From Pusillimonas sp. T7-7 (GTDB lineage Bacteria; Pseudomonadota; Gammaproteobacteria; Burkholderiales; Burkholderiaceae_B), in contig NC_015458.1 of the NCBI RefSeq assembly GCF_000209655.1, positions 248,001 through 312,000 on the forward strand: a stretch of 64,000 bases of DNA, written 5' to 3'. Each line of letters begins with the position of its first letter. Within the stretch, counting starts at the first letter, position 1. The translations under genes were made by a program, and so were the position numbers. The notes under the pieces are model-generated. The model had not been told where the DNA came from and ran no database searches. It saw only the letters and a program-made list of their open reading frames with translations. Positions 1 to 64,000 of this stretch are shown here, piece by piece.

Positions 1-284
1 TGGGCTGCCGCGCCTTAGGCCGTTCGCCGGCGGGTGCGGTGTTTATCGACTTCGATTGTTAATGAGCTAGCCGAATCATAAAGCAAAGCCTACTGTTTTG
101 CAATAAGTAATACCTATAGATATTTTGTTGAGAAATGGGTGAGCATTGCTACTAAGTAACCAATGGCAATTAAATTCTTGTCTTGTTACGTGCAGCACCA
201 ATTAAAGAAGGTGTTAAATACAACTTTCCACGTGCCGCCGTCCGAAGAGGGTTCGGATTGTCGGAAGCCAGTCGTAGATGCGGC
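1..284. other. Left edge, no confident gene
   Basis: An open frame runs in from the left edge and stops with TAA at 60-62; its last 19 codons could be the tail of a gene cut by the window, but that is too short to identify. The rest is AT-rich. Around 101-125 there is a stretch (GTAATACCTATAGATATT) that resembles the operator-like sequence at 788-807 in front of the Cro-like gene, so it may be another binding site for one of the two regulators nearby. No other gene is supported here. Confidence 0.3.
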
Positions 285-725
285 TTATGCTGCGTTCTTG
301 CCCTGCTTATGTCTTTTGACAGGCGGTTGGTTGCTTCGAATGCCCATAAGGACTCCAGCCACAATATGATCGAATTGCTTCAACTGCTCAGCATCTAGAT
401 TCAACAAATCTTCAAGCTTAGTGAGCTTGAGTGGCCATGCTGAAGGGGTTCTAGTTAGATTGGAGGCGGGGGCATTCCTGAGGAGAAATGCGACAACTTC
501 TGGAGTAAATCCCCAATGCTCAGGTCCAACGACGTCGGCAAAATAGTCCCACAATCGCGGAAGCCTTTCTTTCCCGATGGTTCCGGTGTTGACCCAGTTG
601 TGAATAGATGGCGGCTTTACGCCGAAATCACGGGCGATCTCGCTCTTCGACTTCACTTTGCCGGAGTCGATTTTTAGGTTAATGGCTTGCTCAATAGCCT
701 GGCCGAGTTCTTTACCGTGTAGCAC
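285..725 (-). CDS. CI-like helix-turn-helix repressor (146 aa)
   Basis: This is a small DNA-binding regulator. Residues about 5-60 form a helix-turn-helix of the phage-repressor kind: a helix with KSKSEIARDFGV, a turn, and PPSIHNWVNTG as the recognition helix. The C-terminal half (about 75-130) is a short tail without a recognisable LexA-type peptidase. The start is a GTG at 723-725. It is divergent from the Cro-like gene at 810, with 84 bases between them holding inverted repeats, an arrangement typical of a lysogeny-style CI/Cro switch. It probably represses its own and the opposite promoter. Whether it derives from a prophage or is the normal control unit of this plasmid-like backbone cannot be decided from the sequence. 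Confidence 0.75.
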   Translation of the reverse strand: MLHGKELGQAIEQAINLKIDSGKVKSKSEIARDFGVKPPSIHNWVNTGTIGKERLPRLWDYFADVVGPEHWGFTPEVVAFLLRNAPASNLTRTPSAWPLKLTKLEDLLNLDAEQLKQFDHIVAGVLMGIRSNQPPVKRHKQGKNAA

Positions 726-768
726 GCGGCAATGAGACCATTAAATATTACTGTTAAGCAATGCATAT

Positions 769-807
769 CTATTGCTGACAATAGTAGGTATTATCTATAA
801 GATATAG
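769..807. promoter_or_regulatory. Divergent operator/promoter between CI-like and Cro-like genes
   Basis: There are two inverted repeats. CTATTG-CTGA-CAATAG lies at 769-784 and CTATA-AGA-TATAG at 795-807. A plausible -35 (TTGCTG, 772-777) and -10 (TATAAG, 796-801) point rightward, so the palindromes cover the promoter of the gene starting at 810. The -10 ends only 8 bases before that ATG and there is no Shine-Dalgarno, which suggests a leaderless mRNA. Which regulator binds which repeat is unknown. Confidence 0.5.
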
Positions 808-809
808 CA

Positions 810-1109
810 ATGCCTAAATTCCTACCGATTGAACTCGCCTGCCAGATTGCGAAAGCGATCCAAGACCCACATGGAGCCCTTGGTAGGCGCCAGAAGAAGG
901 GCGTTACAGCGCTTGCTCAACTTCTAGGCGTCAGTTCGCCAACGGTTAACCAGTGGCTCCACCTGGCCCGCCCCGTTCCTGCTACTCAATGTGTGCGCAT
1001 TGAGCAATTGACCAGGGGCGTTGTTACTCGACAAATGTTGCGCCCCAATGATTGGGCAACCTATTGGCCAGACCTAGCCACAGATACTCGAAATCAAAAG
1101 CTTGTTTAG
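810..1109 (+). CDS. Cro/YdaS-family regulator (99 aa)
   Basis: The protein matches the YdaS/Cro pattern of short DNA-binding proteins: a helix-turn-helix around residues 27-55 (VTALAQLLGVSSPTVNQWL), then a segment with the family's typical PVPATQCVRIEQLTRGVVTRQMLRPNDW reading (about 56-85) that ends in a WPDL-like motif. It stands where KorA/TrfB stands in IncP plasmids, directly upstream of the ParA and KorB genes, but its sequence is Cro-like rather than KorA-like. Its TAG stop lies inside a KorB operator. No ribosome-binding site is visible. It is probably the second partner of the CI/Cro-type switch and may set transcription of the partition operon. Confidence 0.75.
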   Translation: MPKFLPIELACQIAKAIQDPHGALGRRQKKGVTALAQLLGVSSPTVNQWLHLARPVPATQCVRIEQLTRGVVTRQMLRPNDWATYWPDLATDTRNQKLV

Positions 1110-1117
1110 CCGCTAAA
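1105..1117. promoter_or_regulatory. KorB operator (OB/parS-like) copy 1
   Basis: TTTAGCCGCTAAA, flanked by G and C as in all copies of this window. It is an exact match to the known IncP KorB operator TTTAGCSGCTAAA. It overlaps the stop codon of the Cro-like gene and lies 9 bases before the parA start, a position suited to control of the parA-korB operon. Confidence 0.85.
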
Positions 1118-1126
1118 CCCTCGGGA

Positions 1127-1897
1127 ATGAAGATGAAAACAATCGTTATTGCACAAGGAAAGGGAGGTGTAGGCAAGACCGCCTGCGCTGCCCATATCGC
1201 GTTCTACGCAAAAGAGCTGGGAAAGCGCGTGCTGGTCGTTGACCTGGATACGGGCAATCTGTCTATAACAATGGCCGATGCTGCCATCGGGATTGCCGCT
1301 AGTGCTCTCTTTGGCGAATCGCCGCCTTCATGTTTAGCCGCTAAACAAGACAGCAGTGGCTCGGGTCGGCTGGATTTGATTGGCGCCGATACGCTCTTGG
1401 CCAACCTGGCCTACTTGCCCTTGGAGCAAGCACTGTCGCGTTTCGTCGTGAACTTGAACAGTTTAGGGGATCAGTACGACCTTTGCGTCATTGATACTGC
1501 ACCGGGATTGGGTATCGCTTTGGCGTCAGCGTTGCATGCGGCCGATGCCGTTATCTCACCCGTAGAAATGGAGGCGTATTCGATGGAGGGAATCAAGACC
1601 ATGATGCGCACCATACTGAATGCCCGGACACGCAACCCTAAACTATCTTTTCTGGGCATTCTGCCCAGCAGGGTAGACCGGCGCAATCCTCGACAGATAA
1701 ACCACTTAGCCCAGGTTCAGCAGGCCCACCAGCAATTGCTTGTGCCCTTTGTGATCGGGCTGCGCTCGAGCGTGGCCGAAGCGTTGGCGCTGGGCGTTCC
1801 AGTCTGGACTTTGCGAAAAACCTCCGCACGCGCGGCCGCCGTCGAAATGCGCGCATTAGGAGATTATGTCGTCACGAAAATGGGAGTTACGCCATGA
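1127..1897 (+). CDS. incC: ParA family ATPase, IncC-like (256 aa)
   Basis: This is a Walker-type partition ATPase that works with the ParB encoded next to it to position DNA copies in the cell. It has the deviant Walker A motif KGGVGKTA near residues 12-19, a switch-like VVDLDTGN at about 40-47, and the ICVIDTAPG-type Walker B region near residue 123. The start chosen is ATG 1127; ATG 1133 is an alternative. An in-frame opening upstream is ignored because it runs through the operator. It overlaps korB by 4 bases (ATGA), so the two are translationally coupled. The protein is short, without an N-terminal DNA-binding extension, as in the short form of IncC. A KorB operator lies inside the gene. 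Confidence 0.9.
   Translation: MKMKTIVIAQGKGGVGKTACAAHIAFYAKELGKRVLVVDLDTGNLSITMADAAIGIAASALFGESPPSCLAAKQDSSGSGRLDLIGADTLLANLAYLPLEQALSRFVVNLNSLGDQYDLCVIDTAPGLGIALASALHAADAVISPVEMEAYSMEGIKTMMRTILNARTRNPKLSFLGILPSRVDRRNPRQINHLAQVQQAHQQLLVPFVIGLRSSVAEALALGVPVWTLRKTSARAAAVEMRALGDYVVTKMGVTP
1333..1345. promoter_or_regulatory. KorB operator copy 2, inside parA
   Basis: TTTAGCCGCTAAA, a perfect KorB operator within the coding sequence. It is read in frame as Leu-Ala-Ala-Lys. Confidence 0.8.
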
Positions 1898-2820
1898 CCG
1901 CTACCAAAAGTTTAGCCGCTAAACCTTCCGGCCTGGATCTGGCAGGCCTTGGGGATCTGGCCTCTATGCTGGACACGCCCGTTTCTCAGCCCGGACGGCC
2001 ACAGATGTTCGACCTGGATAAGATTCGCGAAGATCGAAATGTTCGTTCGGAAAATAATCCTGGCTTTGGCAAGGTGCCGATGGCGGAACTGACAGCGGAC
2101 GTCAAGCAGCGTGGCATCAAGTCACCGTTGTCGTTACGTCCCGACCCCGAGCGCCCCGGCTATTACATTATCAACTACGGGCATCGTCGTTATCGCTCAG
2201 CCAAGGCTGCAGGCGCAAAGCAAGTGCCCGGCTTTATCGATACAGACTTCAACAGCTTCGATCAGGTGAAAGAGAACCTGAAGCACGAGAAACTAACGGC
2301 CCGCGAGTTGGCTGACTTTATCGGTGGGAAGCTTGCCGAGGGTATGTCGCAAGCGGAAATCGCCGAAGGGCTGAGCAAGTCGAAGGCGTTTGTGTCGCAG
2401 CACGTTGCATTGCTCAACTTGCCCGAACCCCTTGCTGAAGCCTTTGGTGCCGGGCAGATCGCTGACGTTACCGTCGCCAACGAGCTTGCCCGTGCCCATC
2501 GTGAGAACCCTGAGCTGGTCGAACAGACGCTCGCGCGGTCCTCGGAGAGTTTAGCGGCTAAACCGGTGACTCGCGAAGTGGCGAAAGCCCTGCGTAAACC
2601 CGCCAAGAAGAAAGCACCAGCACCTGCAATTGCGCCCAGCTCACACCAACCTGAGATTATTCGTCTCGAAAATGCCCTGTCGGAATTATTGACAACGCCT
2701 GTGTCGATTCGGTCTGCGCGAGGAGATGACCAGGTACAGCTGTGTATAGACGCGCGCGGCTGGGACCATTTGAATGAACTGCTCGTACGTCTTGGCTTGG
2801 GCGAATTGCTCGATGCTTGA
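1894..2820 (+). CDS. korB: KorB-like ParB partition/repressor protein (308 aa)
   Basis: This is a ParB-family DNA-binding protein of the IncP KorB type, which both partitions DNA and represses transcription by binding TTTAGCSGCTAAA. From the N-terminus it shows the KorB-like PSGLDLAGLGDLASMLD (about 11-27), the ParB N-terminal domain with the INYGHRRYRSAKAAG box near 90-104, and the KorB helix-turn-helix (LTARELADFIGGKL ... MSQAEIAEGLSKSKAFVSQH, about 130-172). These are followed by a basic, Ala/Pro-rich linker with KPAKKKAPAPA and a C-terminal dimerisation-like segment. RK2 KorB has the same order. Seven perfect copies of its operator in this window, two of them inside its own gene, support the assignment. 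It is coupled to parA by an ATGA overlap. Confidence 0.92.
   Translation: MTATKSLAAKPSGLDLAGLGDLASMLDTPVSQPGRPQMFDLDKIREDRNVRSENNPGFGKVPMAELTADVKQRGIKSPLSLRPDPERPGYYIINYGHRRYRSAKAAGAKQVPGFIDTDFNSFDQVKENLKHEKLTARELADFIGGKLAEGMSQAEIAEGLSKSKAFVSQHVALLNLPEPLAEAFGAGQIADVTVANELARAHRENPELVEQTLARSSESLAAKPVTREVAKALRKPAKKKAPAPAIAPSSHQPEIIRLENALSELLTTPVSIRSARGDDQVQLCIDARGWDHLNELLVRLGLGELLDA
1911..1923. promoter_or_regulatory. KorB operator copy 3, start of korB
   Basis: TTTAGCCGCTAAA over codons 7-10 of korB, encoding Leu-Ala-Ala-Lys. Being close to the start codon, it is well placed for autoregulation. Confidence 0.8.
2550..2562. promoter_or_regulatory. KorB operator copy 4, inside korB
   Basis: TTTAGCGGCTAAA in the linker-coding part of korB, again read in frame as Leu-Ala-Ala-Lys. 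Confidence 0.8.
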
Positions 2821-2857
2821 CTCACTATCTTAATGATCAGCGACCAAGAGAAAATCG

Positions 2858-3298
2858 ATGAATGACGATTCAATCCCCGAGCACGAACTCGCCGAAAGCA
2901 CGGAATGTACACAGTATCCACGCGTGGTTCGTATCTTTTCCGGCGTGGCTATCGAAGGCAAAGAAATCACTGTGCGTTTAGTGTCAAGCGCTTATGGATT
3001 GATAGGCGTGGATGTAATCGCTCACACGGTTTTAACTGGCTACGATAGAGACTGTAAATTGAATTACCCCGAAGCTAATACTGAGTTTCATTTTGCGGAT
3101 ATTCGGCTAAAAGGTGGCATATTGGAATGTATGAGCGCGGAAACAAAAGTTCCGTTTTTCCGTGAAGGCTTCACCGTTGTTCTCGAACCTGGCATGGTTG
3201 CACGCATCATCAAGTACAAGCCGTTACTTGCCAAGGTTGCGGTGGTTGCTGCTGCCGTCGAAAGGCGGTATTCCCAACTTATTGGCAAGACTCCATAA
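2858..3298 (+). CDS. Hypothetical protein (146 aa)
   Basis: I do not recognise this protein. It is 146 residues long, has no signal peptide, and is predicted soluble apart from a hydrophobic run near the C-terminus (LLAKVAVVAAAVERRY). The start at ATG 2858 is preceded by an AAGAG-like weak ribosome-binding site. It follows korB by 37 bases on the same strand and is probably part of the same backbone operon. Base composition is lower in GC than the neighbouring korB. Confidence 0.6.
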   Translation: MNDDSIPEHELAESTECTQYPRVVRIFSGVAIEGKEITVRLVSSAYGLIGVDVIAHTVLTGYDRDCKLNYPEANTEFHFADIRLKGGILECMSAETKVPFFREGFTVVLEPGMVARIIKYKPLLAKVAVVAAAVERRYSQLIGKTP

Positions 3299-3374
3299 GA
3301 CTCCATACCAGCATGCGACTAGCTTTATTGCCGAAGTTGTCGCGGCCATCGTTTTAGAAGGTGAGGATTCCGAC

Positions 3375-3509
3375 ATGGCTCTTGCCAAGATTAAAGCAAT
3401 TCATTGGGCGGGAAACGATGCGCGTCTTATGGTGCCATTCAACGATGACCATATCCAGTATCTGCTGGCTACTGCGATGCTGATACGCGTCGATAGTGAT
3501 TGTGTTTAG
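3375..3509 (+). CDS. Possible small protein ending in a KorB operator
   Basis: A 44-codon frame with coding-like amino-acid content (ALAKIKAIHWAGNDARL) ends with TAG inside the KorB operator at 3505. The frame stays open upstream to beyond 3297, so the true start could be earlier at a rare start codon; the ATG at 3375 is the only conventional one after the preceding gene ends. No homology is recognised. Confidence 0.3.
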   Translation: MALAKIKAIHWAGNDARLMVPFNDDHIQYLLATAMLIRVDSDCV

Positions 3510-3525
3510 CGGCTAAACACAATCA
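3497..3525. promoter_or_regulatory. KorB operator copy 5 within a 29-bp perfect palindrome
   Basis: The core TTTAGCGGCTAAA is at 3505-3517. Its flanks continue the symmetry to 14-base arms (3497-3510 and 3512-3525) around a single central G. This is far more than the 13 bases KorB requires. As RNA it would also form a long hairpin, so it may combine operator and terminator functions ahead of the prepilin peptidase gene. Confidence 0.85.
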
Positions 3526-3605
3526 AGGGAAAAAGAGTTGCGCGTTTGGCTTCAAATCCGGCGCGTGCGTAAATAGAATCCTTTCGATAAAAGGAGTCGT
3601 GCATA

Positions 3606-4067
3606 GTGGATCACACCATGATTTTGTATGTTTTGGCGGCCGTCCCTTTGGTCGTCGCTTTGCTGGTGCTTGCCTGGGTCGACATCAGAACCGGGCTATT
3701 GCCAGATTTGATCACCTTGCCTCTGGCGTGGCTAGGCTTATTGATCAACTTGGATGGATTGATTGCGCCCTTGAAAGATTCGGTGCTTGGCGCGGTTTTC
3801 GGGTACATGATCTTGTGGACTGCCAATCAGATGTTCCGCCGAATAGCGGGGCAGGACGGTATGGGGTATGGCGACTTCAAGATGACGGCGGCCCTTGGTG
3901 CTTGGTTTGGGATGTCAATGTTGCCATGGATCGTCATGGGAGCGTGTATTACCGGTTTGGGAGCCGCATTCTCGCGGCAACGTTCAGCCAAAAATCAGCC
4001 GATGCCGTTCGGTCCATGCTTGTCCGTCGCTGGTGTGGCCGCCATGATTGTCGTGTTTAGCCGCTAA
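3606..4067 (+). CDS. Prepilin peptidase, catalytic domain only (A24 family, 153 aa)
   Basis: This is a polytopic inner-membrane aspartic protease of the type IV prepilin peptidase family, which cleaves leader peptides of pilin-like proteins. It has about five hydrophobic segments and both catalytic motifs: VDIRTGLLPD (Asp near residue 22) and GMGYGDFK (the GxGxxD-type motif near residues 85-92). The N-terminal methyltransferase domain of full-length PilD is absent, as in short plasmid-borne members. The start is GTG 3606, supported by AAAAGGAG about 9 bases upstream. The stop overlaps a KorB operator. No pilin gene is seen in the window; the substrate is probably encoded outside. Confidence 0.85.
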   Translation: MDHTMILYVLAAVPLVVALLVLAWVDIRTGLLPDLITLPLAWLGLLINLDGLIAPLKDSVLGAVFGYMILWTANQMFRRIAGQDGMGYGDFKMTAALGAWFGMSMLPWIVMGACITGLGAAFSRQRSAKNQPMPFGPCLSVAGVAAMIVVFSR

Positions 4068-4068
4068 A
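4056..4068. promoter_or_regulatory. KorB operator copy 6
   Basis: TTTAGCCGCTAAA covering the last codons and the TAA of the prepilin peptidase gene, 28 bases before the next start. It is a likely control point for the membrane-protein gene that follows. Confidence 0.82.
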
Positions 4069-4095
4069 CTTTGTCTACGGTAAGGCGTGTCTCCA

Positions 4096-4905
4096 ATGTT
4101 CTGGCTTAAAGGCGTATACGTGCTGGAAACAGTCGGCCTACTAACGTTCGCCGGTGCGTTAGTGGCATTCTATTTGGACAAATTGCCGTGGCTGATAGCG
4201 CTGTCTGTGATCTCGACTGTGGTGTGGCTGGTTGCGATTATCAGGATGCGCCAACTCCACGAGTACGAACTGCCATACAAGAATGTGACTATCTTCTTTC
4301 TGCGCGAATCGCCTACGGTTTGGTCTACCCATATTGGCGGGCGCCCAGAGCGCTTTTGGAGACAACTGGGCGCGCGCGCGTGGTGCAGCCTTCAAAACAT
4401 CGTTCACCACCTGCTCACTAAAGCGAAGTTGTCGAAATTGTCATGGGGCGCAAGGCCGCCGAGGGGGATGAAGCTGATGCTCAAGCCCGATGACCGGCAC
4501 ACACTCAATGAACGAAGTTTCGAGGCCTTTAGGAAAAAGCTGGACGAGCTTGACAGGATTGAAGGGGTAATCCTTGTGAGTGCCTCAGTGCTTAACGATC
4601 CAACGCGAAGTACGGAACGGCTTACGCAACGCATGCTTGCAGTTCGCGCTCGGCCAAACTGGAAGTACCGGTTGATCGAGCGCAAGCTAGGTATAACTGA
4701 TGTGTTGCTGGGAAGATGGGCCTACGACTGGCGTTTCCCAGCAGGCTCAAGCTTTTGGCGACCTCCAATATTCGGCATCGTTGCATGGCGGGTTCAAGAT
4801 CCGGAGCCGTGCCTGTATCAATTGGGTGCTAGGAAACTGGCAGCCGCGTCTGCCCATGCCTGGGAATGCCGCATGCGGGCGCTTGCTGAACAGCAAGTGG
4901 TATAG
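4096..4905 (+). CDS. Membrane protein of unknown function (269 aa)
   Basis: The N-terminus has two hydrophobic segments (about residues 8-28 and 33-52), followed by a basic, mostly soluble domain of about 200 residues rich in Arg and Trp. I do not recognise a family. The start ATG 4096 is favoured over GTG 4087 because the TAAGG at 4081-4085 is correctly spaced for the ATG only. The gene lies 28 bases after a KorB operator and is the last gene before the plasmid-like backbone gives way to the AraC/autotransporter pair. It may be a pilus or conjugation accessory protein; that is a guess from position. Confidence 0.65.
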   Translation: MFWLKGVYVLETVGLLTFAGALVAFYLDKLPWLIALSVISTVVWLVAIIRMRQLHEYELPYKNVTIFFLRESPTVWSTHIGGRPERFWRQLGARAWCSLQNIVHHLLTKAKLSKLSWGARPPRGMKLMLKPDDRHTLNERSFEAFRKKLDELDRIEGVILVSASVLNDPTRSTERLTQRMLAVRARPNWKYRLIERKLGITDVLLGRWAYDWRFPAGSSFWRPPIFGIVAWRVQDPEPCLYQLGARKLAAASAHAWECRMRALAEQQVV

Positions 4906-5087
4906 AGCTGTCCGTCTCCAAGCGCACCTCGCGGTAGCGGTCGTTCGTTGCCAAGGCATGGCCCGTCCTATGAGAATTCTGCGTGCTCCAATACTTCAAG
5001 AAGGGCGACATATAACGTACAGTGTTAAGCTGTAACGGATTATAAGGGCGCGCACTGCCCATAACCATTTGGCAATTTGAAAGCTTT

Positions 5088-6086
5088 ATGGACCATCACT
5101 CCTTCTCTCAAGGGCGGCCGCAGCAGCGCCTGTTTCAAGAGATGTCTACGCAAGATGTCGCGCCTGGTGCGCGCTATGACTTTTGGGTCAGTGATGTTGT
5201 CCGGACTTTCAGCGTGGACTCGCCCGATGACCTGCAGCGCAAAGATTTTCGTGCCAGAGTCACCTCACTAGCCACGAGAACAGGCGAAATGCACTATGCC
5301 GAATCGGATGGCATCAGTGCCCACCTGACGTCGCACACGATCCGCAATGCGGAGTTTGACGAGCTGGCGCTGATGCTCATGCTGGATGGGCAAGTGCAGT
5401 GCACCTATGAGCGCGGCGAACCCACGACAATCGGCAAGGGCGGGTTCTTCTTGCTAGATGGGTCCTGCCCAACATCGCTGCGGTTTTCCCGACATACCCT
5501 TGTCCAGCTGGACCTTTCCCGTCCTTTGCTCAAGTCCTTGTTTCCCGGCGTGGTCCCGGCGCCGGACGTGATCAATGCCGCGTTGGCCAACTCGCGGCTG
5601 GCCGGGTTGTTGCGCGATCATCTAAGGCAGTTTCCCAAGATGGCGATGGGGCTGGACCCTATCGAGCAACAGGGCTTGCTCAATGCGTCCGAATCGTTTG
5701 CCCTGGCGACGATCGAGGCCGCCTTTTCCACGAGTTTGCAAGGCACGGAGCGATCGAGCGCGGGCTTGTTCGCCGCCGCGCAGCGCTACATAAAGCGCCA
5801 TCTGGCTGTGCCGGAGCTTAACCCGGATGCGGTGGCCGTCGCGATCGGTTGCTCGCGCTCCACACTGTACCGGCTTTTTGACGACAAAGAGCTGTCGGTG
5901 CAGGGCTATATCCGCGAATTGCGTCTGCAGCAGTTTCTGCATTTGCTGCAGCAAGAAAACAGAGCGCTGCCGATTCAATCGCTGGCCCTGCGTTGCGGCC
6001 TTTATGATTGGCCCAATGTCAGTCGCCTGTTTCGCCAGCGTTTTGGCATGAGCCCCCGTGAAGCCAGGGCGGCGACGAAGCGATAG
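5088..6086 (+). CDS. AraC family transcriptional regulator (332 aa)
   Basis: This is a cytoplasmic transcription factor. The C-terminal third (about 225-328) is a double helix-turn-helix of the AraC/XylS type: VAVAIGCSRSTLYRLFDDK as the first and LALRCGLYDWPNVSRLFRQRFGMSPREAR as the second, which carries the family signature. The N-terminal 200 residues look like the AraC-binding-like domain often seen in ligand-responsive members. It is the only regulator near the autotransporter gene that starts 141 bases downstream on the same strand, so control of that gene is a reasonable inference. An internal ATG at 5142 is an alternative start. Confidence 0.88.
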   Translation: MDHHSFSQGRPQQRLFQEMSTQDVAPGARYDFWVSDVVRTFSVDSPDDLQRKDFRARVTSLATRTGEMHYAESDGISAHLTSHTIRNAEFDELALMLMLDGQVQCTYERGEPTTIGKGGFFLLDGSCPTSLRFSRHTLVQLDLSRPLLKSLFPGVVPAPDVINAALANSRLAGLLRDHLRQFPKMAMGLDPIEQQGLLNASESFALATIEAAFSTSLQGTERSSAGLFAAAQRYIKRHLAVPELNPDAVAVAIGCSRSTLYRLFDDKELSVQGYIRELRLQQFLHLLQQENRALPIQSLALRCGLYDWPNVSRLFRQRFGMSPREARAATKR

Positions 6087-6190
6087 CCAGGTACGCCCGC
6101 CCATTGTTTTTTCACTGAATGCGGCGCCTTGAGACGCAAAGACGATTTATTCGGAACGGCGTGAAGACTATATACATTCCGTAGCTTTTA

Positions 6191-6218
6191 TAGTGGTGTT
6201 TACAAAACAATACCACTA
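6191..6218. promoter_or_regulatory. Inverted repeat in front of the autotransporter
   Basis: TAGTGGT at 6191-6197 and ACCACTA at 6212-6218 form a perfect 7-base inverted repeat whose right arm ends 9 bases before the ATG at 6228. A protein bound here would cover the ribosome-binding region. It is a candidate operator for the AraC-type regulator or another repressor. Confidence 0.4.
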
Positions 6219-6227
6219 GAGACGCTT

Positions 6228-9200
6228 ATGAACCGGATGTATCGCATCATCTTCAATCGCGCACGGGGCGTGTTCCAGGTCGTGTCCGAGCAGGCCAGAG
6301 GACAAGGCAAGAGCAAGGCGGTGATCCGGTCGGGCGCAACGCGGCTGACCCTGTTGGCGGGCGGTGCGGCCCTGGGGCTTATCGCTGTCGCAAACCCGGC
6401 GCGCGCTGAAACCATCAACGGCGGCGCTCATGAAGTCGTCGACGGCGCAAATCCTGGTTCCGGAACAAAACCCAGTCCATGGGACACTACGGGTTTCTTC
6501 TACGTTGGCGTCATGTCCGAGGGGGAACTGACCATCCGGAATCGCGGAATCGTCAACAATTCGGGAAGCGCGTCGATCGGTCGCGATGGAGGCACGGGTA
6601 CCGTTACGGTTACCGGTACAGGATCTACCTGGAATGTACCCTCCGATCTCTATGTGGGCAGTGCCGGGTCAGGTAGCCGCGGCACACTGACTATTGCCAA
6701 TGGGGGCCTGGTCACCAGTAATTCGGCAACTATCGGCACTGGAATGTCTCCCAACCGCGGCGAAGCCACCGTAGCGGGCTCAGGCTCGCGTTGGGAGATT
6801 ACAAATGATCTGTATGTCGGTCGTAATCGTGACAATTCCGGGTTCCTCACGATCGAAGATGGCGGCAAGGTGAAGTCCGGCGCTGTCCATATCGGTCACC
6901 AAGGCACGAGTTCGGGCCAGATCTCAGTCGAGCGCGGAGGCATCCTGGAAACCGGTTTCATCGAGAAGGGCACGGGGTCGGCAAGTGTCAGCTTCGATGG
7001 CGGCATTCTGCGCGCCGCCAATGATGAAGAGAATTTCATGCGCAACTTCGTCCCAGGCGATATGACAATCCACGTGGGTGGTGCGACCCTCGATACAAAT
7101 GGGTTCGACATTGGCGTCGGTACCGCTCTGGAGGGCGCTGGCGGCCTGACCAAGCTGGGTGACGGTAAGTTGACCTTGTCTGGCGCAAACAGCTACAGCG
7201 GCGGCACCACGGTCGAACAGGGCGCCCTGTTCGTCGGTAGTGTTGATGCTTTGGTACAAAACGGCGCCTACACCATCAATGGCGGCACCCTCGATCTTAA
7301 TGGCAATGGCCTCACCATGTCTTCGTTTTCGGGTGCTGGCGGGACACTGGACATGGGTAGTGCCTTTGTCATAATCAATCAAAGCGGCGATACGGTCTAT
7401 GAGGGCGACATCGTTTCGACGAGCGGACGGTTGTATAAGCAGGGTAACGGTCAGCTGACGCTCAACGGCCAGATCAGTGGTTTGAGCGCTGGGCTGTACG
7501 TGGGTGGCGGTACGCTGGCACTCAATAACGCGAACAGTTATGGGTATACCTATTTGGGGAACGATGCCGTCCTGGAGGTGGGCCATGACCAGGCATTGGG
7601 GACGGGGAGCTTGCTGCTCGTCGGTTCCGGCACCCTCCGTGCCAATACCGACTTGGTACTGGCTAACCGGATTTCCTTCTTCGACCCACTCAGCAACCAT
7701 TTGACCGTCGACGGTGGCCACAATCTGACCTTGACGGGAGATAACTCCCTTGCCATCGGCGGCAGCGTCAATACCCTGACCAAAACCGGAGCCGGCATCC
7801 TGACCTTGAGCGGCGATACGACCATAGGCGGATCTTTTGACCCCGGCACCACCATAGTGCAAGGCGGCACCCTGCGGGTAGATCGGGTGCTTGACAGTAC
7901 CGTCACGGTCTATGACGGCGCCACATTGGGCGGCTCGGGCACGGTGGGCACGACCACGGTGGCCGACGGCGGCATCCTGGCGCCGGGCAACTCCATCGGC
8001 ACGTTGACTGTGGCTGGTAATCTGTCGCTGTCCTCGGGCTCTATTCTGGATTATGAGCTGGGCAGCCCGGGCGCATCTGGCGACCCAGCGGCGGGCGTCA
8101 GCGACCGGATCGAGGTAAGCGGCGATCTTCAACTGGACGGAACACTGAACTTGGCGCAAAGCACCGACTCGCCCGACGGCGCGGTGGCGCTGGGCTACTA
8201 CCGTTTGATGACTTATGGCGAGGCGCTGTCGGGCAGCGGGTTGGCGGTGGGCACGGTCCCATATGGTGATGCGAGCTTGTACCAGATCACGGCAGGCGAT
8301 CAGAAGGTCGACTTGTTTGTGTCGGCATCGCTTGGCGATGATACGCTGCAGCACTGGCAGGGCGGCGATGGCGTTTGGAACGGCACTGACACGCGATGGC
8401 TCAACCAAGATGGTGGTGCGCAGGTCGCCTGGGCCGGCAATCACGCGATTTTTAAGAATCAGCCGGGCGGTTTCAACGGCGGCGCAATCACGGTCGAAGG
8501 TACGCAGCAGTTCAAGGGCCTGCAGTTTGTCGATGACGGCTATCGGCTGCAAGGCGCCGGTTCGCTGGAAACGGACCCGGGCGGCTCCGAGATCCGTGTC
8601 CTGGCCGAGCGCGCCGAGATTGCCACCAACATTACCGGTACAGGCGGCATCACCAAGACCGAAGCCGGCACCCTGGTGCTGTCCGGGGCCAACACGTATG
8701 AAGGCGGCACCACAATCAGCGCCGGCGTGCTCTCGGTCGAAAACGATGCCAACCTGGGCCATGAGGATGGCGCGCTCGCCTTTAATGGCGGTGTGCTGCA
8801 AGTGACCGGTACGGCCTTCAACGATACCGAGCGCGACATCGCTTGGGGCGCGGGCGGCGGCGGTTTTGATATTGCCGATGCGGCCAATGATTTCTACCTC
8901 GATCGCAATATTGTCGGTACTGGCGACCTGGTCAAGCGCGGCGCCGGCGCCTTGTGGTTGGCTGGCGCCAATGCCTATGGCAACACGCGGGTCGAGGGCG
9001 GGTCGGTTTTTGGAAACACAGCTTCCCTCTCAGGCAATCTGGCCAATGCCGGTTCAGTGACGTTCAATCAGGCCGCAAACGGGCGCTTTGCCGGTGACAT
9101 CACCGGCTGGAGCGGCACGGACGGCGTCATGATCAAAGAGGGCGCAGGCGTTCTGACCCTTGATGGCAGATCAACCCTGGACTGGACCGTCGCCCAAGGC

Positions 9201-11018
9201 GGTCTCACCACGGCGGCTGCGCGCTTTAGCGGCGATGTGCTGCTTGATGGCGCGGCTACCGCGCTCACTTTCACCGATGTCGACAATGCCGTTTATGGCG
9301 GCGCAATTTCGGGTGTGGGCAACTTCACATTGGATGGCGGCGCAACTGTGACATTGACGGGCGACAGCAGTGCCTTTGCGGGCACCACCACACTGGCCAA
9401 CGGCGCTTTGCTCGTGGGCAATGGCGAGGGCAGCGGGGCGCTGGGCGGCTCGCTCAAGGTGCTTGATGGTGCCACGCTGGGCGGCTCGGGCACGGTGGGC
9501 TCGGGCGCCAGCTCGCAGATAGCGGTCGCCTCGGGCGGTACGCTGGCGCCGGGTAATTCCATCGGCACGCTCACAGTCGATGGCGACCTGGTCTTCGAGT
9601 CCGGTTCCATCTATGCCGTCGAAGTCGACCCGGCAGGCGCTGGCAGCGACCGGATCAACGTGACGGGCAACGCCACGCTCAACGGTGGCGCGGTGGCGCA
9701 TGTCGGTGCAACCGGCGACTACAACCCACGGTCGACTTACACCATATTATCGGCGGGCGGCACGCTGTCGGGCGCCTTTGACAAGGTCACCTCCGACTTC
9801 GCTTTCCTCACGCCGGACCTGAACTATGACTATGGCCCCGGCACGGTAGGTCTGGAACTGGTGCGCAACGAGCGCGACTTTGCCTCGGCCGCGCTCACGC
9901 GCAATCAGACGGCAACGGCGCAAGGCATCGAAAGCATAGGCCTGGATGCTGGCCATGCGGTCTATGACGCCATCGTCCAGCTTCCAGACAATGAGAACCT
10001 GATTCGCGCCAGTTTCGATGCCTTGTCGGGCGAGATCCATGCGTCGGCCAAATCGGCCCTGATCGAAGACAGCCGCTTTATCCGCAACGCAGCCAATGAC
10101 CGTCTGCGCGGCGCCTTTGGCCATGCGGGCGCCTCGGTGGGGCCGGCCCTGGCCTATGGGTCGGGCCAGACGCCAACGCAAGTCGACGCCGACCATGCGG
10201 GCCCGGTGTTCTGGTCCCATGCCTTCGGCGCCTGGGGTAAAACCGACGGCGATGGCAATGCGGCCAGCCTGGATCGCTCAACGGGCGGCCTGCTGATCGG
10301 CGCGGATCGCCCCGTGGGCGACTGGCGGGTGGGGGTGCTGGGCGGCTATAGCCATACCAGCGTCGATGCCGATGCGCGCCGGTCTTCGGGCAAAAGCGAT
10401 AACTACCATCTGGGCGTGTATGGCGGCACACAATGGGGTGATGTCGCGTTCAGGACGGGCGCGGCCTACAGCTGGCACAAGCTCGACACGACCCGCTCGG
10501 TCGCCATTCCAGGCATCAATGAGCGTCTTTCAGGCAATTACGATGCAGGTACTTTCCAGGTGTTCGGCGAGCTGGCCTATGGCCTGCGGGCCGGCCACAC
10601 TTACATAGAACCCTTTGCCAATCTGGCGTATGTCAGCCTGCATACCGACCGGTTTGGCGAGACCGGCGGCGATGCGGCGCTGACGAGTCAAAGCGACAAC
10701 ACGGATGTCACCTTCAGCACGCTGGGGGTGCGTGTCGCGTACACCATAGATGTCGGTGGCCTGGACGCGACCTTGACCGGGCTGGCTGGCTGGCGTCACG
10801 CGTTTGGCGATCATACGCCCATCAGCACCCATGCCTTTTCGGCGGGTGATGCATTTTCGATCGCCGGGGCGCCGATCGCGCGCGACAGCGCTGTTGTGGA
10901 GGCTGGCGTCGACCTGAAGCTGACCTCGACCGCCACTTTGGGGATTGCCTATATCGGGCAGCTTTCAGGCAGCAGCCATGATCACGGCTTGAAGGCCAAT
11001 GTGGCGATCGCGTTTTGA
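6228..11018 (+). CDS. Type Va autotransporter adhesin-like protein (1596 aa)
   Basis: This is a secreted surface protein that carries its own outer-membrane translocator. Residues 1-30 are an extended signal peptide region (MNRMYRIIFNRARGVFQVVSE), followed by a hydrophobic core and a likely cleavage after NPARA near residue 60. The passenger (about 60-1300) is made of glycine- and threonine-rich beta-helix repeats of the autotransporter-associated type (LTLSGANSYSGGTTVEQG and variants). The last ~280 residues form a beta-barrel ending in Phe. No protease or other catalytic motif is seen, so adhesion or aggregation is the likely role. The passenger N-terminal third is similar to the truncated passenger at 25325-26127. 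The ribosome-binding site is weak and lies beside an inverted repeat. Confidence 0.93.
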   Translation: MNRMYRIIFNRARGVFQVVSEQARGQGKSKAVIRSGATRLTLLAGGAALGLIAVANPARAETINGGAHEVVDGANPGSGTKPSPWDTTGFFYVGVMSEGELTIRNRGIVNNSGSASIGRDGGTGTVTVTGTGSTWNVPSDLYVGSAGSGSRGTLTIANGGLVTSNSATIGTGMSPNRGEATVAGSGSRWEITNDLYVGRNRDNSGFLTIEDGGKVKSGAVHIGHQGTSSGQISVERGGILETGFIEKGTGSASVSFDGGILRAANDEENFMRNFVPGDMTIHVGGATLDTNGFDIGVGTALEGAGGLTKLGDGKLTLSGANSYSGGTTVEQGALFVGSVDALVQNGAYTINGGTLDLNGNGLTMSSFSGAGGTLDMGSAFVIINQSGDTVYEGDIVSTSGRLYKQGNGQLTLNGQISGLSAGLYVGGGTLALNNANSYGYTYLGNDAVLEVGHDQALGTGSLLLVGSGTLRANTDLVLANRISFFDPLSNHLTVDGGHNLTLTGDNSLAIGGSVNTLTKTGAGILTLSGDTTIGGSFDPGTTIVQGGTLRVDRVLDSTVTVYDGATLGGSGTVGTTTVADGGILAPGNSIGTLTVAGNLSLSSGSILDYELGSPGASGDPAAGVSDRIEVSGDLQLDGTLNLAQSTDSPDGAVALGYYRLMTYGEALSGSGLAVGTVPYGDASLYQITAGDQKVDLFVSASLGDDTLQHWQGGDGVWNGTDTRWLNQDGGAQVAWAGNHAIFKNQPGGFNGGAITVEGTQQFKGLQFVDDGYRLQGAGSLETDPGGSEIRVLAERAEIATNITGTGGITKTEAGTLVLSGANTYEGGTTISAGVLSVENDANLGHEDGALAFNGGVLQVTGTAFNDTERDIAWGAGGGGFDIADAANDFYLDRNIVGTGDLVKRGAGALWLAGANAYGNTRVEGGSVFGNTASLSGNLANAGSVTFNQAANGRFAGDITGWSGTDGVMIKEGAGVLTLDGRSTLDWTVAQGGLTTAAARFSGDVLLDGAATALTFTDVDNAVYGGAISGVGNFTLDGGATVTLTGDSSAFAGTTTLANGALLVGNGEGSGALGGSLKVLDGATLGGSGTVGSGASSQIAVASGGTLAPGNSIGTLTVDGDLVFESGSIYAVEVDPAGAGSDRINVTGNATLNGGAVAHVGATGDYNPRSTYTILSAGGTLSGAFDKVTSDFAFLTPDLNYDYGPGTVGLELVRNERDFASAALTRNQTATAQGIESIGLDAGHAVYDAIVQLPDNENLIRASFDALSGEIHASAKSALIEDSRFIRNAANDRLRGAFGHAGASVGPALAYGSGQTPTQVDADHAGPVFWSHAFGAWGKTDGDGNAASLDRSTGGLLIGADRPVGDWRVGVLGGYSHTSVDADARRSSGKSDNYHLGVYGGTQWGDVAFRTGAAYSWHKLDTTRSVAIPGINERLSGNYDAGTFQVFGELAYGLRAGHTYIEPFANLAYVSLHTDRFGETGGDAALTSQSDNTDVTFSTLGVRVAYTIDVGGLDATLTGLAGWRHAFGDHTPISTHAFSAGDAFSIAGAPIARDSAVVEAGVDLKLTSTATLGIAYIGQLSGSSHDHGLKANVAIAF

Positions 11019-11055
11019 GGATTGGAGAGTCACCATTCAATAACGACTACACAAG

Positions 11056-11080
11056 TATGTTCGGCCCTGGGCCGAACATA
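11056..11080 (+). terminator. Hairpin after the autotransporter
   Basis: TATGTTCGGCC and GGCCGAACATA form perfect 11-base arms around CTG, 38 bases after the stop. There is no long T-run, so it could be a terminator or an mRNA 3' stabiliser. It also lies beyond the 3' end of the opposite-strand gene at 11124. Confidence 0.6.
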
Positions 11081-11123
11081 ACCAGTTATATAGCTGACGA
11101 TGGTGATTTAACTATGAAACCCA

Positions 11124-11594
11124 TTATGGATACTGCTCTTCAGATATCTCACTTAGAAGACCGAAATATTGCGCACGCGATGCGGCTGTGAGCGGTTCCA
11201 ACTGAGCAACTTCCAGCAATGTCTGGGTGGCTTCATCGGGTCGCTGTCTTGATGTGAATGGGGCCCGAACCGTCGAGAAAAACGCTTTACCAGACGAGCA
11301 GGCAGCATCCAATAAGTCTTGTACTTCGCTATACCGAGGACGCCGAGCTGCTGTAAGAAAAAGCCCATCGCATAAGACATACACAGGATGGACGCCTGGC
11401 AAATCGACTTTCGCCAGTAAACACACCAGGGGAAAGTTTGATGAAGTTCCATCGTTAGGATGAAGGTCTGCGGTTTCCCTCTCGGGCGAGGCGAAGAATA
11501 TCACCTGGCTAGTGCTATCTGATTCTAGCAATGACAGCGCGGTTCTAAGATGGTCGAACGTGCTTGCTGACTTAGAGCGTACGGTTGTATACAT
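11124..11594 (-). CDS. Hypothetical protein (156 aa)
   Basis: I do not recognise this protein. It is predicted soluble with a mixed alpha/beta composition, including two hydrophobic strand-like runs (TSQVIFFASPE and FPLVCLLAKVDLP). The start at 11592-11594 (MYTTVRSK) is chosen because AAAGGA lies 8 bases upstream; a start seven codons earlier has no such site. It faces the autotransporter tail to tail and is followed on the other strand by the leader of radC, so it is transcribed alone. Confidence 0.55.
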   Translation of the reverse strand: MYTTVRSKSASTFDHLRTALSLLESDSTSQVIFFASPERETADLHPNDGTSSNFPLVCLLAKVDLPGVHPVYVLCDGLFLTAARRPRYSEVQDLLDAACSSGKAFFSTVRAPFTSRQRPDEATQTLLEVAQLEPLTAASRAQYFGLLSEISEEQYP

Positions 11595-11700
11595 ATGGGT
11601 CCTTTTTTTCTTCAAGTGCCTGAAATAGGCCAGGCTGGGCCAGAACTATATCTAACGGCTAGCATCACTAATTTGTTTAGGTCTTATGTAAGTTCTCTAG

Positions 11701-11868
11701 GGGCTGTCTTGCGGCTCCGGTCATTGTGTCATGTCGTTCTCGCTTTCAAGGGCTTCGCGCCGCCTGGGGCGGCACTTGCGGCGGCCGCCGTCCATGACCC
11801 TTGATAGCTGCGCTGCGCCATGCCCCTGCGGGCCCGGGCAATACCGCCCGGATCTTCAGGAGAGCGCA
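11701..11868 (+). ncRNA. Structured 5' leader of radC (radC RNA motif-like), copy A
   Basis: This leader shares long stretches with the one in front of klcA (15435-15597): the GGGCTGTCTTGC opening, CGGTCATTGTG, CGTTCTCGCTTTCAAGGGCT and ACCCTTGATAGCT. TCAAGGG (11746-11752) and CCCTTGA (11798-11804) pair around a GC-rich 45-base interior with further inverted repeats. The published radC RNA motif is a conserved 5'-UTR structure in front of radC, antirestriction, methyltransferase and integrase genes. Four genes of just these kinds carry related leaders in this window. Assignment to that Rfam family is inference. Confidence 0.6.
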
Positions 11869-12411
11869 ATGCAATTTCGTCTATTTGACTCAAACCGTAC
11901 AACCTATACGTCCCACAACAGTGGTGCCGGCACTTTGCTAATTCGAGACGCCGGCGGAAACTTGGCGCCCGCCACCGATCGAGAAATCTTGACCGCTGCG
12001 CGCACCATCGCTCAGCAGCTTATTCCTGCTAAGCATCCGCTGAATGTTCCCCGGCTCGTCAAAGAATTCTTTGCGTTGAAGTTGAACCACACGCTCGAAC
12101 ACGAAGTGTTCGCCATGGCCATGTTAAACGCCCAGTATGAGCTCATCGAATATGCCGAACCGTTTCGGGGAACCTTGACCCAGGCATCTGTTTATCCACG
12201 CGAAGTGGTGAAAATGGCGCTGCATGCCAATGCGGCGGCCGTGATTATCGGCCATAACCACCCAAGCGGCGCACTGCAGCCAAGCGAGGCCGACAAGGCT
12301 TTGACGGCTCACCTCAGGCAGTCACTTCAGTTGGTCGATGTGAGTCTGCTGGATCATATCCTCGTGGCGAATAATCAAACGCTCTCGTTCGCTGAGCGGG
12401 GTTTGCTCTAA
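11869..12411 (+). CDS. radC: RadC-family JAB domain protein (180 aa)
   Basis: This is a JAB/MPN-like metalloprotease fold of the RadC type, common on plasmids and integrative elements; its biochemical role is not settled despite the DNA-repair name. The zinc-site motif HNHPSG appears near residue 130 and continues as ALQPSEAD, giving the H-x-H...D pattern. A second conserved segment is LLDHILVAN. The N-terminal helix-hairpin-helix of chromosomal RadC is missing, which is usual for mobile-element copies. The start at ATG 11869 follows CAGGAGA with good spacing. It sits behind the structured leader and is followed by a strong terminator, so it is a single-gene unit. Confidence 0.9.
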   Translation: MQFRLFDSNRTTYTSHNSGAGTLLIRDAGGNLAPATDREILTAARTIAQQLIPAKHPLNVPRLVKEFFALKLNHTLEHEVFAMAMLNAQYELIEYAEPFRGTLTQASVYPREVVKMALHANAAAVIIGHNHPSGALQPSEADKALTAHLRQSLQLVDVSLLDHILVANNQTLSFAERGLL

Positions 12412-12420
12412 AGCTTGACC

Positions 12421-12455
12421 TGGGCCGACCCAAGAGGGTTTGGCCCAATTTTCTT
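12421..12455 (+). terminator. Rho-independent terminator of radC
   Basis: The arms TGGGCCGACCC and GGGTTTGGCCCA close on an AAGA loop (12421-12447) and are followed by ATTTTCTTCT. It begins 9 bases after the radC stop. Confidence 0.75.
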
Positions 12456-12933
12456 CTCTCACGTTGCCGAGTCGGTAAAAGCCGGTCGTACCGCCATGTG
12501 CACACTGATTGGGTGGGCTTATTACGTTCGAGTATGTCCAGCACTATAGGCGCTGTGGTGAGTTTGGAGGACGTGACAGGGCCGGGTGGTCAACCGCCAT
12601 ACTCATACTGTTAGGGCGCCAATTACACAAATGATAGGTTCGCTACTCCCTTCCTGGAATAATGTGCTTGAAGAGGATCGAGGGAAAAAGTAATCTTTTT
12701 TGGGCAGCGTCTTTTGAGCGCTGATTTGGCTCGGTGACGCTTGAAGACTCGCACCGTCACCAGGACGAGTCTGGCACTTAAGATATTGTGTGATTTCAGT
12801 TTGGTGATAAATTGATGCTGGCGGCCTCTGACGTCGAGCTGGCGGCTTCGATAATGGCGGGCGTAAGCAAATGAGACACACTCAGGCAAACACTACGATA
12901 AAGATAAAACTTTGTCTCGTGCTACTTGAGAGG
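12456..12933. other. Non-coding stretch between radC and higBA
   Basis: No convincing gene is seen. Short open frames on the minus strand here have no ribosome-binding site and unlikely composition. The stretch may be the remains of deleted cargo. Confidence 0.4.
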
Positions 12934-12976
12934 CGGCACGTAAATATTTGTGTCGTGTGCCGTAACGCGCTACAAT
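12934..12976 (+). promoter_or_regulatory. higBA promoter with inverted repeat
   Basis: CGGCAC (12934-12939) and GTGCCG (12957-12962) form an inverted repeat upstream of a -10-like TACAAT (12971-12976), only six bases before the higB ATG. HigA-type antitoxins usually bind such repeats over their own promoter. The spacing implies a leaderless or nearly leaderless higB mRNA. Confidence 0.4.
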
Positions 12977-12982
12977 CATAGT

Positions 12983-13261
12983 ATGATAGTTAAATTCCGA
13001 CATAAGGGGCTGGAAGTGTTTTTTCGCACTGGCTCAACGCGGGGAATTCAGGCCAGCCACGCTAAGAAGCTTGGCCAGATTCTACGATCATTGGACGTTG
13101 CAACGTCCCCGACTGAGTTGAATCTCCCCGGCTTCGGACTACACCCATTGAAAGGAAATCTACAGGGCCATTGGTCCATTACGGTCAATGGGAATTGGCG
13201 TGTGACATTCGTCTTTGTCGGCCAGGATGCTGACATTGTCGATTATCAGGATTACCACTGA
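12983..13261 (+). CDS. higB: HigB-type mRNA interferase toxin (92 aa)
   Basis: This is a RelE-superfamily toxin that cleaves mRNA on the ribosome. The length and sequence fit the HigB group: MIVKFRHKGLEVFF at the start, LHPLKGNLQGHWSITVNGNWRVTFVF in the core and the C-terminal DADIVDYQDYH typical of the family. The start at ATG 12983 is preferred over an upstream in-frame codon because alignment with the family begins there. The antitoxin gene follows after 9 bases, in the inverted toxin-first order characteristic of higBA. Confidence 0.9.
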   Translation: MIVKFRHKGLEVFFRTGSTRGIQASHAKKLGQILRSLDVATSPTELNLPGFGLHPLKGNLQGHWSITVNGNWRVTFVFVGQDADIVDYQDYH

Positions 13262-13270
13262 GAGATAGAT

Positions 13271-13567
13271 ATGAGCAAACTTAATCATCCGCACCCAGGC
13301 ACTACGATACGCGATCAGGTTATTGAGCCCCTTGGCTTGTCGGTCAGCGATGCCGCTGAAAGACTTGGCATGTCTCGCACCGCCTTTTCTCGTGTCCTGA
13401 ATGGAAAAGCAGCAATCAGCGCCGACCTTGCGATACGGCTTGAGATGGCTGGCATCAGCACGGCGCGGTTCTGGGTCGCCTTGCAATCTGAGTATGATCT
13501 TGAGCAAGCAAAACAACACAAACAGCCGAAGGTAGAACGTCTTATGGAAGACATAGCCTTTGCATAA
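13271..13567 (+). CDS. higA: HigA-type antitoxin (98 aa)
   Basis: This is a helix-turn-helix antitoxin and autorepressor for the toxin encoded just upstream. It has the HigA pattern: HPGTTIRDQVIEPLGLSVSDAAERLGMSRTAFSRVLNGKAAISADLAIRLEMAGI (about 8-62), then a helical tail with WVALQSEYDLEQAK. AGATAG-like purines before the ATG serve as ribosome-binding site. The pair is complete, so a functional stabilisation module is likely. Confidence 0.92.
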   Translation: MSKLNHPHPGTTIRDQVIEPLGLSVSDAAERLGMSRTAFSRVLNGKAAISADLAIRLEMAGISTARFWVALQSEYDLEQAKQHKQPKVERLMEDIAFA

Positions 13568-14042
13568 TGCGGGTATTAATGCAATGCAAACCGTCGCTTA
13601 GTCGGAAAATAACGCGATAACAAAACCCCGCTAGATAGCAGTTGAGAGTCGGACTTGAGTAAGCTATAGGAAATCTCTAGAAGGCCTCATCGCCGCAGTG
13701 ATCTAGACCGATGGCCTCGATCTAGATGGGTACGGTCGAAAACGCCATCAGGAAGAACGGCTTCGCGCAAATCATGGAGCCGTCACGTCCGCCAGTATCC
13801 TGCGATAAATAAACCCAGTCACTGATTGTATATGGCGGCTTGCTGACATAGATGTTTAGCGGCTAAACAAGCCGCTTTAGCTGAGGGCGCAAGGGCTTTA
13901 CGAGGCCAGATTGCCCAATGACTGGTCGAAAACTTCCACATTAGTCAAGTTTGCCATCCTGGTGTTCAGTATAGGGTACAGTTTGCTGCCGACCGCACGT
14001 ACGCACTTGACATGCCGCTGCATCATCCAATCTTTCACAGTC
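13568..14042. other. Intergenic region with a KorB operator
   Basis: There is no supported gene apart from a 28-codon frame at about 13726-13812 without homology. The region holds the KorB operator at 13855 and, around it, GCGGCTTG (13835-13842) paired with CAAGCCGC (13868-13875), which places the operator in the loop of a larger stem. It may be a promoter region for the gene starting at 14043. Confidence 0.4.
13855..13867. promoter_or_regulatory. KorB operator copy 7, remote from korB
   Basis: TTTAGCGGCTAAA with the same G and C flanks as the other six. It lies about 11 kb from korB, on the far side of the autotransporter. It shows that the 11-25 kb block belongs to the same backbone as the first 5 kb, or carries a gene put under KorB control. 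Confidence 0.82.
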
Positions 14043-15290
14043 ATGACATCAACAAAATTTTCTAGCAGGGAAGAACTGCTCGACCATATTAGACAAGCGC
14101 CGATCTCCGGGCTCGACAGCGAGTTTTCCCCCATGATGGTGGCGCTAGCAAAAGCCTTCGAGGCAAAGGGCATGCACCTGAATCGATGGTGGGTGATGAC
14201 CCCTTCGGATTGGGAGTGTCCTTCGTGCAAGAGAGGGAAATCCAAAATTGTGAGGTTAAATCGCCACGGCTACCTGATGGGGCATCTGCATGAACACCAC
14301 GATCATATGCAGGACCTTGTGCGCGAGCGATTCGGCGCTTTATCCACCGCACGAAAGACCGTCGTGGCCGATAAGTTGGCAGAGAAGTTTGCCGTTCGTG
14401 CCGGTTACGGGCTGGCTGCCTACGACAATACTGTTATCTGCTCGGACTGCAATCGAGCCGATGGGGATGCGAAAAAGTTGGCGGGTACTCACCCGAACTT
14501 TTCTTATTCGCCTGACGAGATCGGGTGTTTTGTCATTGCAAAAGATAATTTCGGGCCTCACGAAATCGACAAACAGGAAGCGGAACGAATTTGGGAGGAA
14601 GGAAAGGAACTCTTTAAGGTGCGACTTGATATGGTCGACCAGATCGCTAGCTTGGCCGCCGATAATGCCCATTGGTACCAGCCATCAACCAGAACAGCTC
14701 AACAGATAGAAAGGACCGCCAAGATATTTCTTCGACTCCATGGCTTGTACGACATTGCTGTTAAAGAGGGAGTTGAGGCCGAGAAGCTGTTATATACAGC
14801 CAATGTATTTTCCGGAGAGCATTCTTCTTGGAGAAGGAAGGCCACTACCTTCAAAGGCAAGAATGTTCCTACCCCTGGAGACTTGGATCACCTTATCGCG
14901 GTCAGAGGAAATTTTTGGAAAAAAGTTGAAGAATCCTGGATCTGCCCTTGTTGTGGCCGCACCAAATTACACTGCGTGCGTCCGTCCAATAAGAACACAT
15001 GGGTTTTCGAGGTAAAGGGCAAATGGTTATTTTCCGAAGACGCACTAGACGCAAGAAATACTATCCTTCTATGTGATGACTGCAGCAATGTCGCTAATCA
15101 TCTGGGTAGAGAAGCTGGGGCGGAGGCAGGAGAACGGCTCGAGTACCCGAGCTCTTTGATTCGGATGCAGGAGCTGCGCGACACCGTCATCGTCAAGTCG
15201 CATTGTCCTCACCGCGTCGACAACGCTAAAGTCGATAAGCTAATGCCCATCCTCATTGACAGACTCAAGTCTATGCAAGACGCTGATTGA
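14043..15290 (+). CDS. Putative HNH-like nuclease with two zinc-ribbon modules (415 aa)
   Basis: The protein has two Cys-x2-Cys pairs in each half. The first half reads WECPSCKRG, then HLHEHHDHM, then ICSDCNRADGD, an arrangement like an HNH nuclease: histidines between two zinc knuckles, with Asn after the last Cys. The second half has WICPCCGRTK and LLCDDCSNVANHL, a second, more degenerate module. The middle (about 160-300) is helical. I do not recognise a named family; a defence or homing nuclease is the best guess. The start ATG 14043 lacks a clear ribosome-binding site; an in-frame TTG at 13911 is the alternative. A KorB operator lies 175 bases upstream. Confidence 0.5.
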   Translation: MTSTKFSSREELLDHIRQAPISGLDSEFSPMMVALAKAFEAKGMHLNRWWVMTPSDWECPSCKRGKSKIVRLNRHGYLMGHLHEHHDHMQDLVRERFGALSTARKTVVADKLAEKFAVRAGYGLAAYDNTVICSDCNRADGDAKKLAGTHPNFSYSPDEIGCFVIAKDNFGPHEIDKQEAERIWEEGKELFKVRLDMVDQIASLAADNAHWYQPSTRTAQQIERTAKIFLRLHGLYDIAVKEGVEAEKLLYTANVFSGEHSSWRRKATTFKGKNVPTPGDLDHLIAVRGNFWKKVEESWICPCCGRTKLHCVRPSNKNTWVFEVKGKWLFSEDALDARNTILLCDDCSNVANHLGREAGAEAGERLEYPSSLIRMQELRDTVIVKSHCPHRVDNAKVDKLMPILIDRLKSMQDAD

Positions 15291-15434
15291 TAGCGTGGGT
15301 TTGGAAAATACATTGAGCCGGAAGTATCCAATAATCTGCTTTCGCTACGCACAGCGATTTTGAGCATGGAAGTTATGCGTGAAACCAAGGTCGCCATAGG
15401 GCGGGAAGCGTGCGTAAACCCAAGTAATACTGTT

Positions 15435-15597
15435 GGGCTGTCTTGCTTCCGGTCATTGTGCCATGGCGTTCTCGCTTTCAAGGGCTACGCGCCGCATGTG
15501 CGCCGCTTGCGGCCGCTGGCCGTCTACGACCCTTGATAGCTCCGCTGCGCCATGCCTTCAGGTTCCGGGCAAGCTCGCCCTGAACTTGGAGAAATCT
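15435..15597 (+). ncRNA. Structured 5' leader of klcA (radC RNA motif-like), copy B
   Basis: This is a close relative of the radC leader. The order of conserved blocks is the same, with TCAAGGG at 15478-15484 and CCCTTGA at 15530-15536 separated by exactly 45 bases, as in copy A. Loop sequences differ while arms are kept (for example GCGCCGCATGTGCGCCGC here against CGCGCCGCCTGGGGCGGC), which suggests an RNA structure. The leader ends at the klcA ribosome-binding site (GGAGAAAT). Confidence 0.6.
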
Positions 15598-16020
15598 ATG
15601 TCTACTCAATCCACTGAACCGACCATCATCACCGCAGCTCGTGTTTGCGAAGCCCAACGCTTGAACTTTCTACCTACAATGTTTGGAAAGCATTTCATCC
15701 GTGGTGAAGCGCTGGTCTATCACTGGCTTGGCCAGCTTTGCAGCCAATACAGCGGGGGATATTGGCACTTCTACACTCTGTCGAACGGTTCGTTCTACCT
15801 GGCGCCGGATCTGGACCACTCCCTTCCTATCGTCGGTCCTGATAACTGGTTTGACAGCGAAGTGTCCCCCGATGCCGCTGGCGTCATCGCAACGTTGTTC
15901 GCACTTTGTTCATTGGCAAATGAAACATGCGACGACGCAATCATCGAACGATATCACAGCCTGCGGGACTACATCAGCTTCCACCCGGAAGGCTCGCTCA
16001 TCTACGGCGCTATCGATTGA
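15598..16020 (+). CDS. klcA: KlcA/ArdB-family antirestriction protein (140 aa)
   Basis: KlcA/ArdB proteins relieve type I restriction when a plasmid enters a new host. The family core is clear: RLNFLPTMFGKHFIRGEALVYHWLGQLC (about 20-47), then YSGGYWHFYTLSNGSFYLAP (about 50-69), and the conserved C-terminal helix around LRDYISFHPEGSLIYGAID. Length is normal for the family. ATG 15598 follows GGAGAA. In IncP plasmids klcA is a KorB-controlled leading-region gene; here it has instead a structured leader shared with radC and the methyltransferase, and two hairpins after its stop. Confidence 0.93.
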   Translation: MSTQSTEPTIITAARVCEAQRLNFLPTMFGKHFIRGEALVYHWLGQLCSQYSGGYWHFYTLSNGSFYLAPDLDHSLPIVGPDNWFDSEVSPDAAGVIATLFALCSLANETCDDAIIERYHSLRDYISFHPEGSLIYGAID

Positions 16021-16035
16021 CCTGGATGGTCAATG

Positions 16036-16087
16036 ACCCGCGCTCGGCGCGGGTTCTGACGACGGCCAAGGTGTGTACCTTGGCCGT
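16036..16087 (+). terminator. Tandem terminator hairpins after klcA
   Basis: The first hairpin is ACCCGCGC/GCGCGGGT (16036-16054). The second is ACGGCCAAGG/CCTTGGCCGT (16062-16087), with TTTACC behind it. They end the klcA transcript and may also act on the converging gene at 16250. Confidence 0.75.
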
Positions 16088-16249
16088 TTACCTTCGTATC
16101 TGGCCAACGCAACGGCCGGTATGCCTATGATAGCTGCGCCCGATCATGTCTCGCGTCTCGGACGTGAGGCAGGCAACGGAAAGCCTGAAACACTCTTATC
16201 TTGCTTTCGATAGCAGGGCGGACAATTGCGTCCCGTAGGCCAATGGCAG

Positions 16250-16882
16250 TTACGCCGCGATGCGTTTTGGCGGCGTCAATGGCCAATAAGTACTAGACAG
16301 GTCAACATCAAACTCCGCCTGGCCATACTCCTCAGTTAACCAAAGGCGCAGATTTTCCGGTAAAAAACCGGCGAACGGGGCCAGTTCCCGAGCGTACTGA
16401 TTGAAGTAAGGATGCGTCTTCCAATACCCGCCGTGAATGGCCGCATCGAGAGACCGTTCAAAATAGACAAATACCAGTGCTTGCGCGGCTTCTCTGCGGG
16501 TCGATTCGTTCGGCGAGTTGATCTCCGCATAGCTGGTCTTTTTACGAGCTTCCCTTTCGGCGTAATGCGAAGGTAAAAACCCAAGAAGCGCGTGCGCCTG
16601 TTCGTAAATCTCATGAATTTGTTCGTGCTGTTGCAGGTCTGGCTCGTACTGCGCATCAAAACTGAGTCCGCAGTACCGGCAACGGGTCAATCCACCTTCA
16701 GTACTTAGGTACTGAGCCATTGATTTTTTATGCAGCACATAAAGCTCATGATAGTTACGCACCCCGAATTCACGACGAGCGATGCCATCAAGATGTTGCG
16801 TCTGGGTGAGGGTGATGCGTTTTGCCGCCTTGGCTAATTTCTTGGCGCGGCGAATATCGGTAAGGGTAATGCGTCGATCCAC
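16250..16882 (-). CDS. Plasmid hypothetical protein with a zinc-finger-like motif (210 aa)
   Basis: I do not recognise a named family. The first 50 residues are basic and helical (RRAKKLAKAAKRITLTQTQHLDGIARREFGVRNYHEL), resembling short DNA- or RNA-binding N-termini. At about 85-110 there is CRYCGLSF followed by HEQIHEIYEQ, a Cys2-His2-like zinc-finger spacing. The remainder is acidic and aromatic. The start is GTG at 16880-16882 with AGGAG 9 bases upstream. It converges with klcA and is divergent from the long leader that begins near 17062. Confidence 0.6.
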   Translation of the reverse strand: MDRRITLTDIRRAKKLAKAAKRITLTQTQHLDGIARREFGVRNYHELYVLHKKSMAQYLSTEGGLTRCRYCGLSFDAQYEPDLQQHEQIHEIYEQAHALLGFLPSHYAEREARKKTSYAEINSPNESTRREAAQALVFVYFERSLDAAIHGGYWKTHPYFNQYARELAPFAGFLPENLRLWLTEEYGQAEFDVDLSSTYWPLTPPKRIAA

Positions 16883-17061
16883 AGTAGGCTCCTGTAGGTC
16901 ACTAGGGTCCGCTCAGTAGTTCCCAAGAGCTTCTGGGATGAAGTAGGTATCAGCAGCAGTGAATTAACTTTGCCCTTGTGCGGACGGCCGGCGCCTGCTT
17001 TGCGCACGGTCCAATTATAGCGGCCTGGGCATCAAGCGACAAGGTATGCGCTAAACCGGCA

Positions 17062-17535
17062 TTACATTGCACAGGGCTTGTAATAACAGGTTCCTTGAGG
17101 CAGCTGTGGTGCGTGTCCTGCGGACCGGGCTCGCGTGCTTCGCATCGAGCCTGCTCCGCAGTCTCGCCCCGGCGGCGTCCCGCCGCAACGGGCTTTGATC
17201 CCTCACGCCTTCGCGCCTGCCGGCGCTGCGCACATCCGTTTGCAGTGGGCCGTTGGCCCGGTTTGACCCGCGCCCGGGCGCGGGTTGGGGCGCTCGCCGC
17301 GCGGCTGGATTTGGCGTCACACGTCTGGCTCTCGCAAAGTTTCCAATCCCGCGAGACCTGTCCTAAAACACCGACCGTACCACTGCGCTTCTCTCTTCAA
17401 GGGGCTTTCGCGGCATAAACCGGTCGCTGCGCTCCCTATTTATTCCACGACCCCTTTCCGTTCGTCGCTCCATGGTATCGGACGGCACGGACAGGCCTCA
17501 CGAGATCAGAAACAAACCACGCGGAGAGCAAAACC
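17062..17535 (+). ncRNA. Long structured 5' leader (radC RNA motif-like), copy C
   Basis: The 650 bases between the two divergent genes hold no convincing gene. The 3' third carries TTCAAGGGGCTTTCGCGGC, TAAACCGGTCGC, TATTCCACGACCCCTTT (17397-17457). The leader of the methyltransferase (copy D) repeats this almost word for word, and the outer blocks pair as in copies A and B. Further GC-rich inverted repeats lie upstream (for example around 17270-17290, CCGCGCCCGGGCGCGG). It ends at GGAGAG before the ATG at 17536. Confidence 0.5.
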
Positions 17536-17823
17536 ATGAACAACCCAATCCAGAAAACCTACGCCCGGACGACTTCTTCAAGATCAGTTGGCACAAACAA
17601 ACAATCGACGACGAATGCACTAATGAATATGCAAGAAAAGGATCAAGGTATTCCGGCTCATGGCTTTGATAACTATGAAGCCGCTTGCAACGCAACGTTG
17701 TCACGTTCACGGGCATTGGCCGAAGTGCAGCGACATGCTTTGAATGTGGAAGAATTCTTGCGTGAAGTGGGCGACAAGCCTGCCTATACCGGTAAAGAAG
17801 TACTGGACTGGCTTGGCTACTGA
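17536..17823 (+). CDS. Hypothetical protein (95 aa)
   Basis: This is a small soluble protein. The N-terminal 40 residues are Ser/Thr/Asn-rich and probably disordered; the C-terminal half (about 45-95) looks helical (LSRSRALAEVQRHALNVEEFLREVGDKPAYTGKEVLDWLGY). It has a good ribosome-binding site (GGAGAG). It is the first gene of a probable operon leading through two small genes to the large ParB-like gene, and it has the structured leader. No known function. Its place behind this leader suggests a role in establishment, but that is a guess. Confidence 0.6.
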   Translation: MNNPIQKTYARTTSSRSVGTNKQSTTNALMNMQEKDQGIPAHGFDNYEAACNATLSRSRALAEVQRHALNVEEFLREVGDKPAYTGKEVLDWLGY

Positions 17824-17844
17824 CTTTGCTATTCGGAGATGATT

Positions 17845-18228
17845 ATGTCGGACATCAACACGCTGCCAGGAACTACCGTACGAACGCTATTGCGCGTGGC
17901 AACTGCCAACAACGAAGAACGATTCGTTTCGTACGCATTGGTGACCTACTTCAAACGAATCATGAATGCCTCCTGTCGCAAACTGAATTCGTATGGTCTG
18001 CGCCCAGTCGTGGCTCCGGTTGCAGCCGAACTGGCATTGAATCGGGCGAAGGCGGCGCGCACCTATCCGGAATTTGTCGCCAAGCTCATCGACGGTGACC
18101 CATATGTCGCCGAACTGGCCATGCGTGCTGTCCATTTTCAAGTCACCCAACTGGAGAACACGAGCACCGCCGCGCAATCGGTTCGGCGCAATCTACTGTG
18201 CATCACCCCTCGGGCCGTCCAGGCCTGA
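17845..18228 (+). CDS. Hypothetical protein (127 aa)
   Basis: I do not recognise this protein. It is helical, basic and soluble, with motifs such as TTVRTLLRVATANNEERFVSYALVTYFKR near the start. ATG 17845 is chosen over the ATG two codons upstream because CGGAG at 17834-17838 is correctly spaced only for the second. It lies between the 95-aa gene and a 51-codon gene in the same direction with short gaps, so it is probably cotranscribed with the ParB-like gene. Confidence 0.55.
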   Translation: MSDINTLPGTTVRTLLRVATANNEERFVSYALVTYFKRIMNASCRKLNSYGLRPVVAPVAAELALNRAKAARTYPEFVAKLIDGDPYVAELAMRAVHFQVTQLENTSTAAQSVRRNLLCITPRAVQA

Positions 18229-18302
18229 AAACAAAATGCCCTCATCCGGCTGCAACCGGACAAGGGCGACAACGCTATCAACATTGAAAGGAGTCCATAG
18301 CG

Positions 18303-18458
18303 ATGAATCACGATCTTATCAAACTTGCCGAACAAGTGCGAAACGCTCATGACAAAGGCATACCGTTTCGGCTGCCCATGATGACTGTTCGAGAACTGGG
18401 CTATCTGGTCCGGTTGCTCGATACGCCACCCGTAGCCGCCACAACCCTCATCCACTGA
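18303..18458 (+). CDS. Small hypothetical protein (51 aa)
   Basis: A 51-codon frame begins MNHDLIKLAEQVRNAHDKGI and ends in LIH. It has a good ribosome-binding site (AAAGGAG, about 9 bases upstream). It stands 19 bases before the start of the ParB-like gene, with normal codon use. Function unknown; position suggests cotranscription with the ParB-like gene. Confidence 0.5.
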   Translation: MNHDLIKLAEQVRNAHDKGIPFRLPMMTVRELGYLVRLLDTPPVAATTLIH

Positions 18459-18477
18459 TTACAAGGAGATATTCGTT

Positions 18478-20415
18478 ATGTCGATCATTGAAATCGCGCT
18501 CAATAAGCTCATTTTGTCCGAGAAATACCAGTCCCGTAAACAGGTCAGTGAAGACGGTATCGCCGAACTGGCTGAAGAGATTTACGAACAGGGCCTGCTG
18601 CAGAACTTGAACGTCGTCCAATCCAAGAAACGGGGCTACCACGAAGTCGTGGCCGGTGGTCGCCGCTATCGCGCCATGCAATTGCTGGCCGAAGCTGGCC
18701 GCTGGGCTAAGGACCATTCTGTCCCGGCACGAGTAGTGCCGGTCGATATGGGCCTGGAGGTGTCCTTGGCCGAGAACGTGTATCGGGAAGACCTACACCC
18801 GGCTGACGAGTTCGAAGCGTTCGCCGCGCTCATTGAGCAGGGTAAAACCATCGAAGATGTCGCGGCGCGCTTTCGTGTGACCCCGAATGTCGTCAAAGGC
18901 CGGATGAAGCTGGCCAGTGTCGCACCCCAGTTGCTACAAGCCTATCGGAATGATGAGCTGTCGCTGCAGCTGCTGATGGCCTTTACCGTCTCCGACGATC
19001 AGGAGCGCCAGCTGGAGGTCTGGAATCAGATGGATGCGTGGGATCGAAAGAACACGCAGCCGTCCGTTGTTCGCAAGCAGTTGACGAATCAAGCTGCGAC
19101 CGCGAATCACCCGTTGGCCCGATTCGTCGGCTTGGACGCCTACGTCGCTGCCGGTGGCCAGACCTACCGCGACCTTTTTGCAGGAGAAGACGATCTGCAA
19201 GGCATCTATCTGCAGCACTTCGACATCTTGCAATCGCTGGCTGAAGCCAAGCTGCTTGAGGAAGTGGAGCGGGTCGCAGAGGGCTGGGCCTGGGCGCAGG
19301 CGGCACTGTCGCAGCAAGATGCCGGGTGGGGCGATTACAGTGCGAAATTCGGGCGGGTCTACGCTCAAGAGCGCAAGCTTACAAAGGCCGAGGCGAAAGA
19401 AGTCAAAGAATTGACAGAGCGGATCGACACGCTTAGCACTCAAATGGATGTGTTGAGCGAAGAAGATGGTGATGACGATGAGTGGCTCAAGCTGGAGCAA
19501 GAGCACGATGCGCTGGCCCATCAGCGGGCGCTGATTCATGAAGCGGCCAAGGCATGGCCTGAAGAAGCTAAGCAAATCTCCGGTGTCGGTGTGTATGTCA
19601 CTCACGATGGCAGTCTCAACGTCACGTATGGCCTGATCCGGCCCGAGGACCGTAAAGCCGCCCAAGATGCGTCGAAATCAACGGGAAAGGGCGACGGTCA
19701 GGAGCCGGGTTTGCGCACCTCCTTGCCTGCGCCCACGACACGTCCCACCCACTCCGAACGGCTGGTCAGACAGTTGTCTGCAAACAAAGTCGGTATCGTC
19801 GGCGTGGAACTGGCAGCTCGGCCCGACATTGCGCTGGCGGTGCTGGTCGCGCAGCTGGCTCGGTCTACGTTCGGTAAAGGATATTTTTCGGTGGGCGATT
19901 ATGGCTTGGGTATCAGTCTGAAGACGGAAGCGATCGATGCTCATGCGCCGGATTTTGAGCAGAGCAAGGCCGGGATCGAAATGGCTAAGCACCGTCAGCA
20001 CTGGTTTGATGTACTGCCGTTGGACGCAGACGGCGAGTTGAGCGAGGACGTTCTGCAGTGGGCGCTGGATCAGGACACGGCCTCGCTGCTCGAGTTATTG
20101 GCATTCATCTTGGGAACCAGCGTTCAAGGTGTGCAGCACACCGAATCGAACGCGGAGACAACGCTAGACAGACTGGCTTGCGTCGTTGGGGTGGATGCCT
20201 CTCGGTGGTGGGCACCTACAGGTGAGAGCTACTTGAGCCACGTGTCCAAAGACCATATCACAGCCGTTGTGGCAAAGGCCTTTGATGACGAAATTGCCGC
20301 TCCACTGACCAAGCTGAAAAAGGCCGACGCCGTAACGCAGGCCGAGCAGCTTCTTTCCGGAATGGGTTGGTTACCTGATTTGTTGAAGGTCGCAACAGCA
20401 TCGTCGGAAAACTAA
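18478..20415 (+). CDS. Large ParB/RepB/Spo0J-family protein, orphan (645 aa)
   Basis: The N-terminal ~210 residues are a ParB fold: LILSEKYQSRKQVSEDGIAELAEEIYEQGLLQNLNVV, the GGRRYRAM box (about 60-67), LAENVYREDLHPADEFEAFAALIEQG and the helix-turn-helix IEDVAARFRVTPNVVKGRMKLA. The remaining 430 residues are a long extension with an acidic coiled stretch (about 300-350, LTERIDTLSTQMDVLSEEDGDDDEW). This architecture occurs on plasmids and integrative elements, where such proteins may act as nucleoid-like or regulatory DNA-binding factors. No parA is adjacent and the KorB-type partition pair is elsewhere, so a role beyond partition is likely. Start ATG 18478 follows AAGGAGAT. Confidence 0.85.
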   Translation: MSIIEIALNKLILSEKYQSRKQVSEDGIAELAEEIYEQGLLQNLNVVQSKKRGYHEVVAGGRRYRAMQLLAEAGRWAKDHSVPARVVPVDMGLEVSLAENVYREDLHPADEFEAFAALIEQGKTIEDVAARFRVTPNVVKGRMKLASVAPQLLQAYRNDELSLQLLMAFTVSDDQERQLEVWNQMDAWDRKNTQPSVVRKQLTNQAATANHPLARFVGLDAYVAAGGQTYRDLFAGEDDLQGIYLQHFDILQSLAEAKLLEEVERVAEGWAWAQAALSQQDAGWGDYSAKFGRVYAQERKLTKAEAKEVKELTERIDTLSTQMDVLSEEDGDDDEWLKLEQEHDALAHQRALIHEAAKAWPEEAKQISGVGVYVTHDGSLNVTYGLIRPEDRKAAQDASKSTGKGDGQEPGLRTSLPAPTTRPTHSERLVRQLSANKVGIVGVELAARPDIALAVLVAQLARSTFGKGYFSVGDYGLGISLKTEAIDAHAPDFEQSKAGIEMAKHRQHWFDVLPLDADGELSEDVLQWALDQDTASLLELLAFILGTSVQGVQHTESNAETTLDRLACVVGVDASRWWAPTGESYLSHVSKDHITAVVAKAFDDEIAAPLTKLKKADAVTQAEQLLSGMGWLPDLLKVATASSEN

Positions 20416-20424
20416 ACGCCTCGA

Positions 20425-20446
20425 GGCCGGGTCCGCTGACCCGGCC
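20425..20446 (+). terminator. Intercistronic hairpin after the large ParB gene
   Basis: GGCCGGGTC and GACCCGGCC close on CGCT, 10 bases after the stop, without a T-run. It is probably a partial terminator or stabiliser between the ParB-like gene and the 100-aa gene at 20474. Confidence 0.5.
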
Positions 20447-20473
20447 TGTCACCGTGACTGAAGGAGACATCAC

Positions 20474-20776
20474 ATGATTGACATGGAATTCTTGCTGGCC
20501 ATCGACAAACTTCCCGAGGTGGGCGAGCCGATACTGCGTCGGCGCGACGGAGTGCTGAGCCTCTTGTCCAGCGCCGAGGACTTGCGCCGTCGCGCAGACC
20601 TCATTGAGGACCAAGCGTTGCAGGCACAAAATGCGCTCAAGGCTCGGGTGGCTAAGCTATGGAGTGACACGGAAATGGTAGGCGTTCTCCGAGACCCTGC
20701 TCCTGACGCGTTGGAGCCATCCACTGTCACGGAGCAGCGAAAGCCGGTGACCATGTCCGAATTCAGATCCTTGTAG
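20474..20776 (+). CDS. Hypothetical protein (100 aa)
   Basis: A small, helical, soluble protein with a central Arg/Glu-rich helix (SAEDLRRRADLIEDQALQAQNALKARV). It has a good ribosome-binding site (GAAGGAGA). It follows the ParB-like gene by 58 bases. No family recognised. Confidence 0.5.
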   Translation: MIDMEFLLAIDKLPEVGEPILRRRDGVLSLLSSAEDLRRRADLIEDQALQAQNALKARVAKLWSDTEMVGVLRDPAPDALEPSTVTEQRKPVTMSEFRSL

Positions 20777-20777
20777 A

Positions 20778-20991
20778 ATGATGTCAATGTGCCAGAGCGC
20801 AACGGTTCTGTACCGTATCCCGGCCCCGTACAGCGATCAGACCATCCGAGGTTTACGGCGACCCGGAAAACGCGTGGTACGAATGGCGGGTAGTCGATGG
20901 CAGCGGCCACGTCCAGCAGGACAGCAAAGGCCAAGGCTATGGTTCGCCTGAAATCGCCCTGCGTGATGCGCTGATCGACACCAGCAAGTAG
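20778..20991 (+). pseudogene. Frameshifted small gene
   Basis: From ATG 20778 (or 20787) the frame reads MCQSATVLYRIPAPYSDQTIR and then loses sense. One frame over, the reading continues sensibly as VYGDPENAWYEWRVVDG ... GYGSPEIALRDALIDTSK to TAG 20991. Joining them needs a single one-base change near 20850 (ATCCGAGGTTTAC; without the A, it reads Ile-Arg-Val-Tyr). Function unknown; the C-terminal part resembles small plasmid proteins with a -PEIALRDAL- ending. A sequencing error is possible. Confidence 0.5.
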
Positions 20992-21060
20992 AGGCATAAC
21001 GGGTTTTATGTCGCTTGGACGCGCTGCCCAAAAACTCATTTCATGATTTATTATTAATAG

Positions 21061-21088
21061 TTGAACGATCTATAGTAAATTATATAAT
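21061..21088 (+). promoter_or_regulatory. Promoter of the ParE-type toxin-antitoxin operon
   Basis: TTGAAC (21061-21066), a 16-base spacer and TATAAT (21083-21088) form a strong sigma-70 promoter in an AT-rich stretch 28 bases before the antitoxin ATG. Confidence 0.6.
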
Positions 21089-21115
21089 GGATTCACTGAA
21101 AAAATGAGGTAAGGC

Positions 21116-21559
21116 ATGGCAACGGACACTATCGATCACAGCACTCTATCCCGGCTTGTCGAGGCCGGAGCCGTGCGCTGTGCGCACGTGATCGGCCAGC
21201 CTGGGGGTTGGGCCGTCATGGTTAAGTACGGCATGCATGAGCGCCCGCTGGCCAGCACGAACAGCGGGGCCATCCGCAACTTTCGGCGGCTGGACACGCT
21301 GGTGACGTATCTCAAAAGCATTGGTTTGTCGCAGTTCGACGTGGACGCGGCCAACTACGACCAGACCGCCGCCACTGCTAAGCGGCCCGACCGTGCGGCC
21401 GCATTAAAGCAGGCGCATGAAGCCGCCGCCTATGACAAGTGGTTTCGTGCGCAGGTACAGGAAGCGCTAGACGATCCAAGCCCCGGCATTTCCGACGAGG
21501 AAGCCAGCGCCCACATGGAGCGATTTTTTACCCGACTTGAAAAAGATGCCAAGCACTGA
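21116..21559 (+). CDS. Putative antitoxin of a ParE-type pair (147 aa)
   Basis: This gene lies directly upstream of, and overlaps by one base, a RelE/ParE toxin gene, in the usual antitoxin-first order. The N-terminal ~75 residues (VEAGAVRCAHVIGQPGGWAVMVKYG) resemble plasmid regulator/antitoxin proteins without a standard ribbon-helix-helix. The C-terminal part (about 85-147) is acidic and helical (DKWFRAQVQEALDD, EEASAHMERFFTRLEKDAKH), as expected for a toxin-wrapping segment. It has GAGGTAAGG before the ATG and its own sigma-70 promoter. Confidence 0.75.
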   Translation: MATDTIDHSTLSRLVEAGAVRCAHVIGQPGGWAVMVKYGMHERPLASTNSGAIRNFRRLDTLVTYLKSIGLSQFDVDAANYDQTAATAKRPDRAAALKQAHEAAAYDKWFRAQVQEALDDPSPGISDEEASAHMERFFTRLEKDAKH

Positions 21560-21852
21560 TGGCCTTACGCTGGAAAGATCAGGCGCTGTCTGACCGTGAA
21601 CGCATTGCGCGATACATTGCAGGCGAAGGCAGTCCGGCAGCAGCGCGTAAGCTGGATAAGGAGTTTGTAGACAAGGCGCACACGGCAGCGCAACGCCCCA
21701 AACTCTACCGCTCTGGTCGGATGCGTGGCACAAGGGAGGTTGTCGTTCGCCCCAACTACGTCATGGTCTACCGCATCGAGGACGATGGCGGTGTGACCGT
21801 CCTGCGTGTGCTGCATGCGACGCAGCAGTGGCCTTCAGTGGTGAAGGAGTAG
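21559..21852 (+). CDS. ParE/RelE superfamily toxin (97 aa)
   Basis: A toxin of the ParE/RelE fold with the family's normal length. It begins ALRWKDQALSDRERIARYIAGEGSPAAARKLDKEF, the helical hairpin of ParE proteins, and ends with REVVVRPNYVMVYRIEDDGGVTVLRVLHATQQWP, the core strands. The REVV...NYVMVYRI pattern is diagnostic. ParE members poison DNA gyrase and RelE members cut mRNA; the sequence looks closer to ParE but the activity cannot be settled by eye. Confidence 0.88.
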   Translation: MALRWKDQALSDRERIARYIAGEGSPAAARKLDKEFVDKAHTAAQRPKLYRSGRMRGTREVVVRPNYVMVYRIEDDGGVTVLRVLHATQQWPSVVKE

Positions 21853-21928
21853 TATTCAAAAGCGGCGCAGGCCGGGGCTGCTACACCGCAAGCGCCTAAC
21901 CCCCAATCGACTATCGGAGAGTCAATTC

Positions 21929-22076
21929 ATGGCTGATTCCAAGAATATCAGCAGCAAGCCTAGCCCGATTGACCAGCTCAAGGATCGAGAGCCTACATAA
22001 GCTGTGCGGCAGCACGATCAAAGCCCTGCGGGAGTTTGGTCGGATGCTTAAAAATGCCTTGGTTGAAATCTGCTAG
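21929..22076 (+). pseudogene. Probable frameshifted small gene
   Basis: From ATG 21929 (ribosome-binding site CGGAGAG) the frame reads MADSKNISSKPSPIDQLKDRE, then stops at 21998-22000. The next frame continues with plausible sequence (SLHKLCGSTIKALREFGRMLKNALVEIC) to TAG 22076. A single base change near 21990 would join both halves into about 49 codons. Function unknown; it may also be chance. Confidence 0.35.
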
Positions 22077-22090
22077 ATAAGGAGGCTGTC

Positions 22091-22348
22091 ATGGCGAACG
22101 TTACCGTAAGAAATCTACCCGATGAGGTGCATCGCGCCCTTCGCGTGCGGGCAGCCCATCATGGCCACAGCATCGAGGCGGAAATTCGAGAAATCCTCGA
22201 AATTGCAGCCCGACCGCCCAAGCGTATCAAACTCGGTTCGCTGCTGGCGTCCATCGCCCGCGAGGCGGGCGGGCTGACCGATGCCGAAGCCGAGCGCTTG
22301 AACGAGCTGCGCGACAAAACGCCTGCCGAGCCGATGAGGTTTGAATGA
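22091..22348 (+). CDS. FitA/VapB-like ribbon-helix-helix antitoxin (85 aa)
   Basis: This is an Arc/MetJ-type antitoxin. The N-terminus MANVTVRNLPDEVHRALRVRAAHHGHSIEAEIREILE (1-37) is a textbook FitA ribbon-helix-helix that binds the operon's promoter. The C-terminal part, ending EPMRFE, is the toxin-binding tail. It overlaps the toxin gene by 4 bases (ATGA) and has AAGGAGG upstream. Confidence 0.92.
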   Translation: MANVTVRNLPDEVHRALRVRAAHHGHSIEAEIREILEIAARPPKRIKLGSLLASIAREAGGLTDAEAERLNELRDKTPAEPMRFE

Positions 22349-22770
22349 TCGTTCTCGATACCAACGTCATTTCCGCGTTGTGGAAGGTCGAGTCCAGTTC
22401 GAGCGTGCTCACCTGGATTGACGCCCAGGCTGTCGAAACGCTCTATCTGTCCGCGATCACCATGGTTGAGCTGCGTTATGGTCTTGCAGCGATGCCCAAG
22501 GGCAAGCGCCGCACGATCTATCAGGAACGGATGGAGCAAGAAGTTTTGCCGGTCTTCGCAGGCCGCGTGCTGGCATTCGATTTGGACGTGTCCAGAACCT
22601 ATGCTGACTTGATGGCGCGGGCGAGGGCGCAAGGCAACGCTATCGGCAAGGCGGATGGCTACATTGCGGCCACCGCCGCTGCGCACAACCTGATCGTGGC
22701 CACCCGAGACACAAGTCCCTTCGAAGCCGCAGGACTTGAGGTCATCAATCCGTGGGAAGTATCACCATAA
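22345..22770 (+). CDS. FitB/VapC-like PIN-domain ribonuclease toxin (141 aa)
   Basis: This is a PIN-domain RNase with the expected acidic residues: MIVLDTNVISALWK (Asp 5), MVELRYG (Glu about 41), KADGYIAATAAAHNLIVATRDTSPFE (Asp about 102 and 121). Closest in style to FitB/VapC of Proteobacteria, whose targets are tRNA or rRNA. It is coupled to the antitoxin gene by overlapping ATGA. With HigBA and the ParE pair it makes the third toxin-antitoxin pair within 10 kb, consistent with an element that must be kept. Confidence 0.93.
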   Translation: MIVLDTNVISALWKVESSSSVLTWIDAQAVETLYLSAITMVELRYGLAAMPKGKRRTIYQERMEQEVLPVFAGRVLAFDLDVSRTYADLMARARAQGNAIGKADGYIAATAAAHNLIVATRDTSPFEAAGLEVINPWEVSP

Positions 22771-23113
22771 ACGCCAGGGGTGTCCCTTCACTGACGTTCG
22801 TTCTTTTTCGCCACCCCGATCTCTGGCTCGGCCGATAGGCCCGGGTGAGTGCTTCGCAAATCTAGACATTGCACTGCACGGCGCACACTGTCGCCGCCTC
22901 CTGCATCGCGGCCGCACCAGCCTGCTCGGCTCGATTGCTTTTAGCCGACCCGGCTCGGTGCTTCAAGGGCTTTCGCGGCATAAACCGGTCGCGCTGCCCG
23001 CTCCCTTTTTATTCCACGACCCTTGACCTCGCTGCATACAGCAGCGCCTGCCTGCTCCGTGCAGTGCAATGCGGACAGGCCGCCATTGCTGCACCCTGCA
23101 AATAGGAGCAGTC
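22771..23113 (+). ncRNA. Structured 5' leader of the methyltransferase (radC RNA motif-like), copy D
   Basis: There is no gene in these 343 bases. TTCAAGGGCTTTCGCGGC, TAAACCGGTCGC and TATTCCACGACCCTTGA (22972-23026) match copy C closely, and TCAAGGG/CCCTTGA pair as in copies A and B. GC-rich inverted repeats (around 22860-22960) precede it, and the leader ends at AGGAGC before the ATG at 23114. Confidence 0.55.
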
Positions 23114-23749
23114 ATGAGCCGATACTACCAAGGGGATTGTCTACACATCCTGCCAACGTTCCCAGACCGATGCATTGATTTTGTCTTGACCGATCCGCCG
23201 TACTTGGTGAATTACCGCGACCGGACAGGACGCAGCATCGCCAACGACAAGCAAGCCGACTGGCTGGGGCCCGCGTTCAAACACGCTTACCGGGTATTGC
23301 GACCCGACTCTTTTTGCGTTTCGTTCTATGGCTGGAACCGTGTGGACTATTTTTTCAAGGCTTGGAAGGAGGCAGGCTTTCGCGTGGTGGGCCACCTTGT
23401 TTTCGCGAAGTCCTATCAGTCCAGCGCAAAGTACGTCCAATATCGGCATGAGTCTGCCTACCTGTTGGCCAAAGGAAAGCCCGCGCTGCCGGTAAACCCG
23501 CTGCCCGACCTGTTGCCATGGAAATACACCGGCAACAAGTTGCATCCTACCCAAAAGCCGGTCGAAAGCCTTGCGCCACTGGTCGAGGCATTCAGCAAAC
23601 CCGGAGCGATCGTACTTGACCCATTTGCCGGATCAGGCTCGACTTGTGTGGCGGCGAAGCAGGCGGGGCGTCGTTACATTGGCATTGAACTGGACGCCCA
23701 ATACCACGCTGTCGGATTGCAGCGTCTTGCGGTTCAGGGGAGGGCATAA
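23114..23749 (+). CDS. DNA methyltransferase, N6-adenine/N4-cytosine type (211 aa)
   Basis: This is an amino-methyltransferase of the beta-class order. The catalytic motif DPPY is at about residues 29-32, near the N-terminus, and the SAM-binding motif LDPFAGSGSTCVAA is near residues 174-187. An HPTQKP signature lies just before it. The size is that of small plasmid or phage orphan methylases. No restriction endonuclease is adjacent, so it probably protects the element from host restriction, in line with klcA and the shared leader type. Start ATG 23114 follows AGGAGCAGTC; an upstream in-frame codon at 23069 lies in the leader and is rejected. Confidence 0.93.
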   Translation: MSRYYQGDCLHILPTFPDRCIDFVLTDPPYLVNYRDRTGRSIANDKQADWLGPAFKHAYRVLRPDSFCVSFYGWNRVDYFFKAWKEAGFRVVGHLVFAKSYQSSAKYVQYRHESAYLLAKGKPALPVNPLPDLLPWKYTGNKLHPTQKPVESLAPLVEAFSKPGAIVLDPFAGSGSTCVAAKQAGRRYIGIELDAQYHAVGLQRLAVQGRA

Positions 23750-23752
23750 GGC

Positions 23753-24007
23753 ATGAACGACCTGGATTCCGACCCGATCAAGCTTGAGGCTAAATCCCAA
23801 TTGACCGATTTCTTGGACGGCTATATCAAGCATCATCCTTGTGGAATGGATTTATTGTTGCTGTATCTCGATTGGTCTGATGCTGCTGCTTTGCTCCTGA
23901 AGTTGCGGGCAATTGAGTTGCTGGATCGCTTGCCCGTAACCGCGTTGCACGCTATTGCCAGTGGTCATATCTGCCCAACTGACACTGCGTGCGGCCTCAC
24001 TCGATAG
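23753..24007 (+). CDS. Hypothetical protein (84 aa)
   Basis: A small acidic and leucine-rich protein (LLLLYLDWSDAAALLLKLRAIELLDRLP) without recognised family. It begins 3 bases after the methyltransferase stop, so the two are cotranscribed. Its TAG stop lies inside the first hairpin of the cluster at 24000. Confidence 0.5.
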   Translation: MNDLDSDPIKLEAKSQLTDFLDGYIKHHPCGMDLLLLYLDWSDAAALLLKLRAIELLDRLPVTALHAIASGHICPTDTACGLTR

Positions 24008-24456
24008 GCGTTCGCCTATCGAGCATACGGCCTCCCCACCAGGCTTTGCCTGGTGGGGCCCCAATGGTAGACGTCGCCCTTAAGTGTCCTATCGGCCCCT
24101 TAAGGCAGGTGGGCTTGCGGCCCGAATCCTGCCGGATTTCGTCCCTTAAGCCCACCACACAGGACGCACCCTCCGGGTGCCGTAAACCTTTGTTCTATTT
24201 AGGCATTTTCTCAGCGCAGAAAAAAAGCGCGTATGACAACATGCGCGCTAGGGCGCATGAATCAACGATCTACGTGTATGACACGAAGCGAAAATCTTGC
24301 CTCCGATGTGGTGGTAGGACGATTTATGACAGTATAAATTAATTAAGTTTTATCTTGATCATTGTTATGACATAATAGGTTGAAATTAAACATATTCGCT
24401 TGAACGAAATGATTATGGTGTGATGTGTGACACTCTCGTTTATCAAGCATGGACTT
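24000..24456. other. Hairpin cluster and AT-rich stretch, candidate oriT
   Basis: There are three perfect hairpins. CTCGATAGGCG/CGCCTATCGAG is at 24000-24023, CCCCACCAGGC/GCCTGGTGGGG at 24034-24058, and GCACCC/GGGTGC at 24166-24180. Between them CCTTAAG occurs three times, and GGTGGGCTT pairs with AAGCCCACC across about 30 bases. From 24230 to 24420 the sequence is AT-rich. It lies upstream of a possible relaxosome gene and a relaxase remnant, so an origin of transfer is the best guess; a terminator cluster is the simpler alternative. No gene is seen. Confidence 0.4.
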
Positions 24457-24930
24457 ATGGACAATCCACAGATACTGCTCGAATCGTTGAAGAAAACCGT
24501 CTCCGATTGGCGGCCATTAGGGCGCCGTGCGCAACTCGAAGCGGCTATGCCCCTATTGGAAATTCTGGCTAAACACAAAACTGAGTACGCCGTCCTTTCC
24601 AGCTTGTTGCACGAGTATGGTCTGGAGATCAAATCAGATGCCTTGCGCCAAGCGCTATTACGCTGGCGCAAGCGTCAACACGTGACGCCAACTCAAACCT
24701 CTGTCTTGCCAGCAAGCCGTTCGGCGCAAATTGAATCTACTGCGGTTGATATCAAGAATGAGGAAGCCAGTCACGTCGAGTCTGGACAACAAACCGCGAC
24801 CGACAAATTGATTGGATCATCCGGCCGATCAGGTCAGCCGTTTCAAGAGCGACTGAAAGAAATACGGGAGCAGCACATCGATTTGGATGAAATCGTGAGG
24901 GCGGGAAGAAAACTGGATCGACAGCGCTGA
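24457..24930 (+). CDS. Hypothetical protein, possible relaxosome component (157 aa)
   Basis: A basic and helical protein. The N-terminal ~75 residues (ILLESLKKTVSDWRPLGRRAQLEAAMPLLEILAKHKTEYAVLSSLLHEYGLEIKSDALRQALLRWRKRQ) look like a DNA-binding fold; the rest is a linker and a charged C-terminal helix. The start at ATG 24457 is tentative. It follows a hairpin cluster and converges with a truncated MobF relaxase, where plasmids often encode mobilisation accessory proteins. The function is inferred from place only. Confidence 0.5.
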   Translation: MDNPQILLESLKKTVSDWRPLGRRAQLEAAMPLLEILAKHKTEYAVLSSLLHEYGLEIKSDALRQALLRWRKRQHVTPTQTSVLPASRSAQIESTAVDIKNEEASHVESGQQTATDKLIGSSGRSGQPFQERLKEIREQHIDLDEIVRAGRKLDRQR

Positions 24931-24938
24931 AACAAAAA

Positions 24939-24960
24939 AGGGGACGCCGAAGCGTCCTCT
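24939..24960. terminator. Bidirectional terminator
   Basis: AGGGGACGC and GCGTCCTCT pair around CGAA. An A-run precedes it on the plus strand, giving a U-run on the minus strand, so the best orientation is for minus-strand transcription coming from the relaxase remnant, while also ending the plus-strand gene at 24930. Confidence 0.65.
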
Positions 24961-24964
24961 TTGT

Positions 24965-25277
24965 GTCGACCCCGAACAAGCTCTCTTTCTAGATACTCAA
25001 GGGTTTTAGTCACTGCATGGTCGTGCGCCTCCAGCACTTTGACATCTTTGCCGACCAAGGCCTGGATACTAATTGATTTGGGTGCCGAAAAGGTCAGATC
25101 GAGTGCAGCCCGCGCTTTACTATCCTTGCGGATTGACGTGGATAGTGCGATGTCGTCGCCTTGGCCTTGCCACTGCGCTGCGCCGCCTTCTTTGCTGTAA
25201 TAGTCGTCTTTCTGGTCAGCGTAGTAGTGGCCGGCCTTGCCGGCATTACCCCTGTGTAGGGTCTGTAGGGAGATCAT
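24965..25277 (-). pseudogene. Truncated MobF (TrwC/TraI) relaxase remnant
   Basis: From ATG 25277 the protein begins MISLQTLHRGNAGKAGHYYAD and continues with DDYYSKEGGAAQWQGQG, RKDSKARAALDLTFSAPKSISIQALVGKDV and LEAHDHAVTKTLEYLE, the start of MobF conjugative relaxases. About 30 residues usual between WQGQG and RKDSK are missing, and the homology ends after about 100 residues next to a terminator, while the family has 900 or more. The catalytic histidine triad that follows in the family is absent. It cannot act as a relaxase, so this element would need help in trans to conjugate. Confidence 0.85.
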
Positions 25278-25324
25278 TTTCGCTCCATGGTGATGCGTCA
25301 AATCCGTCGGTACTCCATGCGGTA

Positions 25325-26127
25325 AGCACGGCTCTATCGGCCACTCTGCCGGCTCCACTGGCGCGGTGACCGTGTCGGGCGCGGGCTCGACCTGGACCAA
25401 TGACGGCGACCTCCGTGTCGGCTACAGAGGCACCGGTACGCTTATCATTTCGGAGGGAGGCGTGGTCAACGCTGCGTGGGCATCGATCGCAAGCCGAAAA
25501 GGAACCGGTAGCGCAACAGTCGAGGGCGACGGATCGCAGTGGAACATCAACGGCGACCTGGTGGTGGGACAGGGTATTTCGGGTGTCGCCCAGGGGACGT
25601 TGACGATCTCGGATGGAGGGGTGGTTGTGGCCTCCGGGATGACCTACCTCGCCAATGCGTCTGAGGCATCAGGCGCAATCGCGCTGAACAGCAATGGCGT
25701 TCTTGCCACCAGCCTTGTCGCAAAGGGCCAAGGTTCCGGGACGCTCACCTTGGATGGTGGCATATTACGCGCCATCTCCGATGAGGCAGATTTCCTGCAC
25801 AATTTCGATGCCGGCGACGTGACGATCGATGCGGGCGGAGCGCTCTTCGACACAAATGGGTTCAACATCGGCATCGGCACGGATCTAGAGGGCGACGGTA
25901 GGCTGGCCAAGATCGGTGAAGGTACGCTCATCACGACAGGCGGCATGAGTATCGGTGCAATGTTGGTCCAGAAAGGCGAACTGCAGGTGGCTGGTGGTAC
26001 GAATCTTCTGAGTGGCACAGCTCGAGTGGACGCTGCCACAGGCGATCAGGCGAAAATGATCGTGGACGGACAAGACACGACGGTAGAGGCGAGCGCGCTC
26101 ACAGTCGGCCATGCCCGCACTGGATAA
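25325..26127 (+). pseudogene. Autotransporter passenger fragment
   Basis: The frame reads SIGHSAGSTGAVTVSGAGSTW, then beta-helix repeats such as GTLTISDGGVV and LTLDGGILRAISDEADFLHNF, and stops at 26127. It has no signal sequence and no beta-barrel. It is clearly related to residues ~115-320 of the intact autotransporter at 6228 (there DGGILRAANDEENFMRNF and LDTNGFDIGVGTALEGAG, here DGGILRAISDEADFLHNF and FDTNGFNIGIGTDLEGDG). Its left end abuts the relaxase remnant and its right end the phosphate-regulated secretion locus, so both ends are rearrangement points. Similarity is well below identity, so it is a paralogue rather than a recent copy. Confidence 0.85.
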
Positions 26128-26166
26128 ACGCCGACCCAGTTAGGTGCGTGGGACGCGTTATAAGGC

Positions 26167-26184
26167 CTGTCATAAAAACTTCAC
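26167..26184 (+). promoter_or_regulatory. Orphan Pho box
   Basis: CTGTCAT-AAAA-ACTTCAC: a perfect first and a degenerate second Pho half-site. The core TGTCATAAAAACTTCA is identical to that in front of the first tpsA (41720-41735). No rightward gene starts until 27659; the box lies at the 3' end of a minus-strand gene. It is probably the relic of a promoter whose gene was lost in the adjacent rearrangement, or the start of an antisense RNA. Confidence 0.5.
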
Positions 26185-26561
26185 CAGTTATGCATAGGCT
26201 TGCGCACAGAAAATGTGGATAAGCCCGTCCATGGCCTGGTGCAATGCGCTGCGCCTTGCTTGCTATATGTTGATTTGCGATGCCGTGGGGACGGAGGCAT
26301 CCATGGGATGCTCGTCGGCTCCAGCGTTCCCAACAGCTTATCCATAGTCCGTATCAGCTTGGTCGCGAGGTCTAAATGAATTGGGTTGGCAGCTAAGGCA
26401 TTGTCCGGGTTGGGCTGGGGCGCGGTCTGCATAGCGGCCTGTAGGCTTAAGACAAGCACCGGAAGGATGTCGTGCAGCGTGGCCGCTAGTGCGGTGACAT
26501 GATCGGGGTGCGACGGTATGGCAGCAGGATGTGATGCGGTTCCCGGGGAAGACGTTTGCAT
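26181..26561 (-). CDS. Hypothetical protein (126 aa)
   Basis: No family recognised. The first 75 residues are Ala/Leu/His/Pro-rich (HVTALAATLHDILPVLVLSLQAAMQTAPQ) with a helical hydrophobic run; the tail is basic. The start has CGGAG about 11 bases upstream. It is the third gene of a minus-strand group (27192, 26763, 26561) that lies divergent from tpsB. The C-terminal codons overlap the orphan Pho box. Confidence 0.4.
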   Translation of the reverse strand: MQTSSPGTASHPAAIPSHPDHVTALAATLHDILPVLVLSLQAAMQTAPQPNPDNALAANPIHLDLATKLIRTMDKLLGTLEPTSIPWMPPSPRHRKSTYSKQGAAHCTRPWTGLSTFSVRKPMHNW

Positions 26562-26598
26562 ATAAACGCGTGCTCCGTTAGAAGGTAGTTGGCAGAGT

Positions 26599-26763
26599 TC
26601 AGTTAAACACCGGTTTGATCACTGTCGCGACTGGAGCAATGATCAGCAGCAAGACGAACACAATGACGATCGTGTGCAGAACGGAGTGAACCTCCTGGAC
26701 AATATCGCGTTCGAGCAGAGATGGAACGGCATGCCGGGGCAGTTTATGCAACAAGCGTTTCAC
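26599..26763 (-). CDS. Small single-pass membrane protein (54 aa)
   Basis: From GTG 26763 the frame reads a basic N-terminus (KRLLHKLPRHAVPSLLERDI) and then one strong transmembrane segment (VLHTIVIVFVLLLIIAPVATVI), ending in KPVFN. A GGGAAG ribosome-binding site precedes it. Small size and place between two short genes suggest an accessory subunit of the secretion or energisation complex; this is inference. Confidence 0.5.
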   Translation of the reverse strand: MKRLLHKLPRHAVPSLLERDIVQEVHSVLHTIVIVFVLLLIIAPVATVIKPVFN

Positions 26764-26826
26764 CAGCGAGCTTCCCTTGTGGGTGGTTTGGGTGGACCCG
26801 ATAGAAAAAATTGAGCACGCGCCCAG

Positions 26827-27192
26827 CTATTTACTTGGCAGCAGCGGCGACATGCCTTGGACTGGTGGCGGGCGTTGTGGAAAAGCCGAACTGCCAAACT
26901 GATTGCCCATGCGGTTGGAGGTGGCCGCTTGGTTAAACAAACCCAGCCGGTTGGGTGCCTGCTTGACGATTTCTTCGGAAGTCAGCTCAGGATTGCCGGA
27001 TTGCCAGCTTTTTTGCGGAGATATTTGCTGGCTCAAACAATCGTAGGACAGGGCGCGATAGCCGCCCACTTCCACATCGACACAGGCGCTGGGCGGATCG
27101 GCGGGCAGGGCGGGTGAGCCGGCATCGGCCGCCCAAGCCGGAGTCGACAATAAACTGGCGGTACAGAGCGTGGCCAGAATGGTAAGGTGCAT
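26827..27192 (-). CDS. Small periplasmic or secreted protein (121 aa)
   Basis: Residues 1-21 (MHLTILATLCTASLLSTPAWA) are a clear signal peptide with an AWA-A cleavage site. The mature ~100 residues have a Cys pair (ACVDVEVGGYRALSYDCLSQQI) likely to form a disulfide, then a Pro/Gln/Ser-rich tail. GGAG lies 7 bases before the ATG. It is the first gene of the minus-strand group, with a good Pho box at 27249-27266 facing it. No family recognised. Confidence 0.65.
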   Translation of the reverse strand: MHLTILATLCTASLLSTPAWAADAGSPALPADPPSACVDVEVGGYRALSYDCLSQQISPQKSWQSGNPELTSEEIVKQAPNRLGLFNQAATSNRMGNQFGSSAFPQRPPPVQGMSPLLPSK

Positions 27193-27248
27193 GGCGGCTC
27201 CAAAGGCATAAACGTTATCAAGTATACGTGTTGGGCCCGGCTGGTCGG

Positions 27249-27266
27249 ATGACAGCTTTATGAAAT
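27249..27266 (-). promoter_or_regulatory. Pho box for the minus-strand small-gene group
   Basis: Read on the minus strand: ATTTCAT-AAAG-CTGTCAT, a near-consensus Pho box 57 bases upstream of the ATG at 27192. A TATACT 22 bases further could be the -10. It suggests PhoB control of the three small genes, in parallel with the divergent tpsB operon. Confidence 0.6.
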
Positions 27267-27289
27267 TGCGCGGCTATTTTCATTGGTTG

Positions 27290-27323
27290 CTGTCATGGTT
27301 GCGTCATGGGCGGCTTCTAACAT
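27290..27323 (+). promoter_or_regulatory. Pho box plus -10 upstream of tpsB
   Basis: CTGTCAT (27290-27296), GGTT, GCGTCAT (27301-27307), then 10 bases and TAACAT (27318-27323). Ten bases between the second half-site and the -10 is the standard layout of PhoB-activated sigma-70 promoters. The predicted transcript has a 5' UTR of about 330 bases before the tpsB ATG. Confidence 0.65.
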
Positions 27324-27453
27324 CGGGCGATAGTATACCGAGGCCGCCGGGTCCAGACTTATGACGTTCAAGCCTTGTGGTCTTTCCTTGTTTCGCTCCC
27401 ATCACCTCAACGTCACGGCATATTACCGCCGGCTCCCGAGCCCGTATGGCCTT

Positions 27454-27506
27454 GTGAAGCTTTTGTGACATTTGTCCGCCTCGAATCCCCTCACACGTCT
27501 TAATAC
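27454..27506 (+). promoter_or_regulatory. Second candidate promoter of tpsB, ECF-like -10
   Basis: GTGAAGC-TTTT-GTGACAT (27454-27471) is a Pho box when read on the minus strand (ATGTCAC-AAAA-GCTTCAC). It is followed 24 bases later by CGTCTTAATAC (27496-27506), an ECF-like -10. The same pair with exactly the same 24-base gap occurs upstream of the gene at 34592. TGTCC stands 18 bases before CGTCT, weakly like the GTTCC element of the tpsA promoters. Confidence 0.4.
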
Positions 27507-27658
27507 AAGAAGCGCGATGCGGGCATGTGGCCGGCATGGTGCGGCGGCGCTTTCAAGCGCCGCGCCGTTGTGTAGCAGCGGCCGTCGGATCCTGCCCTTG
27601 TTGGGTTGGGCGCCGACGGTTTTTTTCAGCCATCCCCTTGCGGACAGAGTCCATTCAC

Positions 27659-29317
27659 ATGTTTGACGTAGACAAGAAGTACAAGGCAGCAAAGGCTTAC
27701 GCGATACGCATTGCGATGTGTTCCCTGGTTGGCCCGATGACACTGGTCGGTGGCCAGGCCATCGCGCAAGAGGCGAAGTCCCAGCAGGCTGTAGCCGCCG
27801 ATGCGGCAGAGGCGGCCACACCGTCCGGCAGCGTCAACGTCAACGAATATATCGTGCGTGGCAATACGGTACTGCAGGCGCGTGATATTGAAAAGGCGGT
27901 TTACCCCTATCTGGGGCCGCAGCGCAGCCTAAAGGATATTGAAGCGGCGCGCGACGCCTTGCAAGCCATTTATCACGAGAAGGGCTATCAGTCTGTGTTC
28001 GTCGATCTGCCCGAGCAGCAGGTCGAAGGCGGCATCGTGTTCCTTCAGGTGTCCGAGACCAAAATCGGGCGCGTGAGGGTGACGGGCGCCGAACATTACT
28101 CGCCCCTGGCCATCCGCGACGATGTGCCGGCGCTTAGCGAAGGCACGGTGCCCGACTTCAACCAGGCGCAGGTGCAGCTGACCGAGCTTAACCGCAGCGC
28201 CAGCCGCCAAGTGGTGCCGCTCGTTAAAGAGGGCGCACTGCCGGGCACCATGGACGTGGACCTGAAGGTCGAGGACAAAAGCCCCTGGAACGCCAGCGTG
28301 GGTCTGAACAACGACTACAGCGCCGACACCGAGAAGCTGCGCGCCATGGTCACCATCGGCCATGACAACCTGTGGCAGCGCGGCGATGCGTTTTCGCTGA
28401 CCTACTTCACCGCGCCCGAAGATCAGGATAACGCCAAGGTGTGGTCCGGTTCGTACACCCGGCGTCTGTCGGACCGCTGGAATCTGCAGTTCTCCGGCTT
28501 CAAGTCCGACAGCAATGTGGCCACGATCGGCGGCACCAATGTATTGGGCAAAGGCTATTCGTTCGGCATGTCCGCCATCTATTCGCTGGCGCCTTCGGGT
28601 AATTGGTACAACTCGGTGTCGGTCGGCCTGGACTACAAGGATTTCGACGAAAACGTGGTGTTTGGCGGCGATGCCGACACGGTGCCGATCCAGTATGTGC
28701 CCATCACCCTGTCATATAACGGCTACCGCTTTACCGAAACCTCGCAAAGCAGCTTCGGGTTAAGCGTGGTGGCCGCCAGCGATTCCTTCTTTGGCGTGGG
28801 CAGCGATGCCGACGAGTTCGATTACAAGCGCTATCGCGCCAAGCCCAGCTTTGCCCTGATTAAAGGCGACGCCAGCCACACGCACAGTTTCTTCGGCGAT
28901 TGGCAACTGGGGCTGCGCGGCTCGTTCCAGGCCGCCTCGGGCCCGCTCGTGTCCAACGAGCAGTTCTCGGCCGGGGGCGCCACCAGCATCCGCGGCTACC
29001 TGGCCGCCGAGCGCACGGGCGACGATGGCGTGCTGGCCTCGATCGAGTGGCGCACGCCGTCGCTGTCGCGCTGGCTTGGGCCACACGTGAACGAATGGCG
29101 CTTTTATGCCTTTGCCGAATACGCCGCCTTGCGCCTGCAAGACCCCTTGCCGGAGCAGGAGTCCAGTTTCCGTCTGGGCAGCGTGGGCTTCGGTACCCGC
29201 CTGCAGGTGCTCGATTGGCTGAACGCCAGCGTGGACTGGGGCTATCCGCTTAAAGACGGCCCCAACACCACCAAACACGATCCGCGCATCAACTTCAGTC
29301 TGCGCGCCAGCTTCTAA
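27659..29317 (+). CDS. TpsB two-partner secretion outer-membrane transporter (552 aa), PdtB-like
   Basis: This is an Omp85-superfamily pore that moves TpsA exoproteins across the outer membrane. An N-terminal signal region (about 1-37) is followed by two POTRA domains (about 58-135 and 136-206), and then a 16-strand-type barrel to a C-terminal Phe. The barrel motif SIRGY near residue 444 corresponds to the conserved VRGY tip. The start is set at ATG 27659, where a sensible signal sequence begins; the frame is open upstream without one. It heads an operon of tpsB, exbB-like, exbD, tonB-like and porin genes, as in the P. aeruginosa pdt locus. It is the only TpsB in the window, so it probably serves both giant TpsA proteins. 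Confidence 0.93.
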   Translation: MFDVDKKYKAAKAYAIRIAMCSLVGPMTLVGGQAIAQEAKSQQAVAADAAEAATPSGSVNVNEYIVRGNTVLQARDIEKAVYPYLGPQRSLKDIEAARDALQAIYHEKGYQSVFVDLPEQQVEGGIVFLQVSETKIGRVRVTGAEHYSPLAIRDDVPALSEGTVPDFNQAQVQLTELNRSASRQVVPLVKEGALPGTMDVDLKVEDKSPWNASVGLNNDYSADTEKLRAMVTIGHDNLWQRGDAFSLTYFTAPEDQDNAKVWSGSYTRRLSDRWNLQFSGFKSDSNVATIGGTNVLGKGYSFGMSAIYSLAPSGNWYNSVSVGLDYKDFDENVVFGGDADTVPIQYVPITLSYNGYRFTETSQSSFGLSVVAASDSFFGVGSDADEFDYKRYRAKPSFALIKGDASHTHSFFGDWQLGLRGSFQAASGPLVSNEQFSAGGATSIRGYLAAERTGDDGVLASIEWRTPSLSRWLGPHVNEWRFYAFAEYAALRLQDPLPEQESSFRLGSVGFGTRLQVLDWLNASVDWGYPLKDGPNTTKHDPRINFSLRASF

Positions 29318-29359
29318 CCCTTTATCCATTTATTTGAAAGACCTCGGAGTATTTCGACC

Positions 29360-31324
29360 ATGCAACGCTTATTGACATTAATGCTTGTCGTGTTGGCGGG
29401 CCTGCTGCCGGCGGCGGCCCACGCCTGGTGGCAGCCTGACTGGAATTACCGCAAGCAAATTTCGATCGACACGACGGCCGAAGGCGCTGCGATCGCCGAG
29501 AACGTGGGCCGCACGCCCATGCTGGTGCGCCTGCACACCGGCAACTTCGCTTTTGACGGCGTCAACGACAACGGGTCGGATATTCGTTTCGTGACAGCCG
29601 ACGACACCATGGTGCTCAATCACCAGATCGAATCGTTCGATCCCCTGATGGGCATGGCGCTGATCTGGGTGGACATCCCCGATATCGTGGCCAGCCAGCG
29701 CCAGGACATCTGGATGTACTACGGCAACGAAGCGGCGCCCGCCACGGGCAACGGCCAGTTGACCTTCGATCCGAATTACACGGTGCTGTATCACTTTGAT
29801 GGCGCCGCTGGCGCGCCGCCACGTGACACCACGGCTTATAGCAACCATGCGCAGACCCCGATTACGGCAGTGGTCGATGGCGTGGTGGGCAAGGCCGCTC
29901 AGTTCTCCGGCGTGGAGTCGCCTTTGATGCTGCCGTCCAGCCCGTCGCTGGCGCAGTCGGCCGCCGCCGCCTTTACATTCAGCGCCTGGGTGCGGGCTGA
30001 CCAGCCTGCCGGCCAGCAACTGCTGTATGCGCGACGCGACGCGGGCAATGCCTTGCTGATCGGTCTGGATCAAGGCGTGCCGTTCGTGGAAGTCAACGGC
30101 CAGCGCAGCCAGCCCGGCCAGCCGGTCTCGCCCGGCGCCTGGCAGCATGTCGCGGTAACGGCCGATGGCAGCCAGGTCGTGTTGTATGTGCAGGGCCGTG
30201 CGACCGCCTCGCTGGCGACCAGTCTGCCCCCCTTGAGCACAGTGGCCGCGATCGGCGGTGATGTTCCCGGTTATGTGCCGGCCGCCCCAGTGGTCGAGGC
30301 CGCGCCGTCCGAGGACGGGGCTGCAGCCGAAGTCGATACGGGCGCTGAAGCGCCGGTGGCCGATACCGCCGCCGCGCCTGTGGTCGCCGCATCGCCCTTT
30401 ACGCCTTTTGTCGGCGCGATCGACGAATTGCGTGTCTCCAAGGTGGCCCGTCCGGCAGCGCTGATCTTTGCCGACGCCATGGCGCAAGGCTCCGAATCGC
30501 GTCTGGTGGTCTACGGCGTGGATGAAGAACAGTCAGGTTTCGGTTTTGGCGCGCTGGGTTTCTTGTTCAGCGCCGTACCGTTGGATGCGTGGATTATCTT
30601 GGCCGTGCTGGCGTTCATGATGGTGCAGTCATGGATCATCATGGCCCGCAAGAGCCGCAACGCCGCCCGTTTGAACCAAGCCAACGGCCGGTTCCGCGAG
30701 GCCTTCTCCAAAGTGGGGCAGCGCCTTGAACTGCTGGCCGACGATAAGAACCTGGCGTCCAGCTTGAAGGATTCGTCCTTGTGGCGGCTGTATCAGGTGG
30801 CCATCAACGAAATCCGCACCCGCCGCGCCCAAGGCGTCGATACCAGCATGGTGTCGGTGGCGACCATTGAATCGATCCGCGCCTCGATGGACGCGGTGCG
30901 CACCCGCGAGAACCAGCAGCTTGGCGCCAAGTTGGGCATCTTGTCCAACGCGATTGCCGGCGGCCCCTACATCGGGCTGCTGGGCACGGTGCTGGGGATC
31001 ATGGTGGTGTTCCTGGGCACCGCCATGGCCGGTGACGTCAACATCAACGCGATTGCTCCCGGTATGGCCGCCGCGCTGCTGGCCACCGCAGCCGGTCTTT
31101 TTGTGGCCATTCCCGCACTGTTTGGCTACAACCGCATCATTTCGCGCAATAAGGAAATCAGCGCGGACATGCGTGTGTTCGTCGACGAGTTCGTGACCCG
31201 CCTGGCCGAGGTGAGCGGTGCGGGCAATGAAGGCGCCGCTAAATCCAAATCGGGCAAGAAGGCCGCGCCCGCCCCGAGTGTCGATAGCGATCTGTCGCAG
31301 GCCCCAGTGGCCGGTACGGCGTAA
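29360..31324 (+). CDS. exbB: ExbB-type proton channel fused to DUF2341/LamG-like periplasmic domain (654 aa)
   Basis: Residues 1-22 are a signal peptide. About 23-130 is a DUF2341 domain (WWQPDWNYRKQISID, DIPDIVASQRQDIWMYYGN), and about 135-375 a concanavalin/LamG-like domain (AFTFSAWVRADQPAGQQLLYAR, GAWQHVAVTADGSQVVLYV) with an Ala/Glu/Pro-rich insertion. A transmembrane helix near 410-430 leads into the MotA/TolQ/ExbB domain, with GGPYIGLLGTVLGIMVVF (about 533-550) and the second helix pair LLATAAGLFVAIPALFGYN. With ExbD and the TonB-like protein it should convert proton-motive force into work at the outer membrane. The large outside domain may bind cell wall, glycan or the exported protein. 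Confidence 0.92.
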   Translation: MQRLLTLMLVVLAGLLPAAAHAWWQPDWNYRKQISIDTTAEGAAIAENVGRTPMLVRLHTGNFAFDGVNDNGSDIRFVTADDTMVLNHQIESFDPLMGMALIWVDIPDIVASQRQDIWMYYGNEAAPATGNGQLTFDPNYTVLYHFDGAAGAPPRDTTAYSNHAQTPITAVVDGVVGKAAQFSGVESPLMLPSSPSLAQSAAAAFTFSAWVRADQPAGQQLLYARRDAGNALLIGLDQGVPFVEVNGQRSQPGQPVSPGAWQHVAVTADGSQVVLYVQGRATASLATSLPPLSTVAAIGGDVPGYVPAAPVVEAAPSEDGAAAEVDTGAEAPVADTAAAPVVAASPFTPFVGAIDELRVSKVARPAALIFADAMAQGSESRLVVYGVDEEQSGFGFGALGFLFSAVPLDAWIILAVLAFMMVQSWIIMARKSRNAARLNQANGRFREAFSKVGQRLELLADDKNLASSLKDSSLWRLYQVAINEIRTRRAQGVDTSMVSVATIESIRASMDAVRTRENQQLGAKLGILSNAIAGGPYIGLLGTVLGIMVVFLGTAMAGDVNINAIAPGMAAALLATAAGLFVAIPALFGYNRIISRNKEISADMRVFVDEFVTRLAEVSGAGNEGAAKSKSGKKAAPAPSVDSDLSQAPVAGTA

Positions 31325-31336
31325 GGAGAAACAACC

Positions 31337-31756
31337 ATGGCTTCCCTAGCTTCCCGCGATGAAGACGATGACGACGCCGCCGTTGATGGCATCAATATCA
31401 CGCCGCTGGTCGATGTGCTGATGGTGGTGCTGGTCATGTTCATCCTGACGGCCACCGCGCAGGTGTCTGGCATACAGGTGAACCTGCCCAAGGCCAGTTC
31501 CACCGTGTCGCTGGTCCAGCCCAAAACCAAGGCCATTTCCATCAACGAGGCCGGGCAGGTGTTTCTGGATGCGTATCCGGTCACGCTGCCCGAACTGGAG
31601 GACCGCTTGCGCACCGAAAAAGCGCTCAACCCGGAGTTTCCGGTCATTGTGCGGGGCGATGCGACTGTGCAGTACCAGAAAGTGGTGGAAGTGCTCGATC
31701 TGATGCGTCGCCTGGAGCTGTCTCAGGTGGGCCTGGTCACCGGCAAACCGAATTAA
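31337..31756 (+). CDS. exbD: ExbD/TolR family protein (139 aa)
   Basis: A single transmembrane segment at about 22-42 begins with the conserved Asp (GINITPLVDVLMVVLVMFILTA), the proton-pathway residue of ExbD. The periplasmic part (43-139) has the family pattern VNLPKAS, ISINEAGQVFLD and PVIVRGDATVQYQKVVEVLDLMRRLELSQVGLVT. It lies 12 bases after the exbB-like gene with a GGAG site and forms the stator complex with it. Confidence 0.95.
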   Translation: MASLASRDEDDDDAAVDGINITPLVDVLMVVLVMFILTATAQVSGIQVNLPKASSTVSLVQPKTKAISINEAGQVFLDAYPVTLPELEDRLRTEKALNPEFPVIVRGDATVQYQKVVEVLDLMRRLELSQVGLVTGKPN

Positions 31757-31777
31757 ACCTTGACGTTGAAGAATCAC

Positions 31778-32584
31778 ATGTCGTCTAACACTCCCCAACC
31801 GCCAGAGTCGAACAAGCCGCAACGCGACGCTGGCCGGGACGATGCACCCGATCAGGGTCAGGCGCCCAGCCCTTGGCAGGCGGCTTCCGCGCCGTCGCGC
31901 CGCCAGTCGCTGGTCAAGGCAGGTATATGGGTGGCCGGGCTGACGGTTGTGGCGCTGCTGGGCTGGTTTATATACCAGTGGGCCAACGATATGGCGGGCA
32001 TCAAGCGCGAAGCGCCCAAGCTGGCCACCATCATTCCGCTGCCTCCGCCGCCGCCTCCACCGCCCGAGCCTGAAAAGCCGCCCGAGCCCGAGGAACCCAA
32101 GGAAGAAGAGGTGGTCGAGCCTGAACCCGAGCCCGAACCCACGCCGATTGAAGAGCCCCAGCCCGAGGAAGAAGCGCCGCCGTCACCGTCCGACGACCTG
32201 GCCGACCCCATGCAGATCGATGGCGAGGCGCAAGCCGGCAGCGATGCCTTCAACATCGGCGCGGGCAGCGGTGGCGGCATGTCTGGCGGCGGAGGCGGGC
32301 GAGCTGGCAACGCCACCTACAGCCAGTACCTGGCCTACGTGTTCCAGCGCATTTTGCGCGACGACGAGCGTACGCGCAATCTGGTGTTTCGCCTGAATGC
32401 GGACATTTGGCTCACGGCAAGCGGCCAGATCACGCAGGTCAAGCTGACCAAATCGAGCGGCGATGCCGAGATCGACGAACTGGTGGTGGCGGCGCTGCGC
32501 GCGGTCGGTCAGCTCGACGAGCGCCCGCCCGGATCGCTCAGTATGCCCATTAGCGTGGCCTTCCAGGGCCGGCGCCCCAATTAA
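31778..32584 (+). CDS. TonB-like energy transducer (268 aa)
   Basis: The topology is that of TonB: a cytoplasmic N-terminus (about 1-46), one transmembrane helix (VAGLTVVALLGWFIYQW, about 49-65), a long Pro/Glu-rich periplasmic arm (PPPPPPPPEPEKPPEPEEP and repeats, about 90-135), a Gly-rich hinge (GAGSGGGMSGGGGG) and a C-terminal TonB_C-like domain (about 180-268). ATG 31778 is preferred to an upstream TTG. No TonB-dependent receptor barrel is encoded nearby, so its partner could be the STN proteins or TpsB. It follows exbD by 21 bases. Confidence 0.88.
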   Translation: MSSNTPQPPESNKPQRDAGRDDAPDQGQAPSPWQAASAPSRRQSLVKAGIWVAGLTVVALLGWFIYQWANDMAGIKREAPKLATIIPLPPPPPPPPEPEKPPEPEEPKEEEVVEPEPEPEPTPIEEPQPEEEAPPSPSDDLADPMQIDGEAQAGSDAFNIGAGSGGGMSGGGGGRAGNATYSQYLAYVFQRILRDDERTRNLVFRLNADIWLTASGQITQVKLTKSSGDAEIDELVVAALRAVGQLDERPPGSLSMPISVAFQGRRPN

Positions 32585-32680
32585 CCCGCGGACCGTCATT
32601 CTTATGAACGCCCGATCCGTCACCCCATTAACAGTAGACCGCTACTACATATCCATTTGCGAGCAGGAGCAGTTTCAATC

Positions 32681-34405
32681 ATGAATCAGCAACCCACCTT
32701 GACGTTTCGCCCCAGCCGGTTGACCGCCGCGCTCGCGTTGACGTTGGCGTTTGCGGCCGCACCGGTCGCGGCGCAATCGACGGCGCCCACCGATAACGCC
32801 ACCATCAACCTGATCCGCCTGCTGGTCGAGCAAGGCGTGCTCAAGCAGGACCAGGCCGATGCGCTGGTCAAGCAGGCCGCCGCCGAAGCGGCGCAGGTCA
32901 AGACCGCGCAGGCCTCAGGCGGCGCGGCTCTGGCCCAGCCGGGAGACGTGCGCGTGCCCTATATCCCCGAGACCGTGCGCGATGAGATTCGCGACGAGGT
33001 CAAAACCGAAGTGATGGCGCAGGCCAAGGCCGAGAACTGGGCCCAGCCCAACACCTTCCCCGATTGGGTATCGCGCATCACCGTCGAAGGCGACGTGCGG
33101 GTGCGCGGCGAGTCGCGCATGTTCAATAGCAACAATAGCAACGAGATCATCGACTTTGCCGAGATGAACGCCACCGGTCCGTATGATGTCAACGCGAACT
33201 CGGTCAATAATCCCGGCTATCCGCCCATGCTCAACACACGCCGCGACCGGCGCAACCTGGCTCGTGTGCGGGCGCGCATCGGCATACGCGCCGATATATC
33301 CGAGCAATGGACGGCCGGCGTACGCTTGGCCACAGGCAGCGACGACAGCCCGGTGTCCACCACCCAGACATTGGGCGGTGGCATGGGTAAAAAAGATATC
33401 TGGCTGGATCAAGCCTACCTGACCTATCGTCCCACCGCGTGGGCGACGCTCACGGGCGGGCGCATTGGCAACCCCTTCATGTCCACCGACATGCTGTATT
33501 CGAACGACTTGAATTTCGATGGGGCGGCGGCGATCTTCAAACACCCATTGGCCGGCCGTGATGTGACCCTGTTCGGTACTTTGGGCGGCTTTGCCACCGA
33601 GTACGCCAATGGCCCATGGTCTTCATCGAATGACTGGACCGAAGGCGAAAGCGAAAACAAATGGCTGCTGGGCGGGCAGGTTGGCGCCGAGTGGAAGATC
33701 GACGCCAAGAACACCTTGACCGGTGCGTTGGCCTATTACCATTTCGACAATATCGCCGGTCAGCGCTCAAGTGCGTGTTCGCCATGGGCTTTTGGCGAAG
33801 GGTGCGATACCGACTGGTCGCGTCCGGCGTTCATGCAAAAGGGCAATACGCTTTTCCTGCTGCGCAATATCCAGGAGAATCCGGAGCTGGCTCCGGGTAC
33901 AACGCCTCAGGAGCAGTATGTTGGCCTGGCCTCGGAATTCAATCTGCTTGACCTCAATCTGCGCTGGGATACGCGCGTGATGAATGGACTGGGCCTGCGC
34001 CTTAGCGGCAACTACGTGCGTAACCTCGCCTACGACGAGGACAAGATGTGGAGCCGTTCCGAAGGATGGATCGCCAACAACTTCAACGAAGACGGCAACT
34101 TCGAAAGCGGCGGCAACGCCTGGATGGTCCACGCCGCGCTGGGCAACAACTTCGACGTGCGCGACAAGGGCGACTGGCAGGTGTTTGCGGGCTACAAGTA
34201 CATACAGCCCGATGCCATGCCCGACGGCTACAACGACTCGACCTTCCATCTGGGCGGCACCAACGCCAAGGGCTATTACCTGGGTGGCAGCTACGCGTTC
34301 GACAAGAACGTATACGGCTCGCTGCGCTACATCAGCTCCAGCGAAATTTATGGCGCGCCCTTGTCAATCGACATTGTGCAGGTCGAGGTCAACGCGCGGT
34401 TCTAA
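32681..34405 (+). CDS. Outer-membrane porin-like protein (574 aa)
   Basis: A signal peptide (about 1-32, ending APVAAQ) is followed by a short helix (LIRLLVEQGVLKQDQADALVKQAAAEA), then by a long beta-rich domain with aromatic girdle residues and a C-terminal Phe (VEVNARF). This is the layout of the putative-porin family with an N-terminal coiled helix. The motif RVRGESRMFN starts the barrel. It has GGAG ahead of ATG 32681. As the last gene of the tpsB-exbBD operon, it may supply phosphate compounds or other solutes under starvation, or assist the exoprotein; which is unknown. Confidence 0.82.
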   Translation: MNQQPTLTFRPSRLTAALALTLAFAAAPVAAQSTAPTDNATINLIRLLVEQGVLKQDQADALVKQAAAEAAQVKTAQASGGAALAQPGDVRVPYIPETVRDEIRDEVKTEVMAQAKAENWAQPNTFPDWVSRITVEGDVRVRGESRMFNSNNSNEIIDFAEMNATGPYDVNANSVNNPGYPPMLNTRRDRRNLARVRARIGIRADISEQWTAGVRLATGSDDSPVSTTQTLGGGMGKKDIWLDQAYLTYRPTAWATLTGGRIGNPFMSTDMLYSNDLNFDGAAAIFKHPLAGRDVTLFGTLGGFATEYANGPWSSSNDWTEGESENKWLLGGQVGAEWKIDAKNTLTGALAYYHFDNIAGQRSSACSPWAFGEGCDTDWSRPAFMQKGNTLFLLRNIQENPELAPGTTPQEQYVGLASEFNLLDLNLRWDTRVMNGLGLRLSGNYVRNLAYDEDKMWSRSEGWIANNFNEDGNFESGGNAWMVHAALGNNFDVRDKGDWQVFAGYKYIQPDAMPDGYNDSTFHLGGTNAKGYYLGGSYAFDKNVYGSLRYISSSEIYGAPLSIDIVQVEVNARF

Positions 34406-34486
34406 CCGGCTGGGCCGGGCGGTGGCCGTGGCGCTTGCGCGTCACGGGCCTGTCATGCGCCCGGCCTATCATCGGCGCGTGCACGT

Positions 34487-34537
34487 GTGAAATTTTTGTG
34501 ACATCAGGTGGGGTCGGCTTGTCTTATTCGTCTATAC
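34487..34537 (+). promoter_or_regulatory. Candidate promoter of the second accessory operon
   Basis: GTGAAAT-TTTT-GTGACAT (34487-34504; on the minus strand ATGTCAC-AAAA-ATTTCAC, a Pho box) is followed after 24 bases by CGTCTATAC (34529-34537). Motif, gap and -10 match the element at 27454-27506. It lies 55 bases before the gene at 34592. Confidence 0.45.
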
Positions 34538-34591
34538 GGTAAAGGGCAGCGCCACATCCTTGCCATGATTTATCCGTAGGAAGCAGACATT

Positions 34592-35347
34592 GTGATCATT
34601 TTCGATAACACCAAAAAGCCCGCCATGCTAGTCCGTGTGTGGCGAGGCCTGTGGCGCCGATCCTCGCGGCAAACAGCCGATGCCTTTTCGCTGGCGCGTA
34701 TGGGCGCCATGGGCGTGACGCTGGCGCTGGCGGTTCCCAATCTTGTTCTGGCGCAAAACCAGAGCATGGAAGAGCGGCTGCGTACCCAACTGCGCAGCAC
34801 CACTCAGCAGTTGCAGTCGCTGCAAAGCCAGCAGGCGCAGGTCAATGCCGCCAAGACCGCCGCTGAAGCGCAGCGCGACGCCGCGCAAAAAGAGGTCGAG
34901 CAGCTACGCGATCAATTGGCCAAGGCTCAAGGGCAGGCCACCAAGCTGGCCAAGCAGCAGGACGCGATCGAGCAGGGCGCCCGCGAGCAAGTGGCGGCCA
35001 GCTACGCGCAGCGCGATCAATTCAAGAACGCCTACGACGAGCTGATCACGATCGCGCGCGCCACCGAAGCCAATCGCGCCACATTGCAGACGTCGCTGGC
35101 CCAGCGCGAGGCGGAGCTGACGCTGTGCTCGACCAAAAACCGTGAGCTCTACGACGCGGGCAAGGAAATCCTGGCCGCCTATGAAAGCTTCAGCACCGGC
35201 GACATGCTCAAGATCCGCCAGCCTTTTGCCGGCGGCGCCCGGGTCAAGTTCGAGGAACAGGCCCAGTTATACGGCGACAAGCTCTATAGCGGCCAGTTCG
35301 ATGCGCGTCAGGCCGCGCCTGCGGCATCCAATGGCAGCGCCTCCTGA
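34592..35347 (+). CDS. Coiled-coil envelope protein (251 aa)
   Basis: A basic N-terminus and a hydrophobic segment (about 40-54, MGVTLALAVPNLVLA) form a signal peptide or anchor. Residues 57-165 are a long heptad-rich coiled coil (TQQLQSLQSQQAQVNAAKTAA, EVEQLRDQLAKAQGQATKLAKQQ). The C-terminal ~80 residues are globular, with one Cys (LTLCSTKNRELYDAG). GTG 34592 is used, with GGAAG about 10 bases upstream. A periplasmic scaffold role is likely. It heads a run of closely spaced genes to 38683. Confidence 0.7.
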   Translation: MIIFDNTKKPAMLVRVWRGLWRRSSRQTADAFSLARMGAMGVTLALAVPNLVLAQNQSMEERLRTQLRSTTQQLQSLQSQQAQVNAAKTAAEAQRDAAQKEVEQLRDQLAKAQGQATKLAKQQDAIEQGAREQVAASYAQRDQFKNAYDELITIARATEANRATLQTSLAQREAELTLCSTKNRELYDAGKEILAAYESFSTGDMLKIRQPFAGGARVKFEEQAQLYGDKLYSGQFDARQAAPAASNGSAS

Positions 35348-35406
35348 GCGCCGGCATCTAACGAAGCTTGGCCGCTCATTTCAGATTTTTAAAGGACACA
35401 CCTCTT

Positions 35407-35949
35407 ATGACTACCCCAGCACTCATCGAATCGGTCAGCATTGAACGCCTGACCGAGCTGCTGCAAAACGCGGGCTATCGCGTGACCGCCTCGGAACAAA
35501 ACGGCCAGACCCAACTGCTGAGCGCTTCGCAAGGCATGGGATTTGCCGTGCGCGCGGGCAACCCGGCCGCTTTGGCCGACCACTTTGTCGATTACACCTT
35601 GAGCTGCGCGCTGCGGGTGCAGGGCGAGTTGCCCGACGATCTGGTGCCGCAGTGGAACGTGACCAAGCGCTTTGCGCGCCTGACCCGTCAGGGCGACTTT
35701 CTGGTACTGGAAATGGATGTGGTCGCCGCCGGCGGCGTGTCCGACACTTATCTGCGTGCCACGACCGAGCTGTGGGACCGCTTGCTGCAAGAGTTTCTCA
35801 TGTATTTGCGCACGTTTGCCAGCCAGGCTGCTGGCGCGGCGGCCAGTGCGGTCTCTGCCGAGGGCGCTGGCCTGGCCGAGCCGGTGGCGGCGGTGGACAC
35901 ACCGGCCGAAGGGGTTGAACAAGCCAACGACGCAGAGCAAACGGTTTAA
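35407..35949 (+). CDS. YbjN-like protein (180 aa)
   Basis: Residues about 1-135 fit the YbjN/T3SS-chaperone-like fold: SIERLTELLQNAGYRVTASEQ, then LSASQGMGFAVRAGNP, then VTKRFARLTRQGDFLVLEMDVV. The last 45 residues are an Ala/Glu-rich tail. The frame is open upstream, but the AAAGGACACACC before ATG 35407 fixes the start. YbjN folds resemble secretion chaperones, so a cytoplasmic chaperone for the very long TpsA precursors is an attractive, untested idea. Cotranscribed with the parvulin gene 12 bases downstream. Confidence 0.7.
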   Translation: MTTPALIESVSIERLTELLQNAGYRVTASEQNGQTQLLSASQGMGFAVRAGNPAALADHFVDYTLSCALRVQGELPDDLVPQWNVTKRFARLTRQGDFLVLEMDVVAAGGVSDTYLRATTELWDRLLQEFLMYLRTFASQAAGAAASAVSAEGAGLAEPVAAVDTPAEGVEQANDAEQTV

Positions 35950-35961
35950 GGACGGTCCACC

Positions 35962-36984
35962 ATGAAGTTAAGTCGAACGCATGTGGCGATGGTTCTGGGT
36001 GCGGGCGCCGTTATTGGCGCAGGCTGGCTGATCGCGAGCCCTTCGTCGCAACAGGCGGCGCCGCTTTCCAGCGCGCAAGCGGCCATTACCGAAACCGGGC
36101 AACCCGCTTCGGCCGTCGCGACGCCGCCCGCAGCGTCCGCAGCCGTGGCTTCGGCCATGCACGCGCCCGCCGTGGCCCGTTTGGGCAACGTGGCGGTCAG
36201 GCAGGACGAAATGGAGCAACTGCTGCGCAGCTTGCCCCCCGCCACGCGCGACCAATTGAAAGAGGATCGTCCTGCGCTGGACCAGTGGCTGCGAGCCCGC
36301 TTGGCCGAAGAGGCGTTGTTGGCCCAGGCCGTGGCGCAAGGCTGGAAGGAGCGCCCCGAGATCAAGCAGCTCACGGATGCCGCCGAGCGGCAGGTGGTGC
36401 TGCAAACCTATTTGGAGTCGGTCAGCCAGGTGCCGGCCGCCTACCCATCGCAAGAAGAGCTGCAAGCCGCTTATGAGGCCAACAAGGCCCAGTTCACCAC
36501 GCCGGCGCAGTATCGGGTCAGCCAGATATTCCTGGTCGCGCCTTATCAGGATGCTGAGGCCGTGGCCAAGATGCGCAAGCAGGCTGGCGAACTGGTCAAA
36601 AAAGCGCGCGCCGACAAGGCCGATTTCGCGGCACTGGTCAAGGAGCACTCGCAGGACGAAGCCACGGCCGCACGCGGCGGCGACACGGGTTGGGCGCCGC
36701 TGCAGCAACTGGTACCAGAAATACGGACCTCGGTGGCCGCACTGGATAAAGGCGCGGTGTCCGAGCCCATCCAGTCGCAGGCGGGCTTTCATATTCTGAA
36801 GCTGGTCGATCAGCGCGCGCCCGTTACGCCGGAGCTGGCACAGGTGCAAGAACAATTGCGCGAAGCGCTGCGCCGCCAGCGAAAAAGCACCGTAGCCAAA
36901 GCGTATCTCGAAGGTCTGGTCGATGCCGGCACCTTGAGCATCGATGGCGCCACGCTGAATGCTGCTTTCGACGCAGTACCGTAA
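35962..36984 (+). CDS. PpiC/parvulin-type periplasmic peptidyl-prolyl isomerase (340 aa)
   Basis: A hydrophobic signal or anchor (about 10-27, VAMVLGAGAVIGAGWLIA) is followed by an Ala-rich linker, a SurA-like helical chaperone region (about 70-170) and a parvulin domain (about 175-272: QYRVSQIFLVAP, FAALVKEHSQDEATAARGGDTGW, GAVSEPIQSQAGFHILKLVD). It probably keeps exported proteins, such as TpsA or TpsB, foldable in the periplasm. A PpiC-type gene stands in the equivalent P. aeruginosa region. Ribosome-binding sequence is modest. Confidence 0.9.
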   Translation: MKLSRTHVAMVLGAGAVIGAGWLIASPSSQQAAPLSSAQAAITETGQPASAVATPPAASAAVASAMHAPAVARLGNVAVRQDEMEQLLRSLPPATRDQLKEDRPALDQWLRARLAEEALLAQAVAQGWKERPEIKQLTDAAERQVVLQTYLESVSQVPAAYPSQEELQAAYEANKAQFTTPAQYRVSQIFLVAPYQDAEAVAKMRKQAGELVKKARADKADFAALVKEHSQDEATAARGGDTGWAPLQQLVPEIRTSVAALDKGAVSEPIQSQAGFHILKLVDQRAPVTPELAQVQEQLREALRRQRKSTVAKAYLEGLVDAGTLSIDGATLNAAFDAVP

Positions 36985-36990
36985 GCCGTG

Positions 36991-37401
36991 ATGAACGAGC
37001 AGGACAGGGGCAAGGTGCTGCGCGGTTGTCTGGACAAGCGCATGCTCGCCACATTGGGCACGGCTTATCCGGCGCAGGGCCGCCAATACACGCACCTGAC
37101 GCCGCGTATCGTGGCGGCGCTCGGCGAAATCCAGTCGCTCAGCCAGATTGAGTTGCCGCTGCTGCCCACCGAGGACCTCGGGACGCTGGATCGCACCGAT
37201 GTCACGGCTTTGTACCGGATGCTGCGCACCGTGTATTTGGCAGAGTTGGTTTTTGGGGATGCGTGCCGTGCACGGGATTGGCTGTGTGCTCCCAAGCGGC
37301 GGCTGCGCGGCAGGGTGCCGCTGCTGATTGCCGGGCATTTGGAACACGCGCATCGATTGGAGCATTGGTTGATGGAGATCGACGAAGGATGTCGCCTGTA
37401 A
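36991..37401 (+). CDS. MbcA/ParS/Xre-type antitoxin-like protein (136 aa)
   Basis: The C-terminal 55 residues match the DUF2384 toxin-binding domain: AELVFGDACRARDWLCAP, then LRGRVPLLIAGHLEHAHRLEHWLMEIDEG, with the family's fGd..A..WL..P and G.vPl...g....v...L..ie.G pattern. The N-terminal part is helical. The next gene encodes a RES-domain protein and overlaps the stop (TAATG), the usual order of Xre/RES pairs. GTG 36988 is an alternative start. Being inside an envelope/secretion operon is unusual for such a pair. Confidence 0.75.
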   Translation: MNEQDRGKVLRGCLDKRMLATLGTAYPAQGRQYTHLTPRIVAALGEIQSLSQIELPLLPTEDLGTLDRTDVTALYRMLRTVYLAELVFGDACRARDWLCAPKRRLRGRVPLLIAGHLEHAHRLEHWLMEIDEGCRL

Positions 37402-37901
37402 TGACCCTTTGGCGTTTGTGCAATGGCACGCAGTTTTGGGACAACCACAATGCCGGTGGGCGTTGGTACCCGCCCGGACGTGGCGTGATTGCGCTGGATC
37501 CCACGCCGGCCGCGGCCCTGTGCGCCGCCTTGGCGTTTGCCGAAGTCGCGCATCCGCGTCTTTTGCCCAGCGGCTATCGATTGCATCAGCTTGAGGTACC
37601 TCAGGAGGCGACATTGCCTGTGCAAGCGCCACGCCGCTGGCACAGTGACCTGCAATTGACGCGCGCGCTTGGCCAGGATTGGCTCGATACGGGAAAGTCC
37701 CTGTTGCTTTGCGTGCCCACAGTGCATGGCGGCTATCAATACTTGTTGAATACCCGTCACCCTGATGCGCAAAAATGCCGACTGCAGGCCAGTTTTTCCT
37801 ACCCGTTTGGCCAGAGCGTGGCGCAGGTGCAATCTCTATTGAGCGAGGACGCTGAATGGCTGGCGGTGCTGGAGGCCAATGAAGTCCAGGCGCCGGCTTG
37901 A
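37401..37901 (+). CDS. RES-domain toxin-like protein (166 aa)
   Basis: RES toxins degrade NAD+. The protein has the family frame: LWRLCNGTQFWD, GGRWYPPGRGVIALDPTPAAALCAALAF (about 22-49), GYRLHQLEVPQ, LTRALGQDWLDTGKSLLLCVPTVHGGYQYLLNTRHPDAQ (about 94-132). From memory of the family, the Tyr after the RW motif (usually VYLA) and the Glu of ALLE are conserved catalytic residues; here they read VIAL and ALCAA, so activity may be reduced or lost. It is coupled to the antitoxin-like gene by a 1-base overlap and ends 38 bases before the protease start. Confidence 0.75.
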   Translation: MTLWRLCNGTQFWDNHNAGGRWYPPGRGVIALDPTPAAALCAALAFAEVAHPRLLPSGYRLHQLEVPQEATLPVQAPRRWHSDLQLTRALGQDWLDTGKSLLLCVPTVHGGYQYLLNTRHPDAQKCRLQASFSYPFGQSVAQVQSLLSEDAEWLAVLEANEVQAPA

Positions 37902-37939
37902 GCCGCCAGGACGGGTTTGAGCGCCATGGGAGAGCGAAC

Positions 37940-38683
37940 GTGATCAGATGCCATATGGTTCGGGGTGCATTTGCGCTTGCCTTGACGGTGTGCATGGGTC
38001 ATGCCGGCGCACAGCCGGGCCGGGGGGTATCAAGGCCGGCCTTGGACGCCCATGCCAGTGGCATTCTATTGAACGCGTCGGGCGACGTGCTGACGGCACG
38101 GCACGCCGTGGCCAATTGTGACGCATTGTTCGTGGTCAAGGACGCGCGCGTGGTGCCTGTACACATCAAGGCCGCCAGCATCACGCAAGACCTGGCGGTG
38201 CTGGCCACGCCGATCAAACCGTATCTGAGTGCCACGTTTCCCTCCGATGCCGCCTTGGCCGCGCGCAGTCAGCCGGTGTTTGCCGACGGCTATAACGCGC
38301 TGCGCCGCATGCCTGACCGGGCCAGTGTGGTTTTCAATGCCATTACGGCGCCGGCCACCGGCGAGCTGTCGCTGCTGTCGCCCGCGCAGCCGGGCGCCAG
38401 TGGCAGCGCGGTGCTGGGCGCGGGCGGCTTGCTGCTGGGCATGGTCACCGAGCGGGTGGCGGTGGATGGGACCAGCTCGGGCACTGTGCCGTTGAGCAGG
38501 GCGGGCAGCACGCGCAGCAATACGGTGGCAGGGCGCGTCAAGGCCGTTGCCACCGCAGACATTACGGCGTTCTTGCGGGCGCATGATATTGCATACACCC
38601 AAAGCGACGCCCCGCAGTTGGGGAGCTTGCAGGCGCAGGCGCCGCGCGCCGCCACTTTGTCGGTGGGCGTGATCTGCGGCTAA
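37940..38683 (+). CDS. Trypsin-like (DegP-type) periplasmic serine protease (247 aa)
   Basis: A signal peptide (MIRCHMVRGAFALALT to about residue 25) precedes a chymotrypsin-fold domain with the full triad: His in VLTARHAV, Asp in ITQDLAVLAT, and Ser in PGASGSAVLG. No PDZ domain follows, so it is a minimal HtrA-like protease. GTG 37940 is chosen because GGGAGAG lies at the right distance; an upstream TTG overlapping the RES gene would put a polar stretch before the signal. It could process the exported TpsA proteins, or act in the proteolytic step that frees the ECF sigma from FecR-type anti-sigma; neither is shown. Confidence 0.85.
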   Translation: MIRCHMVRGAFALALTVCMGHAGAQPGRGVSRPALDAHASGILLNASGDVLTARHAVANCDALFVVKDARVVPVHIKAASITQDLAVLATPIKPYLSATFPSDAALAARSQPVFADGYNALRRMPDRASVVFNAITAPATGELSLLSPAQPGASGSAVLGAGGLLLGMVTERVAVDGTSSGTVPLSRAGSTRSNTVAGRVKAVATADITAFLRAHDIAYTQSDAPQLGSLQAQAPRAATLSVGVICG

Positions 38684-38769
38684 AGACGGACGCAGCAGCC
38701 CACCATTATTTATAAACCTGTCTTGCAGCATTCACGAATGAACACTGCCGACATAGCCGGAGCAGTCAA

Positions 38770-39264
38770 ATGAATCCAGAACAGGGCTCGCCGCAGGTCT
38801 CGTCAAGCGTGGCCAAGGCAGTCTCCATCTCGCGGCGCCCCTGGTGGCGCCGGGTGCGCGATACGTTCGCCGGGCTGATGGGCGCAGGCCTGGTGGCCGG
38901 TGCTGCCGGGGTCGCCGCTCAGAGCGCGCCCGCCCACTGGATGGCTTATGCGCAATTGGCCAGCAATCAACTGCATGACTGGTTAAGTGACGCTGAAAAT
39001 GAATCGGCGACGCGCTTGTACGAATGGGGCCAGGCGCGTCTGGCCGGACAAGCCGGTACAGCAGCGCCCGAGTCCGTGGTGGTGCGCCTGTGGCTGGATG
39101 CAAAAGGCCGCGTCGAGCGCGCTGAGTTTACGTCGCTGGGCGATATGCAGGCCGATGCCGATCTGCGCCAGGTGTTGACCACACAGCCGCTGTCCGAGCC
39201 GCCGCCAAGCGATATGGCCCAGCCGATGATTTTGCAGTTGACGTTGGATGGCGGGGTGGAATAA
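38770..39264 (+). CDS. Membrane-anchored TonB_C-like protein (164 aa)
   Basis: A basic N-terminus, a transmembrane segment (about 34-52, FAGLMGAGLVAGAAGVAA) and a periplasmic C-terminal domain (about 95-160). The last part, SVVVRLWLDAKGRVERAEFTSLGD ... LRQVLTTQPLSEPPPSDMAQPMILQLTL, has the strand-helix-strand order of TonB C-terminal domains and resembles the end of the TonB-like protein at 31778. It lacks the Pro-rich arm. It may be a signalling adaptor between the ExbBD motor and the surface-signalling modules downstream. Separate from them by a Pho-box promoter. Confidence 0.65.
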   Translation: MNPEQGSPQVSSSVAKAVSISRRPWWRRVRDTFAGLMGAGLVAGAAGVAAQSAPAHWMAYAQLASNQLHDWLSDAENESATRLYEWGQARLAGQAGTAAPESVVVRLWLDAKGRVERAEFTSLGDMQADADLRQVLTTQPLSEPPPSDMAQPMILQLTLDGGVE

Positions 39265-39327
39265 GGGCCGTCGTATGGCTCCCCGTCGTTATTGTTCAGC
39301 GGGCCGGGAGATAGCTGAAAACCTTTG

Positions 39328-39361
39328 GCATCACAAATGTGTCATATTGAGTAGGTAGCAT
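39328..39361 (+). promoter_or_regulatory. Pho box plus -10 before signalling module 1
   Basis: GCATCAC (39328-39334), AAAT, GTGTCAT (39339-39345), 10 bases, TAGCAT (39356-39361). The spacing matches PhoB-activated sigma-70 promoters. The start codon of the STN gene is 28 bases downstream of the -10. Confidence 0.65.
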
Positions 39362-39388
39362 GGCGACTTTCATCCTCGATCAATTAAA

Positions 39389-40096
39389 GTGGCTGTGCTC
39401 TTGCCTTGTTCGCGCACTGCTGCGGTGCTGATCAGCATGCTCGGATTGGCTGCGTCAATCTCCAAGGCAGCCACCCCTGTTGTTGGGCAGTTGTCCGTGC
39501 CGGTTCGGGCCGCTCATGCCGGGGCGCCGCAGTCCTTCGTCTTCAGTATGTCGCCTGAACCCTTGCACGACGCGCTTCAGCAGTACAGCCGCATTACGGG
39601 CGTGTCGGTGCTTTACGACACGGGCTACGTTGCCGACAAAAATTCATCTTCCGTGCATGGCGCCTATTCGTCTCGCGAGGCGTTGGAACGACTGGTGGCA
39701 GGCACCGGGCTGCAGGTGCGTTATGCCTCGACCCGAGCCTTTACCTTGATGCCCAAGCCAGAGCCCGAGCGAAATCGGGCCGCCCGGTCGCCGTTGAACC
39801 CGGCACGGCAACAGTACTTCGGCCGCCTGCAGTCGCGCATTTTAGATGTGTTGTGTGCCGATCCGGCCATTGAAGCGGGTCGCTACAGATTGGTGCTGCG
39901 CTTTGGCGTCGGCACTGATTACAAAATAGGCCCGTTGCAGGTTGTCGCGAGCGGTCGATCAGAGTTGGAGCCGGCCATACACGCCGCGCTGTCGGGGCTG
40001 GACGTGGGGGCGGCGCCTCCGGCCGCTTTTGAGCAGCCTGCGACCATGCTGATCACTCCCCAATCTGCGCGACGCTATGGGGCGTGCCCGCCATGA
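39389..40096 (+). CDS. Short STN-domain signalling protein, VreA-like, module 1 (235 aa)
   Basis: This periplasmic protein has a signal peptide (about 1-28) and an STN secretin/TonB short domain (about 48-125: FVFSMSPEPLHDALQQYSRITGVSVLYDTGY ... ALERLVAGTGLQVRYA), but no beta-barrel and no plug. The C-terminal ~80 residues (RLQSRILDVLCADP ... YRLVLRFGVG ... ATMLITPQ) look like a TonB_C-type fold. This is the architecture and size of VreA of the P. aeruginosa PUMA3 system, which signals through a FecR-like protein to an ECF sigma. GTG 39389 is used; ATG 39437 is an alternative. It overlaps the sigma gene by ATGA. Confidence 0.88.
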   Translation: MAVLLPCSRTAAVLISMLGLAASISKAATPVVGQLSVPVRAAHAGAPQSFVFSMSPEPLHDALQQYSRITGVSVLYDTGYVADKNSSSVHGAYSSREALERLVAGTGLQVRYASTRAFTLMPKPEPERNRAARSPLNPARQQYFGRLQSRILDVLCADPAIEAGRYRLVLRFGVGTDYKIGPLQVVASGRSELEPAIHAALSGLDVGAAPPAAFEQPATMLITPQSARRYGACPP

Positions 40097-40611
40097 GCGG
40101 CAAAGGGTTGGCGCAGTTCGCCAGGCTCTTGACCGAGCGTTACGAAACGCTTAAGTCGCAGGTGGCTCGCCGCTTGGGTTCCTCGTCAGATATGGCCGGC
40201 GACGTGTTGCATGATGCCTATGTACGTTTGGCTGGGCAGGATAACCTGAGCGAAGTGCGCTATCCCCAGTCTTATCTGGTCAATACCGCCGTGCATGTGG
40301 CCATCGACAAGATTCGCAGCGATGCGCGCATGCTTAGCGCAGCGGAGGTAGGCGCTTTTTTCGACGTCGAAGACAGTGCGCCCGGCCCTGTGCAAACCGC
40401 GCAGGCGCGGGACGAGCTTGCGCGCATGTTCAAAGTGCTCGACAGCCTGCCGCCGCGCCAGTGCGATATTCTGGTGTCCGCGCGCGTGCATGACGTCTCT
40501 CGCATCGATCTGGCTAAACGCTGGGGCATTTCCGTTCGTTTGGTTGGCCGTGAACTGCAGACGGCTCACGAATTTTGTTTTCGCGCGATGAAAGAATTAG
40601 AAGAAAAGTAA
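40093..40611 (+). CDS. ECF sigma factor, FecI/VreI-like, module 1 (172 aa)
   Basis: This is a two-domain alternative sigma factor. Region 2 is at about 15-85 (RYETLKSQVARRLGSSSDMAGDVLHDAYVRLAG ... YPQSYLVNTAVHVAIDKIRSDAR) and region 4 at about 115-165 (MFKVLDSLPPRQCDILVSARVHDVSRIDLAKRWGISVRLVGRELQTA). It resembles iron-starvation/surface-signalling sigmas. ATG 40093 overlaps the STN gene stop; the second module has the same ATGAGCGGCAAAGG junction. Its targets are probably the GTTCC/CGTCTA elements nearby, including the tpsA promoter. Confidence 0.92.
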   Translation: MSGKGLAQFARLLTERYETLKSQVARRLGSSSDMAGDVLHDAYVRLAGQDNLSEVRYPQSYLVNTAVHVAIDKIRSDARMLSAAEVGAFFDVEDSAPGPVQTAQARDELARMFKVLDSLPPRQCDILVSARVHDVSRIDLAKRWGISVRLVGRELQTAHEFCFRAMKELEEK

Positions 40612-40640
40612 AAGAAATGTGTATGTGCTTTGTAAATTGC

Positions 40641-40670
40641 GTTCCTGTTTCAGAGATGCCAATCGTCTAT
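40641..40670 (+). promoter_or_regulatory. ECF-type promoter in front of fecR-like gene 1
   Basis: GTTCC (40641-40645), 18 bases, CGTCTAT (40664-40670). The same pair occurs in the equivalent gap of module 2 (55949) and in the tpsA2 promoter (57097). No Pho box is near this copy, so the sigma alone may serve it. Confidence 0.5.
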
Positions 40671-40708
40671 AAGAAAAGGGCTTCACTTGACTGGGTGTGT
40701 TTCTACCG

Positions 40709-41692
40709 ATGATCCGTGACTTGACCGGTAATGAGGTGTCTGTTGAACGGCGCGCGGCGATCAAGGCCGAGGCCGATGCCTGGGCGCGTGAGCTGGCCAC
40801 GGGTCGGCCTACCACCCAAGATGGCGAGATTTTTAGGCGCTGGCGCGCGCAAAGTCCCTTGCATGAACAAGCTTGGGTGCAGGCGGCGCGCGACTGGCGC
40901 AAGCTGGGTAGTATTGCGCAAGCCTACGACGCGCAGCGCAGTGCCACGGCGGCCCGATCAGCGTCGCCGCGTATGGGGCGGCGCGTGTTCCTGGGCGCCG
41001 CGGCCTCGGCGTTTGGCGCCTTGGCCGTTGTCGCTGTCGTGCGGCCCCCCTTGGGGCTATGGCCCTCGTGGACCGAACTTGGCGCCGATTATCGAACCGC
41101 CACCGGCCAGCAGCAAGAGCTTGCCCTGGACGGTCGGATACAGGTCCTCATGAATACGCAGACGAGCCTGAATGTGCAAACGTCCGGTCAATCCGCGCGT
41201 TTGGAGCTGCTGGCCGGCGAGGCCGCCGTATCGGCGCGGCAGGGCAGCGCATGTGAAATATGGGCGGGCGATGGCCACATCAGCCTGACATCGGGTGATA
41301 TAGAAGTGCGCCGCATGCAGGGCGATCAGGTCAGGGTGCGCTGCACGCAGGGTGGCGCACAGCTAAGCCATCCATTCGGCGTGGCCTCCTTGCAGGCAAA
41401 CCAGGCACTGACGTATGACAGCCGGCACCTGGGTGCGCCCGTTGACATCCAGCCCGAGCCCAGCGCATGGCGTCAAGGCATGGTGGTGTTTCATAATTTA
41501 CCCCTGGACGAAGCGGTTCAAGAGATCAACCGTTATCGACCCGGACGGGTGGTGCTGATGAACGACGCACTGGCGCAGCGGCGCCTAAGCGCCCGTTTCG
41601 AAGTGGGTGCGCTGGATGAGGCCATCACTCTGATTGAGCAGTTGTACCAGGCCAAGGTACGCCGCGTAGGCGATGTGGTGGTGTTGACCTGA
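40709..41692 (+). CDS. FecR-family anti-sigma factor, VreR-like, module 1 (327 aa)
   Basis: The cytoplasmic N-terminal domain (about 1-80, AWARELATGRPTTQDGEIFRRWRAQSPLHEQAWVQAARDWRKL) binds the sigma. A single membrane segment follows (about 92-110), opened by GRRVFLGAAASAFGALAV, which has a twin-arginine pattern. The periplasmic FecR domain (about 125-230) leads to a C-terminal STN-like segment (FHNLPLDEAVQEINRYRPGRVVLMNDALAQRRLSARFEV), which should contact the STN protein. It ends 155 bases before the first giant tpsA. GTG 40697 is an alternative start. Confidence 0.9.
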   Translation: MIRDLTGNEVSVERRAAIKAEADAWARELATGRPTTQDGEIFRRWRAQSPLHEQAWVQAARDWRKLGSIAQAYDAQRSATAARSASPRMGRRVFLGAAASAFGALAVVAVVRPPLGLWPSWTELGADYRTATGQQQELALDGRIQVLMNTQTSLNVQTSGQSARLELLAGEAAVSARQGSACEIWAGDGHISLTSGDIEVRRMQGDQVRVRCTQGGAQLSHPFGVASLQANQALTYDSRHLGAPVDIQPEPSAWRQGMVVFHNLPLDEAVQEINRYRPGRVVLMNDALAQRRLSARFEVGALDEAITLIEQLYQAKVRRVGDVVVLT

Positions 41693-41718
41693 ATGGGGCC
41701 GATCGACTTATGGACTGT

Positions 41719-41776
41719 TTGTCATAAAAACTTCATGGCTCAGGTGTGCCGATTGGCGCCGTTGAATTCGACTATG
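41719..41776 (+). promoter_or_regulatory. Composite Pho box/ECF promoter of tpsA1
   Basis: TTGTCAT (41719-41725), AAAA, ACTTCAT (41730-41736), 9 bases, GTGCC (41746-41750), 18 bases, CGACTATG (41769-41776). The tpsA2 promoter has the same order and the same 9-base gap. A short hairpin (CCAAGC/GCTTGG, 41794-41808) follows in the 5' UTR. Confidence 0.65.
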
Positions 41777-41847
41777 CATGTAGGGGGCGTCGACCAAGCT
41801 CGGCTTGGCGCGGCGCCGCAACTGTATAGATCAGGATTCGATTCAAC

Positions 41848-44800
41848 ATGCCAAGGTCCGTGCCTGCTACAAAAAACACCCCGTCCACCTTTGTGTCGGA
41901 GCCCCCGGGTTTGCGCGCCCGATTAGCTAAGGTTAAGCGCGGCGGCCTGACATTGCGTCTGACCCCCCTGGCTTCGGCCCTGATTCTGGTGGCTAGCGGT
42001 TTGACCGCTCCCGATGTGCAGGCTAAGACGCGCCCCTTTAGCAGCGGCTGGTTCGCTGCCAAGGGTGCGGCGCAGACGCAGGCGGCCCGTACCGGCAGGT
42101 TACCCAACGGAATGCTGGCCGGCATCAATCCAGCGGCTCGCCAGCAGCAGGCCGCGCGCAAGCAACTGAATCGTTCAGTGCAGAACCTGGGCAGTGCGGC
42201 GGCGGCCATTGCCGCCCAGCAGGCGGCGCAGGCGGCGGCGCGGGCCGCGGCGGCCCACGAACCTTCGGCGGCCGACGGGCTGGCCGAGGGCGGCCTGAAG
42301 GTCGATGCGGACCCGCTGACGGCCGGCTGGCTCAATGCCAAGGCGCCGGTGCAGACCCAGGAGGGCGGGCGCACCACGGTGACCATCGAGCAGACCGGCG
42401 ACAAGGCCATTCTGAACTGGGAGACTTTCAATGTGGGCCGGAATACCACGGTGCAGTTCCAGCAAAAGCGCACCGACGCGGTGCTGAACCGGGTGAACGA
42501 CCCCCAGGCGCGCCCAAGCCAGATCCAGGGCCAGATCAAGGCTGATGGTACGGTGATGGTCGTGAATCGCAACGGCGTGGTGTTCTCAGGCTCCAGCCAG
42601 GTCAACGTGCGCAACCTGGTGGCCGCAGCGGTGGACATGAGCGATGCGCAATTTCGTGAACGGGGTATTTACAGCGCCGAGGCCGGGGATAATCTCTACA
42701 CCCCCAGTTTTGGCAACAACCTGAGCGGTTCAGGAGCGTCCACGACATCGTCTGCCGCAACGGGAGATGTCATTGTTCAAGCCGGTGCGCAGATCCATAC
42801 CCATAAACCTGCCTCGGTGACCCAGGGCGGCGGTTACGTACTGCTGTTGGGCCGCGAGACGCATAACGACGGCCACATCAGCACCCCGCGTGGCCAGGCG
42901 ACACTGGCCGCTGGCGACAGTTTCATCATCCGTAAGGGGAGTGGTACGGATGGCAATCAGACTTCCACGACCCGAGGAAACGAAGTGGCTACCCGTCGGG
43001 TGGCGGACAGTGAGGCCGGGTTGGTGCGTAACACTGGGTTGATCCAGGCCAGCACTGGAGACATCACCCTGACCGGCCACGCGGTCAAGCAAGAAGGTGT
43101 AGCTGTCGCTACCACCTCGGTAGATCAGCGCGGCACCATCCATCTGCTCAATAGCGTTAGTGATAACGAAGGTGACGTGACACTGGGAGACGGTAGTGTC
43201 ACGCTCGTCCTGCTGGAAGACAGTGACAACACTGCACTGGACTCGCAGCGGGAGGGCCGGTTGACGCTCCCATTAGGCGGTGTTGGTGATTTCGACAATC
43301 TCAGCGGCGTGGCCGATCGTGGGGATCTATCGCGTATTGAGATCGTTAGTGGCGGCCGGGTGACGTTCGCGGATGATTCAATGACCTTGGCCACTGGCGG
43401 TGAAATAGTGGCGACGGCGCTCGAGCGCGCCACGGTGGCTGATGGCGCGATGATAGATGTTTCGGGGGCTGTAGGTGTGAAGATGGCTATGGAGGCCAAC
43501 AGTCTTCAGATCAATATTCAGGGCAATGAGCAGCGTGATGCACCGGTCAATCGGGATTCGGGCACACTTAACAGTGAACGTGTTTGGATTGATATACGGA
43601 AATTGATTTATGTGCCCGCTGGCACCCATGGCTACGAGTCTGACCGTTGGTACACTGCCGGCGGACTGCTGGAAGTGGGCGGTTATCTAGCTAATCGGGG
43701 GCGCCCAGTTGGAGAGTGGATGGCTCAGGGAGGGACTGTCACCTTCACTGGCGGCGAAGTGGTAACGCAGCGAAGTTCACAGATCAACCTCTCCGGTGGC
43801 ACACTGGATGTGCAGACCGGCTATATGAATCTTAGTTGGCTGAAAGGTGATGATGGGCGGCTATATGAGGTCTCGCGGGCACCGGCGGACGTGCTCTACA
43901 CCGGGATTTACAAGGGTTATGAATACGATAGCGAACGCTGGGGCCAGACGGATTATTACTATAACCCGCTGATTGGGCCGCGGCGCCGGTTGGAGAATGG
44001 TTATACGGTAGGCCGGGATGCCGGCAAACTCGTGGTGTCTACGAATGAAGCCACGCTGGAAGGCGATCTGGTCGGTGAGGTGTATCAAGGTGACCGACAG
44101 GACCGGGCGCCGCAAGCCGGTCTGGAGGGGTATTACCAATCGCAGAAAGCCCTTGCCCGGCGGGCGCAACTGGTGGTGGGACAATACATCCCCTATTACC
44201 TGAAAGACGAAGGCCGCCTGGGCTATCAGTTCAATCCGACCGTGGATACTGTGCAGATCGGTGGCGCCGCCACAGACGGTGCCCTGATGCTCAACGCGGA
44301 CTGGCTCAACAGCCAGCAACTGGGCGGACTGAAGGTGGCGGCGCGTGAGCACATTGCCGTGGAGGAAGCGCTGCAACTGGCCACCGGCGGCGCCTTGCAG
44401 CTCTACAGCACCCTGGTGGACGTGAACGCCGATATCACTGCGCACGGTGGTGATATCCGGCTGGGTAATGTGGCCCGTCAGGCGGTGGGACAGGTGGAAC
44501 GGGATGATGTTCTGGACGACGTTCCGGCCGGCCTGCAGGCCGGCGTCACCGTTGCGGAAGACGTCCGCCTGGATACGACCGGCCTGTGGACCAACGAACG
44601 GACCGGCGGTGATGCCCGGGACCGCGCCTGGGTGAATGGCGGCAATATCTCCCTGCGCAGCACGGGTGATGTGCAACTGCTGGCGGGCAGCGAGGTGGAT
44701 GTCTCTTCTGGCGCGGCCTATAGCCGCCAGGGTGAGTTTGTTGGTGGGCGCGGTGGCGATGTCACCCTGGTGGCCGGGCACAACAACAATCCGGGTAGCT

Positions 44801-47800
44801 TGATACTGGACGGCCGGCTCAATGCGATCGGTGCCGAAGGAGGAGGCACCCTCCATATTGATACGAGCCAGGCCGTGGTAATTGCCGACGACAGACCGGC
44901 GGACGAGCAGGCCGCCTGGTTGCTGCCGTCGCTGTTTGCCAGCGGTTTTTCCCATTACGACATCGCCGGACGCGGCGGACTGGACATTGCGGACGGGACA
45001 CAGGTAGAGGTCACGGTGCCGGTCTACCGCCCCACGCAGGCCAGTCGTGACCAGGCGGATGATGTGGCAACCAGCAATGTTCTGGAAGTCTGGTTACCGC
45101 CTGAACATATCCAGGCATACCCCGCTCGTACGGCGCTCCGGCAACGGTATGGGGCCAGTATTACCCTGACGGCAGGTGATCAGCGGGGAACGGGAACCAC
45201 GGCAAACTTTGCTGATGCCCGGATCGGAGAAGGTGCCGTGCTGCGTGTGGATGCGGGGCAGACGATCTCGTTACTGGGCACCGGCAATATTCATGTGGAA
45301 GGTTCGCTTGTTGCCCCGGGCGGCGACATCTTTATTGGCGACTTGCCATTGCTTGAGGCGGCCAGTGAATCGCGGCGCTCGAACCCGGCGGTGCTGGACC
45401 GTGTCATCGAAATCGGTGCCGGGGCTCGCCTGAATGTGGCGGGCCGGGCCTATACACAGAACACCGCCGATGGCCAGGCTTTCGGCGTGGTCCGTGACGG
45501 CGGGCGTATCCGTATTGGCGGCGATGTCGATCCGTCCAGTGGTGCCGCCGACGGGGCCATGGATGCCTTTGTCGTGATTCGCGACGGTGCTAGGCTGGAC
45601 GCTTCCGGTGCCCAGGCAACGGTGATTCCTGCCGGCCTTGCGGCACCGGCCGAACTGGCGTCTCGCGGTGGCGAAATCCAGTTGGCATCCAATAACGGCC
45701 TGCTGTTGCACGGCGATATGCAGGCTGGCGCGGGGGGAGAGGGCGCATCCGGCGGGTTGCTTAGCCTGGTGCTGGGTGCGCCGATTTACCTCAATACGGC
45801 ACCCTCGGCGACGCGCGCCTACCGGGAACTGGTCGTTAGCGACAGCGTCGTGACGAACCCGGATCAGCCACCGGTATTCGGTCAGGCGGCGCTGAGCGCG
45901 GAGCAGGTGCGCGAAGGCGGCTTTGACCAGCTCAGTCTGTTGAGTGAAGGGGTGGTGAGTTTCGAAGGCGACGTCACACTTGCGCTGGGTCGAAGCCTCT
46001 CGGTGTATGCCCAGGTCATGGGGCTGGGGAAAGACGCAGCCAGTGATGCGCGGGTGAATCTGGAAGCGCCTTATGTCCTGCTTGCGGGCGCGCCGGGGCA
46101 GAAGGACGTGCTCACAGGCAGATTCAGACCGCAGCTCAATGCCGGCGGGACTGGCGCCTTGTCGGCGCTACAGGCCACATCAGCGGCACATCTGACCGTT
46201 GAGGCGGGCCTCATTGACGTGCGAGATCAAGTGCGTACCAGCATCAGCGCGTCAGCGGTTCCCGGCGGTGGTGAGGCGATAGACCGCGTGGGCTTTGATC
46301 AGGTCAGCCTGAGCAGTACAGGGGATCTGCGGTTTCTCAATAATGTCGCGGATATTGAGACAGCGTTGACACTACCGGGTGATCTCGATATTACCGCGGC
46401 ACAGGTCTATCCGGCGACCGGGGCTTCAGCGACCATAACGGCGGGTTATCTCACCAGCACGCTGCTGGATTCTGAACGCACGCTGAGTATCTCCCGATCC
46501 ACCCACGGTGATCTGCCAGACCAGCCACACTCGGTATTCGGTACGCTGGAATTGCGTGCCGGGATCATTGAGCAAGCAGGTGTACTTCGCGCGCCCCTGG
46601 GCCAGCTCCGGCTGGGTCGGCCAGGTACTGGACGTAGTGCAGAACGTGTGGTCCTGGCCCCGGGCAGTATTACCTCAGTCAGTGCGGCAGGTCTGATGAT
46701 GCCTTATGGCGGCACCGTGGACGACATCGCCTGGTTGTATGGCGCTGAGGAAATCGATATCAGCGCACGGCAGTTGGCGGCGTCATCGGTGTCGGTTGCG
46801 ATCAATGCGGGCAGTGTCTCCGTACAGGATGATGCGGTCCTGGATCTGTCTGCGGGCGGAGACTTACTGGGGGCTGGATTTATCCCCGGACGAGGTGGTT
46901 CCAGTGATGTGCGTTTCTCACCGCTGATTCGTGTGACAGAAGACGGCGTGATGTTTCCAGAACTTGCCACCAACCCGGTCTACGCCATTGTGCCTGGAGT
47001 GGTCTCTGGCTACGCCCCTGCTGATCCGACGCCCGGCGTTGTCGCGCCGTTGACAGGCCAACAGATCACGATTGGTGATGGTGTACCGGGGCTTGCGGCA
47101 GGTACCTACACCCTCATGCCCTCTACGTATGCACTGCTGCCGGGTGCGTTCCGCGTCGAAATCAATGGCGATGCTCTGGCGACAGGCACCGCGCCGATGC
47201 GCAATGGTTCCTGGATTGCGCCGGCGCACTTCTCGATTGCCGGCACAGGAATCAGCGACGTGCGGCCCCGCCAGATCCTCCTGACGCCGGCGGATCTGGT
47301 GCGTCGTTACTCTCACTACAATGAAGCCAGCTATAGCGATTTCGTGCGCCAGTCAGCAGCAACTCTGGGTACAGCCCGTGCTGAACTGCCTGATGATGCG
47401 CATGCGTTGATACTCGGCCTGAGCGGAGAGCACGGTGATCTGCCCGCATTTGAATTTGCCGGCACACTGCGTGCGGACCGCACGGAGGAAGGGGTGGGTG
47501 CATCCATTTCCGTGGCGCAGGCGAGAGACGCAATCTCCATGGAGGTAGTGTCCTCAGAGCGGGGTGCCACGGAAGATTTCGAGGGCATTTCCCTGACGGC
47601 GGAGTCACTGAACCAGCTGGCGGAAAATGCGGAGCGCCTGCTCATTGGTGCTGCAATGGAAGCAAACGCCTCGCGACCCGGATGGCTGACGGTGACCGGC
47701 AGGGGCGGGCTCACGGTGCGTGAGGGCGCCCACCTGTCCGCAGCGGAGGTGATTTTGGGTGCCGCGCGAGGTAATGCAGCGCCAAATAATCGTCTGGTGA

Positions 47801-50800
47801 TTGAGCGAGGGGCCTCAATCAATACTCTTGACCAGGGAGAAGTGCGTCTTGATGGGAGGGCTGGCTACACGTTGAACGTGCGCGGTGCGGCGGTCATTGC
47901 TTCCAATGGTGCCCACCAAGTGCTGTTCGAGGATTCGACTACCTCACGCCCTGCGCCCATCAGCATCGGTGTATCAGATAACACAGAAGCGCCAGCCGCC
48001 ACCCTTTACTCCGAAGGCACTCTGGCCTTCGCTACCGGTAGTGACCTGCTGCTGGATGACTCTGTCCTTTATGGCACCCGCGATCTGGCGCTGGCGCTGG
48101 GCGCGGTCAATCTGGGGGACAGCGCCTCGCTGGCCGCAGCGGCCACAGCAGGCGTATTGCCGGACGGTTTCTCCTTCAACCAGAGCGTGCTCGAGCGCCT
48201 GCTCACTGGCGACACCTCCACCGGCGCGCCAGCCATGGAACGCTTCAGCCTGAGCGCGTCCCAGGGTCTGAACGTGTTTGGCGATATCACGCTCTCCACC
48301 CTGGATGACAGTGGCACGTCAACGCTGGACACATTTGTGCTGACCACACCGGCGATCCTCGGCGCCGGTGATGCGGGCAATACCGTCACCATCGAAACCG
48401 GCCACCTGGTCTGGAACGGCACCACCGGCACAGCACCGGCCCTGGTGGGCAATACCGACCAGATCGGCCCGGGTACGGGCAGCGGTCGCCTCAACATTCA
48501 CGCTGACGTGATTGAACTGGGTTACGGCCCGAACAGCCGCCCCGGTGGCACGGAAACCGTGGAGCGCATGATTTTGGGCTTCTCCGATGTGGTGCTGGGG
48601 GCCAACGACATGTTCACCGCCAACAACCAGGGCGAGCTGTCGGTATACCAGTCCCGGGGTGACTATGTGACCGGTGAAGGCTGGCAGTACCACGGCGGTA
48701 ACCTGCGCATCGAAACCCCGGTGATCACCGGCGAGGCCGGCGCGGTCAGCAGTGTGCGGGCGGGCGGTGAGCTGCTGCTCACCGGCGCAGCCGGGGCCCA
48801 GGAAGAAAATGCGCAGCGGCCCCGCAATGACGCCCTTGGCGCCACCCTGGCTTTCCAGGGGCAACAGATCACGCTGGATACGAACGTGATGCTGCCCAGC
48901 GGCAAGCTGACGCTGGCCGCCGAAAACGACGTGATCCTGACCGACGCGGCCCGGATCGACATGGCGGGCCGCGAAATCGTTTTCGATGACGTCAGCCGTT
49001 ACAGCTGGGGCGGCAATGTCACGCTGGAAAGCGCCAGCGGCAATATCCACCAGAGCGCCGGCAGCGAGATAGATCTTTCCGCAGAGAACAACCATGCCGG
49101 CAGCCTCACCGCCGTGGCCGTCGATGGAAACGCGGGCGAGGTGCTGCTGCTGGGCGACATTCTGGGCCAGAGCAGCGGCGAATATGACGCAGGTGGCACC
49201 CGGGAACCTTATGAGTCCGGTCGCGTGGATATCCGGGCGCAGAGCCTCGGTGACTTCGCAGCGCTGAACACCCGTCTGACAGAGGGCGAGGTGTTCGGTG
49301 CCCGTCATTTCCAGATCAAACAGGGCGACCTGACCCTTGGCAACGAAGTGCGTGCGCGTGACGTGAGCATTTCGCTGGATAACGGTCTGCTGACCGTGAA
49401 CGGCATCGTTGATGCATCTGGTGCGCAGGTAGGCAGCATCCGCCTGGCGGGCAAACAGGGCCTGACCCTGACCGACAGTGCCGTGCTCGATGCGCACGGT
49501 GAAATCCTGCGCGTGGACAGCTACGGCCGGATTATCGAGGCACCGAACCGCGCCATCATTGAACTGAACTCGGGTGACGGAGCCCTGACGCTGGCAGGTG
49601 GAGCGCGCATGGATCTGCGTTTCGGCACCGAAGCGCCGGCTGGCACCGGCGCCGGCCAGCACGATGGCCGCGCCCTGGGCACCGTGACGCTCACCGCACC
49701 GCGCCTCGGCAGCGCGACCAGCGGTGATATGGACATCAATGTTCAGGGCCCGGTCGCCGTCAATGGCGCGCGCAGTATCGCCGTGCAGGGCAACTGGCGT
49801 TATGACGATGCGGACTATGGCATGGATGAATCGGCCAACGGCCGTACCTACCAGATCATCGACCAGGATTACCTGGACGCCAAGCATGAAGACAGCGAGG
49901 ACTTCATCAACGGGGCATTGCAGAACGATGATCTGCTCGCCCGCCTGGAGGGATTGCGCGACGGCAACGAAGACGTGTTCCACCTGCGCCCGTCGGTGGA
50001 AATCGTCAGTGCCACACCCGATGGCGATCTGGTCATCCAGGGCGATCTGGATCTCTCCGGTCACCGTTACGCCAGCCTGAATCCGAACACGCAGAAAACG
50101 GCGGTGTATGGTTCCGGCGAAGCCGGTGCGCTGGCGATTCGTGCCGGTGGTGATCTGAATATCTACGGCAGCATCAACGACGGCTTCGCACCGCCGCCGG
50201 AAACGCCGGATGACAACGGCTGGGTGCTGCTGCCGGGCGTCAATCCTTACGGCGTGGATGTGATCGTACCGGGCGCCGGCGTCACCTTGGCGCAGGGCAC
50301 CACCTTCCCGTCGGGCCGGGTGTTGAACTACGAGGTACCGCTACAGAGTTTCATCATGCAGGCCGGTACGGAACTACCCGTCGCGGTAACGTTGCGCCAA
50401 ACCATTACCCTGCCTGCGAATACCGTGTTTCGGGGCGAGGTCGTTGATGCGGCGGGCAACGTCTATGCCGCCGGGACATTGCTGCGTGAACCCCTGGTTC
50501 TGGACACTAATTCAGTACTAGGTGTTGGTTTCATGCTGACAGAGCATACGCGCATCAATGACGTCGTCTGGCCAGCAGATGTGCCGTTACCGGTGAGAAT
50601 GCGCAACGCAACTGGCACGCTGACGGACCCTGTGGTGTTGGCATCGGATCTGGCGTTGATGGTCGGGGCCGTCATACCAGGAGAAACGAGCCTGATACTG
50701 CCTGATGGCGTGGAAGAGCTACCCATACGACCCACAATGAACGAGCAGCAGGGCAGAAATTGGGCGGTAGCAGCCATGTTGCCGTCAGGGTCTCAGTCCT

Positions 50801-53800
50801 GGGATATGCGGCTGGTGGCTGGCGCAGATATTGCGGCCGCAGATACTCGTAGTACACAGCCGCGTGGGGTGACAGGGGATCTGATCCTTTCGGATCATCA
50901 CTATCAATTCGCAGGGATCTGGCAGAGTACGGGAGAAAGCACCACTGTCTGGGCTGAGGGCAATTTCCTTGGCATGCCAGCAGGAGAAGAAGTCTCGGAG
51001 AATGACCTGTTCATTTGTGATTTCTATGCAGACGTCTGCGTGACGCAAACTAAAGAGCCTACGCTTGTCTGGGCTGAAGGTAATTTTCTGGGTATGCCAG
51101 CGGGGCAGGAGGTCGCCGAAGGGGATTTGTTCATATGTGATTTTTACGCTGATGTATGTGAGCTAGTTGGAGGTGCGGGCGAAGAGGAATTGGTTGGACG
51201 TGTATATTCAGGGGAATCCTTTAGCGTCATCCGCACCGGCACGGGAGATATGGATCTGATAAGCCGCTCAGATCTGCGAGTGGATTCGTTGTATGGCATC
51301 TATACAGCCGGGACGCCATTGGCTGAGGTGAGTGAGGAATTCAGTCGTAACCGTATTGGCACCGATGACACCGCGCTGGGAACGGGTGGTAGCTCTTATG
51401 AACACCTGGTCAATGGCGGCGATGAGAGCACCTATCACGCCTGGTTCCCGGAAAACGGTGGCCATCTGCTGGTGCGTGCCGGCGGTGATGTTTCAGGTAC
51501 GGTGCTGACGACAACGACAGCGTCAGGCACTACTCAGGACATACGGCGAGCCGCTTCCACACCGACCGTGACCAACTGGTTATGGCGTCAAGGTCCGGAG
51601 AATGGTGATGGTGCTGCCGGTACTGCCTGGTGGATCAACTTTGGCAGTTACGTCAGAGGGGATAGTGTAGAGACCATGCGGCGGACTGGGGGATTACCTA
51701 CGTCTTATCCGGACGAGGAAATGAAGGCCGTCAGGGAGGCACCTTTCCTCACAGGATTTACCGGCTTCGGCACGCTGGGCGGAGGCAATTTCTACCTTGA
51801 TATTGCGGGTGATGCGGGTGTCATGACTGCTGGTAAAAGCCGCAGTGATGGCCGGCCGCGGAGTGAGGGGCTTGTGCTGGCCGTGGGCAGCACAGGCAGG
51901 GTGATTGAGAACGATGCATTACTGATGTCAGGCGGTGGCGATCTCTCAGTGCGTATCGGTGGGCACCTCAATCCCGCAACGGCGACCCTGCAGCAAGACG
52001 GTCGCAGCAATGCAATGGATCTGGGCGGGGCGCTGATTAATCTGCGCGGTAATGTACTCCTCTCCGCCACCTCTGTTGGCGGTATTGAGCGCAGCTATCG
52101 GGCAGATACGAACTCCGGCATTACCTGGCAGTATCAGCGTTCCCCCTATGACAGTACGCTGGGCAACGCGATGGGGGGGCCGGTGCTGATACCGGGTGAT
52201 GCAACCTACCATATCCAGACAGGTAATGATCTTGTCGTGGGGGGCGTCGGGGATGCTGGCAGAGTGCAGACTGTCGGGACAGAGCGTGTCGCCGGCGGGG
52301 CTCTGGATGACGCTTGGTTTTCCTTGTGGACCGATCACACAGCAATCCACTTGTTTTCCGTTGGCGGGGACCTGATGCCCGGGGCTTCGCTTGGCCAGAG
52401 CAACGCTCGCGGAACATTTGCAGCCGGTTTCAACTACGTCCCGGATGGTATGCGTTTCTCCTATCCGTCGATTCTCAAGGCCACCGCTGCCAGTGGTAAT
52501 ATCTATCTCGGCGCGGCCGCTTGGGCGCGTGAGGGCGTAGCGGAGGGATACGGACGTGCTGAAAACCTGGGGATATGGTTCCGACCCTCTGAGAACAGCG
52601 CGATTGAGCTACTGGCGATGGATCATCTTTATGGCGGTGGCTATTCCCTCAGCAGTTCGTCGGCGCCACAGACTATTCTTGCCACGCCATTCCAGCCGGC
52701 CGTCATCCTGCGTGACGGAACGGGCGCCGAGATATACAACAATGTCTATGAGCGGCTCAGGCCTGGCATCCGCACGCCTTTCGCATTTGGTGCCAACACC
52801 GTCGGTGAAACAGGCCAACGGGAGCAGGTGAATCGCTACTACGCTGTGAACGGAGACATCGTCAATCTGAGGGTGGGTGAACAGGTCACTTTCTCTGTTA
52901 ACCGGGGAGGCGATACTTGGTATGTTTCGGGCGGTCCCGTGCAGATGCTGGCGGGCCGGGATATCGTGAACAGCGGCAGCCTGTTGGGCTCGGCGGCGGG
53001 CAGCCTTAATGACAGCTACCAGGGCGCCACCAGCCGCGGCAACCTGTTCCTCCACCACAACGACAATGATATCTCCCGCGTCCACGCCGACGGCCGCATC
53101 CTCACCAGCAACTTCAACGTCGCTGGCCCCGGCCAGCTGGAAGTCTCCGCCGGGGGCTCCATCCTGATGCAGGATCAGGCCAGCATCGTATCGCTCGGCC
53201 CGGTGGTGCCCGGGGACAACCGCCGTGGCGCGGACATCGCCGTCATGGCCGGCCTGGCGGAGTCGCCACTGGATGTGGACGGACTGTTGTCGCATTACCT
53301 GGACCCGGCCAACCTGGCGGCGCCGGACACGCCGCTGGCCGATCAGCCGGATAGCGTGGCAGAAGTCTATACCGACGAGCTGATCGAGTGGCTGGCGGAG
53401 CGCTACGGCTTCCAGGGCGATGACCTGGAAAGTGCGCTGGCGGTCTTTGCCGGCCTTAACGACAGTGCGCGGCAAATTTTCGCGCGGCAGGTGTTGTTTG
53501 GCGAGCTGCTGGCCAGCGGCCGGGAGTTCAACGATGTGGACGGCCCGCGGCCGGGCAGCTATCTGCGCGGTCGCCGGGTGATCGAAGCGGCCTTCCCGGA
53601 ACGCGCGGCGGAAGGCAGCGCCGGTGGCGATCTGGTGATGTTCGGTGACGCAGGCATCCAGACACTGAACGGGGGAGATATTCATCTGCTCACGCCGTCC
53701 GGAGCCCAGACGCTGGGCGTGGAGGGCACTGAACCGTCTGGCAGCGCCGGTGTGCTGACGCTGGGCGAAGGCAGTATTCGCCAGTTTTCTCGCGACAACA

Positions 53801-54495
53801 TTCTGCTTGGTCAAAGTCGCATAATGACGCTGTTCGGCGGCGACATTCAGGCGTGGTCCGAAAAAGGTGATATTAATGCTGGGCGAGGTTCGCAAACCAC
53901 GCAGGTGTATACGCCGCCGAAGCGAGTATACGATCAATGGGGCAATGTAACGCTGTCGCCACAGGTACCAAGTTCGGGTGCTGGTATCGCCACCCTCAAC
54001 CCCATCCCGGAGGTGCCTCCAGGGGATATTGACCTGATCGCGCCGCTGGGTACGATCGATGCGGGCGAGGCGGGGATTCGAGTGTCGGGGGATGTCAACA
54101 TTGCGGCCCTGCATGTAGTCAATGCCGACAATATCCAGGTGCAAGGTGAATCCACCGGCATTCCGGTGATGGCGGCGGTGAATGTGGGGGCCTTGACATC
54201 GGCCAGCGCGGCGGCGTCTTCCGCTGCCACGGCTGCGCAAGATACCGTATCCCGAGCCCGCAACGAAGCCCGCCAGAATCAGCCGTCCATCTTCAGCGTG
54301 CGGATCCTGGGCTTTGGCAGTGCCGCCGCCAGTGACAGTGGCGCCGGCTCATCGGCGAGCGCGCCCATGGGTGCATCAAGCCGGGAGGTCGGCTACCAGC
54401 CCGACAGCATGCTGCAGATGGTGGGTGACGGCAAGCTCTCGCCAAGCCAGCTCGCGCGCCTTACGCCCGAGGAGCGCCGGCGTCTTGATTTGTAG
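41848..54495 (+). CDS. Giant TpsA filamentous-hemagglutinin-like exoprotein, PdtA-like (4215 aa)
   Basis: This is a two-partner-secretion exoprotein. A long signal peptide ends near residue 57 (RLTPLASALILVASGLTAPDVQA). An Ala/Gln-rich stretch (about 95-140, AAAAIAAQQAAQAAARAAAAH) precedes the TPS secretion domain (about 150-400), with ILNWETFNVG near 186 and VNRNGVVFSGSSQVNVRNLVAAA near 237. The body is a beta-helix. The end (about 3950-4215), with PPGDIDLIAPLGTIDAGEAGIRVSGDVNIAALHV, is the typical C-terminus of the DUF3739 filamentous-hemagglutinin family to which PdtA belongs. No toxin domain follows. A 31-residue Cys-containing unit is repeated at 50947-51159. GC content falls and rises between segments (lower around 50500-52900), suggesting a mosaic. 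It probably acts as a surface fibre or scavenging/adhesion factor in phosphate starvation. Confidence 0.93.
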   Translation: MPRSVPATKNTPSTFVSEPPGLRARLAKVKRGGLTLRLTPLASALILVASGLTAPDVQAKTRPFSSGWFAAKGAAQTQAARTGRLPNGMLAGINPAARQQQAARKQLNRSVQNLGSAAAAIAAQQAAQAAARAAAAHEPSAADGLAEGGLKVDADPLTAGWLNAKAPVQTQEGGRTTVTIEQTGDKAILNWETFNVGRNTTVQFQQKRTDAVLNRVNDPQARPSQIQGQIKADGTVMVVNRNGVVFSGSSQVNVRNLVAAAVDMSDAQFRERGIYSAEAGDNLYTPSFGNNLSGSGASTTSSAATGDVIVQAGAQIHTHKPASVTQGGGYVLLLGRETHNDGHISTPRGQATLAAGDSFIIRKGSGTDGNQTSTTRGNEVATRRVADSEAGLVRNTGLIQASTGDITLTGHAVKQEGVAVATTSVDQRGTIHLLNSVSDNEGDVTLGDGSVTLVLLEDSDNTALDSQREGRLTLPLGGVGDFDNLSGVADRGDLSRIEIVSGGRVTFADDSMTLATGGEIVATALERATVADGAMIDVSGAVGVKMAMEANSLQINIQGNEQRDAPVNRDSGTLNSERVWIDIRKLIYVPAGTHGYESDRWYTAGGLLEVGGYLANRGRPVGEWMAQGGTVTFTGGEVVTQRSSQINLSGGTLDVQTGYMNLSWLKGDDGRLYEVSRAPADVLYTGIYKGYEYDSERWGQTDYYYNPLIGPRRRLENGYTVGRDAGKLVVSTNEATLEGDLVGEVYQGDRQDRAPQAGLEGYYQSQKALARRAQLVVGQYIPYYLKDEGRLGYQFNPTVDTVQIGGAATDGALMLNADWLNSQQLGGLKVAAREHIAVEEALQLATGGALQLYSTLVDVNADITAHGGDIRLGNVARQAVGQVERDDVLDDVPAGLQAGVTVAEDVRLDTTGLWTNERTGGDARDRAWVNGGNISLRSTGDVQLLAGSEVDVSSGAAYSRQGEFVGGRGGDVTLVAGHNNNPGSLILDGRLNAIGAEGGGTLHIDTSQAVVIADDRPADEQAAWLLPSLFASGFSHYDIAGRGGLDIADGTQVEVTVPVYRPTQASRDQADDVATSNVLEVWLPPEHIQAYPARTALRQRYGASITLTAGDQRGTGTTANFADARIGEGAVLRVDAGQTISLLGTGNIHVEGSLVAPGGDIFIGDLPLLEAASESRRSNPAVLDRVIEIGAGARLNVAGRAYTQNTADGQAFGVVRDGGRIRIGGDVDPSSGAADGAMDAFVVIRDGARLDASGAQATVIPAGLAAPAELASRGGEIQLASNNGLLLHGDMQAGAGGEGASGGLLSLVLGAPIYLNTAPSATRAYRELVVSDSVVTNPDQPPVFGQAALSAEQVREGGFDQLSLLSEGVVSFEGDVTLALGRSLSVYAQVMGLGKDAASDARVNLEAPYVLLAGAPGQKDVLTGRFRPQLNAGGTGALSALQATSAAHLTVEAGLIDVRDQVRTSISASAVPGGGEAIDRVGFDQVSLSSTGDLRFLNNVADIETALTLPGDLDITAAQVYPATGASATITAGYLTSTLLDSERTLSISRSTHGDLPDQPHSVFGTLELRAGIIEQAGVLRAPLGQLRLGRPGTGRSAERVVLAPGSITSVSAAGLMMPYGGTVDDIAWLYGAEEIDISARQLAASSVSVAINAGSVSVQDDAVLDLSAGGDLLGAGFIPGRGGSSDVRFSPLIRVTEDGVMFPELATNPVYAIVPGVVSGYAPADPTPGVVAPLTGQQITIGDGVPGLAAGTYTLMPSTYALLPGAFRVEINGDALATGTAPMRNGSWIAPAHFSIAGTGISDVRPRQILLTPADLVRRYSHYNEASYSDFVRQSAATLGTARAELPDDAHALILGLSGEHGDLPAFEFAGTLRADRTEEGVGASISVAQARDAISMEVVSSERGATEDFEGISLTAESLNQLAENAERLLIGAAMEANASRPGWLTVTGRGGLTVREGAHLSAAEVILGAARGNAAPNNRLVIERGASINTLDQGEVRLDGRAGYTLNVRGAAVIASNGAHQVLFEDSTTSRPAPISIGVSDNTEAPAATLYSEGTLAFATGSDLLLDDSVLYGTRDLALALGAVNLGDSASLAAAATAGVLPDGFSFNQSVLERLLTGDTSTGAPAMERFSLSASQGLNVFGDITLSTLDDSGTSTLDTFVLTTPAILGAGDAGNTVTIETGHLVWNGTTGTAPALVGNTDQIGPGTGSGRLNIHADVIELGYGPNSRPGGTETVERMILGFSDVVLGANDMFTANNQGELSVYQSRGDYVTGEGWQYHGGNLRIETPVITGEAGAVSSVRAGGELLLTGAAGAQEENAQRPRNDALGATLAFQGQQITLDTNVMLPSGKLTLAAENDVILTDAARIDMAGREIVFDDVSRYSWGGNVTLESASGNIHQSAGSEIDLSAENNHAGSLTAVAVDGNAGEVLLLGDILGQSSGEYDAGGTREPYESGRVDIRAQSLGDFAALNTRLTEGEVFGARHFQIKQGDLTLGNEVRARDVSISLDNGLLTVNGIVDASGAQVGSIRLAGKQGLTLTDSAVLDAHGEILRVDSYGRIIEAPNRAIIELNSGDGALTLAGGARMDLRFGTEAPAGTGAGQHDGRALGTVTLTAPRLGSATSGDMDINVQGPVAVNGARSIAVQGNWRYDDADYGMDESANGRTYQIIDQDYLDAKHEDSEDFINGALQNDDLLARLEGLRDGNEDVFHLRPSVEIVSATPDGDLVIQGDLDLSGHRYASLNPNTQKTAVYGSGEAGALAIRAGGDLNIYGSINDGFAPPPETPDDNGWVLLPGVNPYGVDVIVPGAGVTLAQGTTFPSGRVLNYEVPLQSFIMQAGTELPVAVTLRQTITLPANTVFRGEVVDAAGNVYAAGTLLREPLVLDTNSVLGVGFMLTEHTRINDVVWPADVPLPVRMRNATGTLTDPVVLASDLALMVGAVIPGETSLILPDGVEELPIRPTMNEQQGRNWAVAAMLPSGSQSWDMRLVAGADIAAADTRSTQPRGVTGDLILSDHHYQFAGIWQSTGESTTVWAEGNFLGMPAGEEVSENDLFICDFYADVCVTQTKEPTLVWAEGNFLGMPAGQEVAEGDLFICDFYADVCELVGGAGEEELVGRVYSGESFSVIRTGTGDMDLISRSDLRVDSLYGIYTAGTPLAEVSEEFSRNRIGTDDTALGTGGSSYEHLVNGGDESTYHAWFPENGGHLLVRAGGDVSGTVLTTTTASGTTQDIRRAASTPTVTNWLWRQGPENGDGAAGTAWWINFGSYVRGDSVETMRRTGGLPTSYPDEEMKAVREAPFLTGFTGFGTLGGGNFYLDIAGDAGVMTAGKSRSDGRPRSEGLVLAVGSTGRVIENDALLMSGGGDLSVRIGGHLNPATATLQQDGRSNAMDLGGALINLRGNVLLSATSVGGIERSYRADTNSGITWQYQRSPYDSTLGNAMGGPVLIPGDATYHIQTGNDLVVGGVGDAGRVQTVGTERVAGGALDDAWFSLWTDHTAIHLFSVGGDLMPGASLGQSNARGTFAAGFNYVPDGMRFSYPSILKATAASGNIYLGAAAWAREGVAEGYGRAENLGIWFRPSENSAIELLAMDHLYGGGYSLSSSSAPQTILATPFQPAVILRDGTGAEIYNNVYERLRPGIRTPFAFGANTVGETGQREQVNRYYAVNGDIVNLRVGEQVTFSVNRGGDTWYVSGGPVQMLAGRDIVNSGSLLGSAAGSLNDSYQGATSRGNLFLHHNDNDISRVHADGRILTSNFNVAGPGQLEVSAGGSILMQDQASIVSLGPVVPGDNRRGADIAVMAGLAESPLDVDGLLSHYLDPANLAAPDTPLADQPDSVAEVYTDELIEWLAERYGFQGDDLESALAVFAGLNDSARQIFARQVLFGELLASGREFNDVDGPRPGSYLRGRRVIEAAFPERAAEGSAGGDLVMFGDAGIQTLNGGDIHLLTPSGAQTLGVEGTEPSGSAGVLTLGEGSIRQFSRDNILLGQSRIMTLFGGDIQAWSEKGDINAGRGSQTTQVYTPPKRVYDQWGNVTLSPQVPSSGAGIATLNPIPEVPPGDIDLIAPLGTIDAGEAGIRVSGDVNIAALHVVNADNIQVQGESTGIPVMAAVNVGALTSASAAASSAATAAQDTVSRARNEARQNQPSIFSVRILGFGSAAASDSGAGSSASAPMGASSREVGYQPDSMLQMVGDGKLSPSQLARLTPEERRRLDL
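50947..51159 (+). repeat. Duplicated 31-residue unit in TpsA1 with conserved Cys pair
   Basis: Unit 1 is 50947-51039 and unit 2 is 51067-51159 (120-base period). Both read VWAEGNFLGMPAG, E/Q, EV, then DLFICDFYADVC. Only four residues differ, but many codons differ silently (GAGGGC/GAAGGT, TTCCTT/TTTCTG), so the peptide has been kept by selection since an old duplication. Confidence 0.85.
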
Positions 54496-54504
54496 CCGTA
54501 AAGC

Positions 54505-54532
54505 GCAGGCCGACCGGCATAGGTCGGCCTGC
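54505..54532 (+). terminator. Terminator after tpsA1
   Basis: GCAGGCCGACC and GGTCGGCCTGC form perfect 11-base arms around GGCATA, 10 bases after the stop; GGTTTTT follows a little later (54544-54550). Confidence 0.8.
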
Positions 54533-54567
54533 AAGCTGGGCAGGGTTTTTGAAGACGCGGTGATAAG

Positions 54568-54612
54568 TTGTCATAAAAATGTCACTTTAGTTTCATGAAC
54601 GAGCCGTAATAT
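54568..54612 (+). promoter_or_regulatory. Triple Pho half-site promoter before signalling module 2
   Basis: Three half-sites at an 11-base period: TTGTCAT (54568), ATGTCAC (54579) and GTTTCAT (54590-54596). Ten bases later comes TAATAT (54607-54612), a good sigma-70 -10. It is the clearest Pho promoter of the window. Confidence 0.75.
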
Positions 54613-54714
54613 GGCGCTCCATGGCCGCTGTGCAGTGGCCCATTCTTTTGCCCTGACTCGCTCCTTCATGCTTTTACGCTTTCGTTCGCTTGAGTCGTTT
54701 TACCTCGTGCCCGC

Positions 54715-55392
54715 GTGCGTGCGGCCGCAATTCTAGTGATGGTGCTGTGCGCAGGCGTGGCGCCGGTGCGAGGCTGGGCCGCCGAGCCGCCTGGCCAAGG
54801 CATGCCGGCCAAAGCAGTCTCGCCGCCTGTTTCGTTTACTTTTGATTTGCCCCGCATGCCGCTGGCCGAAGCGCTTATCCGCTATGGCGAAATCACCGGC
54901 CGCTCCGTGTTGTACGAAACTGGACAGGCGGCCGGAAAGTACGGGGCACCGCTCAAAGGCCGGTTCACCCTGGATGCGGCCTTGTCCCGACTTTTAGCGG
55001 ATACGGGCCTGCGCGCCCGTGCGTTGTCGGCAGGCTCCGTGACGGTTGCTCCGGCGCCGTCGGCCGCGCCTGCCAAGACGCCTTCGGCCCGATTATCGGC
55101 GGTGCAGCGCCAGTATGACGGCTACTTGCAGCAGCGCGTGTTCGGAGCGCTGTGCGCCTATCCCGAACTGCAGGCTGATCGTCAGCGCATCGTGCTGCGC
55201 TTTTCCGTGAACGCCCAGCGCCGTATCGTGGACTTGCGCGTGCGCATGGCCGAGCGGCCGGCGCTTGAACCCGTGGTGCGTCGCATTCTGGGTGAGCAGT
55301 TCATGGATGCGCCGCCACCCGGTGTGGCGCAGCCCGTGCTGATGTTGATCTCACCCGAGGCGGCCGCCCGCTGGGGAGGATGTTCGCGATGA
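54715..55392 (+). CDS. Short STN-domain signalling protein, VreA-like, module 2 (225 aa)
   Basis: Paralogue of the protein at 39389. It has a signal peptide (about 1-23, AAILVMVLCAGVAPVRGWAA), an STN domain (about 42-118, FTFDLPRMPLAEALIRYGEITGRSVLYETG ... LSRLLADTGLRARAL) and the same C-terminal TonB_C-like block (QQRVFGALCAYP ... IVLRFSVNAQRRIVDLRV ... VLMLISPEAAARWGGC). No beta-barrel. The start is GTG 54715; an ATG at 54668 is out of frame. It overlaps the sigma gene by ATGA. Confidence 0.88.
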   Translation: MRAAAILVMVLCAGVAPVRGWAAEPPGQGMPAKAVSPPVSFTFDLPRMPLAEALIRYGEITGRSVLYETGQAAGKYGAPLKGRFTLDAALSRLLADTGLRARALSAGSVTVAPAPSAAPAKTPSARLSAVQRQYDGYLQQRVFGALCAYPELQADRQRIVLRFSVNAQRRIVDLRVRMAERPALEPVVRRILGEQFMDAPPPGVAQPVLMLISPEAAARWGGCSR

Positions 55393-55922
55393 GCGGCAAA
55401 GGTCTTGAGCGCCTGCAGCGTTTGTTGGCCGAACGCTATGAAAGCTTGCGCGTGCAGGTTGCCCGGCGCCTGGGCGGTTCGGCCGACATGGCTTCGGATG
55501 CCTTGCACGACGCTTATCTGCGGGTCTCGACTCGCAAAGACCTGGACGACATCCAGTACCCTCAGACCTACCTGGTGAACGCCGCCGTCAATTCGGCCAT
55601 CGACCAAATGCGCAAGGATGTGCGCTTGGTCAGCGACGATGAGATCGAGTCGATTTTTGAGCAGGCGCGCAGCGACACGCCGGGCCCCGAACAAACACTG
55701 CTGGGGCGCGAGCGTACCGAGCAAGTGCTGCAAATACTGGAAAGCCTGCCCCTGCGCCAAACCCAGATGCTGATCTCGCACCGCGTGCATGGCGAGGACA
55801 CCACACAGTTGGCCCAGCGTTGGGGAATGTCCTCGCGCATGGTGCGCCGGGAAATACAGAAAGCCAACGACGCCTGTATGCAAGCATTGCAAGCGCTGGA
55901 CAAGAAAAACGAATTGCTATGA
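55389..55922 (+). CDS. ECF sigma factor, FecI/VreI-like, module 2 (177 aa)
   Basis: Paralogue of the sigma at 40093 with the same start context. Region 2 (about 15-88) reads RYESLRVQVARRLGGSADMASDALHDAYLRVS and YPQTYLVNAAVNSAIDQMRKDVR; region 4 (about 115-168) reads LESLPLRQTQMLISHRVHGEDTTQLAQRWGMSSRMVRREIQKA. The recognition helices of the two sigmas (KRWGISVRLVGRELQ against QRWGMSSRMVRREIQ) are similar, so cross-talk at each other's promoters is likely. Confidence 0.92.
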   Translation: MSGKGLERLQRLLAERYESLRVQVARRLGGSADMASDALHDAYLRVSTRKDLDDIQYPQTYLVNAAVNSAIDQMRKDVRLVSDDEIESIFEQARSDTPGPEQTLLGRERTEQVLQILESLPLRQTQMLISHRVHGEDTTQLAQRWGMSSRMVRREIQKANDACMQALQALDKKNELL

Positions 55923-55948
55923 AGCCACATAATAAATATGTTGCCGCG

Positions 55949-55976
55949 GTTCCATTTCGCGCGGCCCAAACGTCTA
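55949..55976 (+). promoter_or_regulatory. ECF-type promoter in front of fecR-like gene 2
   Basis: GTTCC (55949-55953), 17 bases, CGTCTA (55971-55976), in the same place as in module 1. Confidence 0.5.
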
Positions 55977-56016
55977 GATGTAAAGCGGCCTTGTTTTGGC
56001 GGCTGGACGAAAATTG

Positions 56017-57006
56017 ATGAACGCCGATAGCTTTCGCACTGACGCCGATGATGCACTGCTTGCCCAGCTGTGCCGGGAGGCCCGCGCCTGGGCCATCAAA
56101 CTGAAGACCGGCCAGCCCACGACGGAGGACGTCGCGGCGCTGCGCCAGTGGGTGGCGCAAAGCCCGGCCCATGCCCAAGCCTGGTCGGCTGCCGCGCATG
56201 ACTGGAAGACGGTGGATGGGGCCGCGCGCCAGTTCGAAAGCCGGCTACACGAACGGGGCGCTTTGCGTAAACCGTCGCGCGTGTCCCGCCCTTCACGTCG
56301 TTGGTTCCTGGGCGGTGCGGCCAGCGCCTTTGGTGCGCTGGCCGTAGTCGGTATTGTGCGTCCGCCACTAGGCTTGTGGCCGTCATGGTCCGAGCTGGGC
56401 GCCGACTACCGCACCGCTACAGGTGAGCAGCGCGATCTGGACTTGGCCAATAACCTGCGGCTGACCTTGAACACGCAGACCAGCATAACGGTCCATCAAG
56501 TCGATGGCGTGCAGCGCATAGCGCTCATTGCCGGCGAAGCGGCTGTCATGGCCATGCATACCGCCTGTGAAGTGGTGGCCGATGCGGGCCGCTTGGTGTT
56601 GAGCGATGCCGACCTGCAAGTGCGCCGTTTGCCCGACGGGCGGGTGCGCGTGCAGTGCAGGCAAGGCAAGGCGGTATTGCATCACCCCACGGGCACGGCT
56701 TCTTTGCAAAGCGGGCAACAATTGGTTTATACGCCGGGCCAGGTCAGCGGCACCACTGCGGTACCCAACGAGCAAGCGCCCTGGCGTCAGGGCATGGTGG
56801 TGTTCGACGACATGGCCTTGAGTGATGTCGTCGATGAAATCAACCGCTACCGGCCCGGTCGTGTGGTGTTGCTCAACAGCGAGGTGGCCCAGCGCCGCTT
56901 TAGTGCTCGTTTCAAGATCACGGCGCTGGACGAAGCCATAGCCTTGCTCGAAGCCGTGCACCAGATCCATGTGCGCCAGGTGGGCGATGTGGTGCTGCTC
57001 AGTTAG
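56017..57006 (+). CDS. FecR-family anti-sigma factor, VreR-like, module 2 (329 aa)
   Basis: Paralogue of the protein at 40709. It has the sigma-binding N-terminal domain (AWAIKLKTGQPTTEDVAALRQWVAQSPAHAQAWSAAAHDWK), then SRRWFLGGAASAFGALAV, a twin-arginine-type membrane signal, the FecR domain and the C-terminal STN-like part (FDDMALSDVVDEINRYRPGRVVLLNSEVAQRRFSARFKITALDEAIALLE). ATG 56017 is chosen; an earlier in-frame start lies next to the ECF -10. It ends 190 bases before tpsA2. Confidence 0.9.
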   Translation: MNADSFRTDADDALLAQLCREARAWAIKLKTGQPTTEDVAALRQWVAQSPAHAQAWSAAAHDWKTVDGAARQFESRLHERGALRKPSRVSRPSRRWFLGGAASAFGALAVVGIVRPPLGLWPSWSELGADYRTATGEQRDLDLANNLRLTLNTQTSITVHQVDGVQRIALIAGEAAVMAMHTACEVVADAGRLVLSDADLQVRRLPDGRVRVQCRQGKAVLHHPTGTASLQSGQQLVYTPGQVSGTTAVPNEQAPWRQGMVVFDDMALSDVVDEINRYRPGRVVLLNSEVAQRRFSARFKITALDEAIALLEAVHQIHVRQVGDVVLLS

Positions 57007-57069
57007 CGGTGTTGGGCAACCGTGTGTTGGATCACGATGATCAGCGGAAACGGTTTGTTCGTGAGCTTA

Positions 57070-57124
57070 ATGTCATAAAAATTTCATGCGGTTTTAGTTC
57101 CGCGAAACCTGTTTCGAACGTCAG
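57070..57124 (+). promoter_or_regulatory. Composite Pho box/ECF promoter of tpsA2
   Basis: ATGTCAT (57070-57076), AAAA, ATTTCAT (57081-57087), 9 bases, GTTCC (57097-57101), 17 bases, CGTCAG (57119-57124). It combines a Pho box with the GTTCC/CGTC pair seen before both fecR genes. The start codon is 72 bases after the -10. Confidence 0.65.
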
Positions 57125-57196
57125 ATGGTTAGCCTTGGAGTTTGCGCCATGCCGACTCCAACTCGTATTCCCGCCTGGATTTGGAACTGATTTCAC

Positions 57197-60100
57197 ATGT
57201 CTTCGACCGCTTTGGCCACCACTGATACCCGCATTTCTTACGCTCGCCGGCTTGGCGTGAACGCAAGCCGCCGTGCGCGCTTGACTCCCTTGGCCTCGGC
57301 GCTGGCCCTAGTGCTGGTGGCCGGCGGTTTGGCTGCCTCGGATGTTCAGGCTCAATCGCGGCCCTTTAGCAGCGGCTGGTTTGCCGCCAAGGGTGCGGCT
57401 CAAACGCAGGCGGCCCGTACCGGCCGGCTGCCCAACGGGATGTTGGCCGGCATCAATCCAGCGGCTCGCCAGCAGCAGGCCGCGCGCAAGCAATTGAATC
57501 GTTCGGTGCAGAACCTGGGCAGCGCGGCGGCGGCCATTGCCGCCCAGCAGGCGGCGCAAGCCGCTGCCCGGGCAGCGGCCCAGAACGACCCCTCAGTGCC
57601 CGACGGCCTGGGTAAGGGTGGGCTGGAAGCGGCAGTCGGTGAACTGGCCAAGTGGCAAGGCGCCAATGCCCCGGTGCATACGCAAAGCGGCGGCCAGCAC
57701 AACGTGGCCATCAAGCAGACCGAATCGAAAGCCATCCTGAACTGGGAGACGTTCAACGTCGGGCGCAACACCACGGTCAACTTTCAGCAGAAGTCCACCG
57801 ATGCGGTATTGAACCGCGTGGTCGGAGCAGACGTTGCACCCAGCCAGATCCAGGGTGCCATCAAGGGCGACGGCACGGTGATGGTGGTCAACCAGAACGG
57901 CGTCGTGTTCTCTGGCAGCAGCCAGGTCAACGTGCGCAACCTGGTGGTGGCTGCTGCCAATATCAGCGATACCGATTTCAACAACGGTCTGTATAACGGC
58001 GCGAACCCCACCTTCACCAACGCCGAAGGCAAGATCATCGTCGAGCAGGGCGCGATGATCAACACCACCAAACCGGCCAATTCGACTACCGGCGGCGGCT
58101 ACGTGCTGCTGGCCGGAAAAGAGGTGCATAACGCGGGTACCATCACTACGCCGAGCGGACAGACGCTGCTGGCGGCCGGTGATAGTTTCGTCATCAAGCG
58201 CGGCCAGGGTACTGCAGAAAACCAAACCTCCACCACACGCGGCAACGAAGTGACCGCAAGCGGCGAAGGCTCGGTGCTCAATACCGGTCTCATCCAAGCG
58301 ACCACCGGCGACATTACTTTGACCGCCACGAATCTGCGCCAGGACGGCGTGGCCGTAGCCACCACCTCCACGAGCTTGCGTGGCACTGTGCATCTGAACG
58401 CGGTAGGCGCGGATAGCACGATCACTCTGGGCAAAGACAGCACCACCGCCATCTTGCTGGAAGATACCGATGCCACGGCACTGGATAACCAGCGCGACGG
58501 TCTGCAAGGCCCTACTATCGATAACTCGCCTGATACTCAAAACTTCGTGGCTGCCGACCCCACCCGCCGCGAGCTGTCGTTGATCGACATCAAGAGCGGC
58601 GGCACCGTGGACTTTGAAGGCGAATCGCTCACGCTCGCCACGGGCGGTCAGATCATGGTCGATGCCCCGCGTACCTTGGTCAGGGACGGCGCAGAACTGG
58701 ACGTGTCGGGCGCTGTGGGCGTCAAAGTCTCGATGGAGTCGAACAACCTGAAGATCAATATTCAGGGCAACGAGATGCGTGATGCACCGGTCAACCGCGA
58801 CAGTGACCCGGAAAATAACAGAAGTTTGCTCAGTAGCACCGACGTCTGGGTAGACCGACGCAGTCTGGTCTTTGTGCCCGCCGACACCAATGGCTACGAC
58901 ACCGACCGCTGGTACACCGCAGGTGGGCTGCTGGAAGTAAGCGGTTATCTTGCCACCCAAGGCCACACCGTCGGCGAATGGATGGCGCAAGGCGGCATCG
59001 TGCAGTTCAAGGGCAATGACGTCATTACCCAGGCCGGTTCACGCATCAACGTCTCGGGCGGCACGCTGGATGTGCAAGACGGCTTTATCAATCAAAGCTG
59101 GCTGCGCGGCGCCGATGGGCGCTTGTATGAACTCTCGCGCGCACCAGGCGACTTGCTGTACAAGGGTCTGTACCAGGGCTTTCAGACCAATCACCCGCGC
59201 TGGGGCGAGACGGCCACCCGCACCTTTTACAACCCATTGATCGCGCCAAGACAGCGTTTCGAGACTGGGTATACCGTAGGCCGCGATGCCGGCAAATTGG
59301 TGATCAGCACAAGCAATGCCGTGCTGGAAGGCCAGATCGTGGGCGAGACGTTCCAGGGGGACCGCCAGACGCAGGCTGCACAAGCCGGGATCGACGGCTA
59401 CTACCAATCGCAAAGTGCGGTGGCCCGACGGGGGCAGTTGATCGTCGGCAACTACATGCCGTACTACGTCAAAGACAGCGGCACACTGCAGTACGCTTTG
59501 GGTGCCAACGACGATACCCTTAAAAACGTCATTCTGGGCAACACCGCCGAGCAGATTGCCGCTGGCCTGAACCTGGACACGGTCTTGCCCGAAGAGCGCG
59601 AGGGCACGCTCTACCTGAACACCGATCAACTGAACGACGCTAATTTGGGCGGCATTCAGATTGCGGCGGGCAATACCATTGCCGTCGAGAACGATCTAAA
59701 TGTTGCGCATGGCGGTGCCATTACGCTGTACGGCCCGCAGGTGAACGTGAACGCTGACCTGACTGCGCACAGCGGCAGTATCCATCTGGGTAATGTGCTC
59801 AACCAAGTCGGCGACAACGGCTATTTTGATGCGGTGCTATCAGCGCCCGTCGCCGGTGTCACGGTGGCAGGCGGTGCCACGATTAATGCCAGCGGCCTAT
59901 GGAGTAATCTGCTGCTGGACCCGACCAACCGCGCCAACCTGGCTTATCAGCATGGCGGCAGCGTATCGGTTCGCAGTAGTGGCAACGTAACGCTTGAAAC
60001 AGGCAGCTTGATCAACGTGTCGTCGGGCGCGGCGCTACGTGCCAATGGCACCCCGCAAGGCGGGCGGGGCGGTAATGTCACGCTGGCGGCCAGCAGTGGC

Positions 60101-63100
60101 CGCGCGGGCGGTGAACTGACTCTGGATGGCGGCATTCACGGCCATGGCGTGAACGGCGGCGGTACGCTGCAAATCGAAACTGGCTCGACAGTGGTGATCA
60201 GCGGGCAACCGTTGCTGGAAAATGAGGGCTTTCTGGAAGCCGGGCAGGCCGCGCCCATCAATCTGCGGCTTGATGAGCCGTACACCGTGGCGGCCGGTTC
60301 GCCCGCGCCTATGGACACTGCGATGTTCGCGGCTGGCTCAGCTCTGCCTGCTGGAACGGTGTTGGCTAAACGGGTGGCCGTGCAATCGCTGATGATGCTG
60401 GCGTCGGACTTTTTCAATAAAGGTTTTAGCGACTACCAGGTGATCGGCCAGCAGGGCGTCACGGTAGCGGAAGGCGCTCAGGTTAATGTCAGCATGCCGG
60501 TGCTGCGCATGAACGCACAAGCCCGCAGCGCAGCCACGGGCAGTGACCCGAGCGCAGCGTTGGAAATTTGGACCCCGCCCCTGCATCTGGAAAACCCAAT
60601 CGACGGGGTGCTGACTCAACGTCGTGGTGCCAGCCTGAGCCTGCGGGCTGGTAGCGCCAGTTCAACACAAGCCGATATCGCCGTCAATCTGCTGCATATC
60701 GCTCGGGATGCGGTTATCAACGTCGACCCAGGCCAATCCATTGCATTGCAGGGCATCGGCCAGATCACGGTGGACGGCATGTTGAATGCTTGGAGTGGTC
60801 GCATTGAACTGCGTCAGGGTAACGTTGCTGGCGATCTGGGCGACGGCGCTCAAACCTATGTTGCCGACGATGGCCGTTCGATCTGGATTGGTGAAACCGC
60901 TACGCTGGACGTGGCAGCCCGTGCGGTCACGGCCGGGGATGCGCGCGGCAACCGATATGGTCAGGTGCGCAGCGGTGGCAGTATTGTGATTGGGGGAACG
61001 ATTGATCATGCCGCCCGTAATGCCACCTTACCGGTACCCTTTGTCGTGATACGTGAAGGCGCGTTGCTGGATGCCTCCGGTACGAGTGCGCTGCTTGATA
61101 TTCCCGGGCAGGGGGCTACGACGGTTGCCAGCCATGGCGGCAGTATTTCGATGGCCTCACTGGCCGGCCTGTATCTGGATGGTGAGCTACGAGCCAAAGC
61201 CGGTGGTGTCGGTGCCGCCGGCGGCAGTCTGGCGCTCGCCAGTGGCGTGCGCGGTGCCAGTTCGATCACCAGCGACCGGTTGCGACAAGCTCACGAAATG
61301 GTCTTGACGCAAGATAAAGGTGCCAGCCTGCTACCAACCGGCATTACTGCCGGCGAGGCGGCCGATCAGCTGGTCTACGGGCATACCCAGGTGAGTGCCG
61401 ATCAAGTTGAGGCAGGTGGCTTTGATACATTGTCCTTATTTAGCAAGGGAATGATCGCGTTTGATGGCGATGTGAACTTGACCCTCGGGCAAAGCCTGAA
61501 CCTCTACGCTGGTGCCCTGGGCCTGACCCAAGCCGCCGGCGCAAATACACGGGTCAATCTTTCCGCACCGTATGTACGGCTGGCAGGTTCGGTAGCACCA
61601 AGTAGGCCTGATGTCCCTGGCTCATTCTTGCTGGGTATGCATCATGGCGCGGGTACACAGCCGTTGTCGCAACAACCCGAGGCAGGCAGCCTGCGGCTGG
61701 AAGCAGGTCGTGTACTGGATGTTGAAGCAGGCTCAGGTTTGGGCGATGGCGGTAGCCTTACGCTTACCCGACTGGACGGCAGCAGCGAACTGATTGACCG
61801 GCGTGGTTTTGCTGACATGTTGTTGGTCAGCCAAGGCGATATGCGTATTGGTCAGGGCACTTTCTACGCGACGGGCGACTTGACGCTGGCTGCCGCTCAA
61901 GTTTACCCGACCACCGGCGTATCCGCCACGGTGCATGCCGGTTGGCGAGCCAGTGCCGGCTATGACCCTGATCGCCGACTGGTGATTGCCCGCACCACCG
62001 ACAACATACCCACCATGCCGTACTCGGTATTTGGTAGCTTGACGCTGGGTGCAGTGACCATCGATCAGGGTGGCATCATTCGTGCTCCACTGGGAGCACT
62101 TAATATTGGCTATTCCCGTACCCCCCAGCAGACCCAGACGGTCAACCTGCTGCCCGGCAGCTTAACGTCAGTGAGTGCCGGGGGGCTGCTCATGCCCTAT
62201 GGCGGCACGGTAGACGGGCAAGTCTGGCAATACGATGGGGAAGACATCACACTGTATGCGGTGGGAGGAACCCAAGGGGATAGTTTTAACGCTAATCGCA
62301 CACTTCAGGTGGGGGTGTCGTTATTGGGTGAGAGCGTTGATATCCGGCAGGGTGCAACAGTCGATTTGTCTGGCGGTGGAGAACTGCTTGGTGCGGCTTT
62401 TATCTCGGGCCGGGGCGGTTCCACCGACGCACGTTTTCATCCTTTAGTGCAGATCGGTTCAAACGGCTTGAGCCTACCCGGATTAAATACTAACCCCATC
62501 TATGCCATTGTGCCCGGGGTGCAGCAGATTGCCGCACCTGCCGTAGGAGAGTCAGGGGCGGTTGACCCCATGCTGGGTCAGCAGGTCACAATTGGCAGCG
62601 GCGTGCCGGGTCTGGCTGCCGGTACGTACACCTTGCTGCCCTCGACCTATGCCTTGTTGCCTGGGGCGTATCGTGTTGAATTGAACGGTTCAGCGGGATT
62701 AGGGGCGTTGCTTTCGCCTCAGGCGATGCGTAACGGCTCCTGGTCGGCATCGGGTGTACTGTCTATTGCAGGTACTGGTATTCGCGATAATTTGGCCAAT
62801 CAATTGATTCTGACGCCTGCCGATGTGCTGCGCCGCTACTCGCAGTACAACGAAATGCGTTACGCCGACTTCGTGCGTGCCGATGCAGCGCGCTTGGGCA
62901 TACCCCGAGGCATGCTGGAAGCTGATGCCAAGACGCTATCGTTGTCTTTACGTCGCAGCGATACGAGCGATGTTGGTTTTTCTTTTGACGGTACGGTATT
63001 GGGCGAGGCTGCCGAAGGCGGTTTCGGCAGTACCTTGTCGTTAAGCGAGGCGAGTAACGGCAAGATTGAATTGCTTGCCGATGATGGGCATGCGACCGAA

Positions 63101-64000
63101 GGGTATCTTTCAGTTTATGCGTCTGATCTAAGCGCCATGGATGTCAACCGTCTGGTGATTGGTACCCGGCCATTAACAGTCTATGGCCAGGGGGGCAACG
63201 TGGTGGACTTTGGTACCACGGCGCTTACTGCTGCGAATACCATTGTATTGCGCTCAGGTGCCACGTTATCAGCGCCCGAGGTCATGCTGGTCAGTCGGCA
63301 AAGCCACACCAACCCTAGCGGTATTGAAATCGAGCAAGGCGCTTCTATCATCACCTTGGGGCAGGGCAAAGCCGCTTACGATTCGGATGATGGTTTTATT
63401 TACCAGGCGGGTGATAAAAGCGTTGTGGCGGTCTCCAACGGTCGTTTGCAATGGCTGGCACCAGAAGCAGACACCTACGTTGGTCCGGGATCCATCCTCG
63501 TAGGCACTTGCATGGTAGGCGGTTGCGAAGGGCAAACTCAGTTGTATTCTGAAGGCAGCATTACCTTTGCGACAGACAATACTTTCGAGCTGGACGACGC
63601 CGTGCGTTACGGTACCCGCCATCTGACCTTGGCGGTAGGAGCCTTTAACATCGGTAGTGCCCAGGCGCTTGCAGCGGCTGACGCTCGTGGTGCGCTGACC
63701 GCTGGCCTGAGCCTTGACCAGAGCACCCTGCAGCGCTTGTTGCAGGGTGACACCAGCACCGGCGCGCCAGCGTTGGAAACTCTGGAGCTCGCCGCAAGCC
63801 GGTCGATGAACTTTTTTGAATCCGTTACGTTGTCCACTCTGAATGCTCAAGGCGAATCGCTACTGGATAATTTGCTGCTGACCGCACCTGCCATTTATGG
63901 CTACGGCGCGGCAGATGAAGTGGCGTTGATTCAGACCGGCAATCTGATCTGGAATGGCTCGGACGGGCGTCCTGGCGCGGTCGCTGCGGGGGGTGCCGGT
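57197..64000 (+). CDS. Second giant TpsA filamentous-hemagglutinin-like exoprotein, cut by the window (at least 2268 aa)
   Basis: Paralogue of the protein at 41848; the frame is open from ATG 57197 to the last base. The signal peptide ends near residue 56 (RLTPLASALALVLVAGGLAASDVQA). Residues about 58-135 and their DNA are nearly identical to TpsA1 (RPFSSGWFAAKGAAQTQAARTGRLPNGMLAGINPAAR). The TPS domain shows ILNWETFNVGRNTTVNFQQK (about 180) and VNQNGVVFSGSSQVNVRNLV (about 230). The body follows the order of TpsA1 as far as seen, with local insertions such as GTCMVGGCEG (Cys pair, about 63506-63535). The C-terminus, and whether a toxin or DUF3739-type end follows, are outside the window. It has its own signalling module and composite promoter but no TpsB of its own here. 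Confidence 0.92.
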   Translation, partial: MSSTALATTDTRISYARRLGVNASRRARLTPLASALALVLVAGGLAASDVQAQSRPFSSGWFAAKGAAQTQAARTGRLPNGMLAGINPAARQQQAARKQLNRSVQNLGSAAAAIAAQQAAQAAARAAAQNDPSVPDGLGKGGLEAAVGELAKWQGANAPVHTQSGGQHNVAIKQTESKAILNWETFNVGRNTTVNFQQKSTDAVLNRVVGADVAPSQIQGAIKGDGTVMVVNQNGVVFSGSSQVNVRNLVVAAANISDTDFNNGLYNGANPTFTNAEGKIIVEQGAMINTTKPANSTTGGGYVLLAGKEVHNAGTITTPSGQTLLAAGDSFVIKRGQGTAENQTSTTRGNEVTASGEGSVLNTGLIQATTGDITLTATNLRQDGVAVATTSTSLRGTVHLNAVGADSTITLGKDSTTAILLEDTDATALDNQRDGLQGPTIDNSPDTQNFVAADPTRRELSLIDIKSGGTVDFEGESLTLATGGQIMVDAPRTLVRDGAELDVSGAVGVKVSMESNNLKINIQGNEMRDAPVNRDSDPENNRSLLSSTDVWVDRRSLVFVPADTNGYDTDRWYTAGGLLEVSGYLATQGHTVGEWMAQGGIVQFKGNDVITQAGSRINVSGGTLDVQDGFINQSWLRGADGRLYELSRAPGDLLYKGLYQGFQTNHPRWGETATRTFYNPLIAPRQRFETGYTVGRDAGKLVISTSNAVLEGQIVGETFQGDRQTQAAQAGIDGYYQSQSAVARRGQLIVGNYMPYYVKDSGTLQYALGANDDTLKNVILGNTAEQIAAGLNLDTVLPEEREGTLYLNTDQLNDANLGGIQIAAGNTIAVENDLNVAHGGAITLYGPQVNVNADLTAHSGSIHLGNVLNQVGDNGYFDAVLSAPVAGVTVAGGATINASGLWSNLLLDPTNRANLAYQHGGSVSVRSSGNVTLETGSLINVSSGAALRANGTPQGGRGGNVTLAASSGRAGGELTLDGGIHGHGVNGGGTLQIETGSTVVISGQPLLENEGFLEAGQAAPINLRLDEPYTVAAGSPAPMDTAMFAAGSALPAGTVLAKRVAVQSLMMLASDFFNKGFSDYQVIGQQGVTVAEGAQVNVSMPVLRMNAQARSAATGSDPSAALEIWTPPLHLENPIDGVLTQRRGASLSLRAGSASSTQADIAVNLLHIARDAVINVDPGQSIALQGIGQITVDGMLNAWSGRIELRQGNVAGDLGDGAQTYVADDGRSIWIGETATLDVAARAVTAGDARGNRYGQVRSGGSIVIGGTIDHAARNATLPVPFVVIREGALLDASGTSALLDIPGQGATTVASHGGSISMASLAGLYLDGELRAKAGGVGAAGGSLALASGVRGASSITSDRLRQAHEMVLTQDKGASLLPTGITAGEAADQLVYGHTQVSADQVEAGGFDTLSLFSKGMIAFDGDVNLTLGQSLNLYAGALGLTQAAGANTRVNLSAPYVRLAGSVAPSRPDVPGSFLLGMHHGAGTQPLSQQPEAGSLRLEAGRVLDVEAGSGLGDGGSLTLTRLDGSSELIDRRGFADMLLVSQGDMRIGQGTFYATGDLTLAAAQVYPTTGVSATVHAGWRASAGYDPDRRLVIARTTDNIPTMPYSVFGSLTLGAVTIDQGGIIRAPLGALNIGYSRTPQQTQTVNLLPGSLTSVSAGGLLMPYGGTVDGQVWQYDGEDITLYAVGGTQGDSFNANRTLQVGVSLLGESVDIRQGATVDLSGGGELLGAAFISGRGGSTDARFHPLVQIGSNGLSLPGLNTNPIYAIVPGVQQIAAPAVGESGAVDPMLGQQVTIGSGVPGLAAGTYTLLPSTYALLPGAYRVELNGSAGLGALLSPQAMRNGSWSASGVLSIAGTGIRDNLANQLILTPADVLRRYSQYNEMRYADFVRADAARLGIPRGMLEADAKTLSLSLRRSDTSDVGFSFDGTVLGEAAEGGFGSTLSLSEASNGKIELLADDGHATEGYLSVYASDLSAMDVNRLVIGTRPLTVYGQGGNVVDFGTTALTAANTIVLRSGATLSAPEVMLVSRQSHTNPSGIEIEQGASIITLGQGKAAYDSDDGFIYQAGDKSVVAVSNGRLQWLAPEADTYVGPGSILVGTCMVGGCEGQTQLYSEGSITFATDNTFELDDAVRYGTRHLTLAVGAFNIGSAQALAAADARGALTAGLSLDQSTLQRLLQGDTSTGAPALETLELAASRSMNFFESVTLSTLNAQGESLLDNLLLTAPAIYGYGAADEVALIQTGNLIWNGSDGRPGAVAAGGAG

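What the first reader, a model, noticed from the sequence alone, without database searches (positions are those of the whole stretch)
39328..64000. Two complete STN-sigma-FecR modules, each wired to its own giant TpsA, sharing one TpsB/ExbBD/TonB set
Seen: STN protein without barrel, ECF sigma and FecR anti-sigma at 39389-41692, then a 4215-aa TpsA; the same four-gene order again at 54715-64000. Only one TpsB (27659) and one ExbB/ExbD/TonB set are present. Known: P. aeruginosa has a single vreA-vreI-vreR set and a single pdtA with pdtB, exbB2, exbD2. Inference: duplication of the whole signalling-plus-exoprotein cassette, giving two separately sensed giant surface proteins that use one exporter.
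Basis: partly seen in the sequence, partly recalled or inferred. Interest (0 to 1): 0.8.

Follow-up and report, generated by a model that had tools for sequence, protein, structure and literature searches.

The report
Four giant exoproteins sharing one exporter
A probably mobile stretch of a bacterial chromosome carries four giant surface-protein genes, each apparently switched on by its own sensor set under a common low-phosphate switch and all served by one exporter; the plan was first noted in other bacteria in 2009, and comparison with relatives suggests that the giant proteins are exchanged between switches.

Summary
The genome has four STN-sigma-FecR modules (39389, 54715, 74113, 76554), four giant TpsA genes and one ShlB-type TpsB. 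It is a PUMA3/vreAIR-type system; four-fold repeats with one tpsB were reported for R. palustris and Janthinobacterium in 2009, so it is a new member of a known kind. The modules are old: none is nearest to another own module on the regulator trees. Among 250 family genomes, all 86 STN-sigma-FecR-TpsA cassettes found lie in the 38 genomes with a close TpsB, 37 with one copy. Pho boxes are enriched before TpsA and STN genes, not before FecR, and TpsA promoters vary with sigma lineage; by promoter, displaced TpsA4 belongs to sigma3. Its body is 91% identical to a Bordetella petrii TpsA under another regulator lineage: passengers appear to be swapped between regulators. A tRNA-Ser with integrase and conjugation genes flank the cluster. 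TpsA4 is frame-broken in this assembly. Nothing was measured.

The parts
27659..29317 (+). TpsB (ShlB/FhaC-type exporter, POTRA_2 + ShlB), the only ShlB match in the genome; Pho-box-like site (15 of 18, reverse orientation) at about 27249
29360..31324 (+). ExbB/TolQ-like proton channel with an N-terminal DUF2341 + laminin-G-like part
31337..31756 (+). ExbD
31760..32584 (+). TonB (TonB_2 / TonB family C-terminal domain)
32657..34405 (+). putative porin (Porin_5); counterpart of PA0696 by order and annotation (inferred)
34592..36984 (+). protein with SMC-like (coiled-coil) weak matches (34592-35347), YbjN-like (35368-35949), PpiC-type isomerase (35962-36984): same order as PA0697-PA0699 as described in the papers
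38770..39264 (+). second small TonB-like protein (TonB_2, 16.2 bits, under the cut-off of 22)
39389..40096 (+). module 1 STN protein (VreA-like), no barrel; weak Pho-box-like site upstream at 39328 (shuffle P 0.025)
40084..40611 (+). module 1 ECF sigma
40612..40696 (+). sigma-FecR gap with a CGTCTATA element (inferred sigma-dependent promoter), no Pho box (P 0.915)
40697..41692 (+). module 1 FecR anti-sigma
41719..41776 (+). TpsA1 promoter (inferred): Pho box TTGTCATAAAAACTTCAT, then a CGAC element 32 bp behind it
41848..54495 (+). TpsA1, 4215 aa, TPS domain 164-446, DUF3739 tail 3997-4107
54568..54585 (+). Pho box before STN2 (TTGTCATAAAAATGTCAC, 16 of 18)
54715..55392 (+). module 2 STN protein
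55380..55922 (+). module 2 ECF sigma
55996..57006 (+). module 2 FecR anti-sigma
57070..57127 (+). TpsA2 promoter (inferred): Pho box ATGTCATAAAAATTTCAT, then a CGTC element 31 bp behind it
57197..64000 (+). TpsA2, runs on to 70078 (4293 aa); beyond the window follow modules 3 and 4, TpsA3 and TpsA4

Best explanation
A PUMA3/Vre-type system multiplied to four units around one exporter. Low phosphate (PhoB) turns on the STN-sigma operons and is also needed at the TpsA promoters. In each unit the FecR protein holds its sigma until a cue, through the STN protein, lets it go; the freed sigma then transcribes its own TpsA together with PhoB, and its own FecR as a brake. All TpsA proteins leave through the one TpsB, possibly helped by the adjacent ExbB/ExbD/TonB. 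TpsA4, separated from module 3 by module 4 and TpsA3, is predicted to answer to sigma3. Conserved promoter and secretion-domain ends let the large middle parts be exchanged between units. Shown by sequence: gene content, single TpsB, promoter elements and their co-variation with sigma, old lineages, the chimeric make-up of TpsA4. Inferred: PhoB and sigma dependence, sigma-FecR-STN mechanics, export by this TpsB, the sigma3-TpsA4 link, any role of the TpsA proteins.
For: One ShlB-type TpsB and four TPS proteins genome-wide. Of 250 family genomes 38, own included, have the close TpsB (others 57-84% identity; next hits 22-27%), 37 with one copy; 0 of 86 four-part cassettes lie in a genome without it. 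Pho boxes (13 or more of 18): before TpsA 43 of 86 (1.9 expected), before STN 46 of 95 (2.4), sigma-FecR gap 1 of 48 (0.3), coding control 0 of 95 (1.8). CG[AT]CTA: sigma-FecR gap 20 of 48 (shuffled 1.4), before TpsA 27 of 86 (2.8), before STN 7 of 95 (5.0). Promoter similarity vs sigma identity: r 0.83 over 34 promoters, 0.54 over 19 representatives, 0 of 2000 permutations each. TpsA4 promoter 80% like that of L060, module-3 lineage. STN fold matches PupB/FecA-type signalling domains. P. aeruginosa precedent for PhoB + sigmaVreI at pdtA (passages).
Against: No expression, secretion or binding data. VreA was dispensable in P. aeruginosa, so the STN step may be wrong. Pho-box-like sites before STN1, STN3, STN4 and TpsA4 are weak (shuffle P 0.025, 0.025, 0.09, 0.02), and about half of the relatives' TpsA and STN genes lack a match at the cut-off. 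Loci counted include close relatives and are not independent. The promoter of TpsA1 is ambiguous: its best match is a module-4-lineage promoter and sigma4 identity fits it as well as sigma1's (r 0.75 vs 0.61). Promoters also correlate with the TPS domain over all 34 (0.59), though not over representatives (-0.05). TpsA4 is frame-broken and may be dead. Likeness of TPS domains within genomes is small and vanishes at the strictest cut.
Confidence: 0.66

Rival explanations
1. Recent in-genome duplication of one whole signalling-plus-TpsA cassette.
For: Same gene order in the units; TpsA proteins 70-88% identical in alignment columns 100-300, and identity at four-fold sites raised between TpsA2 and TpsA4 in one window (84%).
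Against: Own modules are 0.36-0.58 identical to each other in STN, sigma and FecR, but modules 2, 3 and 4 are 0.54-0.77 identical to one B. petrii BT1 9.2 module each; the own rows need 4 label changes on each of the FecR, sigma, STN and TPS trees (starred branches alone force 3, 4, 3 and 2).
Confidence: 0.06
2. The four sigmas are redundant: they read the same promoters, so the units form one regulon under phosphate control and not four separately sensed outputs.
For: All promoters share CG[AT]C elements; the TpsA1 promoter fits sigma4 lineages (r 0.75) as well as sigma1 lineages (0.61).
Against: TpsA2 and TpsA4 promoters fit only one lineage (sigma2 r 0.52, sigma3 r 0.67; all other sigmas negative).
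Confidence: 0.25
3. The cluster is a decaying island remnant: module 3 is an orphan and TpsA4 a pseudogene; only some units work.
For: TpsA4 tail out of frame; module 3 has no TpsA next to it; a transposase-like HTH ORF (106727) follows soon after TpsA4.
Against: TpsA1, 2 and 3 are open over 12.5-12.9 kb each; their promoters keep Pho box and -10-like element.
Confidence: 0.2
4. Ordinary iron-siderophore cell-surface signalling with TpsA genes beside it by chance.
For: sigma, FecR and STN of module 1 match FecI, FecR and FecA models, though far under their cut-offs.
Against: All 4 STN found in the genome are barrel-less and lie here; 10 TonB-receptor barrels over the cut-off lie elsewhere without an STN match; 86 of 104 VreR-like loci, own four included, have the order STN-sigma-FecR-TpsA.
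Confidence: 0.03

Closest known systems
PUMA3 (vreA-vreI-vreR) with pdtA, pdtB-exbB2-exbD2-tonB4-PA0696..PA0699, Pseudomonas aeruginosa (PMC2729926, PMC4971064, PMC7035377; passages seen)
   Same: STN protein without barrel, sigma, FecR; TpsA; TpsB followed by ExbB, ExbD, TonB, porin, YbjN-like and PpiC genes; Pho box plus sigma element before TpsA.
   Different: One unit there, four here; no Hxc type II genes among the cluster genes I annotated (not searched genome-wide); a sigma-type element without Pho box before FecR here, while vreAIR is described as one operon.
Four-fold PUMA3 repeats of Rhodopseudomonas palustris and Janthinobacterium sp. (PMC2729926, passage seen)
   Same: Four modules, several tpsA, a tpsB with exbBD and a PA0696 homologue.
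   Different: There three clusters precede a tpsA and the fourth the tpsB; here four tpsA, with module 4 + TpsA3 lying between module 3 and TpsA4, on an apparent mobile island.
Exchange of the TpsA 3' end in Neisseria meningitidis (PMC3848433, abstract and outline seen) and CDI systems (PMC5422565, passages seen)
   Same: Recombination replaces part of a TpsA while the secretion part stays.
   Different: There 3' cassettes linked to growth inhibition and immunity; here nearly the whole body differs, behind different sigma units; Pfam found no toxin domain in TpsA1 and TpsA2, the two scanned.

Membership tests
PUMA3/Vre-type signalling | STN protein lacking a beta-barrel, followed by sigma and FecR | tested here: met
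PUMA3/Vre-type signalling | TolA/TonB-like C-terminal domain of the STN protein | tested here: inconclusive
   No Pfam hit; Foldseek hits to HasB, TonB and TolA domains only at E about 0.03-0.3; pTM of the model 0.48
PUMA3/Vre-type signalling | Linked tpsA, and tpsB with exbB-exbD-tonB-porin-YbjN-PpiC | tested here: met
PUMA3/Vre-type signalling | Pho box at module and tpsA promoters | tested here: met
   strong before TpsA1-3, STN2 and TpsB; weak before STN1, STN3, STN4 and TpsA4; sequence match only, no binding test
PUMA3/Vre-type signalling | sigma, FecR and STN group with VreI, VreR and VreA in a tree | not tested
   P. aeruginosa sequences were not fetched
PUMA3/Vre-type signalling | Induction by low phosphate through PhoB and sigma | not testable with these tools
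   needs expression data
Two-partner secretion | TpsA with N-terminal TPS domain and TpsB with POTRA + ShlB barrel | tested here: met
Two-partner secretion | This TpsB exports all four TpsA | not testable with these tools
   only co-occurrence:
Integrative conjugative element | tRNA-side integrase, flanking direct repeat, conjugation genes | tested here: met
   tRNA-Ser, integrase, 16-bp repeat, TrwC, TrwB, TrbI, CagE/TrbE/VirB and T2SSE families
Integrative conjugative element | Empty site in relatives | tested here: inconclusive
   tRNA flank kept in 3 of 3 genus relatives at 86-89%, but the right flank matched only at 70-75% and not next to it

The most novel reading that the evidence does not exclude
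A hub-and-cassette surface system: one exporter per genome, many phosphate-gated sigma units whose promoter and secretion domain stay put while the 3000-4000-residue TpsA bodies are exchanged between units and species, spread by a conjugative island. Promoter type, not position, decides which sigma drives which giant protein (sigma3 drives the displaced TpsA4).
Probability: 0.45. Interest if true: 0.68.

Novelty: new member of a known kind. Interest (0 to 1): 0.47.

Why it matters
It turns a single-copy system of P. aeruginosa into a natural set of parallel units in one cell: the unknown cue and the unknown role of the VreA-like STN protein become testable by comparing units that differ in regulator and passenger. 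It also suggests a way in which bacteria may change very large surface proteins without losing their export signal or control.

Tried and rejected
Recent duplication: disfavoured by trees ('quick' trees with SH-aLRT support, many forks open; the sigma, STN and TPS trees used only 34, 35 and 33 rows around the own modules, while one search used 104 FecR rows). Extra divergence of sigmas within a genome: apparent in a crude test (z -2.9), gone in the paired test, so dropped. TPS domains tracking the shared exporter: crude test z 2.6, 2 of 500 shuffles as high; paired test 14 of 16 genomes (p 0.008), 13 of 17 (p 0.023), 10 of 16 (p 0.38) at three lineage cut-offs, regulators at best p 0.065: weak support only. 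Empty-site test: what follows the tRNA in the three genus relatives (1.5 kb each) matches nothing in the 176 kb held, and the right flank matched elsewhere at 70-75%: inconclusive. That G182 is B. petrii BT1 9.2 is inferred from equal contig lengths and places. Second domain of the STN protein: weak matches only.

Limits of the passenger test: TpsA4 was assigned to module 3 by its promoter. FecR identity of the B. petrii host module (L061 = L017) to the own modules is 0.54, 0.60, 0.51 and 0.47, highest for module 2, whose lineage it shares; if TpsA4 answered to sigma2 this would not be a swap. The second event (L016 against the Pigmentiphaga loci L020, L022, L024) lies inside the wider module-3 group of the FecR tree, with FecR 0.53-0.54 and bodies 75-77% alike, so it is a weaker case.

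Rows left out: of 105 VreR-like loci read off the list by hand, 100 were fetched and 5 dropped as partial or split. Searches used the 77 modules with all four parts long enough; one search kept 35 promoters (own TpsA4 among them) of 87 regions, those with a Pho-like 17-mer (11 or more matches) 30-34 bp before CG[AT]C, so it cannot test that spacing; can. The L060 promoter was taken from L016, the same locus, upstream of its TpsA, because about 1.9 kb lie between FecR and TpsA there. One search scored at most 8 and at most 5 candidates a genome, so counts at those limits are lower bounds. Literature: searches list 8, 15, 8, 20 (of 553) and 15 (of 16) papers; I opened six, as passages or abstract.
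Full report
Observation. The window is C1:248001-312000 of a 3.92-Mb genome in two contigs. Reading past the window shows two more STN-sigma-FecR modules, back to back (74113-76418 and 76554-78871 in window numbering), then TpsA3 (78967-91527, 4186 aa) and TpsA4 (91671-103679, 4002 aa). Genome scans at E <= 0.001 find 4 STN domains, 4 TPS domains, 5 FecR (4 here) and 1 ShlB-type TpsB. Ten TonB-receptor barrels score over the cut-off, none at an STN place. So every STN protein found in this genome belongs to this cluster.

TpsA4 is broken near its end in this assembly: the stretch that resembles the ends of TpsA1-3 by eye lies in another frame than the body (ORF 103519-104214). It may be a pseudogene or an assembly error.

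What it is. Gene content and order around TpsB (ExbB with a DUF2341/laminin-G-like part, ExbD, TonB, Porin_5, a coiled-coil-like protein, YbjN, PpiC) match the description of P. aeruginosa pdtB-exbB2-exbD2-tonB4-PA0696-PA0699 (passages). The model of the module-2 STN protein (mean pLDDT 84, pTM 0.48) matches the signalling domains of PupB, FpvA and FecA in its first half (best 6ovm chain B, from the PupR complex entry, E 1.2e-7, TM-score by target 0.87); the matches to HasB, TonB and TolA domains are weak (E about 0.03-0.3). In 49 aligned relatives two cysteines (147 and 223 of the module-2 protein) are invariant, perhaps a disulfide in the second domain (inference).

Known before. Llamas et al. 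[quoted passage not shown] The arrangement is therefore not new. A review (PMC5422565, passages) says that a TpsB can have more than one partner, though this is not the rule. In the rows listed by my searches (open-access library only) I saw nothing on exchange of TpsA bodies between sigma units; the nearest is the meningococcal 3'-end exchange (PMC3848433, abstract).

How general. Of 250 genomes of the family, 38 (own included) have a TpsB close to this one (57-84% identity in the others; the next hits are 22-27%), 37 with one copy and one with two. I fetched 100 of 105 VreR-like FecR loci; with the four own ones, 95 of 104 have STN and sigma, and 86 have the full order STN-sigma-FecR-TpsA (own module 3 counts among those without a TpsA next to it). 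All 86 lie in TpsB-bearing genomes; 3 of the 38 TpsB genomes have no such module among the loci fetched (two of them because only partial hits were dropped), and counts run up to 8 modules with one TpsB (8 is the scoring limit). The three other genomes of the genus that were searched have neither modules nor this TpsB at E <= 1e-30.

Descent. On FecR, sigma, STN and TPS-domain trees the four own units never form one group (4 changes each; starred branches alone force 3, 4, 3 and 2). Modules 2, 3 and 4 each have a near relative in B. petrii BT1 9.2 (FecR identity 0.60, 0.68 and 0.75 against 0.50-0.56 among own modules); module 1 has no clear partner. Pairwise identities of STN, sigma and FecR correlate at 0.86-0.91, but with the TPS domain at 0.50-0.57 (77 modules). 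In a paired test TPS domains within one genome are slightly more alike than expected in 14 of 16, 13 of 17 and 10 of 16 genomes at three cut-offs (p 0.008, 0.023, 0.38), the regulators not (lowest p 0.065).

Promoters. Against a recalled Pho box consensus, matches of 13 or more of 18 occur before TpsA in 43 of 86 (1.9 expected from shuffles), before STN in 46 of 95 (2.4), between sigma and FecR in 1 of 48 (0.3; only gaps of 60 bases or more) and in a coding control in 0 of 95 (1.8) (many loci are close relatives, so they are not independent). In this genome the sites before TpsA1, TpsA2, TpsA3, STN2 and TpsB are strong (shuffle P 0.01 or less), before TpsA4, STN1 and STN3 weak (0.02-0.025), before STN4 weakest (0.09); none stands out before FecR1-4 (0.34-0.94). 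A -10-like CG[AT]CTA is enriched in the sigma-FecR gap (20 of 48, shuffled 1.4) and before TpsA (27 of 86, 2.8), hardly before STN (7 of 95, 5.0). In 24 promoters with a strict Pho box the first CG[AT]C lay 31-33 bp behind it in 17; in the five with a first match at 26 a second one follows at 33; two (57, 25) do not fit. This is the layout described for pdtA in P. aeruginosa, where PhoB and sigmaVreI are both needed (passages).

Which sigma drives which TpsA. Over 34 TpsA promoters that passed the filter, promoter similarity correlates with sigma identity at 0.83 and with FecR at 0.86, over 19 representatives at 0.54 and 0.50 (0 of 2000 permutations each); with the TPS domain at 0.59 over all (0 of 2000) but -0.05 over representatives (1430 of 2000). 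The TpsA4 promoter scores 0.80 against that of a B. petrii TpsA in the module-3 lineage (L060; next best 0.57) and has the same unusual Pho box (TGTAAG...), also seen in L072 of that group. So TpsA4 is predicted to be the target of sigma3, with module 4 and TpsA3 lying in between. TpsA2 fits sigma2 only and TpsA3 fits sigma4 best; TpsA1 is not clear, since its promoter fits sigma4 lineages as well as sigma1's.

Passenger exchange. Behind its first 450 residues the TpsA4 body is 91% identical over about 2800 residues to a B. petrii TpsA (L017) that stands behind a module of the module-2 lineage; residues 43-242 are instead nearest to own TpsA2, and DNA identity to L017 rises from 72-75% to 96% between about 92,300 and 92,800. 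Of the pairs among 39 loci (four own), 23 share a body at 65% or more over at least 800 residues; in 19 the FecR proteins are 0.84-0.97 identical, in 4 pairs (two events) 0.50-0.54. Of the 21 pairs with FecR at 0.70 or more, 19 share the body; own module 4 and L012 (FecR 0.75) have bodies 29% alike, and L033 and L038 (FecR 0.87) 48% alike. The TpsA4 case depends on the promoter-based assignment and would not count as a swap if sigma2 drove TpsA4; the second event lies inside the wider module-3 group.

Setting. tRNA-Ser(gct) lies 4.5 kb before the window, followed by a tyrosine integrase; a 16-bp copy of the tRNA end lies at 143670 in window numbering, and TrwC, TrwB, TrbI, CagE/TrbE/VirB and T2SSE family proteins lie between the cluster and that repeat. 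In 4-kb steps the cluster has G+C 0.58-0.70; the rest of the 176 kb read has 0.51-0.61. A conjugative island carrying the cluster is likely; the empty-site test was inconclusive.

Mechanism. Recent work on FoxA/FoxR (PMC11637429, passages) shows that a signalling domain can guard its anti-sigma protein from proteolysis before the signal. Applied here (inference): the STN protein guards FecR, and its second domain senses something at the outer membrane. That would fit the finding that vreA is dispensable for sigma activity in P. aeruginosa (passages), though those data do not single out this reading. PhoB gates all units; each sigma adds its own cue and drives its own FecR as a brake. None of this has been measured here.

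Verdict. Observation confirmed and enlarged; interpretation partly right; arrangement known in kind since 2009. What I did not see in print is the scale (one exporter, up to eight or more units), the promoter-based wiring, and the exchange of giant passengers between regulators.

Noticed in passing
window 36988-37401 and 37263-37901: An Xre/MbcA-type antitoxin and RES-domain toxin pair sits inside the TpsB operon region, between the PpiC gene and a trypsin-like protease gene.
   Followed up: no
window 29360-31324: The ExbB-like protein carries an N-terminal DUF2341 and laminin-G-like part, which seems unusual for a proton channel.
   Followed up: no
window 6228-11018: A 1596-aa autotransporter with extended signal peptide and PATR repeats lies on the same apparent island.
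   Followed up: no
window 1894-2820, 11731-12411, 18478-20415, 23069-23749: KorB/ParB, RadC-like, ParB_N and DNA methylase genes, as in the backbone of integrated conjugative elements.
   Followed up: partly
window numbering 70131-71558 (-) and 72899-74023 (+), beyond the window: A DegQ-like (trypsin + PDZ) protease and a Wzz-like protein lie between TpsA2 and module 3; a Pho-box-like site stands before the Wzz gene (14 of 18, P 0.005).
   Followed up: partly
L148 (G044) and L086 (G068): The STN match falls into two pieces: in L148 in two successive open stretches, in L086 in two different frames; possible broken STN genes.
   Followed up: no
L143, L150-L156, L158: Nine VreR-like FecR genes, all from genus g2, have no STN, sigma or TpsA match beside them: a separate FecR group.
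   Followed up: no
L104, L111, L115, L119: Four modules, all from genus g4, are followed not by a TpsA but, 1.5-1.7 kb on, by another sigma-like gene.
   Followed up: no
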